From Kalaharituber pfeilii (taxonomy: Eukaryota > Ascomycota > Pezizomycetes > Pezizales > Pezizaceae): a stretch of DNA of 64,000 bases. Below the pieces are notes generated by a model. It saw nothing but the letters and a program-made list of their open reading frames with translations, had not been told where the DNA came from and did no database searches. Of the stretch, positions 1 through 64,000 are shown piece after piece. The position numbers and the translations under genes are program-made. The first letter of the stretch is position 1, and each line of letters opens with the position of its first letter. The stretch spans positions 558,001-622,000 of the forward strand of contig WHUZ01000013.1 of the NCBI GenBank assembly GCA_015179045.1. Direction: 5' to 3'.

Positions 1-705
1 GATAGCTCTCGAACAGGCTAAAATTGTAGATATAGCATGGGAGAATACTGTACATATAATTCAGCACCTAATTGGCATATTAGGCGGCAGGAATATTGCA
101 AATTAGGTAGTGGGCATTTTTGAGGTACCCATATGTGAATATGCCCATATGAGGTCGTGAAGAACGTGATATATACTCTCTGATGGTTATTTTTGGATGC
201 AGGAAGTTTTTCATGACGGTTGGCTTAATATAGATAGAGTAGCAAACTCAACGTTTGATGGAGCTTTTTTTTTCCGCTTATAATGACACATTTGATATTG
301 CGATTGTCGAAACATAATATCCGTTACCGTTACCCGTGTTTGAGCTATTACTCGAACTATATCCGTTACCCGCATGTTTCTGCTACTAATGGATAGTTCT
401 TTCTGTTGCTGTTTTGTTGGTTCATTGGTTGCTGGTCTGTTCTTTCATTCAACTAATACCCATGATGTACATTACGCTGCCATTATGTGAACGCCACAGT
501 ACCAACTTTACGCCACAGCGCTTAGTTGCAAGCCACACATTCCGTGACTTTTGCACCTGCCTGATATGTTACACTTACCTGTCCAGTTATGGTTCTGCGG
601 TCACGTCATGCAATGCTCATCATGTATATAAACCTGTTTGTCCTGCACATCTTCAATCAACAGACTTATTAGACAAAACGATACAGATCTTCTCTTTATT
701 CTACG
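1..705. other. No gene recognised; left flank
   Basis: This stretch is AT-rich with short open frames only. The longest frame, at 414-770, runs into a poly-A retro-insertion and has no domain or splice context. I see no recognisable gene or repeat here. Confidence 0.5.
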
Positions 706-790
706 TGACGAAGCCCTCCTTTTTTCCTTTTTTTAAATCACATTACCCCGCTTGCAGCGCTAAGCCATGACAGGGTGACGAAGCTCTCCT
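706..790 (-). mobile_element. SINE/family-A-type tail insertion with TSD
   Basis: The inserted body is 721-775, in reverse orientation: a T-rich tract followed by the complement of a tail reading CCCTGTCATGGCTTAGCGC and ending in GCGGGGTAATGTGAT. It matches the 3' end of the 300-bp SINE-like elements at 10.2 and 48.8 kb, not the commoner nano-A sequence, and stops exactly at the hairpin base. The TSD is TGACGAAGCYCTCCT at 706-720 and 776-790, with one mismatch. It is a retro-insertion of the tail only. Confidence 0.75.
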
Positions 791-922
791 GATCCTATGT
801 GCGAGCCAGAATTCCGGGGTCGACTTTAGAACAGCGGTGGGATTGATATGAACGAGTGAGGGAGGTACGAGCATGACCATAGAATTCACCTTGAGATTGA
901 GTTGACTGTAACTATAGTACGC

Positions 923-1002
923 AATAAAGCTAATGCCCTGCCTTGGCGAGCAGCTGCGCGCGGGGTCACGTGACAAAAAAAAAAAAAAAAAAATAAAGCT
1001 AA
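923..1002 (+). mobile_element. Nano-A retroposon with TSD
   Basis: The body is 934-991: GCCCTGCC, then GGCGAGCAGCTGCGCGC, then GGGGTCACGTGAC and about 19 A. The perfect 11-bp TSD AATAAAGCTAA lies at 923-933 and 992-1002. The insert has the standard family A 5' end and no additional 5' sequence. Confidence 0.85.
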
Positions 1003-1315
1003 AGATATCCGTAGATAAGGACAAGATTTCGCGATAAGACAACATAACTGAATCATGCATGATGTAGTGTGAAACCATGCTAGGCCATGTGCAACCCTTT
1101 CGTACGCCAAATAACCGTTCCAATGGGAAACACAACTAAGCGACCAGTTGTGGGTATGATAGTGGTTGACCAAGCCACATCGTCTCTGCAGGTCAGCTTC
1201 ACGGTTTGGTAGGCTCCTTACAGGGCGTCCCATGAGATTGACCAGTGAAGGGCTATGTACAGGAATGAAACAAGTGCTATAGATACACGAACCGGTAAGC
1301 AAGTACAGTATACGC

Positions 1316-1456
1316 TCGATATAAGAATACTCGATATAAGAATATCTTCGATATGAGAATATGACCAGCCTGCCCCCATACAAATTAAGAATATTTTTGT
1401 TACAAGAATATTCTTAATTTTTTTTTGCTTAGTCATGTACATATTCTTATATTGAA
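1316..1456. repeat. AT-rich direct and inverted repeats (ATAAGAATA)
   Basis: CGATATAAGAATA-like units occur three times at 1316-1361. Inverted partners (ATATTCTTATATT) and a palindrome of AAGAATATT and AATATTCTT follow at 1386-1456. Similar wording recurs at 13.46-13.53 kb. It could be the decayed terminus of a DNA transposon; no gene is visible. Confidence 0.4.
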
Positions 1457-1930
1457 GGTGCACTAATACTGTCTTTCACCACAACCCGACGTGCACCACG
1501 TCCCGACGCACGTTTTACACCAAAACTGACTGTGCGCGACAAACATATATCTCAATCACCAGAGCAGAATCTTGTACACCCTTTTCAGGGAAAATAAATA
1601 AAGGGTTATTCTTCACTTTTAATACCTCTATTTGCACTGAAAGACATTATGGTCAATTAATGGCACCATGAGTTCTTCATAGATGTCTTGGCATGCATTT
1701 ATATAGAATTCCCATTCAAAGGACACTGGAGGATAGGATGCACTACATCCTGTCAACGCTCACCATAATGGCTATAGAATTATGGTAGAGAGTCTCCCCA
1801 ACAAGCCTCTTGATAATTAGTGCTTTGACTGGCTTAATGTTGTTTAATGCCTAGTTCATACATCAAATTGCTGAAGCAACAAATACAGACAAGATGCTCA
1901 GGGATACGTATTGTATTGTTCTCACTTGTC

Positions 1931-2012
1931 TTGTATATGTGCCGGGCCATTCGTAACATCGTTCCAGTGGCCACTGGCCCGGACTACTCAACGGAACGCT
2001 GGTTCGTGATCA
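1931..2012 (+). repeat. Inverted-repeat copy 1 (GGCCACTGGCCCGGACTA)
   Basis: This segment of about 80 bp reappears inverted at 3554-3632 with about 85-90% identity, including GTGCCGGGCCATTCGTAAC and the GGCCACTGGCCCGGACTA core. Related GGCCCGGGCCAGTCA wording also occurs at 4190-4265. It is probably part of a decayed transposon whose ends I cannot define. Confidence 0.5.
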
Positions 2013-2892
2013 TACAACGCATTGACCTTTTTGTTCTGTGCACAGGACTACAACAGAATGTTGGTATGTTGGTGGCTGTTAAATTACTAGAAGGTTCGAG
2101 ATTGTAATTGTCTAGATCATTTGTTTATTTTTTTTGTTTATTTACTCAAGTATTTGTACTTGATATTTTTCCATACTGTCGGTATTTTGAATGTATTCTA
2201 CATATATCGCCTTCTGTTCCATACACTTCTCTAGTATACGACGCCAAGCCTATCTTATTTACCTAAACTGGTAATTACTTTTCAGCCTCATTCCTTAAAA
2301 ATCTTTACCTATGGAGCCTTTTACACCCGAAATTCGCCATCAATTCGAGCTATATATTCAATCTCGGGACCACACAAATAGATATCAAATGGAACCTCAG
2401 AAGTTACATGAAATCCAAATTTTCTGTCGGATCCAGAATGGCCCGTATCTTCAGCAGCTGAGAATAATGTTAAAACTCTTGCGAAGGTAAGTATAACCTA
2501 TAATGAGATATTTTAATAAGATATTAACAAATTAGAAAATTTTCATCAATGGGGACGGAGTTTTAATGCACAAAGCAAATCCTCCCTAAAATAAATACCA
2601 TTGTGAGGTTATTATAGCATCTGACATTATTCAAGATATTCATTGCAATTTTTTAGCTCATGCTGGTAAAAATAAAACTTATTGGCATATTAATAATCAT
2701 TACTGTGGTATTAATAAAGATGAACTACATATTTTTTTAATATCTTGTAAGTAATAACTACTAAAAATCTAACTACTAGAAATCTAGGTATTATGGCTTA
2801 TTCGGCGATGTCGTGTGTGTATTCTTAATCGACCTACTACAACTCGTGCACCTTTGTAGCCTTTAATTGTGAATAAGGTATTCGAGCGCGTG
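2013..2892. other. No gene recognised
   Basis: The sequence is AT-rich with fragmented frames in all six readings. I see no domain, splice structure or repeat that I can name. Confidence 0.45.
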
Positions 2893-3474
2893 CAAATATG
2901 AAGCTGTATTTTTTCTTGCCCTGTCGCCGGAGGAGTCCTTTATGAAGCTGTTTTTTTTTTTTCACCAGAAGCTGTTTTTCCTGTCGCCGGAGGGGGTCAT
3001 TCATGAAGCTGTATTTTTTTATGCCCTGTTGCCGGAGGGGTCCTTGATGAAGCTGATTTTCCTGTCGCCGGAGGGGTCCTTGGTAGAGCTTTTTTTTGCT
3101 CTTGGAGGAGTTAGTGAGCGGCACGAGCTAGCTCGAGCCTAGATTGATTATATATATAATATTGACAAACTAAACTAAACTAAGCTAAATTTTCATCTTT
3201 CTCACTACTATCAGCTAAATTGAGCATTTCGAAGTTGTTGGTAGGTCAGAATGAGCTCCAAATCTCTAATTATTACTATATTAGGTATTTACAGTTTATG
3301 AAACCTTGCACGGGCTAAGCATTTTAGCGAGCTGGCAAGAAAAACACTAGCATGATCTTGGCTCGTTTGAGCTCGAGCGGGCTCGGCTCGTGCCGCTCAC
3401 TACCTGGGAGGAGTTCTTTGTTGGAGCTGTTTTTCCTGTCGCTGGAGGGGTCCTTGGTAGAGCTGTTTTTTTCA
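2893..3474. repeat. GAAGCTG...TCGCCGGAGGGGTCC minisatellite, split by a MITE
   Basis: About six degenerate units of roughly 40-50 bp contain GAAGCTGTTTTTCCTGTCGCCGG and GAGGGGTCCTTGATG-like words at 2893-3110. One to two more units lie at 3400-3474. The MITE at 3114-3400 interrupts the array. The frames within it encode repeats (PLRRQEKQL-like), but these are products of the tandem repeat and not a supported gene. Confidence 0.65.
3114..3400. mobile_element. AGCTCG-rich MITE, copy 1
   Basis: The 287-bp element is bounded by inverted termini GTGAGCGGCACGAGC and GCTCGTGCCGCTCAC, each flanked by TA (3112-3113, 3401-3402). A second copy lies at 47779-48119 in the opposite orientation, with the same termini and an internal AT-rich part sharing TTTAGCTGATAGTAGTGAG-type sequence. 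There is no coding capacity. TA flanks suggest mobilisation by a Tc1/mariner-pogo transposase. Confidence 0.8.
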
Positions 3475-3553
3475 AACAGTGGATGTGTGGAGAGTCTGAG
3501 AGGGTGAATTGTAGGTAGAATAAGAAAATTCAAATTCTGAGTGGCCCGGGCCA

Positions 3554-3632
3554 GTCACTAACCAGCGCTCCATTGAGTAGTCCGGGCTAGTGGCCACTGG
3601 AACGTTTGTTACGAATGGCCCGGCACATATAT
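3554..3632 (-). repeat. Inverted-repeat copy 2 (GGCCACTGGCCCGGACTA)
   Basis: This is the reverse complement of 1931-2012, with a few substitutions, so the pair are inverted repeats spaced 1.5 kb apart. Confidence 0.5.
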
Positions 3633-3731
3633 ACCACGTACAATATGTGCTCTTCACACCCACATATATATAGACATGAGCTGCCAGCAAATTTGTGCAA
3701 ATATGAGGTTGCTCATCATTACAACAAGCGT

Positions 3732-3814
3732 ATCCAGAACCTCTTTTTTTTTTAATTTTATTTCACGTGACCCCGCTTGTAGCTGTTCGCCATGGCAGGG
3801 CATCCAGAACCTCT
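3732..3814 (-). mobile_element. Nano-A retroposon with TSD
   Basis: The reverse-oriented body is 3745-3801: a T-rich tract, TTTCACGTGACCCCGC, TTGTAGCTGTTCGCC, ATGGCAGGGC. The perfect 13-bp TSD ATCCAGAACCTCT is at 3732-3744 and 3802-3814. The 5' end sits exactly at GCCCTGCC. Confidence 0.9.
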
Positions 3815-4455
3815 AGATACCTCATCACCACGTTGGAACTACCTCATGCCATGATCTCGGCTCATGTGCTATCCACGCTCTAGTGGCTTCTTTACACATG
3901 AAAGTCTCACGTGATATGTCCCGTGATGCTCGTTGCATAATCTTCAACACTCCCACTCAACCGATATGCTCGCACACTCATTGCTTCAGAAAATTCATGA
4001 TCAAGCAGAAAGCAGATGCTTTCAAAAACAGACAAGTAATAAGTAGAATATTTGAAAGGCCCATATAATCTTCAATTAAAAAATATACAATCCTGCCATC
4101 TCAGCTCCCGTCAATGTACTTCGACTAATAACTTTTCCTTTTTATTTCACGAGAATTTGTTCGAGGCCAGCCATCTTATCAAGGCCACTCATGACTGGCC
4201 CGATCTACCCATGAGTGGCCTGGGCCAGTCAGTAACTGGGCTATTCATCACTAAAGCGGGCCACTGATCAATTTACAAGGATAAAAGACTAAAAACGAGC
4301 CAAGATGCATAATTAGATCCATGAGTGGGGATGTTGCCGCTTTATAGTACATCATTTCTTAACTGACATGCATTCTTTTGCTTTTAAAAAAATATCGGTC
4401 AACTGACATGCATAGTGCTAGAAGCATCACTCCGTTTACAGTACATGATTTCATA

Positions 4456-4531
4456 ACTGACATTTTTTTTTTTTTTTTGTCACGTTACCCCGCTTGCAGC
4501 TATTCGCCATGGCAGGGCGCTTCACTGACAT
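4456..4531 (-). mobile_element. Nano-A retroposon, imperfect TSD
   Basis: The body is about 4464-4523, with T18 followed by GTCACGTTACCCCGC and ending CATGGCAGGGC. The duplicated target is ACTGACAT (4456-4463 and 4524-4531). Related AACTGACATGCAT words nearby mean the target itself was repetitive, so the exact TSD is uncertain. Confidence 0.75.
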
Positions 4532-4656
4532 GAATAGTACTATGAACATCATCATTTTCCTCTTGATGCGCCTCATCACCAGACTCTTCTGAAGCCCGTT
4601 CAAATTGTTGCTGAATATCTGGACCAAAGGCTCAACAGGTTGAGGAGGCATCTTGA

Positions 4657-4788
4657 ATAAGGTCAAGGAGGGAGTAATGAGAGGCGTGGTGGAGGAGTGT
4701 AGGGAATGCGGTGATCTTAAATAAGGTCAAGGAGAGAGAGTAATAAGGAGGCGTGGTGGAGGAGTGTAGGGAACGCGGTGATAGTAAA
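4657..4788. repeat. Tandem duplication, about 65-bp unit
   Basis: Two consecutive units share AAGGTCAAGGAG, GGCGTGGTGGAGGAGTGTAG and GCGGTGAT with small indels between them. There is no gene context. The stretch from 4790 to 5900 shows no gene I can support. Confidence 0.7.
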
Positions 4789-5900
4789 TATCTCGAGATG
4801 CCCTGTACCTAATTAGGGTCTTATATAATATATTTGCCAAGACAGACAACAAGGAGCGGCCAGGTCTGTAGGGCGGCGATAAATGCAAATTTTCCACTCA
4901 AGTAAGCAGGGTATGTATGGCTGGCCCCGAACAGGGTCAACAACAAATCGGAAGATGCGGCTGGTGCAAAGTGACAAGGCACTACAGAATGAGTGGAGAT
5001 TCAACATTTTTTTGAGCAATGCTGAGACGTTTGAACCTGTTTGGTGAAGACTTCAGCATACTCTCCTTGAAGCCCTGAGTGATGAACTCTAGGTCATAAA
5101 TTCTGCTCATGCTTAGTGGTCTTGTGGTTGCAGACGTGAATGCGGGGTTCTAATTGATTTCAGATTACCAGCGAGGGCTCGTTGGTCCTTGCTAGTTTTC
5201 ATATTTGTTTTTTCCTTTAGGTAGCCACTCATAGCTCTCGCCATGGTCAGCATAGACGCACAGGATTTAATTTTTTTTTTTTTTCAAAAAAAAGTGTGAC
5301 TGCACTAGACTATACTAGTAATAGCTAGATGTCAGCCCGACCCCGCACCATATGCAATACAAGAAAGTCTGCTGCTGCCCATATCATATCATATCCCTGC
5401 TGCTCACTGGTTCCCATATGCAGTTCCAGGTCACCTATCGCTATGATGATCGTCCGGCAGTCCATATAAAAAACGTCGCAACACAACGATAAGCATGCAG
5501 GACGATCGAGTATGATACCAAGCGATGTTTTGAGGGCACTGTCATTCATCAGTCAAAGGCCAGCTACCGGTCAGCGACGAGGGAACACCTCGATAGGCTA
5601 TCTAGTTTGTGTGTACCCCGCTGTGGAACGTGCCACAATTATACCAGTGGGCTTCTTAAACTGGAGCCTTGTGTTCCCAAAAGGAACTGGATCATTTTAG
5701 GACTTGCCAGTCTGGCAGGGGTAATGCTAGGCGCCTTGGCTCTTGCCCCTACTACCGAACAGTCAATGTCTAACAGAGTATAGTGCTGGGAGATGCACTG
5801 CAATGAGTACAGTATAGGCTAAATTGAATGCTCTCATTCCAATATGCAATCAAACAGGCCCAAAAACTAGATCTACAGGATTTACTATTTTATGCACTTC

Positions 5901-5988
5901 ACTAACTTGCAGATTTTTTTTTTTTTTCTTTTTTTTATATCAGTACTCGCGTGCCGCCCTGTGGGCTATGGCGAGACTACCTTGCAGA
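5901..5988 (-). mobile_element. Family B (LINE1 tail) insertion with TSD
   Basis: The body is 5914-5975: a T-rich tract, ATATCAGTACTCGC, GTGCCGCCCTGTGGGC, TATGGCGAG. The TSD ACTAMCTTGCAGA is at 5901-5913 and 5976-5988, with one mismatch. The insert holds only the 3' hairpin of LINE1 plus poly-A. Confidence 0.85.
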
Positions 5989-6021
5989 GCGGCCTCCGGC
6001 TCCAGCGAGCTCACACCTATC

Positions 6022-6161
6022 CTGCGGCATGCCCTGCCTTCCCATAGGGCGGCATGCGAGTAATGATATAAAAAAAAAAAAAAAAAAAAAAAAAAGCCCT
6101 GCCTTGGCGAACAGCTGCATGCGGGGTCACGTGATAAAAAAAAAAAAAAATTCTGCGGCAT
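6022..6161 (+). mobile_element. Nano-A retroposon split by a family B insertion (nested pair)
   Basis: The outer element is a nano-A starting GCCCTGCCTT at 6031 and ending in poly-A near 6150-6152, with TSD CTGCGGCAT at 6022-6030 and 6153-6161. Inside it, a family B tail (6041-6095: CCCATAGGGCGGCATGCGAG, TAATGATAT and about 27 A) duplicated GCCCTGCCTT (6031-6040 and 6096-6105). The inner copy has lost the 5' half of its hairpin. This fixes the order of insertion: A first, then B. Confidence 0.9.
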
Positions 6162-6321
6162 CTCAACTACTGGCAACGATGCCACCGGTGCTGTAGTACA
6201 GAGTATGACATGAGGTTAGCAAACGCTCGAGTTTTGCCGCATGTACGTCATATATACCGCCGGAATTCTATTTTCATACCAAATTGGCTACTTCAACTGC
6301 GTCAACTCTCGAGTCCGGCTC

Positions 6322-6661
6322 AAGTAACTCCGATTTGAGTGCAGGGAGCTGGAGAGGCCCAAGAGAAAGAACAAGGTGGGCGCGCAAGTCACCTAACAGT
6401 GCTGGAAGGACTTAGAAGAGAAAGGGTGGAAGCAGGAGGGTGTGGAGGGCGACCCGGTCGAGGACTGGTTTGCAAGCCTTGATCTGGGATGGCCGTGGAT
6501 GGAGGATACTTTGGGTGCCCAGGGTGTGTACGTAGAGCGTGTAGTCAGTTGTTTCTAACCTGACCCGGGTTTAAGGGTCCCTGCCATAGGCCAGTAACCT
6601 GTATGCGGGGTTACGTGACACCAAAAAAAAAAAAAAAAAAAAAAAAAAAGCAACTCCGATT
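6322..6661 (+). mobile_element. LINE2 3' end, 5'-truncated copy with TSD
   Basis: The body 6336-6647 (312 bp) has TSD AAGYAACTCCGATT at 6322-6335 and 6648-6661. It begins inside the 3' part of LINE2 ORF2 (GAGCTGGAGAGGCCC, compared with GAGCTGGAGCGGCC at 17.15 kb). It ends GGGTCCCTGCCATAGGCC, TGTATGCGGGGTTACGTGAC and poly-A. This terminus is the LINE2 version of the family A tail and links the nano-A elements to a LINE. The remaining coding sequence is short and broken. Confidence 0.8.
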
Positions 6662-8536
6662 CAGCCGAGAGTGGCTCCGAACTGAGCTCTATAGGTGTAA
6701 GGGCTCGCGAGGCCGCCCCTCCTGTCCTAGATGCCTCCAGAAGCTCCAGGACTACAGGAATTCTGCTACCCCTCCCCTTATTAACCCTCGGCCCATGCCA
6801 ACCACAATAGCTCTTTGCCGACGCCTTCATCGACATCCTCCTGCTTTCCCACCATCCTCAACCAAGTCCTTTTTGTCAAAATTGCGGCCACAATGTCCCC
6901 ATTCGACCCCATGCTCCAGCAACAGCCAGTTTAACGGTTCTGGTTGTCGCCACCCCCCGAGAACCCGACAAACGTTACCAGTAACTTTCGGAGGTGGCGC
7001 GTGCTCCCATGATACCCTTTGGCCAGAGGCAAGACTGGAGGGATATCTCTTCAATACGGGCAATTGACTGTGTCTCGACCCTTGCGCCTCGCCCTAATCC
7101 GTATCAAGGGCTTCTTCCTCGCCGTCTTACAGATAATCAACATGCCCTGCCGGTGGGTGTTAACGGGCAGTTACTGGTGTTTTCTTGTCCGCTTCTCGGG
7201 GGGTAGTGACTCAAAATTATCAACCGGTGGTGGCTGAAACATGGATCGAGTGGGAACACCGTAACAGTAGTTATGACAGGATCGCGTTACGTGGGTGAGG
7301 ATATGGCCCAGGACCGTTGTGGCTGATGTTGGGTGAGGGTTAAAGCTAGCTCATAGTCCAGGGAGGATGCTGAGGAACCTGCCGAGTTCAATTTGTAGCA
7401 CCGAGCTGATGGAGGTATCTGAGAGAGGAGGCGCAGTCTCCATAGAAGCATAGAGCTCAATTAGGAGCCAATTGGGTTGGAATCACAATCGCCGACAACT
7501 GAGTTCGAGGTTGGCAGGTCGAAGCAATCAATTTAGTGCAAATTGGAATTTGGACTGTGCATTCGAAGGTGCGTACAGTATTATGCTGTCGATCCTGAGC
7601 TTTTTCTAACCTCATATTGCAATCTTACAGTGGCAGTACCGTGACCATGCAACTATGACGTGAGTACATGGGAGTGTACCAGAGTGTGGGTATATGCATG
7701 TGAGCGCCGGAGGGGTTATTTTGTGGGGTGGATATACAAACTGTAGATGCGATAGATGTAGCTTTTTCGCTTTTTCCATTCAGATTTGGAACCAGCGCAG
7801 TTACTTTAGCCTATAATTCAATCATCGTATACATCAGGGATATATTCTATGAGTCATTGGCTGCTAAAGCAGGAAACTTACACGTTGTGGTGAAGGGTGC
7901 CAAGATGCCCAGCGTTAGCCATATGCCCTCGTTTTCCTTACGCAACTGCGAAGGCCAGGAGGCCAGGTGGGACGCCTCCCTGTGAGAGGCAGAGTCGGAG
8001 TTTTGATCATTATTTCCTGTAATTCTGTACCAGGGTTCCCAAGTGTGTAAATTTTGTCTTTGAATTCATCTCTCGCTCTGGGGCCTCATGAATTTCCTCT
8101 GGGGTTTGATACCTAGTGTACTTGCATAAAATCTCCGTTCCGTGCTCTCGTGCCTACCTTCTGTAAACCAATGCACCCCAATTAGGTCTAGGAACGAGAT
8201 CACCCATGCCTTGCATTGTATGTAGTTCATTAGACCCCCTTTGTCAAGATTGGGTGATACTATTTTCCATAAGACTCTTCTTATATCCACGAAATCAAGA
8301 CTTTTACAAGGATTTCTCGTATGGGTATATGTTGCTGTGTAATCCGAGTTGTGTGTGCACTGAAACGAGTGACATCAAAGCATAAGGACGAAAACAATGG
8401 CATCTTCAAAATCTCACTGAATATCGACAGCTCCTGAGATAGATTGGTGGAAGAGCTACAGGCAGGCAGATTCGAATTGTGCGTCAGATGGAAACACGAG
8501 TGACTCAGAGAGTGGTAAACAGTCAATCACGATCTA
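6662..8536. other. No gene recognised
   Basis: Several frames of 60-90 codons overlap each other at 6.8-7.2 kb (CCHC-like words appear in one frame), but none shows start, splice and domain logic together. From 7240 to 8536 I see no gene or clear repeat. Confidence 0.4.
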
Positions 8537-8622
8537 TTAGGCCGATGAGCCCTGCCATGGCGAACAGCTGCAAGCGGGGTAACATGACAAAAAAAAAAAA
8601 AAAAAAAAAGTTAGGCCGATGA
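8537..8622 (+). mobile_element. Nano-A retroposon with perfect TSD
   Basis: The body 8549-8610 runs from GCCCTGCCATGGCGAACAGC to GCGGGGTAACATGAC plus about 22 A. The 12-bp TSD TTAGGCCGATGA is at 8537-8548 and 8611-8622. This is one of the cleanest examples of the whole family. Confidence 0.93.
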
Positions 8623-8849
8623 AGCATAGCTATCGCGTACCAATGACTCGTTTACGTATATGTGCACAGAGTCGCTATGGCGAGCGCATTTTCCACATTG
8701 ACAAAAGGTTTTACCGTCCGTATTCGCTGCAGTCAGAGTCCGCTGTACTGAAACCCGAACTGTGTATAGTCTCCTTCTGAACGTATACAGTGAACCACAC
8801 CGAGGGTTATATTGAGTCCGTTCTATATTGCATCCTTCTTTCTTTCACT

Positions 8850-8890
8850 TTTTTTTTAAAAAATCACGTAACCCAGCTTGCAGCTATTGA
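8850..8890 (-). mobile_element. Truncated family A tail
   Basis: T8, A6, TCACGTAACCCAGC and TTGCAGCTATTG are the complement of the last 26 or so nt of family A. The 5' half of the hairpin is absent and no TSD is evident, so it may be an old or truncated copy. Confidence 0.5.
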
Positions 8891-9100
8891 AAACCTTATG
8901 TGCTGTAGCTTAGCCGAAATAAGATATAGAGAAGTGCGTCAGATTAAACAAATATTCGTGCTCGAGGAAAGCTGAAGTTAACCACATCAAATCGTGCCTA
9001 CCGAAACTTCAGACTAAACGTAAAACTGGCTTTCGTTTACGGCGCCAATTAGATTCTGGTACCATAGTTGTCCGTACTTCACCTGCCCTCACTGCGCCCT

Positions 9101-9197
9101 TAGATTCTCGTTTGCGCCCTTAGATTCTCGTTTGCGCCCTGCCATGGCAGATAGCTGCATGCGGGGTCACGTGAAACAAAAAAAAAAATTCTCGTTT
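9101..9197 (+). mobile_element. Nano-A retroposon at a 20-bp tandem duplication
   Basis: The body is about 9134-9187: GCGCCCTGCCATGGCAG, ATAGCTGCATGCGGGG, TCACGTGAAAC and poly-A. TSD ATTCTCGTTT lies at 9124-9133 and 9188-9197. Immediately upstream, TAGATTCTCGTTTGCGCCCT is tandemly duplicated (9101-9140), so the target site and the first bases of the element were copied again. Confidence 0.8.
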
Positions 9198-10231
9198 ACC
9201 ATACTCTACGTCGCGGTAGGACGCGCGCCCGTGCCCCACAACTCTTGTCGACTGTCTCCTCACAAAAATGTATCTATAACATTCCACTTCTTTCTATGCA
9301 ACTCAAATACACAACTGTGAAACAGGTAGGTAGCATTCCCACCCAAAGAGTTAGTGAAAGATTTGCATCCAGTGACAGTGGAGCCGGATGACTAGGATAT
9401 ACATGTGACTATGCCTGCAGCGGGCGTTGCATGGTGTGAGAAAGGGGCCAAAATAAGCTTTGCAGTGCAGTGGTGAAGCTGGGAAGTGGCGGGCGGCTTA
9501 TAAAGTATTCGGTAATTGGTATTCCCTTTCCTTCCAGGATGTGGTATTTTAGGGGTTGAAAAGACACGTGACCCAGTTCAGACCTCAAATTCAGCAACGA
9601 AGGCCTTGTTTGAACTGAAACATTAGATAACAGTAGTCTCATAATCAGAAGATAACAGTACTGTGCCCCAACATAGAAAACAGAACCTTGGTCTCGTGGA
9701 GCCTGTTTCAGAATTTAGGTTTTGAGCCGTTACCTGACACAAGATCCTTACCGAGCTCCTCTAGTTCTGCAAGGCATGATGCTAAATTAGTGTTTAAGAA
9801 GCTTAATTCTATAGCTAATTTATAGTGTGTTAACGGGGAGGTATTGGAACTCTGTAGGTATGTTTGTAGGACTGGCTTGAACAACATGGGGAAGGGGGCC
9901 CGCAGCCGGTGAAGGCGAATATGGTCCGCGCAGCACAAGATTCAGTGGGACATGCTGTGATACGAATATAAAATTACCAAGGACTGTTGGCTGTAGAAGA
10001 ACAGTTACTATGCTCGAGTGTACTTGACTTATAGCTAGTCATTCAATGGTGCACGGAGTCTGCGGTCGCGTGTCGCTTATCAAAATGTGGGCCGCAGCGG
10101 CAATGTGTGGCCTCCGCGAAGCATTGCACCTTAGAAAGGCCAAGTACCGCATACGGCAGCATTGCGTACAGCCCTAATGGTGCCTCACCCCGCCCCGCCC
10201 CCTCCTCCAGGCGACGTGCCCAGCCATCTTT

Positions 10232-10239
10232 CCGTAGCT

Positions 10240-10274
<35 letters not shown>

Positions 10275-10550
10275 CTTTATTATCACATAACCCCGCTTGC
10301 AGCGCCAAGCCATGGCAGGGTCCCTGGGCAAGCCCTCGAAGCTAGGAGACAGGCTTAACGAACAAAGAAATTTCTATCTACTTCTAAAGCCCGAATCCAG
10401 AAACCTCCGGACGGTCCAAAACCTGATTCCAGAAACCTCCAGACGGTCCTTCCGGTTTCTGCCTCAGGAAGGCTCCACTATATCTCTCCCCCTCTCCCCC
10501 CTCCCCTCTTCTCCACATCTTCGCAGTTTCCTCCACCCGTAGCTGCTCTT
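10232..10550 (-). mobile_element. SINE-like element, about 290 bp, with TSD
   Basis: The body 10246-10536 is in reverse orientation, with 14-bp TSD CCGTAGCTGCTCTT at 10232-10245 and 10537-10550. Read in sense, it starts GTGGAGGAAACTGCGAAG, passes through a G/A-rich tract, AGATATAGTGGAGCC, an internal duplication around AGAAACCTCCGGACGG (given on the plus strand) and AGGGCTTGCCCAGGGA. It ends CCCTGCCATGGCTTGGCGC, GCAAGCGGGGTTATGTGAT and A-rich. I see no open frame and no convincing A or B box. A second copy lies at 48776-49077. It sits about 225 bp upstream of the gene starting at 10774, within its likely promoter or 5' UTR. Confidence 0.85.
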
Positions 10551-10773
10551 GGGTGCAACTCGTCTTCCTTTCCTCTCGCACACCACCAAACCTCCTGTCA
10601 TTACATCCACCCACCCATCATCCATCCTCAGCAAGTGTATCCCGTGCTACCCTGAGTCGATCACAACCGATCTGCGTCTTCGCGAAACAGAATACGTCAG
10701 CATCTTTACGCAGTTCTCAGATCCTCGGTGATTCGTACCCCGCCTTCCAACTGCATGTGTGTCACAATCTGCA

Positions 10774-12655
10774 ATGGAAAGCCAACAGTTGATCCATCCC
10801 CTTCACGCCATCCCGGATGTTACAGCCGCACAAAACCCCGCCCTCTCCCACCTAGGCCCCGCTATGTCAACTCACAAACCTGAATCTCAGCCTAGAACAA
10901 CATCAGGGGTGCCTATCAATGACGTTACTTCCTCTTGCCAGGGAAACGATACCTTCCAGCAGAGTCCTGCACTCAATATTTCTACTAGCATTCCTTCAGC
11001 TTCAACTGCCGCTTCAGGATGCCCTCCAAGTGTTCATTTTTCACCCTCGCTACCGGTTCCCCCCCACGACCATCCTCACTATCAGCATCAATTCCATCAT
11101 CATCACCACCGAAGCCCCAACAGCCATCACCACACTCAAGCTCATAACCACACCCAGATGGAGCATGACACTCCTTTGCCGTCATATTCGACTTCTGCAA
11201 ATATTTCTCGTTCTAACAGTCGAATGTCAATGCGATCTCTATCCTTATCTCTTGCTACGCCAACTGACTGTGGTTCCATCCTGCAAAACGGGGACAGCTT
11301 TTTTGAGGGTCCTTTTAGTCAGTCTACAAGTGGTTCCCAGTCAAGTCAAAATGCTAATGCCAATCTGAACTTCGGGTACAGGCTTAGTAGGAGACTTGAT
11401 ACCCTTGCAGCTAATGGGGAAGGGAGTGGGCGTCAGGATGCACAAACTATGGCACTTGCAAGACGAGACGAAAAGGAACCCTGTGATGAAGGATGTATGC
11501 AACGAACGAGACAGGGTGTGGCATTGAAATTACCCATTCCTATGCTTGCAGAACACGCACCACACCCAAGGTGGAGAAGTCCTGCGATTTCCGGTAACCG
11601 CCCACTTAATAGTTTGCATAAGGAGGACACTTGCCACGATATGGTTAATAGGGTGAATGCTGCCGCGAAGGAAATTGAGAGGGAAATGGCCATTACTTAC
11701 AGGGTTCTGAGTCGTCTTCGGGGGACGCTGGAGGAATGTGCGGATGATCAGGAAGCGCAGTCAACTGAGGCAAATACAGCTGAGGTGGACACCATTGAAG
11801 AATCTGCGAATGCTACACCTTCCCCACATGCCATTCAGCCCCAGCAGGCTCACCACCGCACGCAATCCCAGGCCCACAGCCTAATATCAGACCCAGACTC
11901 TCTGAGGATGCTAGTCGAGGCTAACATCCGGCTACTTAAGGGTCTGCAAGATTCCATGAGGAGGCTTACTAACTTGCAGACGAAGCTTCAATCCACGCTG
12001 CACCCCACGGAGGAGGAGGCCGATGATGCCATTTTCATCGTCAAGAAGAGGGAATGGAGCGTGCAAAGAGGAAAAAATGTGAAGAACACAGAGAAAGAGT
12101 TGAAATTGAGGAAAAGGAGAAGCAAAACGAGAGAGACAGTCGCGGTTGAGGATAAGTTACCAGCATTAGGAATGCTGAAGGGTGGCAAAAAAAGGAGAGC
12201 CACAGTACGTTTCCTTCTGACGTTGTTGAAGACACATATTAATTGTGCTGTTATAGATTTCCTTCTTCAGTCGTAATTTCAACTCTGGCGCAATGGCAAA
12301 AGGAGGCACTAAAACTACGTCGCCAGCAGGAAGCGCGGCGCCTGTAGATCCCAAGAGTACGAATCTTACAACCTTGGACACGATTACTGATGTTTCGACC
12401 ACCGGGAGCGGGAGCGAAACTGTAATTCTCGATGAAGAGGAGGCGTTTGTAGATGTTGAAACTGGAGATGGGGAGAGTAAGATAGTGGCGGAGAAGGGAG
12501 AGGCGAGCGGTGGGTTTGCAAGGTGGAGGAAGGGGAGTGGGGAGAGGAGTGGGAGTGGCAGGAGAGGTTCTGGGATTTGGGGCATCTTCAGAGGTTTGAG
12601 CGTGGGAGGAAGTGAGAAGGGAATTGGAGTTGAGGGGAGTGTGGAGGGAAAGTGA
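10774..12655 (+). CDS. Hypothetical disordered, coiled-coil protein (two exons, 609 aa)
   Basis: I do not recognise this protein. Exons are 10774-12204 and 12257-12655. The 52-bp intron begins GTACGT, has a CTGAC branch-like word and ends TTATAG. Using this acceptor joins both long frames in phase, whereas the later CAG acceptor gives an immediate stop. ATG 10774 is chosen because the earlier in-frame opening is not an ATG. The first 280 residues are low-complexity Ser/Pro/Gln/Thr-rich with a His-rich block at about 98-132. Two helical, heptad-like segments follow, at about 288-330 (KEIEREMAITYRVLSRLRG) and 375-409 (LVEANIRLLKGLQDSMRRL). A strongly basic cluster lies at about 423-455 (KLRKRRSKTRE), which could be a nuclear localisation signal. 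The tail is Gly/Ser-rich. Nuclear or scaffold roles are possible but unproven. A SINE-like element lies about 225 bp upstream. Confidence 0.75.
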
Positions 12656-12907
12656 AGGTGATCACTGCTTGTTTAATGGGGCGAAGGGACTGTATGTGCG
12701 TGGAATTGTAGATGAATGTGGATCCTGCTTAGTCTTAAGTGGAATACCGAGATTATGATGCAAATTAACGAGACCAGCTTGTGGCGGTGAGCTTGAATGG
12801 CTGGAAGTTTAACGTAGTTTTCAGGCGGGCATGAGATTAAAACTTCCAGCAAGAAGGCTCTTGTGTTGCGCTATCTCTGTTGAACGGTTTACTTTATGAC
12901 CTCGTGC
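12656..12907 (+). other. 3' flank of the 609-aa gene
   Basis: This is probably the 3' UTR and downstream spacer. No perfect AATAAA is evident and no other gene is seen. Confidence 0.35.
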
Positions 12908-12993
12908 TTTATATTGTGGACCTCACCATAGCCTATCAGGCGGCATGTGAGTAATGATATTAAAAAAAAAAAAAAAAAAATTTATATTGTGGA
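12908..12993 (+). mobile_element. Family B (LINE1 tail) insertion with perfect TSD
   Basis: The body 12921-12980 reads CCTCACCATAGCC, TATCAGGCGGCATGTGAG, TAATGATATT and poly-A. TSD TTTATATTGTGGA is at 12908-12920 and 12981-12993. The hairpin has changed on both sides: CTCAC pairs with GTGAG, and GCCT pairs with AGGC. Confidence 0.92.
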
Positions 12994-13869
12994 AATCGGA
13001 TACATTTGTTACTGTTTAGAACCTTCTGTTCCAACAACCTTCCTCGACACCGACACCCCTCAATCCAATGTGCCGCTGTTTGCTCGGCTTCCTCGCTTAG
13101 TCTCCAGCACTCTCCTCCTCCTAGGGCATTTCACGAAAGTTCATATGCCAAGATGCAAACATGATCATAGTGAGGCAGTGTGGTTGTACTTACATCTACG
13201 GCCATAGACTGAAGAAAACGAGGCATCCCGTCCGCTCTGCCATATCTAAGCTTCAGATCGCCAAGTTAGTACTACAGTGGGTGACCATGTGGGAATCCTT
13301 GGTGCTGTAGATAGTAAGTCTCTTGAATCGGGTACCCATTTTTTTTTTTTTAACTTTTGACGCATAAACGTAGGATTTCTTTTGAGTCTCCCAGCTTCAG
13401 CTCCTAGATCTTTCTTTTGCGTCCCGGCCCGTTCCCGGCCCCGCTATCTTCCTTCATACAAAATATTTTTGTTAGCATTATTCTTATTTTTGCTGCTTAG
13501 TCATGTACAATATTCTTGTGACGAAAGCAATGCTATTTACCTTGGGCATTTATCGATAAGACTGCAACAATCAATTAATCAATTTTGTTTCCTTCATAGC
13601 AGCAAGGGTCGGTATTTAACGCGTACGCGGTGCGCTGAATATAACGCAGCTCTTGGACTGGAGTCGGGTCTGGTCTCGTCCCCAGAGTCAGATCAAAGCT
13701 GATGAGGTTATGTAGCTATTTCTAAGAAAGAATCGTCTTGATAATAAGGTATATTTCACATGGCAGGAGGGCAGGACAGAATCCGTATACGGGAGTACAC
13801 TGTAGTAGTCTCTTAAGAGCTAATTTGTTACAGCGCTTTCGTAGCTCTCCTCCTCTTTCTTTCCTCTGC
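12994..13869. other. No gene recognised
   Basis: Short frames occur at 12.95-13.2 and 13.38-13.7 kb without domains. The segment 13458-13530 resembles the AT-rich repeat near 1.38-1.45 kb (TATTTTTGTTA and CTTAGTCATGTACA). Nothing else can be supported. Confidence 0.4.
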
Positions 13870-14600
13870 CCGTGATAGTATTACTACCAAAAAAAACCCT
13901 ATCCGGGTCAGGAAACTCGCAGTGGGGAATGAGACCCCTCTCATGGCGCAAGGAGTATACTGGCATGGTAAGGGCGGCAGCTCTATGGGGTTGTAAGATA
14001 GGCTGGAGAGGCCAGAGGAAATGGAGAGAGGAATTTGAAAGGCTTCAGTACCATGCCCTTCGTGGGTGTAGAAAAATATATATGATGAGGAGAGTAAGAC
14101 TTAAAAATAGGACTTAATTTTCTTAATTATCTTTCAATACAAAACGGTACTTCCAGACTCATATAAATACACGAAGTTGCATAAAGACAATAAACCACTA
14201 TAGCTAAGTGCATGGCCCACCTTATGGCCACTGTAGCTAAGTGCATGGCCTACTTCATGGCCCTCACTCTAGCGGTGCACCTTAGCGTGGTTTCCAACAG
14301 TGGGGCAGTTCAAGGAGCGGCGAGGGAGAAGGTGGAGGCAATCGCAGGTATTGAAATGTGAGTACAATCCTAGATCAGAGCCCGGTGAGATATGCTCTAC
14401 GGTCAATAAGGGACCCTACAGGCTATAGGAGAGTAGGGGGCCTATGGCCTGAGAGTTTCAGAGGGGTTGAGGTTGCGCACCCGGACCGGGAAGGGGAGAA
14501 GGGGAGAGACTGGAGAGACTTCAGCCTAGGACGAGCCACGACAAAAAAGGGGTTTCGAGTCAGTAGGTGAAAGGATTGCCAGCACCCTTGAGAGAAGAAG
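13870..14600 (+). pseudogene. LINE2 ORF2 relic (post-RT region)
   Basis: This is a broken copy of a LINE reverse-transcriptase ORF, downstream of the RT core. Visible peptides are TGMVRAAALWGCKIGWRGQR with KWREEFERLQYHALRGC (about 13950-14075), then AAREKVEAIAGIE and RYALRSIRDPTGYRR (about 14305-14430). The parts are in different frames and separated by an unrelated stretch at about 14075-14280. The wording is characteristic of Tad1-like fungal LINEs. Its RNase H part and 3' end follow at 15.6-17.27 kb, with younger insertions between. Confidence 0.65.
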
Positions 14601-14648
14601 ATGGCATGGGGGTGAGATGTCCGACCACTTTTTTTTTTTTTTTTACGC

Positions 14649-15485
14649 CAGACAAACCTGTCATATTGGATACCTGTCATACTGGATAACCTGTCAAATT
14701 GCATAAACTTTGTCGGCCCGAATTTGGGCCTATGGAATTATTGGATATTTTCATTTATTGGAATGATAACAATTTCACCGGCCGGTTTCCCGGATTTACT
14801 GGTAACTGGACCTGTCATATTGGACAGTGCCAATGCTAGCAAGGATCATTGTGCTTATGTGATAGAAATTTTCATTTCGGTATCTACTAATTTGACAAAC
14901 AGATAGGGTTATTTATCCTAGTCATGCTCATCGCCATAGCCCTTAGGGCGGCCAGCAATTAATGATATTAAAAAAAAAAAAAAAAAGTCCTAGTCATGCT
15001 TCTGTCTCTTTGGTAGATTTGTAGTTGAGAGGACTACTATTGTATGCCTCTCATTTAATGGATAGCTATATTACCCAGAACTGGCAGACCCAGATGATGT
15101 AGACCCAATGGATCAGGATCAGTTTGAAGAAGATGAATTCAGGGAACTAGAACCAGTCTCACTCCATGAAGTACATAATTCATTGTTCACAATTAAGTAG
15201 TTTGATCAGCAACAAGAAGTACAGCACAGAAGGGCGAACAAGCGGCACTTGCCTTCTGCGGCTTGAAAAGTACATGGCTTTGTTGAGCCTGAAGCGTCTC
15301 TTGAAACAGGCCTCCATTACTGCTTATTTTGCTCCTGTATGGTCTCTTATTCATGTAGGTATCTGTTATTGCATGTATTTACCTCGAAAATTGATCACTG
15401 CACTCCAACTTGTCATACTGGATAACCTGTCATATTGCATAAGATTTCTCGGCCCGGGCCTTATCCAATATGACAGGTTTGTCTG
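14649..15485. mobile_element. Decayed DNA transposon with 24-bp TIRs, possibly pogo-type
   Basis: The termini are perfect inverted repeats (CAGACAAACCTGTCATATTGG at the left, mirrored at about 15462-15485). TA follows the right end; the left TA is not preserved next to a poly-T tract. Inside, the frame around 15075-15340 has an acidic run (DPDDVDPMDQDQFEEDEF) and KYMALLSLKRLLKQASITAY, which resembles the C-terminal end of pogo/Fot1-type transposases; this match is by eye only. ACCTGTCATATTGGA motifs recur internally. A family B insertion sits inside at 14916-15000. The element itself splits the LINE2 relic. Confidence 0.6.
14916..15000 (+). mobile_element. Family B (LINE1 tail) insertion with perfect TSD
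   Basis: The body 14929-14987 reads CATCGCCATAGCCCTTAGGG, CGGCCAGCAATTAATGATAT and poly-A. TSD TCCTAGTCATGCT is at 14916-14928 and 14988-15000. The outer stem is decayed. It is nested in the DNA-transposon relic. Confidence 0.9.
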
Positions 15486-15560
15486 TAATATCAAGTAACC
15501 CCGCCTACCGCTGCTACTCGCTATAGTTGGTCGTTTGACCACTTGGGGCAGACTTTGAGG

Positions 15561-15625
15561 TCATCGACCTTTTTTTTTTTTTTTTGTTTTAATATCATTA
15601 CTCGCGTGCCGCCCTCATCGACCTT
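15561..15625 (-). mobile_element. Half-hairpin family B insertion with TSD
   Basis: The body 15572-15614 holds a T-rich tract and AATATCATTACTCGC plus GTGCCGCCC, so only 24 nt of LINE1 3' end was copied. TSD TCATCGACCTT is at 15561-15571 and 15615-15625. It lies inside the LINE2 relic. Confidence 0.85.
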
Positions 15626-15957
15626 AAGCTGGGCAAGGAGGATACCCCAGCCAAGTGGGAAAAGGTCGAGGCCAAAGGCAATTCTGTAGCCATATTCACA
15701 GATGGCAGTCGCGGTGAGAAAGGAGGGGTCGGAGGTGGATGGGGCTGGACGCAGGAGGTGGCAGGGGAGTCAGAAGGATTCCGGTGGGTTGGCACCAAAG
15801 CCACTGTGTGGGATGGCAAGGTTGCAGGTATGAGAGGTGCCCTAGAATTTGTTGATGGCTGGGCAAAGGTCTTGCTGCTTGCAGACTCTCAAGCAGCCAT
15901 CAGTGCACCTAAGAGAGCAGGAAAAACTGGCAAGGGGAGGACTGCGGACCTGGTGTG

Positions 15958-16690
15958 AGGGGACTTGCTCCTGGCCCCTCGTATGCAATGAGCTTCTCGT
16001 CAGCTATCGCTGTATGCACGGAGCAAGAGGAGGGCACGATGTAGACTGTGATAACTGGCAAGCCGAAGCGGGTTGCCGAAGGGAGTTGGATGGCCGAATA
16101 CAGCCGGCGATAGCAGCGGCCGAACGACGGATTAGCATGATCATGACCTCAGTGCGACCCAACATGAAGCGACCGGCTGCGTACTAACGTAGGGATCGTC
16201 TCAACGGACCGAAGGGTAGCACTGCTGACTATCTTAGTGGTTTTCCTCATGTTTTCTTTCGTCATAATGTTAGCAATGCTTCGTGCGTGTGTGTGTGTGT
16301 GTGTGTGTGTCGTCATTATCTGATCGTTCAATACTCGTTCACTTCGTCTACAAATATCTGTTCATTCGCTCCCTTGTAGCGAGTCCACACTGGTCAACTC
16401 AATAGTAACGATACAGCTACTCTCTCTCATATCGTGTGCCTCCGTACCCACGAATACTACGGGTTATCTTCTAGCCACGTGCCCTTGCTGTATTCCTTAC
16501 ATAGACGACACGAGGCAGAGGCACGAAGCAGAGGCACGAAGCAAAGTCAGATATATCGAAGTCTCTCTCCTCAAAAAATGAAAGAAAGTCAGGAGTCCCC
16601 TCTCCTCTAAGAACCCTCCGCACCCTCTCACCGTTCCGGCACTCCCTCTTCCGGGTGACCTTCCGGCTACTGCCCTAAGAGGTAAGCTAT
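15958..16690. other. About 730-bp insertion in LINE2, with (GT)n
   Basis: The LINE2 RNase H reading is interrupted here by unrelated DNA. It includes a GT dinucleotide run near 16286-16310 and pyrimidine-rich stretches. The length would suit a solo LTR or a non-autonomous element, but I cannot define matching ends or a TSD. Confidence 0.4.
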
Positions 16691-17035
16691 TTACATGAGA
16701 AGGGCTTTCATCACACCTGGAAAGGGTGGTAGAGCCCATGGCAGAAAGGCAGCATAGGCTGAGGGATGCTGTCGCAGTGAAGGTTGCATGGATAAAGGCC
16801 CACGTGGGGATAGAGGGCGACGAGGAGGCAGGTGAGATGGCCAAAGGGGGCCAAGTGCATGAGATACGATGCGCAGGCAACTGAGGGCGAGTTGCACCAG
16901 GAGTTAGTTGAAAGAGAGAAGCAGGAGAGGGTTTGGGAAGGGTAAGTTTGTGAAGTGGGGCAGGAGAGCCTTACACCTGGCTGCGGACTGCGACAGCCGG
17001 AGCTATGGCGAGGAGCGGGATCAGTGGTGAGCAAT

Positions 17036-17112
17036 GCACTTGTGGAGATTTTGTTTTTCAATATCATTACTCGCATGCCGCCCTATGGGCTATGGCGAGG
17101 CACCTGTGGAGA
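17036..17112 (-). mobile_element. Family B (LINE1 tail) insertion in LINE2, with TSD
   Basis: The body is 17049-17099: TTTTGTTTTTCAATATCATT, ACTCGCATGCCGCCC, TATGGGCTATGGCGAG. TSD GCACYTGTGGAGA is at 17036-17048 and 17100-17112, with one mismatch. It splits the zinc-knuckle codons of LINE2. Confidence 0.88.
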
Positions 17113-17599
17113 GGTGTGGAGTGCTGAGCATTTGGTGTTCAGTTGCGCTGAGCTGGAGCGGCCATAGAAGGAGGATGAAGATGGGTAGTTGCTTCAGTCC
17201 GGCCCGGGTATATGGGGTCCCTGCCATAGGCTGGTAGCCCCCCCCACCCAAACAAAAAAAAAAAAAAAAAAAATTACCAAAAACCGCACATTCAAATCTA
17301 CAAATATGTGGGCTTGAGCTGGCCGCCCTTGGGTTTGCTCATGGGCCGGTGACCCATATGCATGGTGAACATGAGAATGACCCAGGACCCGTGTTTACCA
17401 CATACTGTACCTGCTGAAGTCGCAGAATGGCAAAGAATCACATATTCACATTGTGAGGAACATGTTTTCTATCTCAAGGGCAGAAAAGATTTTTTTGTTT
17501 TTCCCTTTCATTAACATCAATCTACCTAGTTATTCCTAGTTTACTGGTTCCAAGAATTCCCCATTAAATAGGTTACAAAGGGGGAGAAGCTTTCTTTTT

Positions 17600-17871
17600 A
17601 AGTACAAGGAAGACACAGAAGGATGTAGGGAAAGTCAGACTTGGGGGAAGATGGTTGCGAACGGAGATTTACGAGCCGGACAGCGGGAGGACCTAGGCAG
17701 GCTCGGTACATCTCTTTCCACCCGAATCACGCTTGAGCACCGCGGGGAAATACATGTATCTAAGACTTTTTTCTTTTAATTTCCGTTTTTTCTACAATAA
17801 ACCCTCGCCATAGCCCATAGGGCGGCATGCGAGTAATGAAAAAAAAAAAAAAAAAAAAAAAGTACAAGGAA
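17600..17871 (+). mobile_element. LINE1 3' end, 248-bp truncated copy with TSD
   Basis: The body 17612-17859 starts in ORF2 3' coding sequence and ends ACAATAAACCCTCGCCATAG, CCCATAGGGCGGCATGCGAG, TAATG plus about 22 A. TSD AAGTACAAGGAA is at 17600-17611 and 17860-17871. It shows directly that the family B hairpin is the LINE1 3' terminus. Confidence 0.88.
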
Positions 17872-18323
17872 ACAGGAAACCCCCAGATAGGATTCTCCCC
17901 GCCCCCAAAACATATCTACAAAAAAGGAAAGGAAAATAAAAGAGAAAGATATGCATGCATGCCATCCCGTCCCGCAGGGAGGAGGACCTTACTCTAAACA
18001 AGCTCAAGGAAACCAGCCTCTGAACCAATTGATGCTTTTTGGTTTAAAGTTGCATTCTGATGAAGCATTTCGTTGTGTACGTGTCAGCGTTTCTTTTTGC
18101 ATGGAGTTGCAATGCATGTGAAGATCAAGAAAGAAAGACAAAGAACATAAAATGGGGGGGTCCTCCGATGGTTGTTATTAGAGATCTTGCGTGTTTGATG
18201 TGTTTGTGGCTCGGGAATAGGGATATGGGGCATCACAGCTCAGATCCGAAGTGTTTAACAGACTGAATCCTCAGAGGCCCCTTCGGCCACCCTGCGAACA
18301 CACTGATCACCATAACAAGCACG

Positions 18324-19024
18324 TTAATAGTCGCAGTAGCTGCCCTTGCACTTGTGATGATCCTTGTCCTTAGGAGAGAACTGGTTTGCGAGAGCATTCG
18401 CAAGCTCTCCGTAGAGGGCAGTGTAGTCCGCATTCTCGTTCTTGGAGTCAGAGAGCGAGGCCGACTCGTTATCGTTGAGGGTCTCCGCGAAGGTTTCCGA
18501 GTTCGCCAAGCCAAAGGACTCTGCGTCGTTAAGGTTGTCGACAGCCGAGATGGCTGCAGCCTCCTGTTGCTGCTCGTTAAGATTCTTGTTGAAGTTGGCA
18601 ACCTCAACGCCAAGGTCGTTGCGGTTAGCGTTCGCGACCTCGATGTTGTTCTCGTTGGCCGCTGCAGAGAAGCCGAGACCCTCACCACCGCGGGCGTAAC
18701 CCTCACCACCGAGTGCCAAGTTGTCATTCTCGTTGGCGTTGGCGGACTTGGAAGCAGCCAAGTTGGCATTCTCGTTGGCGTTCTCATTCGCGTCGTAGAT
18801 AGCATCGTAGTTGGCATCGTAGGGGTTGTAGTTCTGGTAGCGCTGGTTATAATAATTGGGATACTGCTGGCGGTAGTTGTACTGCTCAGGCTTGTTCACA
18901 TTATGGGTTGGCTTTTGATTCTGATAGTTCTGGGGTTGTAGTAGCCACTGCTGCCAGCGGTGGGAGCAGCACTGGCGAGGGCAGCGAGGCCAGCGAGCAA
19001 GATGGTGGTCTGAGTGAACTGCAT
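18324..19024 (-). CDS. Asn/Ala-rich secreted protein, one frameshift
   Basis: The start is ATG at 19024 (reading leftward) and TAA lies at 18324-18326. The N-terminus MQFTQTTILLAGLAALASA is a classic signal peptide with cleavage before APTAGSS. After GYYNP the frame must shift by one at a run of four C's (plus-strand G's 18932-18935) to continue as QNYQNQKPTHN and the long downstream frame. No intron fits, so this is a 1-bp deletion or an assembly error. Corrected length is about 233 aa. The mature part begins Tyr/Asn/Gln-rich, then has Asn-Ala-Glu repeats (DANENANENANLAA), and ends HHKCKGSYCDY with the only two cysteines. It resembles abundant small secreted or cell-wall proteins; I do not recognise a family. 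A TATA-like box and a duplicated TGACGT box lie upstream. Confidence 0.7.
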
Positions 19025-19113
19025 TTTGATTAAGTTGGTTCTCGTTTAGAAAAGAATGTAGAAAGTTGGATTGGTAGTTGTATGAAAGGCTGAGTGAAGG
19101 ACTAAATGAGTGA

Positions 19114-19252
19114 CTGAATGAATGAATGAATGAATGAATGTGTGATGGTGAGAAGCAGACTTGGAGGGACCTCTGAGGGTGTTTAAATAGAATTCGTTCC
19201 CAGTCAGAACTGCATTGTATACCATAAACGTCAAGTATACCATAAACGTCAA
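19114..19252 (-). promoter_or_regulatory. Promoter and 5' UTR of the secreted-protein gene
   Basis: Going upstream from ATG 19024 there is an (ATTC)n run in the probable 5' UTR (19114-19141) and then a TATA-like TTTAAATA (19182-19189, plus-strand reading). A perfect tandem 18-bp duplication follows at 19217-19252 (GTATACCATAAACGTCAA twice on the plus strand). In gene orientation each unit contains TTGACGTTT, a half CRE/bZIP-type site. The arrangement suggests a strong regulated promoter; transcription-factor identity is inference. Confidence 0.5.
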
Positions 19253-19356
19253 GGATTCATAGAGAGCTCATGAGTATCACGCGCGGTGCATTGCGTGACA
19301 AGCTGAGTGAAGCTCTCAAACAAAGGATGATGTCGTGAACTCAGTCCTGACAGTCC

Positions 19357-19445
19357 TATCTTTTAGCTTTTTTTTTTTTTTATATCATTACTCGCATACC
19401 GCCCTGAGGGCTATGGCAAGGGTTTATTCTATATCTTTTAGCTTT
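19357..19445 (-). mobile_element. Family B (LINE1 tail) insertion with perfect TSD
   Basis: The body 19371-19431, read in sense, starts AGAATAAACCCTTGCCATAG and ends GCGAGTAATGATAT plus poly-A. It is about 10 nt longer than the minimal hairpin. TSD TATCTTTTAGCTTT is at 19357-19370 and 19432-19445. It lies upstream of the secreted-protein promoter. Confidence 0.92.
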
Positions 19446-20266
19446 GTCAGGCACCTTGTCAGCTGCAATCAGGAGTCTCGTATCCAGGTTCTGCCAGATC
19501 GTGGTGCTTGTTGGAACAAAAATCTGATCTGTTTCATCAAAAACTCAACACGCGATGCCACTAACTCTAATTGGTTCAGTCGTCCAGGAACCTAGTTTAC
19601 CAACCTTAAGCACCCCTCTCCTATTTTCAACTGAAAAGAGGAATGTTGAGTTCCCTCTCATTCTCCCTGAAGTTGGCGTGAATTTGTGTTAGCGTTGTTG
19701 ACTATCTTCGGCCCGGGTTGGAAGAAGGCGGCCGCGGTGTTTTCCTCGCTCCTGGTTAATTCAACATTTCTGCTGTAGAGATACTCAGCTTGTGAAGGGA
19801 ATCATGTTCCCATGTGTCCCACCCCTCAGATGGCTTGCCTCGTGAAAACTAAAGTCGTGAACCGAGCAGCCAAAGCATTTCATTCAACCGCACAACATCA
19901 CGAATCTGGTTAGCAATTACACTTTGCCAGGTTTCCCTGTTCTGACAATTTAACCCTTCGACACGGGATCCCATGGCATCATCCCGAACCTAATCCTCCA
20001 GGCTCACACCCGCCTCGGCCCGTGTCAGAGTAGCTCACTGACGTGCCGACTCAGGACTACATACTTATATGTCCCTGTTCTCCCGGCTACTCGCCTTTCC
20101 AACAATTTTGTAAGAATTTTGAAGGTCTCGTTATTGTTATATATCCAGTGGGTCAGTTAAACACATCATGGTCAGTAACACCTCGTTCCCCAGGATACTT
20201 AAACAATCAGTATTCCACCCAAAATCTTTCCAGTGCCAACTTGCTCATCATTACTAGATACGAACC
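19446..20266. other. Intergenic region between two divergent secreted-protein genes
   Basis: No gene is seen. TTATATATCC at 20137-20146, about 120 bp before the next ATG, is a plausible TATA box for the 280-aa gene. This region and the sequence upstream of 19024 form the shared divergent promoter space. Confidence 0.45.
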
Positions 20267-21109
20267 ATGGCACCACTCAAATCCTTCATTCTCCTCTCCA
20301 TTGCCATTCCATTCACCCTCCTTGCATCTGCTGCCCCCCTACCGCAGGGTGGCAACGCAGGCCACTTTGCCAACCACTCCAATCTCGGTCGCGGCCCCTC
20401 TGAGATCCACGGCATCGGGTATGCAGGCCAATACGATATCAATGGCGAATATGGTGTCTCCACAGACCCCGACCTCAGGAACTTTAACCACATTGTTTAT
20501 GGTCCCCCTGACGGTTCTGCGCCGCCTGTAGGCTGGCCCAATACCCCTCCAGGGCCTGCTTTGACTCCTGAGGAGAAGGCCATATCTGACTACATTCCAT
20601 CGCACATTGCCAGCTCCCCCGCTGTCCGCGGTTTCGACGAGGACCTCACAGTTCTAGATTCACCCCAACCCCAACCGCAGCTCCTCGGCCCCGGTGATGC
20701 CCCCGTTTCCCCCTTCCCCCGCTCCAGCCACTCTACCACTGCCTCGCAGATTCCAGCGACTGAAATCGCCAACGAGTTTCCCGAGTACGAGCACCCAAAG
20801 ACCTTTTCCACCGAGCGAGTGGACTATACCATCCGCACCAACAATAACCCGATTAACTATGGAGAGGGTCAGCCGGCAGGAGAGGACAGCAGCAACGTTG
20901 CTGTCTTCAACGACGACAAGGCCTACCACTGGAGCGGCAGCACCAGCGCTGCTCTGCCAAAGAACGACCCTCACTTCCGTGAAGCTATGGGCTTCATTAC
21001 CGGCAAGTTCAAAGGGGACAGAAAGAACAGCGACGGTGGTGCAAGGGCTAGGGGCAAGTCCCGAGCCCACAAAACAAGCATCTTTGATGTTTTGGGAGAT
21101 GTTTATTAA
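20267..21109 (+). CDS. Secreted protein of unknown function (280 aa)
   Basis: This is a single exon from ATG 20267 to TAA 21107-21109. MAPLKSFILLSIAIPFTLLA followed by SAAPLPQ is a strong signal peptide, cleaved probably after ASA. The mature protein is Gly/Pro/Asn-rich with no cysteines after the signal. It includes FANHSNLGRGPSEIHGIGYA, HIVYGPPDGSAPPVGWPNTP, an acidic middle with PQPQPQ, and a basic C-terminus (GKFKGDRKNSDGGARARGKS). No catalytic motif or transmembrane segment is seen. It is probably extracellular; an effector-like or wall role is only a guess. AATAAA at 21348-21353, about 240 bp past the stop, is a possible polyadenylation signal. It is divergent from the Asn-rich secreted-protein gene. 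Confidence 0.8.
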   Translation: MAPLKSFILLSIAIPFTLLASAAPLPQGGNAGHFANHSNLGRGPSEIHGIGYAGQYDINGEYGVSTDPDLRNFNHIVYGPPDGSAPPVGWPNTPPGPALTPEEKAISDYIPSHIASSPAVRGFDEDLTVLDSPQPQPQLLGPGDAPVSPFPRSSHSTTASQIPATEIANEFPEYEHPKTFSTERVDYTIRTNNNPINYGEGQPAGEDSSNVAVFNDDKAYHWSGSTSAALPKNDPHFREAMGFITGKFKGDRKNSDGGARARGKSRAHKTSIFDVLGDVY

Positions 21110-22011
21110 ACGAGGTGTTTTGTCTTTGGCAGATCGGGAAGAGGCTAGCCCTCAGGTGCAAAGCGCATGCCTTGGGGAGTCTATCGCAAAATTTCAATTG
21201 CATACAGCATAGTGGGGTGACGGGTACCAACTCTATACAGATCTATTCGTTTATTGTTAATCCGTTGGTAATCCGATTTTTGCGTGACAAATGGGACTTC
21301 CCGTGCTATCAACTGTTAATGATTAATAATTAATCTCTAATCCACTCAATAAAATAGTGTCGGATTGCTTTTCACAATACACAAGGTACTGCTACACTTG
21401 AGGGTAACATCCCATCGGATGCTCGAACCGGTAGTGCAGAGCCGCCCCTCCATACCAAACCTAGGAACCCCTTCGGAAAACCTTCGGAAATGGTAGCAAA
21501 ACAATACAACATTCAGAATGTAATCTAGCTAGAAGTCGTATGTGACAACCGAAGGTCCAGCTATCTCGGTTAACTATCCTAATTTTTACCTGTTTTAATC
21601 CTTTTTTGCTTGGCCTTCCATCTCTCGGCCTTGCCCCAATAAAAACGTAGTGTATTAGCCCGTCTCTTCAACAGTTTCTCAAAGAGCCATTTGTATCGCA
21701 CTAAAAACTAGTTAGCAGTACTAATCTTTGCTTGGCTCGCTGTTGACACCGCAATGTTGACGTCGCTATGAGATGAGGAGGGCAGTTAGCGGGTATGACG
21801 TAGCTTAGCAATGCTATTGGATCTGGCAACAAAACATTGGGGGTAAATTTTCGCACCTACACTCCCTGGAATATTCTTCCCCCTAATTGTTCAATAAAAA
21901 CTTATCTTGTTGATCTTCAATATTTCTTTCTGTACATCTTTAGAAGCATCAGCAAGTGCGGGTCATCAGCACAGCATACATAGTGTTTCATCCGTAAAGG
22001 TAAATATCGCA
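21110..22011. other. 3' UTR and intergenic spacer
   Basis: The spacer contains AATAAA at 21348-21353 and further AATAAAAA words near 21637 and 21893. No gene is supported. Confidence 0.45.
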
Positions 22012-23088
22012 ATGTCCGAGTTCCTTCGCAACCTTGAGGATACCCTCCACTTCCCAGACCGCCTCATCCACAGCATCACCCACCCAAATCCCGCGAACCC
22101 CCAACCCCCAGCCTCCCCCAGGAACGAATCCAGTTCCGCTCCTGCAGCCCCCCCATCGACCTCCGCCCACACCTCCCCCCCCCATGGACAGCCGCACGGA
22201 GCCGGTCTAGGGGCCTATCAGCATGGACCTCCCTTCCCCTACACTCCTCACTCTTCCGCAAGAATCGTCGACTACGATCAAGCAGTTTCCCGTTCTGATC
22301 CCTCTGCCTCTGGCCAGCGGGACATCTATTACGAGCCTCGCTCAGCAGGGGGCCGCGGTTCCGAAGGTCCTCAATATAGTGGCCCCCCGGGGAAATTCAA
22401 CATCCCCCCTGGTGGCGGAGAGAGTAATCCTTTCCTCAGTCAATACCAGCAGCAGCAGACACAACAGACCCACGAGCCCCAAGTTTCACGCGAGGCTCAT
22501 ACACAAGCCGGTCGCTATCCGCAGCAACCTGCCGGTTTTCCCCGAGTCGCAGGAAGCTTCCCTGGTTCTTACATGGGCGAGTCACAAGTTCTCCCCAGCA
22601 GGAACGAACTTTACCCTAATCCTACCGGCGGAGGTGCGAGCGGGTATTCAGAGGCGTTCTCCGGTTTCCATGCCGGTGATATGGGCCAAGGTAAATCCAC
22701 TGCCAGTGCAGGGGGTGATCGAGACCGTGAAGGAGAGCAGTATGGTCGTGCGGATGCAGATGCGGGGCAACGGTTGAGAGATCGAGATCTTCCGGCTTCG
22801 CACTATGGTCAGATGGCGTATAGCGAACGGCAGGGTGAGAGTGGACAGGGCGTTCAATTTGGTGCAAGAGAAATGGTGGGGAGCTATGAAGCTCAAGGTG
22901 TCGGAAGATGGGAAGCAGCTACCAGACCTGGAGATGGACTTCAAGGTGGCCCTGCCCAAAGCACGAGAAACGAGTTGGGAGAGCTGGGAGTGGATACTTG
23001 GGCTTCTTCGCATGGTGTGAGAGAGGGCGGAAGATTTTCAGGCGAAGGTCGACCGGCGAAGGAACCGTTCATGAGGATGGTGGAGTAG
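22012..23088 (+). CDS. Pro/Gly/Gln-rich disordered protein (358 aa)
   Basis: This is a single exon from ATG 22012 to TAG 23086-23088. The frame is open from about 21907, but the first true ATG is 22012, giving MSEFLRNLEDTLHFPDRLIH. That N-terminal segment of about 22 residues is amphipathic and is the only ordered-looking part. The rest is low complexity: Pro/Ser-rich to about 70, Gly/Tyr/Ser-rich, a Gln stretch (QYQQQQTQQTHEPQ), then Gly/Arg/Glu-rich. There is no signal peptide, transmembrane segment or known domain. A coding bias to full-length openness, together with many synonymous-looking G/C-ending codons, supports a real gene. Function is unknown. Confidence 0.68.
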   Translation: MSEFLRNLEDTLHFPDRLIHSITHPNPANPQPPASPRNESSSAPAAPPSTSAHTSPPHGQPHGAGLGAYQHGPPFPYTPHSSARIVDYDQAVSRSDPSASGQRDIYYEPRSAGGRGSEGPQYSGPPGKFNIPPGGGESNPFLSQYQQQQTQQTHEPQVSREAHTQAGRYPQQPAGFPRVAGSFPGSYMGESQVLPSRNELYPNPTGGGASGYSEAFSGFHAGDMGQGKSTASAGGDRDREGEQYGRADADAGQRLRDRDLPASHYGQMAYSERQGESGQGVQFGAREMVGSYEAQGVGRWEAATRPGDGLQGGPAQSTRNELGELGVDTWASSHGVREGGRFSGEGRPAKEPFMRMVE

Positions 23089-23290
23089 CCGGAGGGGCTT
23101 TACATAAGTGTCTTTGTATGCACAATCGTTCAGGTGCTCTTGCAGCGTTGGTTCATATCTATTGCTCTTCCAAGCATAACCTGAATAGCATTTACAAGTA
23201 TGTCACTACAAAATTGAGTATGATAGCCAAGAATAAAGGAAGATTAGTGTCGTACACAATGATCCGAATCGATGTCCATAAATCAATCGG

Positions 23291-23310
23291 TCCCCCCCCC
23301 CCCCCCCCCC

Positions 23311-23362
<52 letters not shown>
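23291..23362. repeat. Homopolymer block: C about 20 then A about 52
   Basis: An uninterrupted C run passes directly into an A run of about 52. No TSD or hairpin sequence is present, so it does not match families A or B. It could be a hypermutable microsatellite, the scar of a retro-insertion, or an assembly join. Confidence 0.85.
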
Positions 23363-23364
<2 letters not shown>

Positions 23365-23700
23365 CATGAACACAAGTCATCAATTCAATGTGCAAACCAA
23401 TATTACCCTAGCCCCAGTCTCGAGAAGCCTCAACTGGGCTCTGCACCCAATCACTCACCTACAACAGCGCCCCTCCAACGACCGCGTCAATCACCAGCCC
23501 AAACACTGTCAACGTCCCCGCAGCCAAACTGTCGCCTTGCTCACCACCGTCACAATCTCCACAAGATCCGCAATCTAAAGCGACATACAACGCCCTCATT
23601 GCCGGCCGCCCCAACACCAACCTCCCCACTCCCTCGGCTGCAGCTTCAACCCTGGCGCCTACTTCCTATTCTCCGCATCCCGCACCTTCCAGTCAAAGTG

Positions 23701-24093
23701 CTACACCGCCAGTTGACTCCTATGCCCCAGCTTGTTGACCGATTCGAAGGTAACATTTCTCCAGTTCCCGTAGGCGGAGTTGTCAATGTAATATGGCCTG
23801 CTATTAGTCTCGTTGATCCCCGTGCGTCTCCAGTGTGGGTTTAGGGCCTTTAGGTTGTCCCAGAATGTCTGCGAGATAAGAACGCATAGCGTTGTACTAT
23901 CAATCACAGCCTGCACGGCACCGGCAATGTTGCCATTTCCCTTTGTACATAATCTCGCCATTGCCCACAGGGCGGCGTGCGAGTAATGATATAAAAATAA
24001 AAGAAATGCTGTCATTGCTATCTCTGCTACCATCACCACCCCCCATAACCCCCTCCATCTCAAACTCGACTGCCGTCTGCACATCCAACGTGT
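23701..24093 (-). pseudogene. Unidentified gene fragment split by a family B insertion
   Basis: On the minus strand a frame reads VQTAVEFEMEGVMGGGDG and then, after removing the insertion at 23938-24004 and one TSD copy, continues in phase. Visible words downstream are NIAGAVQAVIDSTTLCVLIS, QTFWDNLKALNPHWRRTG and YYIDNSAYGNWRNVTFES, ending HRSQLAV and a stop at 23701. Residue composition looks like a folded protein rather than chance. The upstream side runs into the repeat at 24.1 kb, so the 5' part is missing. I do not recognise the family. A splice donor (GTGTAG) next to the stop could extend it, but I cannot confirm this. Confidence 0.4.
23926..24016 (+). mobile_element. Family B (LINE1 tail) insertion, diverged TSD
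   Basis: The body 23938-24004 contains ATAATCTCGCCATTGCCCAC, AGGGCGGCGTGCGAG and TAATGATAT with an A-rich tail. The TSD AATGYTGYCATT is at 23926-23937 and 24005-24016, with 10 of 12 matching. It interrupts the minus-strand gene fragment. Confidence 0.8.
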
Positions 24094-24100
24094 TTTTTTT

Positions 24101-24841
24101 TTTTTATATTGCATGCATATTATATACATATGCATATATATTCCATATGGAGTGCTCAATCCGAGTCAGCCCTTTAGCATCCCATCGAGTGGTTGCAGTG
24201 CAAATGATAGTACATGAAGTTAGCAGACTATGTTTCTGAACCTCTAGTGACCCATATTGACATACACTGCTACGTACTATGTAAGGAAGTTAGGCTTTTA
24301 CATATATGTATACATTGTAGTGCTCAACTGCCCCAACCATTTTGTCAATGCTGCAATCCATTCAGAAAACATTTCCCTATGCATGTACTTCTATTATATA
24401 GCTTTACAGGGTCTCTGTGCATCTTTCTCATCAAATATTACCTCAATACTGCTATCAACCTAAGTAAGTGAAAATGTATTTTCTGACATGGCAGTAACTT
24501 TGTACTAATAAGTCCAATAGTCACAAAACTTGGTATATTTACTTAGCATAGGCAATAGAGGATATATTGAGATGTAAAGGCCTCAGGTAATCTCATTCAC
24601 ATATAGTGACTCAGAGTATATCCTAGAATAGGGTTGCATATATTCCAGTATATGCCACCCCTCATGTGCTACAAACTGGGAATAGATAGTGTGGAAAATA
24701 ATTTACTTTGTCCTCTCATGCGCTGACTTTAATTTGAGCCCACTTGAGCGTCATTTGCATTCACAGCAGCTCTGTACGTAGGTTAATGGACTTGAGAGTC
24801 GGTTTCCCGGTGATGATCGGTTTCTAGCAGGTGAAGCACTC
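24101..24841 (+). mobile_element. Half copy of foldback element R1
   Basis: About 740 bp match one arm of the inverted-repeat element at 44987-46708, ending with the same terminus (TTTCTAGCAGGTGAAGCACT then CTC) followed by TA at 24842-24843. The opposite arm is missing. At the other side it begins beside a poly-T tract at 24094-24107. Confidence 0.75.
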
Positions 24842-24875
24842 TATACCTTACTGCCTGGCCGATGAATGTCAGTTA

Positions 24876-26629
24876 ACGTCACTGACCGGGATCCGGCGCA
24901 TTACCGGGATCCGGCGCACTCCCGGAATAAAAACAATAGCCTCCTGTAAGGCCAAATCTTCATAGAAGATAACCAAATTGCACATACAGCTTGGAGAGGT
25001 ATAGGAAAGTAACTTCCGCACCTCAGTTAGCCAATTGGAAATTTTGAATGATACTCTATAGTGGTAGTTGCCCAATTAGGCATCTGAACCCTATGCAGGT
25101 GTAAAATGGCAAGATGGCTGTTTAGGACCTTGAGCAAGTGCATATACCTTCTACAGTATGTATTCAAGAGATATGGAATGTTTCATGATGATTGGATACA
25201 TATGGAACAAGTGGTGAGCCAATATCCATACATATATTTTTACTGCTAGAAGTGAATTCTGATATTCAGTCTGTATATATTTTTAAAAATATAAGGCATG
25301 TTCAGAATGCTCTAGAATATAACTCTATACATAGGAGAATATATCTTGAGTAGCCTATAGGTATAGGTATTAACAGAAAGTAGAGATTAATAGAGATATC
25401 TATCTATCTATACCTAATTAGGTAATGCATATTCCTTAATGCACCATATATGAATGCTGCAGTCTTGAGCTATGAAACTTTAGAAATATAATCTAAAAGC
25501 TTCTGAAATATTATATAGAAACTCTCAGAGTAACTCAATTATATTTGTTATAGTTACACATAATTTTTTAAATTTGGTCTATTTATTTTCTTAGAACTAG
25601 ATAAAGTGAAGAGAACAGTTGGATTCATAGATGCTATTTATTTTACAGAAGAGATAGTGAGAGAATAAATAAGAAAGTTATCTCTTATAATTGAGTTGAG
25701 TAGTAGGAAGCTAAGTACGGAAATAAAAAAGTTATAGAAATGCAACAGCATATATAGGAGTAGAAATAAGTAATAAAAATAAGAAACAAGTGATGAACCT
25801 TCTAGTATACTTGCGCGATGCACTCAAAGTAAGGTGCTAGTGATGTATTGGCTATTATTGAGTCATAATAAGAGTATTTATGCATGTTGCAATGACATAT
25901 AAACTAAAATCCAAGGTGTCTTTATATAGAAGGAGACATAATCATGTCTACTTTGAGCAAGTAGTATTAAGTTACTCTGAGAGTTTTTATATAATATTCC
26001 AGAAGCTTTTAGATTATATTTCTAAAGTTTCATAGCTCAAGACTGCAGCATTCATATATGGTGCATTAAGGAATATGCATTACCTAATTAGGTATAGATA
26101 GATAGATATCTCTATTAATCTCTACTTTCTGTTAATACCTATACCTATAGGCTACTCAAGATATATTCTTCTATGTATAGAGTTATATTCTAGAGCATTC
26201 TGAACATGCCTTATATTTTTAAAAATATATACAGACTGAATATCAAAATTCACTTCTAGCAGTAAAAATATATGTATGGATATTGGCTCACCACTTGTTC
26301 CATATGTATCCAATCATCATGAAACATTCCATATCTCTTGAATACATACTGTAGAAGGTATATGCACTTGCTCAAGGTCCTAAACAGCCATCTTGCCATT
26401 TTACACCTGCATAGGGTTCAGATGCCTAATTGGGCAACTACCACTATAGAGTATCATTCAAAATTTCCAATTGGCTAACTGAGGTGCGGAAGTTACTTTC
26501 CTATACCTCTCCAAGCTGTATGTGCAATTTGGTTATCTTCTATGAAGATTTGGCCTTACAGGAGGCTATTGTTTTTATTCCGGGAGTGCGCCGGATCCCG
26601 GTAATGCGCCGGATCCCGGTCAGTGACGT
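24876..26629. mobile_element. Long foldback transposon, about 660-bp inverted arms
   Basis: The element begins ACGTCACTGACCGGGATCCG and ends with its mirror image, flanked by TA at 24874-24875 and 26630-26631. The arms (about 24876-25538 and 25967-26629) are near-identical inverted repeats, including a duplicated CCGGGATCCGGCGCA subrepeat near each tip. The AT-rich middle of about 430 bp has no gene. The 68-aa and 96-aa frames mirrored in the two arms are by-products. TA duplication and terminal ACGTCA suggest Tc1/mariner-pogo mobilisation. Near-identity of the arms implies recent formation or gene conversion. Confidence 0.88.
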
Positions 26630-26873
26630 TACAACTATTGTGAACACTACAAAGCGATATGCAGCATCAGATTGGCAACAAATCCAATGTATAAATGAGT
26701 GTGAGTGTTGTATAATCTGAAGGGGATAACGCTTAGAAACTGAGCGTTTTTGTTACGGATTCACCGCAACCGTAGGGCGGGCGGTCGGTGGATGCGCATA
26801 TGCGACGTAGGCGATATGCGACAGCCGCCGGCGTCGTAGTCGCGAAATGTGCTATATGAGCTACGCAGAGGAC

Positions 26874-27158
26874 TAGCGAGTATCGCGCACATCATGAACG
26901 AGTGCGAGGCGTGGAAGAAGAGACTTCCGGGAGGGGAGGAGGAGTTGAGACAACCGGCGAAGACGGAGAGGGAGGAGGGGGTTAAGCTGGCGGAGATCCT
27001 AGACTGGGCGGCGGGGTGATTTCCTACTATTTCTGTGTTTAGTCATGATGCGTAGTTGATGTTACTCCATTCTATGTAATTAACCTCGCCATAGCCCCCA
27101 GGGCGGCATGCGAGTAATGAAATAAAAATAAAAAAAAATAAAAAATAGCGAGTATCGC
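26874..27158 (+). mobile_element. LINE1 3' end, 259-bp truncated copy with TSD
   Basis: The body 26887-27145 begins in the ORF2 end (HIMNECEAWKKRLPGGEEEL, the H...C of the terminal zinc knuckle). It finishes AACCTCGCCATAGCCCCCAG, GGCGGCATGCGAGTAATG and an A-rich tail. TSD TAGCGAGTATCGC is at 26874-26886 and 27146-27158. Confidence 0.9.
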
Positions 27159-27617
27159 CTGGCGGACGGTAACTCTCTGCGTTTACCACATCCGTTACAG
27201 TTTTATCAGAACTATAAAGGCCATTGATGAAGGTCAGTCCCAGTGTTTTATTCTTCTCTTGATAATACTATCTATGCTTGACAATTAATAATTCTTAGCA
27301 ATGTGCTTAACAATCGTCACCTTGCCACTTGGGCCCTTTGCCATTACCTGGTAATTCATTCCGACTTACAGCTTACTTACCGGTTACTAGGCCGTGACGC
27401 ATTCCATTCATGTCACTTCAACATTTCACCTAGGGCAAGGCGATCTCGTGAATCAAACGTGGACAAGAGTCGCGCGAAGTATAATCATGAAGCTGGGGAC
27501 ACATGTACAGCTCACGACCATAATCAATACCACTCCATTAAAGTTCCAAGCAAAGGTATCCCGAGTTTGCTTTAACTCTTTTTCCGCCGAATCCGCTGGC
27601 AAATGGGCACAAAAATA

Positions 27618-27667
27618 TTTTCTTTTTTTTTTTTTTCCCTTTTTATATCAATTACTCGCATGCCGCT
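27618..27667 (-). mobile_element. Truncated family B tail
   Basis: A T-rich tract is followed by ATATCAATTACTCGCATGCC and GC. The hairpin is cut before its apex. No certain TSD is seen. Confidence 0.6.
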
Positions 27668-27671
27668 ATGA

Positions 27672-27925
27672 GCGGTGTAAGATAGACAGATAGTATCCGC
27701 TACTGCCTTTCGATGGACGGGAGCGGTGAGATCTGGCGGAACGAACGTACGACCAAATACAAGTGCGAGTGCGAAAGCGTGGGTGCGAAAAGAAGAGAAA
27801 AGAAGGTTGTTGATTGTATGTGCTACAGTACAGAAAGTCTCTATATGATATCGCCTCACGTGCTGCCCTTATCTCCATGTGCTATCCATGTCAAGCTTGC
27901 CTTTTACCCATTCTGTCGTCGTCAC
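27672..27925 (+). repeat. Dispersed repeat R2, copy 1
   Basis: About 250 bp match 41888-42128 at roughly 85-90% identity, sharing TGTAAGATAGACAGATAGTA, GGCGGAACGAACGTACGACC and GATATCGCCTCACGTGCTGC. There is no coding content I can identify. Copy 2 lacks the poly-T insertion found just left of copy 1. Confidence 0.75.
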
Positions 27926-28011
27926 CACAGCGGGTCAGGGGGTACGGCCGACCATTGCTCACCAGCTGTGGGTCCTCTGCTGGAAGGTCACTGGGCAATT
28001 CGCCTCAAAGG

Positions 28012-28021
28012 AATACTTCGG

Positions 28022-28053
<32 letters not shown>

Positions 28054-28221
28054 CTATCATTAATCGCTTTCCGCCCTATGGGCTATGGCGATGTGCTATG
28101 GATTTGTACACAAATAAATACAGTTAGTACCGGAAAAGAAGAGGACAAAGAAATTATTAATGATCACTCTCCGAGCATCTCCATCAGCTTCCTCAACGGG
28201 TCCTCTCCCCAATACTTCGGG
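28012..28221 (-). mobile_element. LINE1 3' end, truncated copy with TSD
   Basis: The body 28024-28210 is reverse: about 30 T, CTATCATTAATCGC, TTTCCGCCCTATGGGC, TATGGCGAT and about 120 bp of LINE1 3' sequence. TSD AATACTTCGGG is at 28012-28022 and 28211-28221. The outer stem is AUCGC/GCGAU instead of CUCGC/GCGAG, a paired change. Confidence 0.85.
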
Positions 28222-28630
28222 TTGTCCTGTGTGGTGCCGTGCTGAGTGTATGTCCAAGTGCGAATGTACAAGCAAGGCGAGAACAAGTGATGTTTGTATG
28301 TATTAAATATAGTAGAAGGTGCTCAGTAAGAACATAAAGGCAAGCTACGTAAAGAATAGGCAAAAGTAAAGGAGAACTGAAGACAGGAATAAAGAACTGA
28401 ATTGTAGAATAGAAGAACTAGATGTGTAGGAAAGAACTGAATGCTGAAAACGAAGAGCTGTACAGAATCACCGCCTCTTATGTTGCTGGCGAACCAAATA
28501 TCCATTTCTAATCATACTTCCTTCCAGCCTTACCCTAATTCCCGGTACTCGCTTACTGTACAACCCACGTGACCTGCGGGTTCCTTGAGCTCAGTGCCAG
28601 CGCGGCTATAGCAGTTAGGCGCCGCCGCCT
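28222..28630. other. No gene recognised
   Basis: This is purine-rich sequence with repeated AAAGAACTGAA-like words at about 28370-28450. No gene or defined element is seen. Confidence 0.4.
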
Positions 28631-28956
28631 ACCACACCGCCCTGTGGGCTACAGCGAGATAGCTACATAGAAAGTTAAGGAAAAGAAAGCGAATAGCAAA
28701 GTGCCGAACTCATAACGTAAATCAAACCAAGACGTAAAGATACTCTATGCCCATCTCTCCATCCAACTCAGTAACTCCACCATGGCGTTCCCTCCCCCAT
28801 CCCCTGTATCCAGTGGCCAATGCACCGCTTCTAGGCCCCCGGCCATCTCCTCCTCCAGGCTTCAAATCTGTTTCATATCTGCTCCACTGTCTCCTCCTCC
28901 CCACACCACCGGCACTCTGGCCCACCTGCCTTGCCTAGCTTCTATCTCCATGCCCT

Positions 28957-29039
28957 GAGGCCCTTCCCTGCCCTGCCATGGCGAACAGCTGCACGCGGGG
29001 TCACGTGACACAAAAAAAAAAAAAAGGAGGCCCTTCCCT
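28957..29039 (+). mobile_element. Nano-A retroposon inside LINE1, perfect TSD
   Basis: The body 28970-29026 reads GCCCTGCCATGGCGAACAGC, TGCACGCGGGGTCACGTGAC, AC and poly-A. TSD GAGGCCCTTCCCT is at 28957-28969 and 29027-29039. It interrupts codons near the end of LINE1 ORF2. Confidence 0.92.
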
Positions 29040-29307
29040 CCCAGGAGTCCCGCCATAATACCGACTTGCACCCTAGCCTCTGCAGCGGCCTGTCCTTTAG
29101 ACCTAGTCTGTCTCTCTCTTGGGACCGGTGCGCTTTCGCCTCCATTCACATGCCAGCCTCCATGACTATCTCATCCTGATAAGGGAGTAGGACACCAATC
29201 TTCGCCGCCCTGTCCGCCCTCTCATTTCCCCCAAGGCCCTTGTGCCCCCCGACCCACATTATGGCCACGTCCTCGCTCTGCGTCCTCTCCCAAGCTTTCT
29301 GACTAGG

Positions 29308-30159
29308 TTTTTTTGATCACGTAACCCCGCCGCAGCAGGCCCTCAGCCTATGGCAGGGCCCCTTTATTACCCGAAGGCAGGTCTGTGACACCGGATTGCT
29401 GGCCGGGTCACCCATGCTACCTAGCTATCTACCTATCTACATGGCTTCACCGTGGCTTCACCGTGGCTGCAGGTGAACAAGGTGCAGACAGTAAGTGGAT
29501 CAAGCATTTGTTCATACAATGGATTAATCGATTCTCCAAGTCAGTCAGTCTCCATTGCGTCCTCCCCAACCATATCCACCTGCCCGGTCTACACCAGGCC
29601 CTTTCCCTTTTCTCTCCTTCCCCTATCCCACTCATACGCATCCCATCTGTACTTCTTTCCACCGATGTGCAGAGTCTCTTGTATTTGACTTGTCCTACCT
29701 GCCCCCTCCAGGTACATAAACAACAACTGAACTAGTCACCTTTCCTTCCCTCCTCTCTTGCTTCAACAGCCATCAAGCCACAGAGACCTTCACGCCCAAT
29801 TCATTATCCACCTCCAACCACTTCCGAACATTCCCCAGTCTCTTGGCACAGCTATCCCATGAACCACTATTGCTGGAGTGGCAGGTTGTGGTTCTGACTT
29901 ATGTTGTAAAGGGGCTTGCTCTTTGGAGTAGAAGTGGCCCTGGAGGTGGTCATTTCCTTTTTTTTTTTTTTAAATATCACGTAACCCCGCTTGCAGCTGG
30001 TCGCCATGGCAGGGCGGCCATTTTATTTTGGGCCGGACAGGCAGGTGGATCTCGCTTCTTCACAGCACTGTGTGGAGTGAGAGGGGCTGGCCTTTTTGAG
30101 GGTAGTGCAGAGGTTTGGGCAGCTTGCTTCTACATATGAGACCTGCTTGGCTTCTGACT

Positions 30160-30161
<2 letters not shown>
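29308..30161 (-). mobile_element. LINE2 truncated copy inserted in LINE1
   Basis: The copy of LINE1 at 28.6-30.6 kb is broken at SQKAWER. The sequence TTCTGACTAGG occurs on both sides (29296-29306 region and 30151-30161), as a TSD would. The insert of about 840 bp ends, on the minus strand, with GGGCCCTGCCATAGGCTGAG, a GGCGGGGTTACGTGATC tail and A7: a LINE2/family A terminus. The interior coding sequence is too decayed to name. A nano-A lies inside it at about 29958-30022. Confidence 0.6.
29955..30025 (-). mobile_element. Nano-A retroposon
   Basis: TTTTTTTTTTTTAAATATCA is followed by CGTAACCCCGCTTGCAGC, TGGTCGCCATGGCAGGGC, so the 5' end is again GCCCTGCC. The only TSD candidate is GGYCATTT on each side, which is short. 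Confidence 0.75.
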
Positions 30162-30162
<1 letters not shown>

Positions 30163-30191
<29 letters not shown>

Positions 30192-30228
30192 GTTCACATA
30201 ACCCCGCATACAAGCTACAAGCCTACGG
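30163..30228 (-). mobile_element. LINE2/SINE-type tail insertion
   Basis: About 27 T are followed by TGTTCACATAACCCCGC, ATACAAGCTACAAGCC, TACGGCAGAG: the complement of a LINE2-like terminus (compare GGCC...CCTGTATGCGGGG at 6.6 kb). It abuts the LINE2 insertion boundary and has no clear TSD of its own. Confidence 0.6.
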
Positions 30229-30742
30229 CAGAGACTGGCAGCGCCTTCTGGCAATGGTTTCCCCTCCGCTATATTCTGCACTCTTCGAATGGCTACTTTC
30301 TAATATGATACTATGACGATCTCCTCCTGCCCATCCTCCAATGCCGTTGCCATGGCTAAAAGCTCCGCATCATTCACTCTGTACCTCGCACCCATGCATA
30401 TGGACCTGGCCCTTCCTCTCTGCCATGCTGGCCGTGTCACCTAGCCTGCTTCCATCTGTGTATATCGCCTTCCATCCCTCCTCTTCTTCCTGGTCTATTC
30501 TCTCTTCCCATTCCTGTCTCTCTTCTGTTGCCGGTAGGGATGTGAGTGTTGCTAGAGGAGTGGATCCCTCCTCTTCATGGCACCGCTTAGATAGACTGCG
30601 CCTTCCTCCTCTTTCACAAGACTCTCTCCTCCAAAACTCAGTGTCCTGGCTTCTACCCGAGAGCTTCCCCCTCCCACAAAAGTCTGTGCTGACTCTAGGT
30701 TAGCTAGTCCCTCAACCATGTCCCGCCGCGTACCCCATGTTG

Positions 30743-31455
30743 TCAAGTAGTTTGCTACTTTTGCAATACCTCTGTTGTAGCAGTAGTTGTTTCATGAGCT
30801 GGAGAGAGAGAGGGAGAGGGTAGCAGTGATACCGTAGGTTCCCCTCATTCCTGCAAAGTATCAACCTCCTACTGCGCGCAGCTGAGGTGGATTTTTTTTT
30901 TTTTTTTTTTTATTTCATTACTCGCAAGCTGAGACGGATATCACTAGTGCCAGCAAGCCCAGAAGACTCTGTTGGAGTTACTTTTACCAACCCATAGTCT
31001 GTGCACCATCCCTAGCAGTACGGCCACTCACATGTGAATGTATTGAAGAGTGGGAAATTGTTATAGTAATCTATCTCACTTCCAGTTTTACAGTGGTAAA
31101 CTTGTACAATATCTACCATGTCAATGCAAGGCTTCAATCAGTATACATAGACCTAGAATGAGGTACGTAGTAGTGCAACTTATATGTTAAATTGCTCGAA
31201 AGGCTTGTTAGGCCTATCCGACCTTTTGGAGAACTCTAGAAAGCTGCTGGAACACGGGATAAGCATAATCGGCAGGTGCCGTAGCGTACAGGCCTCTAGT
31301 ATTTCCGATGTTACCTGCCTCAGCTACGCGCAGTAGGAGGTTGACACTTTGCGGGAATGAGGGGAACCTATGGTATCACTGCTACCCTCTCCCTCTCTCT
31401 GTCTCTCCAGCTCATGAGACAACTACTACTGCAACAGAGGCATTGCAAAAATATG
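30743..31455. repeat. Inverted-repeat element with about 120-bp arms
   Basis: The arms at about 30762-30890 and 31309-31440 are inverted copies sharing TTTTGCAATRCCTCTGTTG, TTGTTTCATGAGCTGGAG and GAATGAGGGGAACCTA (right-arm reading). The interior of about 420 bp has no gene. A tiny family B insertion sits in the left arm; the right arm preserves the uninserted state. Element ends and TSD are uncertain. Confidence 0.6.
30880..30939 (-). mobile_element. Extreme family B truncation (about 15 nt plus poly-A)
   Basis: The body 30893-30926 is about 20 T then ATTTCATTACTCGC. In sense orientation only the last 15 or so nt of LINE1 plus poly-A were copied. TSD AGCTGAGRYGGAT is at 30880-30892 and 30927-30939 (11 of 13 match). 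The uninserted arm at 31.3 kb reads AGCTGAGGCAGG, which supports an insertion here. Confidence 0.7.
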
Positions 31456-31459
31456 ACAA

Positions 31460-31632
31460 CAAAATGACAGGATGAAAGGGAAAGGAGGTAGCCTTTCATC
31501 TCTTTTCATGGCTAACAGGAATGAAATACAGGAATCATGGTTCTATAGCAAAAAAATTTAATTTGGCAGGTAAGTATACTGAGTTCATTCGCTCACGCAT
31601 CATACACTGCTGATTACTAATTTTTCGTAGAT
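31460..31632 (+). repeat. Direct duplication, copy 1
   Basis: This segment recurs at 32893-33052 with about 85% identity, sharing GTAGCCTTTCATCTCTTTTC, ATGGCTAACAGGAATGAAAT and CACTGCTGATT. There is no coding content. In both copies a family A or B insertion lies just to the right, at different positions. Confidence 0.75.
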
Positions 31633-31635
31633 GGT

Positions 31636-31724
31636 AACCTGACAGCCCGCCCTGCCATGGCGAACAGCTGCAAGCGGGGTCACGTGATATAAAAAAAAAA
31701 AAAAAAAAAAAACCTGACAGCCCG
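31636..31724 (+). mobile_element. Nano-A retroposon with perfect 14-bp TSD
   Basis: The body 31650-31710 runs CCCTGCCATGGCGAACAGC to GCGGGGTCACGTGATAT and about 21 A. TSD AACCTGACAGCCCG is at 31636-31649 and 31711-31724. It is the best copy for defining the family A consensus. Confidence 0.95.
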
Positions 31725-32029
31725 ACAACTTGACACATCCACACCTCGACAACTCGACAGCTCCAAGGCTCGACAGTATGGCAGCAAAGTGGTGTGATGA
31801 CGGCTCAACAGCATCCACTGTTTCGCACGGGTACCGGTATCTAGAGCTGGCGGAACGAAGCCTCAAGGGCAGCCTCAATGATAAAATGTCAAGGAAAGGG
31901 TCTTCAAGTGTCTTGTCTATGCGCTGTCCATATCTCTATGATCCCTCCACATAGTCCCATCTACATACATTTTATAGACCACCTTCGCCCTCCAACAGAG
32001 CCTGTACAGACATATCTCGCTTCTTAAAC

Positions 32030-32500
32030 ATCCGCCAACCAATCCCAATGCCAACACCAGATCCAAAACCGGCATTGTAGTACACGGGATCGCCCTACGG
32101 AAGGACCTAGGGAAGGTCAGACAATGGTTGGAGGCAGCGAATAAGGATTTGGGAAAGATTACCGGAATTCGCTGGCTGCAGAAGAAGACCACGCTGGTTG
32201 AGGAAGGGAAGAAAACCAGCTCGGTGGTAGTTTACCTGGAGAAGGAGACCGAGGTTGGGAGGATAAGGCTTGGGGGACGCTGGCTGAGGTCGGACCGGTA
32301 TGAATCGGAGAGGGGACGGAAATAGGACATACCGGGCCTTTCACCCGCACCATGAGAGAGTTTTGCGGGCAATACATGTAGTTAGTAGTAGTTAGTTGCA
32401 GGGGTTGACTTCGTTTCTTTCTTTCTTTTAATAAAGACCCTCGCCATAGCCCATCGGGCGGCAAGCGAGTATTGATATAAAAAAAAAAAAAAAAAAATTC
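32030..32500 (+). pseudogene. LINE1 ORF1 relic fused to the LINE1 3' tail
   Basis: The frame reads SKTGIVVHGIAL, KDLGKVRQWLEAANKDLGK, then SSVVVYLEKETEVGRIRLGG and RWLRSDRYE. This is typical of the ORF1 (gag-like, pre-zinc-knuckle) protein of Tad1-like LINEs. About 120 bp later it ends AATAAAGACCCTCGCCATAG, CCCATCGGGCGGCAAGCGAG and poly-A, the family B terminus. The whole of ORF2 is therefore missing between them. It could be an internally deleted non-autonomous derivative or two independent insertions. Confidence 0.6.
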
Positions 32501-32635
32501 CTCATCTCACGCATGTGTCATCATGTAGCCCTACCGATGAGTACCGCTCCGGCCCGCGTTTGGCCCTATTCTTTCCATCGGTACCGTGGTTACCACAACA
32601 GTGGGTTATGGTAATATACTTATCACGTAGTGGCA

Positions 32636-32770
32636 AGGCTAACCCCTCCCATGTGGCAGTATACATACTGTATGGCAGCATCCGCTCAGCATGGCGGCAT
32701 TCAACGCAGTATGGTAGCATTCACGCAGCATGGCCGCATTGCAGCATGGCAGCAAGATGAGTTATGGTAA
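32636..32770 (+). repeat. GCAGTATGGCAGCATTCRCG minisatellite, block 1
   Basis: Tandem units of about 17-18 bp of the GCAGTATGGTAGCATTCACG type are preceded by AAGGCTAACCCCTCC. The same composite recurs at 33.77-34.16 kb. Frames through it look cysteine/arginine-rich but derive from the repeat. Confidence 0.75.
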
Positions 32771-32892
32771 TGGCCTGAATGGCCTGTACCGGCCTGAAAC
32801 ATTCAGGCTGCCTGGACCGGCGCGGGCGGGCCTCACGGCCGGCCTAGATTTCTATGGCCCGTTGGGAACACTGCCCCCCCCCGGCCCCCCAG

Positions 32893-33052
32893 AATGACAG
32901 GATGGGAGGTAAGCAGGTAGCCTTTCATCTCTTTTCATGGCTAACAGGAATGAAATACAGGAATCATCATCTATAGCAAAAATCAATTCGGCAGGTAAGT
33001 GTACTTGATACATCACTGACGCGTCATGCACTGCTGATTGCTAACTTGTAGA
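32893..33052 (+). repeat. Direct duplication, copy 2
   Basis: This is the partner of 31460-31632, differing by small indels and substitutions. Confidence 0.75.
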
Positions 33053-33226
33053 TTTTTTTTTTTATCATTACTCGCATGCCGCCCTATGGGCTATGGCAAG
33101 ATAAATACATAGGAGATAAAGCTCAGTACAAAACGGAAAATAAAACATGGTAAGTAGAAATGGGAACTAAGATAATCCCCACGCGAGTACTGATATAAAA
33201 AATAAAAAAAAAAAAAAAAAAAGCCC
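33050..33226. mobile_element. Two LINE1 tails in opposite orientation
   Basis: At left, TTTTTTTTTTTATCATTACT, CGCATGCCGCCCTATGGG, CTATGGCAAG is followed by about 70 bp of LINE1 3' sequence, in reverse orientation. At right, CGCGAGTACTGATATAAAAA and an A-rich tract form a forward tail of about 15 nt at 33183-33222. TSDs are not certain. The pair places poly-T and poly-A about 110 bp apart. Confidence 0.6.
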
Positions 33227-33770
33227 GCCTCCGGTGGTCTGCATAGTGCCTCCAGTCACCCTGGCCATTCCCTTCTCCACTCCCAGCAAATGGTATCATG
33301 TCCATTGTGTGGTAACAACGCTAACCTCTTGTTACGGTTTCTACGATGATGTAGTAAATATGAGGGTGTAACTTAGGACAACGCTTGGTGCTTGACCTTT
33401 CGACAGGGCAGCTCTAGCTGGCCCTTCTTATAGTCAATCCGGCGTGCCTTCCTTCTATTGTCTCTCTATGCTATGATATCACGATGTTCTATCTATGGGC
33501 ATCCCTCAGCCACTGCCTCGCCTCATCTGGAGGTCCGTTCAGTGGCTCTGCTCCTGGAGGTCCATTCGGTGGCTTTGCTCCTAGAGGTCCGTCCGGGTGC
33601 TGTTGCTACGCTCTGACCATGCCGGCGTTCCTTGTGATACACATCCGTGCCCAACCCATGTTTCACTGCCAGACTGTAGCTATCAGTTGATCAGACCGAA
33701 TTGTCACTCGCAGCTTTACAGGCCAATGTGGGTGTGATATCCCCTTCGCGGGTAGACCCTGACACCTCTC
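33227..33770. other. No host gene; short 27-bp coding-like repeat
   Basis: At 33525-33600 a 27-bp unit repeats about 2.5 times (GGTCCATTCGGTGGCTTTGC-type) and would encode GPFGGFAPR. The surrounding frame is only 68 codons, so I do not call a gene. Confidence 0.4.
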
Positions 33771-33774
33771 GTAT

Positions 33775-34165
33775 ATGGCAGCATTCGCGCAGCATGGTAG
33801 CATTCACGCAGTATGGCAGCATTCGACGCAGTATGGTAGCATTCACGTGCTATAGCAGCATAGACGTAGCATGACAGCAAGGTGGGCGGTGGTATCATCC
33901 TCATTGCATGGTAGCAAGGCTAACCCCTCCATCCTATATGGCAGCATACATACCGCATGGCAGTATTCGCGCAGTATGGCAGCATTTGCGTAGCGTGGCA
34001 GCAAGGTGAATTATGGTATCATGCTCATCGCGTGGTGGCAAGGCTAACCTCTCACATAGTGCAGCATACATCCTGCATGGCAGCATTCGCGCAGTATGGT
34101 AGCATTCGCGTGCTATGGTAGTATATGTGTAGCATGACAGCATCGGCGCAGCATAGCAGGCCCTT
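33775..34165 (+). repeat. GCAGTATGGCAGCATTCRCG minisatellite, higher-order block 2
   Basis: Short units are embedded in a higher-order repeat of about 125 bp that also contains GGTGAATTATGGTATCATGC and GGCAAGGCTAACC. Roughly two and a half higher-order units are present and they match block 1. Confidence 0.75.
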
Positions 34166-34331
34166 CAGTGTAATTCCCTTGATACTTTTGCATGTATATA
34201 GACTGAATATATTTTTTAAATGAGTGGTTACATTGCATGTGGACCTAGACATAGAAGGCGCTGCCTCCCAACCATACAGTATGGCGATTGCATCCTGACA
34301 GTATAGTTATACAATTGCGTCCTGATAGTAC

Positions 34332-34410
34332 TATAGTGCAATTTTTTTTTTTTTTTTTTTTTTCATTACTCGCATGCCGCCCTGTGGGCTATGGCGAGTA
34401 TAGTGCAATT
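34332..34410 (-). mobile_element. Family B (LINE1 tail) insertion with perfect TSD
   Basis: The body 34344-34398 is T20, TCATTACTCGCATGCCGCCC, TGTGGGCTATGGCGAG. TSD TATAGTGCAATT is on both sides. It holds the minimal hairpin only. Confidence 0.93.
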
Positions 34411-34460
34411 GTATCCTGGCAGTACAGTAATACAATTGCATCCTGACAGCACAGTAATAC

Positions 34461-34538
34461 AATTGCGTCCCAAGTTCGCCGTAGCCCTCAGGGCGGCATG
34501 CGATTAATAATATAAAAAAAAAAAAAAAAATTGCGTCC
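34461..34538 (+). mobile_element. Family B (LINE1 tail) insertion with TSD
   Basis: The body 34471-34528 is CAAGTTCGCCGTAGCCCTCA, GGGCGGCATGCGATTAATAA, TAT and poly-A. TSD AATTGCGTCC flanks it. Because the target is a tandem repeat, the TSD could partly reflect the array. Confidence 0.8.
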
Positions 34539-34550
34539 TGACAGTTGGAG

Positions 34551-35655
34551 GGTGGATATGTGTCTGGAAGTAGACAACAAAGGTCCACATCCAGACACTG
34601 CATTTCAGCTCTAGCTTCCACGCGTCAATAGCAGTAATATGGCACCCGAGCATAGCAGCCAGATAGCTGCACACCCCGGATGGCAAGTCTGCATCAGAAC
34701 CGCCTGTGCCACTTGGCGTTCAGGTTGCAAAAAATTTCATTGCTGTTGACAGTATATAAAGTACAGAGCTAGTATCTGAAATACTAACTCATGATGTATG
34801 GTAGAAATACTTATTGATAGAGTATATGCATTCATCTCTTTGCTAAATATGAGCCTGTGTCAAATATGAACTTGATCTGCATATTGCATAACACACGTAC
34901 TCTAATACTATATAATCTCTCAGACTTTTATAAATCACTGTACTAATAATAGTTACCGACAATAAAAGCTATTACTAATAATGATAGCTGCTACTGACAA
35001 TAAGAAGAGCTACTAGTAATGATAAAAGCTACAGTGCTGGTAATAAAAGACTATACAAAATAAATGTTCTATAGATGTTAAAGGCAATATTTTAATAATA
35101 ATTGTAAGTGGAAGACCGTAGCCTAAATGTAACCCTAATAACTACCAAATTTAAAATATTTATACATATTTTGAAAAAAAATAAAGAAAGAAAGAATTGA
35201 AACAAAAGATCTAGAAAAAAAAATATATAATTAACTATTTTAGTCAACGACTGTCAACGATGATCTCCTTACTTTTGAAAGATAAATCGGAAAAATTCGA
35301 GGCTTCACTTTTATCACTCGAAGAGGAAATTTGTACTAAGCAATCTTTATAATACTTATTAGATACAGCTATCCCTTTTAATTACGATAGGATCTACGTC
35401 CTGACATACGTAGCTTATGATGCATTGTAGGCCTTTGGCTGCATCAACGGGAAATCCTGTTTGGGTACCAAAACTCACTTCCATCCTTATTAACATTGTT
35501 TCCAGTATCGCGATCGTTTGTAAGTCCCTAGAAGAGACATACCTGCTCCATCTCTGCCGGGTTCAAGGCAAGTGTGGTTGAAGGCGGCAGTCGCAGGCCA
35601 AGAATGGCCAAAACGAACTCGAAGCCCCACAATATTTCGAGACATGCATAGACTA
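34551..35655. other. AT-rich, no gene recognised
   Basis: TACTAATAATGATAGCTGCT-like words recur at 34.95-35.05 kb. No long frame, transposon end or short retro-insertion is seen. Confidence 0.45.
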
Positions 35656-36421
35656 CCGTCTACCCTTGCTATACCGGATCACTAAAATCTGGCACTTTTC
35701 GTCCGGTATAGCAAGGTTCCGGTAGAATAAAATGCTTGGCAGACAGGGAGGCGATAAAATTTTGCAAATTTAAATAATTACTGCAATACTGTAGGAAGTG
35801 AACGAAGTAAACATCAACTTGTTCACATAAATACATCAATATGCATCGCTCACAAAATCCAGAAAAATGCCGGGCCTTCAGTGTGCTTAAGAAGCACTAA
35901 ATATGTAAATGTCGACTAGAACCAAAGTATGCTAAAGAAAGGTTAAGTAAATTTGGTAAACATTTTCGAGATAAATTGGTAAGATTACCTTAACCTTGAT
36001 ATCTTAAGCATCTAATCTATTATCTTAAGCTGACCAGTGGAGGACTTCCCGTAGGTCTATTCGCGCCTAATAGAAAACGGTTCTATTCGCAAATAGCAAC
36101 ATCGCCTTCCCGTCGATTTTGCTGTTTCTAACGCAATAGAACACGGAATAGAAGCATCGCCTTCCCGTAACCTTCTGTTGTCTTTGAATAGAAATAAGAC
36201 ATCGTTTTCCAAATTGGTTGAACCCCTTTTTTTGGTGGAGAAAAGGGGTGTCAGGTACCTCTTGAGAAAGCTCTCCACCTCGCATCTCTCATCCATCATC
36301 ACACCTCCTCCATCACGCCTCCTCCATCACACCTCCTCCATCACACCTTCTCCACCATATCCCCTCTATTACACCTCCTCTATCACGTCTTCTTTCTCCT
36401 CCAATAAGACAAAAAAAACGC

Positions 36422-36589
36422 ATGGCCTCTCCATTAATAGAGCCACCTAGCAAACGTCGCGGTGGTAAACCCAAAGGTGCACAGAAATTTACAGAAAGCG
36501 ACGAGCGGCGTCTACTGCATATAATGGGGGAAATACTTCCATATGGAAGTGATATGTGGGAGAAGGTAACAGTATTGAAATATAGATAG
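36422..36589 (+). pseudogene. Harbinger Myb/SANT-like protein, N-terminal fragment (55 aa)
   Basis: ATG 36422 opens MASPLIEPPSKRRGGKPKGA, followed by QKFTESDERRLLHIMGEILP and GSDMWEKV, then a stop at 36587-36589. The tryptophan- and leucine-spaced helix pattern after a basic stretch is typical of the Myb-like DNA-binding partner encoded by PIF-Harbinger transposons, which guides the transposase to the element ends. Only the first part of the domain survives, with the rest lost in the internal deletion. Confidence 0.7.
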
Positions 36590-36980
36590 TTAGATGATGA
36601 AGAACCAGTCCTAAAGCTCCTGCTGCACTCAATGATCTCCGCCCAATATGACCTTCAGTTAAAGTACCCTCCGGATTTACATCATTCCTTGGAATTGGTG
36701 TTGTATTCCATAGTCTTTCAAAGGGACCCAATAAAAACGCGAAAGAGCTGCAGTCGAAACCCATTGTTGTAATAAAGGCTCTATCATTAGCATTGTTATA
36801 GAGACTATCCCAAGCTGTTCCACCTCGCGGTTGTGGGAGATCTGGTCGCGTAAGATAAAAGCGCAATCGACGCCTTCGCAATCGTTCACGATAGTCAGCA
36901 TAAAGCCAGATAAGGACAAGGGCAGTGATATATCTATTCCGTTCTTGTTCATAGAGCATTAAAGCAGCTGACGAATCCAT
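36489..36980 (-). pseudogene. Harbinger DDE transposase, N-terminal fragment
   Basis: The minus-strand start MDSSAALMLYEQERNRYITA is at 36980. The open frame extends upstream to 37085, but through a tandem repeat without a supported ATG. Visible motifs are YRERLRRRRLRFYLTRPDLP, GTAWDSLYNN, FDCSSFAFLLGPFERLW and RRSLSAAGALGLVLHHLT, matching the helix-rich region before the first catalytic Asp of DDE_4-type Harbinger transposases. After HHLTI the frame continues into antisense of the Myb gene to the stop at 36489. No catalytic Asp or Glu remains, so it is inactive. Confidence 0.72.
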
Positions 36981-37507
36981 GGTATGAAAACACGTGAGCG
37001 TGTGTGAGAAGGTGGGCGAAGAAAAGGTGGGCGAAGAAAAGGTGGGCGAAGAAAAGGTGTGGGCGAAGGGTGAAAAGGTAGGCAAAGAGGTTGAAATTTC
37101 TAAGTCGAATAGAAATAGTCTATTTGGCTCGAATAGAAAGGGCTCGAATAGGGGAGGGGGGGGGGGGGACCCTATTCCGTTGAAATAGAAATGGCCATTT
37201 TTCGAATAGAACCCCTTCTATTCGGCGCGAATATACCTACGGGAAGTCCTCCAGTAGCTGTATCTACTTAGTCAGATATTTTGAAACAAAGTGGTAAGTG
37301 GTTAGCAATTAATCTCGGAACATGGAACAAGAAGCAACGAAGTGCCCAGTTTCCATTACTCGAACAACAAGTGATGGTAGCAGCAGTAGCAACAGCATTA
37401 GCAGAAGCAGTGATGGCAGCAGTGATGGCAGCCAAGTGTGAATGGGGTAATCCAAAATGTATTAGTATTACTCCGTAGTGTGTCCGGTATAGCAAGGGTG
37501 GACTGTA

Positions 37508-37870
37508 GGAGTCCCAAAGTCCGGCTCCGGCACACGGAAGTTGAAATCTCTCCTCATAAGACCGTTTCTAAGACAGACGCAGGGAGCATCGCTGATCATG
37601 AGGCTAACATGCTAAGCGGAGTGAAACAACTAGTAATGTCCATCATTTTACGAAGGCCTGATTGCAGCTCAGTGACTCAAGCCCATCCACTAAATGCAGT
37701 CATTAAAAATTCTTCAGTGTCCGTGCAAATGAAAGAATTAATAGCAGAAATGCGAATGGTCTACACACGATATGCAGCATTCTGCTAAGTCACACTAACC
37801 CGTCCCACTAAATTTCATTGAACCCGACGTTTAAAGTTTTACTTTAGTTAGTCTCGTGACCATGCTTCGG
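37508..37870. other. No gene recognised
   Basis: One 116-codon frame (37438-37788) crosses the right end of the pogo relic and has no domain. Nothing else can be supported. Confidence 0.4.
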
Positions 37871-37936
37871 ATATCTTTTTTTTTTTTTTTTTTTTTTTTT
37901 TTCACGTGACCCCGCGTGCAGCTGTTCGCCATATCT
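37871..37936 (-). mobile_element. Slightly truncated nano-A insertion
   Basis: About 27 T are followed by CACGTGACCCCGCGTGCAGC and TGTTCGCC, so the copy lacks the last 10 or so nt at its 5' end. The TSD is perhaps ATATCT at 37871-37876 and 37931-37936. Confidence 0.75.
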
Positions 37937-38516
37937 GAAAGGCAAGAAACAAGCAATAATGGCTTGTCCCGTGGGGAATTGGCCAAAAGATGGAGTCCGG
38001 GACGATAAGCCCTAGCATTGGATAGTACCCTAGGACTATGCTGTACTGGTGCATGAAACTACTGCATTCCAGTTGTTCATATCTTTTGCACTATAAGCTT
38101 AGTTTGGAATACTGCTGCCGGCCTCGTACCCAGGGCCATGGATCCACCCTGTCTGAGTGTTAGAGATCTACAGTAATGTCGGAGTGTCGGAGGTGTCGGA
38201 TATCAGAGAGGTCCGTGATAAAGGGTGGTAAGGGCCCGAGAGCAACCTCATGCTCTATGTATATAGGTGTATTACTTTGGCTACTCTCTCTACGAAGGAA
38301 TAACAATCATCTCTTTCTACCCAAAAGCTCAACACTGAGGATCCACCACACCCTCTCGTTGTCTTTCCCATTTGTCAGTGCCGCGTTCGCTTCAGATCCA
38401 AGTGGTAATGCATCTACAACAAGAGTATCCCGAACTGACAAGGGCCCTGGCCTGGCCTGGATAGCTTATAGTCTGGTTGGGGGAGGGGAGACAGTGGTTC
38501 GGAATCAGCCATGAGC

Positions 38517-38598
38517 ATCGGTAGCCCTGCCACGACGAACTGCTGTAAGCGGGGTTACATGATATTAAAAAAAAAAAAAAAAGTGGGGGGAATCGGTA
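38517..38598 (+). mobile_element. Nano-A retroposon, uncertain TSD
   Basis: GCCCTGCCACGACGAACTGC, TGTAAGCGGGGTTACATGAT and ATT are followed by about 16 A from 38524. ATCGGTA occurs at 38517-38523 and 38592-38598, but GTGGGGGGA separates the poly-A from the right copy. Confidence 0.7.
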
Positions 38599-39045
38599 AA
38601 CAGGCACCTTAGGGTATATGTAGTGTGAGGTGCATGCAGTGAAACATACGCATGCGTGTGGTGTAACTTGGACTTGTGGAATTCGAAATGCCACGGCCCA
38701 TTGATCAGTTGATTTTACCTGTGAAGCACTGAAGCACAACACCATGGAATTGAGCTTCCGATCAAGTGGAGGCTAACGCGCGGTACCATACAGCCCTGCT
38801 GGGCTACGACGAGCACAGATAACATATGTGAAAGGAACTACGTATATGGCCCCCACCGCCAGCGCCTCCTCTTATCTCTGAACCCCTCGATATGATACCC
38901 CAGCCTCTTCTCCAGGTCATTTTTCACCACCCCACAACTTCTTGAATCTATCTGCACGCCACCTGCGCACCCTTGGAGGGGGCAGTGTACCATAATCTGT
39001 TCTACGTTGGAACGGCCTATGACTGCATTTATGCCTCTCCGTGTG
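38599..39045. other. No gene; decayed family B fragment
   Basis: TACAGCCCTGCTGGGCTACG followed by ACGAG near 38789-38814 looks like the 5' part of a reverse family B hairpin without poly-T. No gene is seen. Confidence 0.35.
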
Positions 39046-39135
39046 CAATGCTAAGTTTTTTTTTTTTTTTTTTTTTTTTTTTATATCACGCAACCCCGCT
39101 CACAGCTGTTCGCCATGGCAGGGCACAATGCTAAG
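39046..39135 (-). mobile_element. Nano-A retroposon with TSD
   Basis: The body 39056-39125 is about 27 T, ATATCACGCAACCCCGC, TCACAGCTGTTCGCC, ATGGCAGGGCA. TSD CAATGCTAAG is at 39046-39055 and 39126-39135. Confidence 0.9.
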
Positions 39136-39662
39136 ATGTAAGCACTTTGAATTCTTCTTTCCTTTGCCGTATGCACTACCGGTACTTTCACTCTAATGGT
39201 GTCCAATAGCTTGTGAAACTTGTGATAAGGAAAATCCCATGAGGTAGTACTGTACTCTTCGATTGAATTTTCACAATCCTGTACCACAACCGCAGTCCAC
39301 GAAAAACGCCAGTGCACCATTGATGTTCTAAAATAGTTAAATTAGAGTCCTGACTTCATCAAAGAGGATCAGAATACAATGAGTGAAACCAACAAAAATG
39401 AGAAAACTGAATTACGATGTTCACCCTTCCGTCACAGGGTCACTCTGTGATTTTGTGTTTGTATACTAACCCTGCCCAGTTAAGTATACATGCAGTTTAC
39501 GCGCGCGTCGGTAGGATTCTATGCACCCCCAGTGACTGGCAAGGTTCCGGTAAAATATTATCGGATGGTCACGTTAACTAGAACATTTACAAGTAACGTT
39601 ACTTCGGTAATTGGAATGCTCCATACAAAGCTACATGTACGCCACAACGCTTTACAAGTACT

Positions 39663-39710
39663 GGTACACAATGATATTAGTAAAAAAAAAAAAAAAAAAA
39701 AAATGGTACA
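39663..39710 (+). mobile_element. Possible minimal tail insertion
   Basis: CAATGATATTAGT plus 22 A lies between two TGGTACA copies (39663-39669 and about 39704-39710). If real, only about 10 nt of a family B-like end was copied. It could equally be a mutable A run. Confidence 0.35.
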
Positions 39711-39890
39711 GGAAATCCTGGCTATAAGGAAGGCCAAGAATCCGACCTGTTTTCTTCACTATAGCAAGTTTGTACTATAGCGAGTGGTCACGTGCTGGCC
39801 CCCAAGTAGGCAGGGAATGAAAAGGATGGTCAAATGCGGAAATTTTCAGTGTCTGATATATGGATCTCAAATGCAAATTCAGTTCCTTAC

Positions 39891-39970
39891 CGACCGCCAG
39901 CATTTTTTTTTTTTTTATTTCACGTGACCCCGCATGCAGCTGTTCGCCATGGCAGGGCGACCGCCAGCAT
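39891..39970 (-). mobile_element. Nano-A retroposon with perfect TSD
   Basis: The body 39904-39957 is T-rich, ATTTCACGTGACCCCGC, ATGCAGCTGTTCGCC, ATGGCAGGG. TSD CGACCGCCAGCAT is at 39891-39903 and 39958-39970. Confidence 0.93.
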
Positions 39971-40129
39971 CATGCCTCCCTAATGTCGCTTTGGACGTCC
40001 AGCTCTAGAGAAATGGAAGATATGTTGTGCTCGCCAGGAAGCGGGACAGCATCCAGGAGAAATGACTTCAGAAGACTTCTGCATATTATTTGCTAATCCA
40101 AATGGCAAGCCAATGACATTATCTTCAAT

Positions 40130-40779
40130 GTCTATGACTCTGCGAAATGTGCAGGAGAGCCTGGGAGGGCAGGGTTGCCCGGGGAGGCCTGCACGTAGCG
40201 GTAATGTGGGTGAAAGGACACAAAGGCATCGAGGGAAATGAAGAAGCAGACAAGGCGGCAAAGGTAGGAGCCTTCCTGCCCTACCAGCCGGAGACAGTCA
40301 TGGAAGCAGGCATGCGCATGTCAGCAAAGGCACATCGGGCGCAGGAAAGGAACAGGCTAGACCTGAGCTGCAGGCCATTGCAGAGACTGGGAGGCATGGT
40401 GCGAACACTGGCAGGCCTACTACGCGGGAAGGGCCTGAGGGCCTGGAGATACAAAGTGGGTCAGGCAGACAGCCCGGAATGCAGATAGTGCGGAGAGGAG
40501 GAGAAAACGGTGACACACTTATGGGATAGGTGCGAGACGTGGAGGAGGAAATGGCCAGAGGGGCGGGAGGCGCTATACAAGCCCAGGACGCGGACGAAGG
40601 GGAGGGGGACCCGTGATGGACTTGCTGAGATGGATGGAGAGATAACAGGCCCGTGTTTACTTTACATTATTTATTCTCCCATTTATTTCCTATTTATCTC
40701 CTATGTAACTATTCTCGTCATAGCCCACAGGGTGGCACACGAGTAATGACTTAAAATAAAAATAAAAATAAGTCTATGA
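40130..40779 (+). mobile_element. LINE1 3' end, 634-bp truncated copy with TSD
   Basis: The body 40138-40771 begins in the RNase H domain: AVMWVKGHKGIEGNEEADKA, KAHRAQERNRLDLSCRPLQR, then a C-x2-C and H...C knuckle (CGEEEKTVTHLWDRC) preceded by a TAG where a Trp codon is expected. It ends CTCGTCATAGCCCACAGGG, TGGCACACGAGTAATGAC and an A-rich tail. TSD GTCTATGA is at 40130-40137 and 40772-40779. The stem CUCGU/ACGAG is a paired change. It is the most readable LINE1 copy in the window. Confidence 0.85.
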
Positions 40780-41880
40780 TATTGAAGCAGTCAGATAGGC
40801 TAAAAGTTTTTTTTCTCTTTTTTGTATTGAGATAGCTTGAATGAAATCACAACTTTGCTGAGCCTATTACATAAGGCAGTACTGACCACCCCCTCGGTAT
40901 TTCACTACACTGTGGTGCAAAGTGTCGGGTGTCAATTTCGCGGGTGTCAACTTTTTATATGAGGACACCTGAAATGGTGTCCAGGTACACCCGAAAGGGT
41001 GTTGTAACTTACACTGCAGCCGGGTGTGCAATTCTGCTGATCAGAAACGTGACACCCAGCTGTGGCATTCTTTTGGAACGTTACGACACCGCAGTAGAAT
41101 ATCGTATTGAAGAATCGAACCAATTTGCAAAGAGCAGGTCAAGTTCCCTCAACTTCATTACATGACTGAACACTGCTACTATAGCACTGGGCATACATGC
41201 GAGCATAAACGTGAGCTACAAAATTCAAATCTGTAGACACAAAAAAATATATGGAAGGGTTTGTGTTTTCTGCATATGTATACAGTTGAAACTATGCCAT
41301 ATTTAGTCTGCCAGGCAGTTTCAAGTCATGACTCCATAGGCAGGTATTTCGAGTACACTCTTCCAGAGTATCATTAGTATTATACCTGTGTATGGTGTAC
41401 TATACTTAGTATGTTGGTATCAGGTGTCACAAGAGTTCTCAAAATCTTTGAGTGCAAACTGAGGTGTATATCTTATGCTGCATTTTGGTGCACTATAGCA
41501 GTGTTGGGGGTCAGTGCAGGATGATTCATAGTGACACCCGAAAAGGTATCGGGACTAGTTCGCAAGATCCCCTTGACACCTGCTCTCGCGTCAATGCAGG
41601 AAAATTTATGCAGGTGAAACCAAGTTTGGGTGTACATGACACCTGCCATGGGAATAACTCAAGTTTTGCATACAAACCTTGCACCACAGTGACTATAGCA
41701 AGTAAACATTACCTGTTGCTGAATAATCAGTCCTGAAAAGTCCTTCACTTTCACTATAGCACTTCTTTTCACTATAGCCAGTGAGCTTTAGCTGCGTGCA
41801 CAAACGATCTCACCCATTCCTTCACTATAGCGAGTACTTCACTATAAGGAGTTTCAGTACACCCCGGGTCACCTGTATAC
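40780..41880. repeat. Hairpin and CACTATAGCRAGT repeat field
   Basis: Short perfect hairpins occur: GGACACCTGAAATGGTGTCC at 40963-40982 and ACACCCGAAAGGGTGT at 40987-41002, with a decayed third (ACACCCGAAAAGGTAT) near 41534. CACTATAGC-type words recur near 41690, 41755, 41775 and 41825, and also left at 39757-39785. They resemble termini of pogo/Fot1-like elements (compare CTTGCTATACCGG at 35.67 kb). No gene is supported. Confidence 0.45.
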
Positions 41881-41887
41881 GCTGTTA

Positions 41888-42128
41888 CCTGTAAGATAGA
41901 CAGATAGTATCAACTACTGCTTTGCGATGGACCGGAGCGGTGAGAACTGGCGGAACGAACGTACGACCAAATGCGAGTGCGAGTGCGAAAAGAAGATAAG
42001 AGAAGAAGGTTGTTGATTGTATGTGCTACAATACAGGAAGTCTATATATATGATATCGCCTCACGTGCTGCCCTTATCTCCACGTGCTACCTTATCCATG
42101 CCAAGCTTCCGTCGTCGTCACCACAACG
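41888..42128 (+). repeat. Dispersed repeat R2, copy 2
   Basis: This is the partner of 27672-27925, sharing TGTAAGATAGACAGATAGTA and TCACGTGCTGCCCTTATCTC. Confidence 0.75.
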
Positions 42129-42140
42129 TAAAATGTAAGA

Positions 42141-42291
42141 GCTATTTAAGCCTTTTTTTTTTTTTTTTTTTTTTTTTTGCCACTTAATTACTCGCAGGCC
42201 GCCCTACGGGCTATGGCGAGGTTAAGTACACAGGAAATATAAGGAAATAACAGAAGTATGATAAATGTAGGAACCCGGCTATTTAAGCCTT
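42141..42291 (-). mobile_element. LINE1 3' end, 123-bp truncated copy with perfect TSD
   Basis: The body 42155-42277 is about 23 T, GCCACTTAATTACTCGC, AGGCCGCCCTACGGGC, TATGGCGAGG and about 50 bp of upstream LINE1 3' UTR. TSD GCTATTTAAGCCTT is at 42141-42154 and 42278-42291. Confidence 0.93.
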
Positions 42292-44247
42292 CTTCGATCT
42301 GAGAACGTTTGTACTGAAAAGTACAGTAACTGGTGTCATACACGTGAAGGTATCATTTTCTTTGCCGCTTTGATATATCAGAGCTCTTCCACCATTTTCT
42401 TTCTATTTTCTTTTTTTTTTTTTTTCTTTTGTGTTTGCTTTTTGTTCCTTTTTTCCTATTGAAACGGCTTCTCAATGTTTCCCCGAATATTCGTCAGCCT
42501 CTGCTGGTCCTAGGGCCCTGCAAGGCCCCGCGAACTTAGGTCAGTCGCCTTGCTTCCTTGAGGTTTGCATTTGATATTTGCCGTTCGCAATTACTTTAGT
42601 TCTGAAACCAATAAAACCTCTTCGAGCATCAATGCAGCTGCATGTGCCAGTGGATGTAGTGCATCGGATATCGCGGTGCCAGTCGTTAACAGGGTTGTAG
42701 AGTAAGGATTGTGCATGAGCCCTATGCGTAGTTGTATTGTTATGACGTGCCATGCTTATACGTATACGTAGCACTCGGCTCAATTGTGGGATTCTCACAA
42801 ACACTAGTAACCCACATTCGTATTCCCCCTGTTACATATGGTATGAACAGTAACTGATACTTACTTGCCTAGGCCCTATTTGTAATGTCAAATGAATCAA
42901 ATCCCGATGATGCCATCAAGACATGAGAGTTGCTTCACAAAAGTAATCATAACGCTAAAGAACTAGTATGTTGGGGACATCTGTTACGCGGGGTGGGGCG
43001 GACATTTCGTTTGATGACTAAACACTAGTAATTTAGTAGCGATTTGGTTTTCTTCCACTTGTTTACCCTACCGCCCTACCACTCCCACTGCTGGTGTTCG
43101 CTGCTCCCCCTACGCCAGTTGAGCTTCCACTGCATACTGCTCCTCATATACCTGTTGTATCAGTTGCACACATTAGTCGCTCAAATTAGTTGCATGAGGT
43201 ACTCTTCCTTTTAGCATTACATTCTGTTTCTTCCACATCTTTTAATCATTTTTATTATCATTGTTTGCAGACTATTGATGCATATAGTGAAGGATTAACT
43301 TGTGATACTAAGAAGTTTTGTTCACATATATATAAAGGTCATAGACAGGTAGCAGATAAAGCGAAGTGGTAAAGACGTATGCATAGGGGATGAATACAGT
43401 CTATTCTAGTTTGGGTAAGCTATTTTCTCTGTTTGCTTAGATTAGCATGTACTATACCATGTTCAGTAGTTACTAAAGGTGGACATTTTTTACTCATTCC
43501 CATATAAAACTTCTTATCTTAAAATCATGATTACAAAAAATTAAATAAATAGATATTCTTCAAAATATTATTTTCCATTCCCTAATTTATCATTATTTGA
43601 TACAAAATTAATTTTATCTATCTATTTTGATAGTGATTTGGGTGTTGAAGTTGATACGAAACTTTGCTTACAGATGTCCCCAACCATAGTTATTACAGTG
43701 ACCCGTTGGGATTAGGCAATATTTGGGGCAAGTATACTGGTATCATGCAAGCCTAATCCCCAAGACTTTTTTGTATGGTAGCCTCTGCTGAATAATCAGA
43801 ACATATGTGTTTGAATCCCTGCAGCTTTCTTGGTTACGGATTTCAATCGACAATTCTGGTTTGTTATGCGCTCTCTCCAGTTCATCGGCACATTGTCAGG
43901 AAATTTTTCCCCTTCGGGGCAACAACTGCCAGGGGATCTAGACTAGGGTAGGTAGATCCGAAGCTTCAGGTCCGGCGCGACTAGGATAGATTTTGACCTC
44001 ACTATCGAACTGCGCTAGGCCTGATGCTTGCTTGTACATGAATACCATGCTGAAATCTGTGTTTTGAATAAGAAACTTCACCAGTATCACTAGATGTCTT
44101 ATCAATGCACCTATGATATAATCATGAAGCCGGAATTCCGACCGCGGAAAATTTTCGGCCACAATTCAATGTAGTAGCTATAATGTTTGTGATTCCAACC
44201 TATGGGCCATATGATGCCCATACACTGCTTATTGAAGGCTGTCAGTC
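42292..44247. other. No gene recognised
   Basis: This is AT-rich with T-rich tracts at 42.41-42.45 kb that lack family A or B sequence. Scattered short frames exist but none with domain or splice support. Confidence 0.45.
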
Positions 44248-44422
44248 GCGAAGACAGTTTTTTTTTTTTTTTTTTTTATATCAGTACTCGCGCGCCGCCC
44301 TAGGGGCTATGGCGAGGGTTAAGTACATGAGAGGTGAAATAGTAGTAAGGAAATAAGTGATGATACATGAACAGTCAGGTAGAAAGGGAAAGAAAATTCA
44401 ATGGAAGTTGTGCGAAGACAGT
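44248..44422 (-). mobile_element. LINE1 3' end, 153-bp truncated copy with TSD
   Basis: The body 44259-44411 is T-rich, ATATCAGTACTCGCGCG, CCGCCCTAGGGGC, TATGGCGAGG and about 85 bp of LINE1 3' UTR. TSD GCGAAGACAGT is at 44248-44258 and 44412-44422. Confidence 0.9.
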
Positions 44423-44986
44423 GATCAGTCATAAGCACAACAAAGTTCGCAATCTGCTGAACTCATGATTACCATTATAAGAATGGCCTCGGGATTGACA
44501 ACTACCCGTTAAGAGCATTGGGGGCTATGCTGCTGTTCTGACCGTGCACACTTGAGCTATTGTGGGACGGCCAGTTTGCTGATGAACTCCCTATTGTTTT
44601 TGCCGGCACCCTCGCACCACCAGAAAAGGTGTATTAATTAACTCTGGTAGCGAGTACTCCTTATGAAAGACTGGCCCAGCAGTCATCTCAAACTGAAAAT
44701 CTCCCCCGCCAGCATGCTGCTATCCAGTCGTAACATTAGTCCATACTCAGTAAGCTTAGGAGTGTTGATACATATGAGAAAGTACTCTCTGTGAATGATA
44801 CTGCTCATTTTCAATTAAATCATATGCATAGGGTCCTGATTGCGTATGCTTGCACTGTTACCTGTCCGAAAGGAGACGACTCAATTTGGATGAGTTCGGT
44901 TACGTCGTCACAGTTTGCTAGTGCAATGCAATCACCAATGAAGCCATGTCATTCCTTACAGACTGGTCTACATTTGCGCCACATTA
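44423..44986. other. No gene recognised
   Basis: No long frame or defined repeat can be supported up to the foldback element. Confidence 0.4.
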
Positions 44987-46708
44987 GAGTGCTTCACCTA
45001 GAACCGATCATCACCGGGAAACCGATCAAATTCATAAACCTACATGCAAAGCTGCTGTGAATGCAAATGACACTCAAGTGGGCTCAAATTAAAGCCAGAG
45101 CATGAGAGAACATAGTAAATTATTTTCCACACTTTCTTTTCCCAGTTTGTAGCACATGGGGGGTGACATATACTGGAATATATGCAATAATATACTTTTG
45201 AGACACCATATGTGAATGAGATTACCTGAGGCCTTTGCATCTCAATATATCCTCTGTTGCTTATGCTAAGTAAGTATTCCAAGTTTTGTGACTATTGGAC
45301 TTATCAGCACAGAGTTACTATCATGTCAAAAAATACATTTTCCTTACTTAAATTGATGGCAGTATTAAGCTATTATTTGTTGAGAAAGATGTACAGATAC
45401 TCTGTAAAGCTATATAATAGAAGTACATGCATAGGGAAATGCTTTCTGAATGGATTGCAGCATTGACAAATGGTTGAGACAGTTGAGTACTACAAGATAT
45501 AGATATATGTAAAAGCCTAACTTCCTTACATAGTACGTAGCAGTATATGTTAATATGAGTCACTAGAGGTTCAGAAACATATCTTAGCACTGTCATAATA
45601 TTACTTCTAAGCTTATGTAGAATATACATGACTCTATCATTAGATTCTATAAGGCTACTATAACTGCATCAGTGAGTCAGTATAGAGTATGGATTGTAAG
45701 CAGTAAATAATAGCCACATACACTTATAGGACTAATACCTATGCAATGCATGGCAGTAGAAATAAGTTAACTAGTCAAGTCTTATATTGTTCTTAATCCA
45801 ATAAAATTTCCTATGATAAGGATCCTCATTACTATAGAAATAAATACTTCAACAGTATCAGTAATAGAGATAGTAAGCACAGAGAATTAACCTCTGCCAG
45901 GTGAAAAAGAAACTCGACTGGGAATTCTCACTAGTTCTTCTTAGCAGCTCATATCGCCCTCATGATTGCAACACATTTTACTGCTGTCATATAGCGTATG
46001 CATGTTATATGCATATGCACATGTGTTCTATATGCAGTGCTCATTCCGAGTCAGCCCTTTAGCATCCCATCGGGTGGTTGCAGTGCAAATGAAGCTAGCA
46101 GACTATGTTTCTGAACCTCTAGTGACCCGTATTGACATACACTGCTACGTACTACCGGTATGTAAGGAAGTTAGGCTTTTACATATATGTATACATTGTA
46201 GTGCTCAACTGCCCCAACCATTTGTCAATGCTGCAATCCATTCAGAAAGCATTTCCCTATGCATGTACTTCTATTATATAGCTTTATAGAGTGTCTGTGC
46301 ATTTTCTCAACAAATAATAGCTTAATACTGCCATCAATTTAAGTAAGCAAAAATGTATTTTTTGACAATGATAGTAACTCTGTACTAATAAGTCCAATAG
46401 TCACAAAATCTGGTATACCAACTTAGCATAAGCAACAGTGGATATTGCAAAGGCCTCAGGTAATCTCATTCGCATATGGTGACTCAAAAGTATATCCTAG
46501 AATATGATTGCATATATTCTAGTATATGTCACCCCCCATGTGCTACAAACTGGGAAAAGAAAGTGTGGACAATAATCTACTATGTTCTCTCATGCTCTGG
46601 CTTTGATTTGAGCCCGCTTGAGTATCATTTGCATTCACAGCAGCTCTGTATGTAGGTTTATGAATTTGATCGGTTCCCGGTGATGATCGGTTTCTAGGTG
46701 AAGCACTC
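44987..46708. mobile_element. Foldback transposon R1, about 600-700-bp inverted arms
   Basis: The left tip GAGTGCTTCACCTAGAACCG and its mirror at the right tip (ending AGGTGAAGCACTC) are flanked by TA at 44985-44986 and 46709-46710. The arms (about 44987-45590 and about 46110-46708) are inverted copies at roughly 90% identity. The middle of about 400-500 bp has no gene. A half copy lies at 24101-24841. The architecture parallels the foldback element at 24.9 kb, but the sequence is different. Confidence 0.82.
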
Positions 46709-46819
46709 TATGTATTTACTCGCAGGTTGCTGGCATACCTTATGCGGGTGGTCGACAGTGCTTCTAGGTTGCAGCAGTTCCATGCAAACAATAAACAGAA
46801 TTACAATCCATCAACAGTG

Positions 46820-47500
46820 TTATACAAGCAGGCTTCCCTTTCTAGCATCCACAGCAGAGCAGGAGGAGTGGGATAGGACAATAGCGGAAGCAGAGGATGA
46901 GGGTGGAAAACGGTGTACACGGATGGCAGCCGAATAGAAGGCATGGGAGCCGCTGGCCACTTGCAGGAGGGAACAGCAAAATCAATCTACTTGGGGACAA
47001 CAGCCACAATCAATGATGCGGAATTAATGGCAATAGCCCAGGCCCTTGAGAAGGGAGAGGAGGAGCTACTGTTCACTTCGGACTCACAGGTAGCGGCGAT
47101 CGGGGGACTACGAAGCGTCAGGGGTGGGAGGCCGACGCCTGATGGAGCGAGCCAGATGTGCCAGAAGGCCTGGGAAGGGGGACGAACCGGGGGCTCTAGA
47201 TATGCCTAATATATGGATGAAAGGACACAGGGGCATGGAGGGAAACGAAAAGGGAGACCAGGCAGCAAGGCAGGGGACCTTCCTCCCCTACCAGGACAGG
47301 ATGTAGCGGAGGCAGGCACTCAGGCAATCACCAAAACACAACGAGCACAGGAAACGAACAGACCGAGACAATAGTCTAAATTGGTCTTTATTCTCTTTAT
47401 TGACAATTTTCCCTTTGCTTTTCTTTTATCTATATATTTAATCTAGTCATAGCCCGTGGGGACGCACACCAGTAATGATTTCTTTAGAAAGGAAAAAGAA
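46820..47500 (+). pseudogene. LINE1 RNase H relic and 3' end
   Basis: EQEEWDRTIAEAEDEGGK shifts frame to VYTDGSRIEGMGAAGHLQEG, NDAELMAIAQALEKGEEELL and TSDSQVAAIGGL (RNase H Asp, Glu and Asp region), then in another frame MKGHRGMEGNEKGDQAARQG. It ends with a decayed tail CTAGTCATAGCCCGTGGG and CAGTAATGATT near 47447-47480. Frameshifts show it is dead. It starts right beside the R1 foldback element. Confidence 0.75.
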
Positions 47501-47778
47501 AAGAACAAGTTGTATAAGGTTATCGGAAGCCGGCTACACTCGAAAGGGTTGTCCGCTGACCTCGTGCTGTGCGGGTACAACTAGAAGGTGGCTGGCAATT
47601 ATCCTACCAAATTCTAGTGGCCAGGTTTTTTGGAGTTCGAAGACGAGATCCATTCTAGATTTTCATACTACATACGCATCACATTTTCAGCTTTTGCGAG
47701 AAGTTCCCCATGTGTACTTCTGCTGCAATGTAAACCAATTGCAAAGACGGCATCGGTCTGATCCGTCCCTTGTAGGTA
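47501..47778. other. No gene recognised
   Basis: This is a short spacer between the LINE1 relic and the MITE; nothing is supported. Confidence 0.4.
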
Positions 47779-48119
47779 GTGAGCGGCACGAGCCGAGCCA
47801 GCTCGAGCTCAAACGAGCCAAGATCATGCTTGTGTTTTTCTTGACAGCTCGCTAAAATGCTTAGCCAGTGCAAGGTTTCATAAACTGTAAATACCTAATA
47901 TAGTAAAAATTAGAGACTTGGAGCTCATTCTGACCTACCAACAACTTCGAAATGCACAATTTAGCTGATAGTAGTGAGAAAGATGAAAATTTAGCTTAGT
48001 TTAGTTTAGTTTGTCAATATTATGTATATAATCAATCCAGGCTCGAGCTCATGCCACGCCAGCTAGAGCTGGCTCGAGCTCACCCTCCAGCTCGGCTCGA
48101 GCTAGCTCGTGCCGCTCAC
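47779..48119. mobile_element. AGCTCG-rich MITE, copy 2
   Basis: The 341-bp element with termini GTGAGCGGCACGAGCCGAGC and AGCTCGTGCCGCTCAC is flanked by TA (47777-47778 and 48120-48121). It is the inverted partner of 3114-3400 and retains extra AGCTCGAGC repeats at its right side, so it is closer to full length. Confidence 0.82.
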
Positions 48120-48640
48120 TACTTGTAGGCTGCATCGTTCGTACATTTGGGATCGTGTTTCGAATTTGAAATACAGTAAAGGGGGGATGGCAAAAATTTG
48201 TATAGAAACCACTAGAGTAGGAAATAAACAAGTGTAGCAAACATCAACTCAATCCAAGTCTATCCAATATTCATTGCTCTCACCATCTAGAAAAGCGTCG
48301 AGCCTCAAACGTTCTTGGGGAGCATCAAATACACAAGCATCGACTAGAGTCAAAACATGCAACTCTGACTGTTTCTCTAAAAGCCGATCAGTTCACACAT
48401 AAAAAGCTTCAAACTCTACAAGAATGGTTCCAGTCTTGCAGCAGCAGCAACGACAGCAGTGGTAGGATCACCCTTCCCGCAAATTTATCAAAACTATGTG
48501 AGCCTCTAGTCATACCATTTGCACTCGAAAAGCATTTGCCCAAGCCTTCTCACTCTCCACTTTGCAGATTGGAGAATCTCTAACGTAAACCGCAAGTAGC
48601 AGACAAGCAGGTAATGATAAGATCCATAGGTCGCAAGGTT
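48120..48640. other. No gene recognised
   Basis: No gene is seen. GCAGCAGCAACGACAGCAGT near 48440 is a short CAG-like run. Confidence 0.4.
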
Positions 48641-48735
48641 ATACTTACCGTAAGCAGTTTTCCTTTGAAATAAACCCTCGCCATAGCCCGTAGGGCGGCA
48701 CGCGAGTAATGATATAAAAAAATACTTACCGTAAG
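48641..48735 (+). mobile_element. Family B (LINE1 tail) insertion with perfect TSD
   Basis: The body 48655-48721 starts CAGTTTTCCTTTGAAATAAA (20 nt of LINE1 3' UTR), then CCCTCGCCATAGCCCGTAGG, GCGGCACGCGAGTAATGATA and poly-A. TSD ATACTTACCGTAAG is at 48641-48654 and 48722-48735. Confidence 0.94.
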
Positions 48736-48761
48736 GACGAGTTGCGGATTTATGACACGGC

Positions 48762-49091
48762 GAATGGAGAGGAACTCGCAGGTTGCGAAGGTGTGGAGGA
48801 AACTGCGAAATTTGCCGTCGGGGAAGTTTGCTTGCCGGGATGCGAAAGTGTGGGGAGGAGGGGAGGGGGGAGAGGGGGGGATATATAGTGGGGCCTCCCT
48901 GAGGCAGAAACCGGAAGGTCCGTCCGGAGGTTTCTGGAATCAGGTGGTAGAAGTAGATAGAAAGTTCTTTGTTTGTTAAGCCTGTCTCCGGGCTTCGAGG
49001 GCTTGCCCAGGGACCCTGCCATGGCTTGGCGCTGTAAGCGGGGTTATGTGATTTTAAAAAAAAAAAAAAAAAAAAAAGAATGGAGAGGAAC
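48762..49091 (+). mobile_element. SINE-like element, 302 bp, perfect TSD
   Basis: The body 48776-49077 starts TCGCAGGTTGCGAAGG and continues GTGGAGGAAACTGCGAA, a G-rich tract, GATATATAGTGGGGCC, AAACCGGAAGG, AGGGCTTGCCCAGGGA. It ends CCCTGCCATGGCTTGGCGC, TGTAAGCGGGGTTATGTGAT and poly-A. TSD GAATGGAGAGGAAC is at 48762-48775 and 49078-49091. Compared with the 10.2-kb copy it has about 55 more nt at the 5' end and lacks the internal duplication. There is no open frame and no obvious Pol III box. Confidence 0.9.
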
Positions 49092-50567
49092 GAGGTGGTA
49101 ACTGCGGAGGAAGTCAGGGACCAGATGGATAGTCATTGTAAGCTTGATGATGCGCAAGAGGATGGGTTCGCAGGGCGCACCGTCTTCTAGAGTACTTGGA
49201 TTCACCTTGACATTACTATGGACCCACTTGTTTGGAAATCCAGCATGCTCAATTTCCATGACAAACCTGGAAAACCTTCCGTAAATGGTATGGACACGTG
49301 CCTTTCTGCCCTAAATGTACATCAAGTGTATAATGTCAAATGCTAAAAGCCATGGCTAGCAATTGGACTACCATTGCCAAGCCGGGGGTAGAGTAATATG
49401 TTAGGTAATTTATTTTGTGTTTTTCTCAAACTCAACAGCTACAGCACACCCTGGGATTATGTATCCATCCTCAGGTTGCTACCAACCTTTCCATGCATCC
49501 TCAATAGGTGCATAGTTCACCTGAAAAGCTGTGGATCATAGTTCATATAAAATTTTGCCCCGCAATGGCGAATAGCTGCAAGCGGGGTTACGTGATATGG
49601 AGGGAAAAAAACAAGAGTAAATCTTACCCAGACGCGCCTATCTACCATCGAATATGTGATTCAACATTTGGAAGTAAAAGTGGTATAATTTCAATAATTT
49701 AATTCCTTCCGCTGTGCTCCGAAAACTATGCATTTTTGAAGACCGAAGTACCCTGTAGCCCATTTTGGGGCCGAATCTCCGTCACGGTGAACCCAATGGT
49801 TCTTCGCTTCCTACTATATAAATTACAACCAACATTAAACCCTGAAATGAACTTAGCGAAGCATCACTAGTGGAGCATGTTAGTACATATTAGAGAGGAT
49901 GCGATGTCAACTGGCTCTATTTGCAGGGGCCCTGGCACGACGACAAGGCCGCCTTGTTCAACACCCTGGTGATAGAGCCAGCAGGGGTCAGAAGCCAGAC
50001 TGTCCAGACTGGCGTTTTTTCCGTCGCTGTGGCTCCTACAAACCCACAGAGAAATCCCACTGTACATACATACGAACTCGCGGAAAAAAGCAAATTGTAC
50101 GAACGTACGGACTCCATGCCACACGAGAACTCTACAGCCTATTCAGCTACAGGACTGGAGAATGCGCATGCATTATTGTGCTATCGGGATGCTTAGGGCT
50201 ACTGATACGTTATTAGTAAATACTCAGACAGCATTGTGGGTATGAAGGAGTGCATAAATGCAAGTTGACATGTAAAATGATGCATATGATTATAAGAAAT
50301 ATAACCTTTTTCACGTATAGGTAGAGCCAGACAGTACCTTTTGTCAACAGTGTCAAGCAAAATCCCATCCTAAAATCACAGAGCCAGTTCTATAGTTTCC
50401 CCGCTTTTGCCATCTTGAGCTTGGTCGGAAGATTTGGAGTAATGCCAGCTTTAAATCGCATCCTTTCTCATCGGTAAGTCATCTACCTCATCTAACTGAC
50501 TGCCGCGATACAGGGATCTTTCATCGTTAAATTTTCAAGCCGCCGTCATTCATTGACACTAAGGCTA
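49092..50567. other. No gene recognised; one nano-A at 49.56 kb
   Basis: Overlapping 66-105-codon frames at 49.87-50.2 kb lie on both strands with no domain. I see no other element before the Tc1/mariner-like transposon. Confidence 0.4.
49555..49610 (+). mobile_element. Old nano-A copy
   Basis: TGCCCCGCAATGGCGAATAG, CTGCAAGCGGGGTTACGTGA, TAT are followed by GGAGGG and A7. It has the full hairpin with the usual 5' end, but no poly-A junction TSD is recognisable, which suggests age. Confidence 0.7.
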
Positions 50568-53114
50568 TGGTGCCGGCAGCTTAGTACCAACACCTTGTAA
50601 CATTTTGCTTGACACTTAGTCAGCAGTATTTTTCTTTTTTTTTTTTTTCCCGTTTGATGCCGCCGAACGGTCTTGCTCACCATACGACGCCCAAACTCCC
50701 TTGACATTGCCTGCATAACAGTACTCCCCACCACCTCGAAATGGCACCATATAGTAAAAAAAGAAAGGCCTGCCGTGCTGCTTTCGAAATAGGCCGGAAT
50801 ATACTCCGTCAGCGCAAAGGATTATGCATACCAGAAGAAGGGCGTGAAGAGTTAGGTGAAGAGGTAGAGGAAGGGTCAGAGGAAGAGCTTGAGGGGGGTG
50901 CAGATGGAGAATTGGTGATGGCAGAAGATGCTTTTACACATTTAATGGCTATGGCTATAGCTGATCATGAGGGTACTGGCAGAGAATGCAACATAAAGTA
51001 TCACCGAGGGCCTCAAAGATCACGGCAAACATTATGGCGAGATCAAAAAAAAAAAGAAACTCTCCGGCAAGCAGCTGCTAATACTACACCAATTACCCAG
51101 TTCTTTTCCACGCATCCAATTCAAGTTCCGAGTCCAATACTACCTTTGCCTTCCAAGTCTGATTTAATTCGGACAGCAATCACCGATCTTAAAATACTTC
51201 TCCAGTCAAAAAAGGCACCAATCGGTCAAAACCTTATGCGACATACTGCAGTACTTCAATTTATGCAGTTGCAGCTTAAAAGACCAGACGCTACTCGCAA
51301 AGAACTCTCATTATGTATTGCAGAGGCCTTTAGTCGTGGAGAGAATACTGCTCGACGAATACATATCTGGGAGAAGTCATGGATTACTTCTCGCTATATC
51401 AAAGTGGGTATGCGAGGGAAGTATGCGAAGGTTTCTAGCTGGCTGAATGATGAAGGAGTCTTACTTGCTATACGAGAATATATTACATCCGTTGGTGAGA
51501 AGCTGACCTCCCATGGTCTTGCTCAGGCTATTACTGCATATCTAAAAGAGGAGGATATTGTTAATGGGGCCGATAAGCTAGAGAATTCAATATCTGAGCG
51601 AACTGCAAGAACCTGGTTGAATAAGCTTGGTTTTCAATGGAAAGATGTACGAAAGGGGGTCTATATTGATGGCCATGAACGGGAGGATGTAGTTGCTTAC
51701 CGACAAAAAGTTTTTCTTCCTGCTCTTCAGAAATTGGAAGGATTAAGGCAGTGGGATGAGAAAGGCAATATTATCCCATCAGCAATACCAGCCGGAGAGA
51801 AAGAAAAGATTTTTGTCACTCATGATGAGTCTACCTTTAATGCTAATGATGGAAAACGACAAATGTGGATTAAAGATAATGCACAACCGCTTCGCTAAAA
51901 AGGTCGTGGGAAAGGCATTATGGTATCAGAATTCTTAACTCCTCGTAGTCGGCTTGCAGTACCTCCCAATATTAGTGCAGAAGGTCTTCCCCGCCGTCAA
52001 GCAACCGAATTTCTTGAATATGGTCAGGATAATTATTAGACAGGCGAAAAAATGGTGCAGCATGTAGTTGATGTTGCAATTCCAATTTTTGAGCGAGCAT
52101 TTCCTGGCTGTCAAGCTGTTTTTCTTTTTGACAATGCATCCAATCATGCTGCCTTTGCTCCGGATGCCTTGGTTGTCAATGAGATGAATTTGGGCCCTGG
52201 AGGAAAGCAGCCAATCTTGCGTGAGGGTTTTATTCATGCGAAACAGCGTCCTCAAGCCATGGTCTTTCCTGACAACTATCCAGATCCTGCACTCCGCGGC
52301 AAACCAAAAGGTATAAAACAAATACTAATAGAGCGAGAACTTTGGCGTACAGGTATGTTTTCTTAATAGTAAATATAATCAATAACTACTAATAGAAGAC
52401 TTTGATATATAGGAATGAGACTTGATTGTAAGCCAAAATGCCAGGAGGGTATGAAAGACTGCTGCGCACGTCAATGCTTAAGGAATGAACGTGATTTTAA
52501 AGAGCAGAAAGGCTACTTGCAAGAAGCTATAGAAGCTCGTGGTCATAGGGTAATATTTTATCCTAAATTCCATTGTGAATTGAATTTCATTGAGTTCTTC
52601 TGGGCAGCAGCCAAAAGGCATGCACGAGAGAACTGTGAATACTCTCTTCAAGGCTTGCGGGATACTATTCCACAGTCTCTAGCCTCAGTATCAGAGACAA
52701 CAATTTGGCGATTTTATCAAAAATGCCAACGGACAATGCAAGCATACCGCGATGGATGTCACTACGGCACTGCTGAATTCAAGGATCGAGTATACAAAAG
52801 CCATCGAAGAACTCGGAAGTGCAATAAATGATGCCAAGACTAGCTGACTAAGCGCCAAAATTGCCTATTCATGTAATTTTTGCCTTCTTGGCGTATAACA
52901 ATTTTTACCCTTTCCCATACAAAATGTCCTCTTTTATTTTCCTATTCACGTGTTCAGTTTTTTTTTTTATTTTTTTTTAATCTCGTAGAATTGTTCGCAA
53001 TAGCAAATACTATCGATTTATGTGATTTAAAATTCCAGATCTATAGTTGTGGTGTTGTGGATACATGATTTGTCAACCCCTTAATTTGGTGTTGGTACTA
53101 AGCTGCCGGCACCA
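50568..53114 (+). mobile_element. Tc1/mariner-superfamily transposon, near intact (2547 bp)
   Basis: Perfect 27-bp inverted termini (TGGTGCCGGCAGCTTAGTAC at left, mirrored at 53088-53114) are flanked by TA at 50566-50567 and 53115-53116. The single transposase gene at 50741-52831 runs in the same direction. Perfect termini and a full-length reading suggest recent activity in the genome. The left T-rich tract at 50637-50648 is internal. Confidence 0.93.
50741..52831 (+). pseudogene. DDE transposase with two in-frame stops
   Basis: The reading is continuous in one frame from ATG 50741 to 52352, then across a 60-bp intron (52353-52412, GTATGT...TATAG) to the stop at 52829-52831. The protein is about 680 aa. 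The N-terminal third is basic/acidic and then helical (RTARTWLNKLGFQWKDV, a helix-turn-helix-like end). The catalytic triad candidates are FVTHDESTFNAND, AVFLFDNASNHAAFA and LNFIEFFWAAAKR. Two stops interrupt it: TAA at 51896-51898 and TAG at 52037-52039 (NY-stop-TGEKM). Both are explained by one transition at a CpA dinucleotide (CAA to TAA; TGG to TAG on the other strand). Otherwise there is no frameshift, so it is a very recent pseudogene or an element silenced by point mutation. Confidence 0.85.
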
Positions 53115-53116
53115 TA

Positions 53117-54539
53117 GTACCCTGTGACCCCTATGGGAATGATACCGCAGGACTCCAATATAGGAGGGCACCCGGATCGGCTTCATGAAAATCTCGACTG
53201 AGGCATAAGGTATTGAAAGCAGATAATCCTTGGGGCGCAGAATGCACGAGGGTGCAAGGAGCGTGAAACCAGTATAGCATGTTTGGTGACTATGATGTAC
53301 GATTGAATCATCATCAAATAAAGTGCAGTTGCAGCCGAAAACGTTTGAGGGGTATGTATACCGTATATGCATGGTAAGCACTGGCCACCGGATTGGGATA
53401 CGATTTCTTGCGATTGGTACCCTGTAATATCAACAGTGGGGGCCATAAACATGGGTGGAATATAAAACTGCCTCAAAGATACGTATAACAGGAGCGAACA
53501 TAAAGTTCATTGCATTGCAAGATGGCAGAACCCGCCAGCATTGATTTTTATTAATATAATAGCATACCATAATATTCATTACCAGTAAAGAGTACCAATT
53601 CAGAGAGGCTTGTGAACCTAGCCATGATAACTATGAAAACAGGTAGTTTCAGTAAATTACAGGCACCGAGCGCAAAGCTATTATATTTTACACGTAGATA
53701 AGCTTCCATAATCTATATTGGATAGTTCGGCTTCCTTTGCATTGGGCATATACATCAAGGTGAAAAAAACGGACCATTTACGAATGTATGAATGAGCAGA
53801 ATTTAGCACGCCATGACCAGAATCTATAGAGCTCTGTTCAACTCAGTCTAAGCAGTCTCCTTGAGACCTCGTGAGAAAATGGTGCTCCGCTTGTATTTGT
53901 CTACCAAGTTTCAACTCGGAAACCTATGGAAGTCTTTTTTGGCAGGGCAAGAGTTGACACAATCACACCCAACACATAAACCAAGATAGTGAAAACAAGA
54001 AATCTCAAGCAGAAATACTGAGAGAATTGGTTGGGAAACATTCCTTAGGGATTCCCGATTTTAGTGATGCTGTACTTATGTGCTAGGTCAAGTGGAAAGC
54101 AGTACTGTTACCACGTTCTGTTGCAATAGAAAGTTGCCATGTCAACTTCCTGTTTTGGTAGATCAAGCTGAATTCCTTACTGGGTGTGCAAGATTCCCTG
54201 TATTGTTTTCTATGCTTGCAAACCCCCTATTGAAGAGTACTTTCTTCTAGATGTCGGGAAACACGAGTAGATATAGTTCCCGCACAGGGCTAGGGCTTGA
54301 TCCTGGTATCACAATTCAGCGTGTTTACTGGAATAGCGCTCCACACGTGTCTGAAATGGATACGCGCGCTGGTTGGAGAACTCTATAAGTTAGGTCGTTA
54401 AGCGCATCTCAACAAATTTTGTGCGATACTGTAACGCATACATGCATATCAGCGCCTCGTTAGTATGTAGTATAGTTCAGACTAAAAGTCCTACGTCAAG
54501 ACTACACAGCCTTGTCTTGGTGTAGGTAAAGCTTCGTGT
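53117..54539. other. No gene recognised
   Basis: This is intergenic, AT-rich sequence with short frames only and no short retro-insertions. Confidence 0.45.
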
Positions 54540-54669
54540 TCAAGGTGTTTTCTTTTTTTTTTTTTTTTTTTTAAATATCAATACTCGCTTGCCGCCCCTG
54601 TGGGCTATGGAGGTTAGGTACATAGGAAATAATTGGAAAAGTAAGTAAATTAGGAAATCAAGGTTTTGA
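54540..54669 (-). mobile_element. LINE1 3' end, about 108-bp truncated copy
   Basis: The body is about 54551-54658: T-rich, AAATATCAATACTCGC, TTGCCGCCCCTGTGGGC, TATGG and about 50 bp of LINE1 3' UTR. TSD TCAAGGTGTTTT / TCAAGGTTTT has one indel. It is the last clear short insertion in the window. Confidence 0.8.
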
Positions 54670-57600
54670 TTGCAGGTGCATGCAACCTCCATCAAAAAAG
54701 AAGGCAGATCCCCCAACAAACATGACCTAGGGCGAAGTGTGCGCCCATTTTGGGTTGGGTTCACGTAATCCGACATACAGGGCCCCGCCAATGGCAGGGG
54801 ACAGGACCAACACTGTAATTGCAAGTCAGTACCAATTAAGTAGTACTCCAATCACTCGATTTATTACTACTTGTAGTCTAGAAAACACCAGTGCTTGTTA
54901 CCCGCAAGGTAGCCTTGATTCTAGGGACTATTCTCGTTCCCAGATAGACTAGTACTAAATGCTAGTACTGGCACTGTTTATTTTAAGACGTTCTCTTTTA
55001 AACGAATGCTAACATAATATAGCACATCTCGTACTAGTTCGTAGTCTGATGATTATTAAGCACTAGATCAGATATATATTTCATGATCATCCAAGAATTC
55101 CCATGAATACAGGAGGTTACACTCTAACAAACCTCTGCTGGACATACCATTGGTATATAGATCTCAATCAACAAGTAGTTCAATTAGAATATATTCCGCA
55201 ATGCGCATATGTAAGTTTTGCAATCTGACTTGATTGTACTGATTGCTGATATGCAGTGCACATGCGCCTTCAGAGACACGCAGCAGCGTTTTTACCGGTG
55301 CTAGAAAGACAATGCATGGCCATCTCATGTTCCGAATGGGTGTCATGCTCTACTTTTGACAAGGGGCTCCTTACAAAACGTCTAATATACTAAACTTTAT
55401 ATATTAGTCGTGCAGCTGCACAGCAAGATCATTGGGAACTAGAACTCATCGGGACATCTGAAAGTCGACATTGAAGAAGTGCGAAATGAAGGGTGAAGAA
55501 AAGCGCTGCACTCACACACCAGATGCCGTGATTTCCGTAAGCCATAGTGCGTACGATGCACGCCTCAAACATTAAGCACCGATTGGGTGGGATTCATAGC
55601 TGCCTCAGGGAGTTAATTAATTGCAATTGTAGAGTAAACTTTCACACCCTAGATTAGTACGTATCCGTCTATGAAATGGCTGGAGAGTAAGTACTGTATC
55701 ATGTTAGTTCATCCTTATCATGTCCATGGCATATGCTCTGCAGTTCTGTAGGTAACACTGTGCGCAGCTACCATGAACAAACATCGATAGATTGAATATG
55801 AATAGACCATTTAGTAACACAGATATAATTAGGATATGGAGTGCTATCATCAATAGATCTGCAAAGAATGCCTAAGAACAGCAGCTTTGTATACAATAGT
55901 ATATATATCAGGGCTTGAAACCTCCAAGACGAATAACTGTAGTATCAAACAAAAGGTTTGATGGAATACTAATAGGAGTTCATTTTTGTGGTATACTACA
56001 GCCGTCTTAGGTATTCTTCTGTTGGAGGGTTGACTCACACCAACCGAGTCTAGTATACATAAATACTACGTACATACTTCCTATTAGTAGTATTTACTGA
56101 GTACGTTTCTGATAGCTTTATTGGATAACGCTTGCAGGTATAAATCTCGGATCTACTTCAAAGGCTTTCGCAACGCTTCCGTTATGCAGTATGCGCCTGT
56201 AGGTGCTTTGAACTTGGCTTTGATTCTGCTAGCTATTAGTAGAGTATGTGTACTCACCGAAAGTATCTGCACCTAGCTGCTGTGATGAAGACATCCTAAA
56301 TTTGTCGTTCAAGTAATCATCAATTTGGGTAAAAAAAGGGTAACTAAATCGCACTAAGCGCTCACGATATCTATATATATATCGCGATCGCTTAATTGTC
56401 ATTTACTACACTCGTTCCAGCCCCTGACATCTTCGTGTTAGATCTTCCGAGCGTTCCATAGACGAACTCTACTAGTATTCGTCATAAGTTTCTGGCAATA
56501 CACGTACGTCCTTCCTGATTGTCACTTTTTGAATAATTTTCCCGAAGCGTCACGTTCACACTACGTATATGCTCAAGCCTTCTAGATTTTATGCAAAGAA
56601 TTAGTATTATGCTCTCATCCTCATATACCTAGGCATTAGCTATATATAGAGCTTCGGAACCAGGCCGTTGGTCAGAACAGGGGCCAGCTGTAATGTAGAC
56701 ATCCCTGCTTTGTACTACGACTTCAAGCAATGGCATGCAGGGCGTGGTAAGGCTCGGTCCCTGATGCGCGGTGCAGTTTGCATGCGTCTTGCGAAATGTA
56801 TACGTGTATACCGATAGTGCACAGCATAGTGACCTACAGTAGGAAAGCGGTTCCCTAAACAAGACATTGTAAACACCATGTCGAGTACTGTATTTCCTCT
56901 GGCATGTGTGCTGCTGCTGTCGTGGACTGTGTCCTCACCATTCCTGGAATCAAATTTTTCCATGGCCTGAAGAGTTACACTCTTACCTCTATAGGCTCAA
57001 TTAAGGGAGTCCGCCGTCTTAGAGCACCCTTTTCTGCAGTTACTGTAGCTATTGAGACTAGTGTTGTTTTATTTTTACTTTTAGTTTTTTGCTGGGAGAA
57101 ACACATAATCTGGCTTACAGGCTACCAGCCTATGGCAGGGAGTAGCCAACGCTGGGAAGGACGTTGAGGTTCATCGACGTATTAATCGACACCATCTTGA
57201 AATAGGTGAATCAACTCATAAATTCCAGATAAGTTTCCATGTTTCCTTGTGCGCCTGCAGTAGTCAATTCAATGCCCAAAAGTTCAGCTGGAAAGAATAT
57301 GAATGATGCTTGTTTAGGATATAAAACTGGCAATAAATATCGCAGGAAAGGCGCTGGTCACCGGCGTTGTTCAAAAGTCTTGAACACCCTTGGATATTGG
57401 TGAATCCATTGCAGCATGAAGACACAGGATGGCTCAGGCGTAATGATACCGTTTGAATTCAAGCATTCCCATGTGCCAAAGCCGCGCAGGTGATTCCCAC
57501 AAGGTACTGTACCGTTCATCATGTGCACTTACTGTGGTTGAATTGATTACTAGAAAGGTAACCACAAGTGCTGCGGGAGTCTTCTCTATCTAGAGAGAAA

Positions 57601-60600
57601 AACTTTCCAAGTATACTGTGTAGGTTGAGGGGGAGCAGGACTCCTGTCCTGCCCGTCCTGCCCCTCCCTGTATATATACATATATGGTGCATTACATACT
57701 TCCGCCTTCAGCAACAACCCAATCCAGGCATCCACCCCTTCCCCCCATGCCCGTCGTATACATCGCCACAGACTGGCTCCTTCATTTCCACCGCCACAGT
57801 GCTACTACTTAAGTAACCAAACAATGTGAGGTACTAAACTTAAAGCCACAATTCCCAGTGCAAATACAAGTTGTCCTCTGACCAAGCGATCGCTGCTCAC
57901 GTCGTGTACTTTCTAGGTCAATTCGCTGCTGCTGATAATGCCCACATACGTGACTGGCTTTGGTGAAGACGTCCATGTCCTATAGGTATACGCAAGTATC
58001 CTTCATGGGGCAAATATGAGGAATCTATTTTGAAGATCAGTTGAATGGGTATGAACTTTTCCGGTAAGTTGCACAAGCACCTTTACGGAATTTTGAACAA
58101 ATCCAGCTCTGGAATGCCCAGAAATTACCAACTTTTATTTTCAGGGGTTGCTACTTCAATGAGGGTTCGCTGATACGAGCTGTCTGATGAGGTATATGCC
58201 TGATTCTTCCGGAAGGGCATGACAATAACCATGTCACGTTTCACCAAACTATGCAGCACCGAAGCCCTATTGCTGGACACGAAGTGCAAGAATTGGTTTT
58301 GTGTTTTCCTGATATGCAAAGGGGATATAGAATTACCATAAGTCCCAATTTTGTCCAAAACAGCTGATCTAGTAATTATGTGTTGAAAATGAACAAAGGG
58401 AAGTCTGCAATTATTCATCCCAGCCCATTTGACTTCGGGAAAACCAATGGTATCTAAACCCAACCTTGGAGCATTGCTAGCAATGGTAGTGATACACCCC
58501 AATTAAGGTGCAAAGTTCAACAGAGCAAAATGCCATTGTCGCCGAGGCATAAAACACTTGTGTATGCTTAACATTTTTGAGGCCCGATGGTCCCTTATGT
58601 TAATAATCTGTGCCGGTAACGGCTCCATATTGCTAAAATAAAACAATATTTATAGGAATTAAAGCTTGAATATCGTCATCCTTGCCGCTTGCGTAGTTTG
58701 ACTTGGTCGCTTGTGGATGCAGCAAAGTGGCTCATGAAAGAATTCAACCCCTCCCCCCCCTACTGTCCTCCACACAAACCATCATAGGCTCCGCCATGTT
58801 CCACAAAGAACCACCAAAAAAGCAATAAAAAAATCTAATCACTCTTGAGTTGTTAGAGGTTCCTCCTAGCTTCTGCACACATGACATAGTGAGGAGAAAC
58901 CAGAACTTGAGTGAGCAATAAATGACTGTGATCTGAAATACATAAGTTATTGGCAACAATTCATCAGAATATTACGAGGGGGGGGGGGGGGTTACCTCCC
59001 AGAACATGGAATTATCATTCCATAACCTAACGAATCTCCCTCGGGAATTTCTTCGGCTACTTTTTTACCTGAGCCCACTGTGTCCTGTGGAGCTCAAGTG
59101 TAACCTAACTTGGTTGCAAATTCTAGTAAAGAAAATCTGCAACAAAGGTCGGCTTGGAATGCTAGGATCGTCCTATTGGCTGGTGCGGCAGGATAAATCG
59201 GAACGGAGTTAGCGACGGGGAACGGAGTTTTCGAATTGTGTCTGGAGCAAATATTGTGATCCCCACCATTCTCAAAGCAGGAGTACAATGTTATTGTACA
59301 TTCTATTGATTAACCGTGAATTGCTTACTCCGCATCCCCAGCTATCAATGTGTGTGCTTACTCGGTCGACTAGTTGCCAACGGCAAATAAAATAAAGTAG
59401 TCATGAAAGTCCTAGTGACACACCCTACTGCAATACGCAAACTCGCAGATCGTCCAAATTGAAGTGCGAATTGCCCACTTACAACAAGCGCTAGGTCCAA
59501 TTCTGCTCCGGGAGGAATATCCCGTATGTACTCTTTTGACAGAACACTAAGCTCATGGTTTAGCCTATGCCGTTTTTTGATCAGCATGGGAAGACGAGTA
59601 GTCAATCATGTCAAGTGGGGGCATCGAGACGTTAGCTAACACACATGGATAAGCTTGCTCTCTTTGGGCAACGGCTACGTAAGAGCACATATTTCAGGTG
59701 CTCAGGATACGCGAGGGGCTGCAAACTTGCCATCCCTGAGACTCGGCGATATTGTCCCGAGTATGTGTGAATTGGGAGCAACTGATTACAAAACAACAGC
59801 CGAGTCTATGTAACTCTCCATCATCCAATCAAGGTGTGTAAAGTCTGTGATTTAAATTGCTGACTACGAATTCAGTCGTCGAACCAGGAACAGCAAAAAC
59901 TCCCGAAGGGCACCAGTTAGCCTGCCAAACTTGGGCTCCCCAGTTCCAACAATTTGGTAAGTTTTTCTTCTTGCAAAGCTTAAGAAAGTATTGGGGAACT
60001 TGCTTCCAGAAGCAAATTTGCGGGCCTGTCCTTGTCTCATGCACTTTGCAGGGAATAGTCTCACATTTAAAAATAAGTCAGGGGTACTGTTGCTGAGATA
60101 ACAACACCTTAAATGGTATGCGAGTGCTGAGTAAGTACCACTTAGCTTTGTTTGATGCACATCATTGAGCTAGTCCTGACAGGGACTGAACCAATTTCAC
60201 CGGAGTATGCCTCAATTTGAGAAATGCATGAACAGAGCGCTGACATGGATGTACCACAGACATGATGGTGTGGTCTATTCTCTATTTCTGCAAAGACACT
60301 CAGTTCGCGTGGCCAAAAGCCCTGGGTTGCAGGTACCAGAAACGGTACCCTCCACACTCGGCTACCTGCTGATCAGAGCAGTTTGCAGCAGGGCTGGCTC
60401 CAGCTGGAAGTTTAGCGATATTCTGTTCATGGAAGTGAGTCGTAGCAAAAGGGGTTACCTGAAGCAACTGCAATTGAGATGTTTCTAGTCCCATATTATA
60501 TCTCAGCACATGCATAGTTTTGCAGGGTCGAACTAAGAAAGGAAACTTTAGAGAGGAACTGCCGGGAACTGGTCTTGAGAGCGCTAGTATTTTTTGGAAT

Positions 60601-61802
60601 TACAACGATATCCAATCCCCATAACTGACACTCACCAGTTCATACCTCACGTAACTTACTGGGTGCCCCTAAAGCAACTAGCTCAAAAAAGCTTGACCGA
60701 CACCTTTCCCGCTTTTTACCTCACACGCATCTCAGTACTTTCTAAGGGAGTAGTTTGCACGTTGAAGTATGTAGCAAAGGTAACAACGAACCCCCTATTT
60801 GGCTTCAGCCATCACTGTGATCAAGTGTGCGAAGGGATGTTTCTGGTTTTCTATGTTCTATATGCGTCATACCTCGCTGTCATAATCAGCTTTTTCTGAT
60901 TTCTTGTCCCCATTCTCGTATACAATGAACCTCACCCAGTGTCTTATTGAATATTACTCGGAGTATTTTGTCCGCCGAGCCAAAGCAGGTTCACTATCGT
61001 TGTTGAGAAAATGAAATTAAATGTTTTATTCGCTTGCATTTCTAATGCTAAAAAGCACCTATTTTAGAGCCCAAATCAATTGACGGCTTTGTATTGAGCA
61101 CAGAATAGATCCTACCGCCGGACCTCCTCTTATGCAAACGACCATGCCAAAATTCACTAGGCGTTTTCAAGTGCACTCTTTCGGTTTGTGAAACGCATGC
61201 TAGACGCCTTTTGAATATCCCCATACGGCTCACTGTCAACGGGCGCAACCCCATCCCTGGAGTTTCTTATCTCGACTGCATTATTGTTTGCTATCGCCGT
61301 GGAGGGTCTGCTGGCTCTGGCATTGTGAAGCAGAAATGCCTGCCACATGAGGAATTGGATGCGTAACAGAAGCTTCACATACCCGGTCATCATCCAAAGC
61401 CCTTGTGATCACCTCAAGTTCCTGCAAGCTGAAATTTGTTTTTTTATTCTGGAAATTTATCTGCTTTTTTTTCCTCACACATCCTGCGGGCCAACATTCT
61501 GCATCCATATTTATCTGGTCAGCTTCTTCCTCCTAGTCAGTTGATATATATCAGGATCACCTTCCCCCCGATTGTCTATCTTGATACTTATATCAACAGC
61601 ACCTTTGAGGCATTTATCTTACTGCAGTCATAATTCCTCTGAGACACTTAGAATTTACAGCACTCAACTCACATAACTCATAGCAATTAACACTCCGGGA
61701 AGCAAAGTCTTCCCAGCATTCATCTCAACTATCCAGTGAATCCTGTGGTACATCGAAGTCGCAACTTGAATTACCTCCGGAGTGCCTACAATCTTTACTA
61801 CA
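54670..61802. other. 7-kb gene-poor, insertion-poor region
   Basis: No frame above 125 codons and none with a domain. The only retro-relic is TACCAGCCTATGGCAGGGA at 57122-57140, a LINE2-type tail without poly-T. A G run lies at 58978-58991. TATA-like GATATATATCAGG near 61543 lies about 255 bp before the regulator ATG, within a CT-rich stretch, and is its probable promoter. The rest could be regulatory or non-coding RNA sequence; I see no sign of which. Confidence 0.5.
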
Positions 61803-63403
61803 ATGTCGTCGGGCTCCAACTCCTTTTACACAACATCTGGCAGTACATACGCGAATAGACCGGATATACCTACAGATTGCCAACACAGATCTCATGCCTC
61901 TACGACAGGTTCTCCATCGTCAGCATCAGCTGACAATGATCTTGATGATGCTGGACGAAATGCGAAACGGACACCGAAAGCTTGCGACAGGTGTAGGCAT
62001 AAGAAAACTAAGGTTGGTGAATAGAAACTCTCACTATCGGAATAATTTTAGGTAATACTAATGAGGCCTAGTGTACCGGGGAGTCACCATGCCAACGATG
62101 CCGTCTCGACAATACGGTCTGCTCCTATACAAATCGTCGCCCAAAGGAGGGGCCAAATTTCAACCCCCAGGTCGCCCAGAAAGATGCAGCAATGTCAATG
62201 CTCTATAAGTGTATCGAAATTATGAACCGACAGCTACTAAATGCTAGACTCGGACCTTACACAGACGCTCATTTGGCTACATATGCGGACTCAGAAGATT
62301 TCATTATCGGAGTTATACTGGATAGGTTTGGTGTAAGCCCAGTACTAGATGAGTTCGACAACCAGCCAGTATACCTTCCGGGACAGCGGGGATTCAACCC
62401 GGAAACCTGTGTAGTGGATTTCCCACACTATAGTCGGTATTCGGGAGTTATTGAAGATGATAGCCGCACCAGAGATTCCAATTCATACGGTTCTCCATTA
62501 GCGCTACCTCGCTCACTGAATCCAGTCGCTTTTGGGGAGGACATATCGATGACGGATCGAGACGAGCTGCCACCAAGGTTGAAAAAACAGCGAACTACTC
62601 CAGCAGAGATGACCTCACCGCCTGAGCTTGAACAAAACTATGGGTACGAATCCTCCCCGGATGAGAGTTCCCCAGTTACCCCAAAATTCTCAACGATGAT
62701 GGGTATTGATTGCCAATTCGATTATAGAGAGTTAATCTCAGGGACACCTCCTCCGCCACCACGACAGCATTCTTACACATACGGTCAGCAGGGATGTCCA
62801 ACACAAGAAAATTCTTCTGCATGGGGTCACCAAAAGCAGCTCGATGAGCCTCTTCTTGCACAAAATCTGCTGCCAACTGACATGGAATGCATGGATTCTT
62901 TCACTCATGGGCAATTTGCAAGCAAGGCTGGAAAATTAGCCCAACCTGCAGCGCAATCTCAGCAGATAAGGCAGACTGCATCCCACTCTGCATATATGAT
63001 ACAGCAGGCCCAAATTGATCGCATTCGCCGAGAGCAGCGAATACAGCAAGTTCCACATGTGCACCAACTCCCTAGGTGCAACTCGCCAGCGCAAACCTTT
63101 CCAGGACTCAATAAGACGCAGATCCCTCTGCCTGCGCACATTATGCAGGCGGTGGAGATGGAGCCAGTAACCACGCAGTGGGACTTTCCAGCCGTTGTGA
63201 CAACTGCAGGTTCTGGGGGGGTGGCAGCTTATCCGTCCACACTTTGCTCCGCTGGCATGTCGCCGGAGATTTCAGCACTGAGGCTGGGGAGCGCGAGGCA
63301 TAGCCCAAGCCTCCGTGCCGGCTCGTTAGAGGCCCTAGGGTTTGGTGGGTTTTCGGGGATGGATATCGTGCCCGACGGTATTGGCGTGATTCAACGCTGG
63401 TAG
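61803..63403 (+). CDS. Zn2Cys6 fungal transcription factor (513 aa, two exons)
   Basis: Exons are 61803-62012 and 62072-63403. The 59-bp intron begins GTTGGT, has a TACTAAT branch site and ends CTAG. The true ATG is 61803, since the frame opens 21 bp earlier without an ATG. Splicing completes a textbook binuclear zinc cluster at residues 61-87: ACDRCRHKKTK joined to CTGESPCQRCRLDNTVC, spacing C-x2-C-x6-C-x5-C-x2-C-x6-C, with the intron exactly before Cys71. The basic KRTPK lies just before it. A helix follows (AAMSMLYKCIEIMNRQLL). The remainder is low complexity, with a PPPPP stretch at about 292 and a Gln/His-rich segment at about 355-400. I see no fungal_trans middle-homology domain. It is expected to be a nuclear sequence-specific regulator; target genes are unknown. 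Confidence 0.88.
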
Positions 63404-64000
63404 AAACAGCAATTTGTGATTCACCATTTGTAATATATGATGCACAATTCCTTCCTGACAACTTTTCTCCTTTTCACAGTTTCCTTGAAGGCACGAATCT
63501 TTTAACGGTTCACGCAGCACCGGGTTTATCAGCTACTTTCTTTCCTCCAGCATGACTCCTCAAAATCCATTATCTGTTCTCTCACCTCACATTATATATT
63601 TATGTTGTGTAATATGTTTGTAGTAATACTTCTTTTTTGGAGTAACCATTGACGTTGGGATCGGGATACATACTAAATCAACTTCTAGGGGATTATTTTC
63701 TGGGCGTTTTCTTACACTATACAGCTTTCTCTTTTCGTCCTGTATCTGTTTCCTTTACGAACGCGGCTAGCCTTGCTCGCTTACATGTTACAACATTTTT
63801 CTATCCTTTTTTGTTTGGTTTGGTTTTGCTCATCACGGTGATCCGTTTGGTCTGTTACGGTTGGCACTAGTTAAAATTTAGGGATGTCTGTTTCTTGTGG
63901 AAATTTTGCAATGGGGTTTCAATTTTGGCTTTTTTCTTGTGTATCTCAATTGGGTTTTCGTTGCGCGCATATACTAGAGTTTTAAATATAGAAATTCCTA
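63404..64000. other. 3' flank, T-rich
   Basis: This is the downstream region of the regulator with TTTTGTTTGGTTTGG-like tracts. No gene is supported; an ORF at 63649-63870 lacks features. Confidence 0.4.

Follow-up and report, generated by a model that had tools for sequence, protein, structure and literature searches.

Solitary 3'-terminal LINE hairpins with 5' ends at predicted RNA helix edges in the genome of the desert truffle Kalaharituber pfeilii

The window analysed here is a stretch of 64,000 nt from contig WHUZ01000013.1 (positions 558,001-622,000) of the desert truffle Kalaharituber pfeilii that contains numerous short insertions (Table 1). A search of this window returned 14 matches, 13 of which belong to one family, denoted family A or nano-A; the remaining match (29308-29359) is a different LINE hairpin type. 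Family A copies begin with GCCCTGCC, end with GCGGGGTCACGTGA followed by poly-A and are mostly flanked by TSDs; 12 of the 13 window copies share this start, and the 13th (49557) starts with GCCCCGCA. The plus-strand starts determined here (935, 6096, 8549, 9136, 28970, 31649 and 38524) agree within 0-2 bases with those of the first-pass annotation, except that the 6031 given there is a chimera lying directly before the copy at 6096; the copy at 3801 had been correctly marked as reverse but those at 4523, 30022, 39125 and 39957, which also lie on the minus strand, had not. The earlier count of at least eight TSDs of 10-14 bp was slightly generous: by eye, seven copies have TSDs of at least 10 bp and three more have TSDs of 7-9 bp. 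The chimera and the adjoining copy are enclosed by one outer TSD (ctgcggcat). Head-to-tail pairs with poly-A between the members were seen at this place (6031-6150) and at two other loci (L190, L198); such pairs could result from template jumping from RNA ends or from later insertion into a poly-A tail, two routes that look alike, and they were not counted. Starts inside hairpins occur in the window at 37932, 8864 and 15593.

Table 1. Hairpin-derived insertions and longer LINE fragments in the window
Feature	Position	Strand	TSD and remarks
Nano-A (hairpin and tail), loop variant CTT..TGCGC	935..993	+	Same variant LINE-joined in L136
Nano-A	3744..3801	-	TSD agaggttctggat
Nano-A	4463..4518	-	Short TSD tgtcagt
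A/B chimera: 5' end of A-hairpin fused to 3' part of B-hairpin and A26	6031..6095	+	
Nano-A directly after chimera poly-A	6096..6150	+	
Nano-A	8549..8609	+	TSD ttaggccgatga
Nano-A	9136..9188	+	TSD attctcgttt, 2 extra nt
Nano-A, TGCAC variant	28970..29025	+	TSD gaggcccttccct
Nano-A	29958..30015	-	No TSD by script
Nano-A	31649..31712	+	TSD aacctgacagcccg
Family A copy starting within hairpin	37876..37932	-	5' end approximate
Diverged nano-A	38524..38582	+	No TSD by script; 7-bp TSD by eye
Nano-A	39056..39124	-	TSD cttagcattg
Nano-A	39903..39958	-	TSD atgctggcggtcg
Old nano-A, GCCCCGCA start	49557..49611	+	No TSD found
Nano copy of D-like LINE hairpin (CCCTGTCATGGCTTAGCGC..)	720..775	-	TSD at hairpin base; tail end approximate
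Longer D-type LINE 3' fragment	10244..10536	-	Flanking TSDs gagcagctacgg
Longer D-type LINE 3' fragment	48776..49077	+	Flanking TSDs gaatggagaggaac
Family B nano copy, start CTCGCC	34342..34398	-	TSD (aa)ttgcactata
Family B nano copy	12921..12980	+	TSD tttatattgtgga

Genome-wide, the loop-to-tail core of family A (29 nt, so that copies truncated within it are invisible to the search) has 868 exact matches, compared to none for the reversed control pattern; together with the TSDs, these counts rule out a chance origin of the copies. We sampled 68 copies within the 100 places listed first (contigs C1-C18), namely, the first 8 in tool order and 60 chosen before their flanks were seen. The 5' ends fall at two sites, and at each of them the pairing of a predicted helix begins: that of the terminal hairpin at site 1 and that of a helix 37-38 nt upstream at site 2. 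Among the 68 copies, 60 start at site 1 (including L055 and L176, which gave a spurious 10-base alignment and were scored as site 1), 4 start at site 2, 4 are longer, and none starts in between; one sampled copy (L051) has a changed 5' arm. In a set of 40 copies selected for the presence of the upstream hairpin, site 2 is the end point of 20 (one of these, L160, is doubtful), and the other 20 continue further. L091 was scored as longer though its homology ends at 36, L180 and L134 are one locus, and L165, L205 and L206 were merged with L150. The common start base claimed for these copies extends from the window to the genome, the genome samples contain no smooth spread of 5' starts, and the 68 start positions rule out that truncation was random over the last 160 nt.

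The terminal hairpin of family A has a 7-bp stem (GCCCUGC/GCGGGGU), and the upstream hairpin is formed by AAGCCUG/CGGGCUU; in local folds of the A and D tails, the 5' ends coincide with the first paired bases. The outer stem is paired in 90.5% of cells, compared to 38-52% for slid controls. A conserved terminal hairpin with covariation, as in LINEs of the stringent type, was found in 12 hand-picked sequences, in which both-sided changes affect 3 of the 7 outer-stem pairs, a count reached by 76 of 500 shuffles (a weak control), and the covariation score was reached by 1 of 500; the upstream helix switches A-U to U-A between LINE types. Local folds of five terminal hairpins gave z values from -0.69 to -2.42, and those of the upstream 35-37 nt were no better than shuffles (z of 0.18, 0.18 and -0.29); when 7 LINE ends were folded over 215 nt, the best structure did not always contain the two helices (e.g. 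L126 and L125). The sequences at site 1 (GGG^GCCC and GGG^ACCC) and site 2 (AT^AAGCC and TT^TAGCC) share, by eye, no motif, only the helix edge, which speaks against sequence-specific cleavage.

Occurring on its own as a TSD-flanked insertion, nano-A is the 3'-terminal hairpin of a LINE with an RNase H. In L126, RVT_1 (1.1e-23) and RNase_H (9e-13) matches in two adjacent frames are followed downstream by the same hairpin and loop; in L125, the A hairpin lies behind an RNase_H frame, and in L129, downstream of an RVT_1 match. The relatives listed carry PF00078, PF00075, PF14529 and PF03372. A hairpin with poly-A is present in 10 of the 12 LINE 3' flanks examined (absent in L130 and L132). The statement that no copy with this loop has additional 5' sequence is true of the window; in the genome, however, 8 of the 68 sampled copies are extended, with LINE 3' UTR upstream of the hairpin. 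The first-pass annotation considered nano-A to be a separate retroposon and named longer copies with the same loop on a LINE or SINE body as evidence to the contrary; LINE-joined copies of this kind were found in the three loci above, and 4 of the 68 extend past site 2 into LINE UTR. A family devoid of longer relatives is therefore ruled out by the LINE-joined and extended copies, and the earlier interpretation as a whole is partly supported.

SINEs possess a Pol III promoter-bearing head derived from tRNA, 5S or 7SL RNA. No such head was found in nano-A, a unit of 39 nt of LINE tail: a tRNA-gene search of the window detected no tRNA gene, and an Rfam search of the window at gathering thresholds yielded only a 5S rRNA, with no match at the copies. 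A tRNA- or 5S-derived SINE is accordingly unsupported in the window, and the description of a unit of about 39 nt with TSDs and poly-A that lacks a tRNA-type head was accurate.

The same kind of 5' end recurs in other LINE hairpins, as would be expected if such copies arise as by-products when LINEs are copied. Among 30 D-type LINE copies of three loop types, 12 start at site 1 and 3 at site 2, and scatter is confined to the longer copies; for D-type elements with TTGG/GGGG loops, there are no clean site-1 copies among 10, and two are odd, a lack that the helix-edge model leaves unexplained (the 40 D-type copies were selected to span loop types, and proportions between types carry no meaning). 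Family B is also a LINE tail, its hairpin lying 45 bases after the RNase_H frame in L042. In 7 of 38 family B copies, the TSD is at most 3 bases from CGCC, and 4 of these start exactly with CTCGCC, the edge of the family B helix CUCGC/GCGAG. These observations suggest that the extent to which the element is copied is determined by RNA folding rather than by chance.

A TSD was identified by script in 54 of the 60 site-1 copies, with varying quality; some of the other 6 show one by eye. The insertion abuts the TSD in 26 of these 54 junctions, has extra bases in 17 and overlaps the TSD in 11, which is the chance level (p = 0.53) and argues against ends driven by microhomology. The extra bases in 16 of the 17 junctions comprise 17 T, 6 C, 2 G and 1 A (a 6-base extra in L008 is left out of this count). 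For site 2, 22 loci were given to the junction run, 20 fit the pattern and 18 yielded a TSD.

The explanation that we favour, at roughly even chances, is that, ahead of reverse transcription, cutting or trimming shortens the LINE RNA to helix edges. By analogy with stringent LINEs, the hairpin with poly-A is probably the tag recognised by the LINE protein. The RNA would be cut, or trimmed in the 5' to 3' direction, as far as the 5' edge of a helix that is stable or bound by protein, at site 1 or site 2; the remaining RNA of 39 or about 76 nt with its poly-A may still serve as a template, the reverse transcriptase would run off the template end, often with a few untemplated bases, and insertion would occur by target-primed reverse transcription, putatively with the LINE enzyme. 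Such trimmed RNAs would start at GCCCUGCC and AAGCCUGCC. Given that 5' to 3' exonucleases usually halt some bases ahead of a structure, the exact edges are also compatible with a structure-specific endonuclease. The copies that start inside hairpins, and the folds in which the two helices are not optimal or score no better than shuffles, count against the explanation.

The main rival to trimming is that the enzyme sets the ends, with the LINE reverse transcriptase copying through the helix and then releasing, or switching template, on exiting its 5' side. We regard this as somewhat unlikely. Discrete ends at helix edges are what this mechanism would produce, the A/B chimera in the window is consistent with template switching, and an enzyme pause is possible considering that, for MGL, a LINE of Magnaporthe grisea, template switching at fixed points has been reported and ascribed by its authors to pausing of the reverse transcriptase at hairpins (PMC2104539). 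However, the reported MGL motif, GCC^A/U, fits neither site. Furthermore, because the reverse transcriptase moves 3' to 5' on RNA, the pause would be expected at the 3' side of a helix, and no such start, immediately 3' of either the upstream helix or the weak middle hairpin (4 nt from site 1), was seen among the 68 copies. Aborted cDNAs also often use microhomology, so the chance-level overlaps at the junctions count against this possibility.

A different question is whether nano-A is, at least in part, a retroposon in its own right, with RNA of nano-A alone, lacking any LINE body, as its template, which we consider quite unlikely. The case for it comes from the TGCAC loop, which accounts for 11 of the 60 site-1 copies. 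All 16 exact TGCAC places with upstream sequence were inspected and none is LINE-joined (after merging one duplicated flank, there are 13 places, 8 at site 2 and 5 irregular), compared to 6 of the 12 inspected places, out of 30 exact ones, for the CTT-TGCAT variant (Fisher p = 0.005). TGCAC being found in short forms only leaves room for self-propagating mini-elements. Against this, every other main loop variant also occurs LINE-joined, window copy 935 shares its loop with the LINE-joined L136, and the tRNA-gene and Rfam searches of the window identified no promoter or source locus; the source of TGCAC could be a LINE that is transcribed yet rarely copied whole or one whose sequence has changed too much to fit the exact search pattern. 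A bolder version, which we deem unlikely, is that the hairpin with poly-A propagates itself as a retroposon without a promoter: trimming to the helix edge and renewed insertion would befall any transcript containing it, such that the 5' boundary is set by folding rather than by transcription, and the TGCAC lineage would already be off its LINE.

Finally, it is very unlikely that the cDNA, rather than the RNA, is trimmed, with the 3' end of the first-strand cDNA folding into a DNA hairpin and nucleases removing the single strand up to the helix: this predicts the same helix-edge ends and fits the start data but does not naturally yield the extra T and C at about a third of the junctions (17 of 54), which resemble bases added without a template to a completed cDNA end.

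Classical 5' truncation of LINEs, L1 and others, produces scattered ends. The copies described here resemble 5'-truncated L1-type copies in being 3' ends of a LINE with a reverse transcriptase, with TSDs and an A-rich tail, but lack the scatter, most ends near the tail being at two helix edges. Like the fungal SINEs Mg-SINE and AfuSINE (PMC5063351), nano-A is non-coding, with a LINE-like tail and TSDs, whereas it has no detected Pol III-type head, is only 39 nt long and exists in a LINE-joined form. MGL is likewise a fungal LINE with discrete positions, proposed hairpins and no microhomology, but its chimeras join a second RNA at GCC^A/U, whereas here the join is mostly direct to target DNA (PMC2104539). 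For the stringent LINEs UnaL2 of eel and ZfL2-1/ZfL2-2 of zebrafish, a 3' stem-loop is reported to be bound by ORF2 and to be required for retrotransposition (PMC4176376, PMC5135761). A short 3'-terminal stem-loop common to related elements is shared with these LINEs; by contrast, in K. pfeilii, the hairpin alone is present in hundreds of copies with a fixed 5' end and a poly-A tail, and its binding by a protein is predicted by analogy. A limited, and hence weak, survey of titles and abstract openings found no report of LINE copies ending at helix edges or of such units in Kalaharituber, and passages from a human L1/XRN1 study (PMC11014359) and a mycorrhizal genomes study (PMC7550596) contain no precedent.

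An apparent separate tiny retroposon can thus be a LINE by-product, and the 39 nt with poly-A provide target-primed reverse transcription with a minimal template of natural origin. Hundreds of insertions on two RNA helix edges, repeated across LINE types whose hairpins differ, make the question of the 5' end testable, as one between a cut RNA and a stalling enzyme.

The genome of the Kalahari desert truffle Kalaharituber pfeilii (Pezizales), surveyed over 78.03 Mb in 360 contigs, contains 868 exact matches to the family A core, GGCGAACAGC-N(0-10)-GCGGGGTCACGTGA, and none to the reversed control. In the window, which lies in contig C35, family A copies begin with GCCCTGCC, span 39 bases, end in GCGGGGTCACGTGA or a near variant and continue into poly-A. 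The common start base described in the first-pass annotation holds: the exact eight bases of GCCCTGCC open 12 of the 13 intact window copies.

We scored 150 of 1113 candidates in a search for reverse-transcriptase (RVT_1) domains and fetched the 3' flanks of 12 LINE-type matches. A hairpin with poly-A was present in 10 of these: D-type in L039-L041, L043, L127, L128, L131 and L133, A-type in L129, and family B in L042, where an RNase_H frame (7.8e-14) stops 45 bases ahead of the hairpin; the flanks of L130 and L132 had no hairpin with poly-A. In L125 and L126, the loci fetched upstream of A copies, the A hairpin lies downstream of an RNase_H frame and, in L126, also of an RVT_1 frame (1.1e-23), about 180 bases past the frame's stop. 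In a protein search, the L126 reverse transcriptase frame matched K. pfeilii protein P0002, of which L125, on contig C8, encodes 417 consecutive residues. Families A, B and D are therefore all LINE tails. The A hairpin is joined to LINE bodies, behind the frames of L125 and L126 and in the L129 flank, an outcome that the first-pass annotation itself gave as refuting its proposal of a discrete retroposon: the nano-A pattern is real and striking, and was read wrongly. We consider LINE origin of nano-A, inserted with flanking target-site duplications (TSDs), almost certain. At positions 1255-1357 of L042, a short D-type copy comes immediately after the family B hairpin and poly-A that end the LINE.

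Family A copies have two discrete 5' ends. Among 68 of the first 100 exact cores in the matches listed, chosen blind to flanks, homology to the LINE 3' UTR ends at the first hairpin base (site 1) in 60 copies and 37-38 bases upstream (site 2, AAGCCT) in four, four continue further into the UTR, and none ends between the two points; the core search is blind to copies truncated within the core, and starts within hairpins exist in the window (see table). The segment upstream of the hairpin has 135 exact copies; among 40 read, 20 end at AAGCCT (one, L160, doubtful) and 20 continue into the LINE UTR, L144 ending 83 bases further upstream.

Among 699 exact D-type hairpins, 40 were read, picked by loop type: with CAAGT, CACGT or TTAGT loops (n=30), 12 begin at the hairpin, three begin at the second point and the other 15 extend further, the ends of several of them being scattered; with TTGG/GGGG loops none of 10 is a clean nano copy (two are odd). 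In L114-L121 and L123, D-type with TTGG loops, the 5' ends scatter and clean nano copies are absent, which sets this LINE type apart from its relatives. For family B (269 exact cores), a TSD lies within 3 bases of CGCC in 7 of the 38 copies examined in the fetched sequences; the remainder are longer, unclear or truncated inside.

Features of the window; the 5S rRNA gene was its only Rfam match
Feature	Window position	Strand	Remarks
5S rRNA gene	13194-13313		RF00001, 87.8 bits
Long repeats	24113-24844, 44981-45584, 45998-46711, 24874-25539, 25966-26631		87-99% identity; 24874-25539 and 25966-26631 are a nearly perfect inverted pair
Open frame	50705-51898		397 aa; by eye only, resembles a pogo/Tc1-type transposase
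A copy beginning within hairpin	about 37932	-	
Other hairpins, starts within hairpin	8864, 15593		
A/B hairpin chimera	6031		
The same chimera with A26, and a second nano-A copy immediately after it	6031-6150		one TSD (ctgcggcat) encloses both

The tandem could reflect either a template jump or insertion into the tail. Head-to-tail hairpin pairs with poly-A between them occur in two further cases, L190 and L198; the first unit of L198 is an A-type upstream domain joined to a family B-like tail.

In several LINE types the 5' ends coincide with the edges of predicted helices. When the A and D hairpins are folded in isolation, bases 1-7 pair with 26-32, which places the start of site-1 copies on the first paired base; a predicted upstream hairpin, AAGCCUG/CGGGCUU, begins at the start of the second copy class, and where LINEs have UAGCCUG/CGGGCUA instead, its first U is the start of the copies (L102, L103). 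Across 12 hand-picked sequences, outer-stem pairing between families holds in 90.5% of cells, compared to 38-52% in slid controls; the covariation score was matched in 1 of 500 shuffles, and the count of both-sided changes (3 of 7 pairs) in 76 of 500. Counting against the helix-edge model, the upstream hairpin is no more stable than shuffles, and other pairings compete with both helices when seven LINE ends are folded over 215 nt.

A script found TSDs in 54 of 60 site-1 A copies: 26 abut the TSD exactly, 17 have 1-6 extra bases, and 11 overlap by 1-5, which is chance level (p = 0.53). At site 2, 18 of 20 matched copies have a TSD (6 abutting, 8 with 1-4 extra bases, 4 overlapping by 1). Site-1 junctions look like those of a reverse transcriptase that reaches the RNA end and then adds a few bases; they do not resemble a capped end because the extra bases in 16 copies are mostly T and C (17 T, 6 C, 2 G, 1 A), whereas a cap would favour extra G, as in L1.

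Under the mechanism we favour, the LINE protein would recognise the hairpin, the LINE RNA would be cut or trimmed back to the helix edges prior to reverse transcription, and the trimmed RNA would be copied by run-off. The trimming step could equally be right or wrong. In the UnaL2 and ZfL2 elements, the LINE protein is reported to recognise such a hairpin (PMC4176376, PMC5135761); for the nano-A hairpin, we infer this by analogy. The main rival, that enzyme fall-off sets the 5' ends, can point to a precedent from another fungus, the template-switch points reported for MGL, a LINE of Magnaporthe grisea (PMC2104539), but the switch-point motif does not fit the nano-A sites, and pausing ahead of the helix would place the ends at its opposite side. 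A self-propagating short form is favoured by a single result: among the main loop variants of site-1 copies (TACAA, TGCAC, TGCAT, TGCAA, CGCAT), LINE-joined examples are known for all except TGCAC, which is LINE-joined in none of the 16 exact places that keep upstream sequence, all read, L150, L157 and L165 among them. With a duplicated flank collapsed, the comparison is 0 of 13 vs 6 of 12 CTT-TGCAT places read (p = 0.005). We conclude that nano-A is a new form of LINE 5' truncation with ends defined by structure, for the mechanism of which the TTGG-loop D-type LINEs provide a natural contrast.
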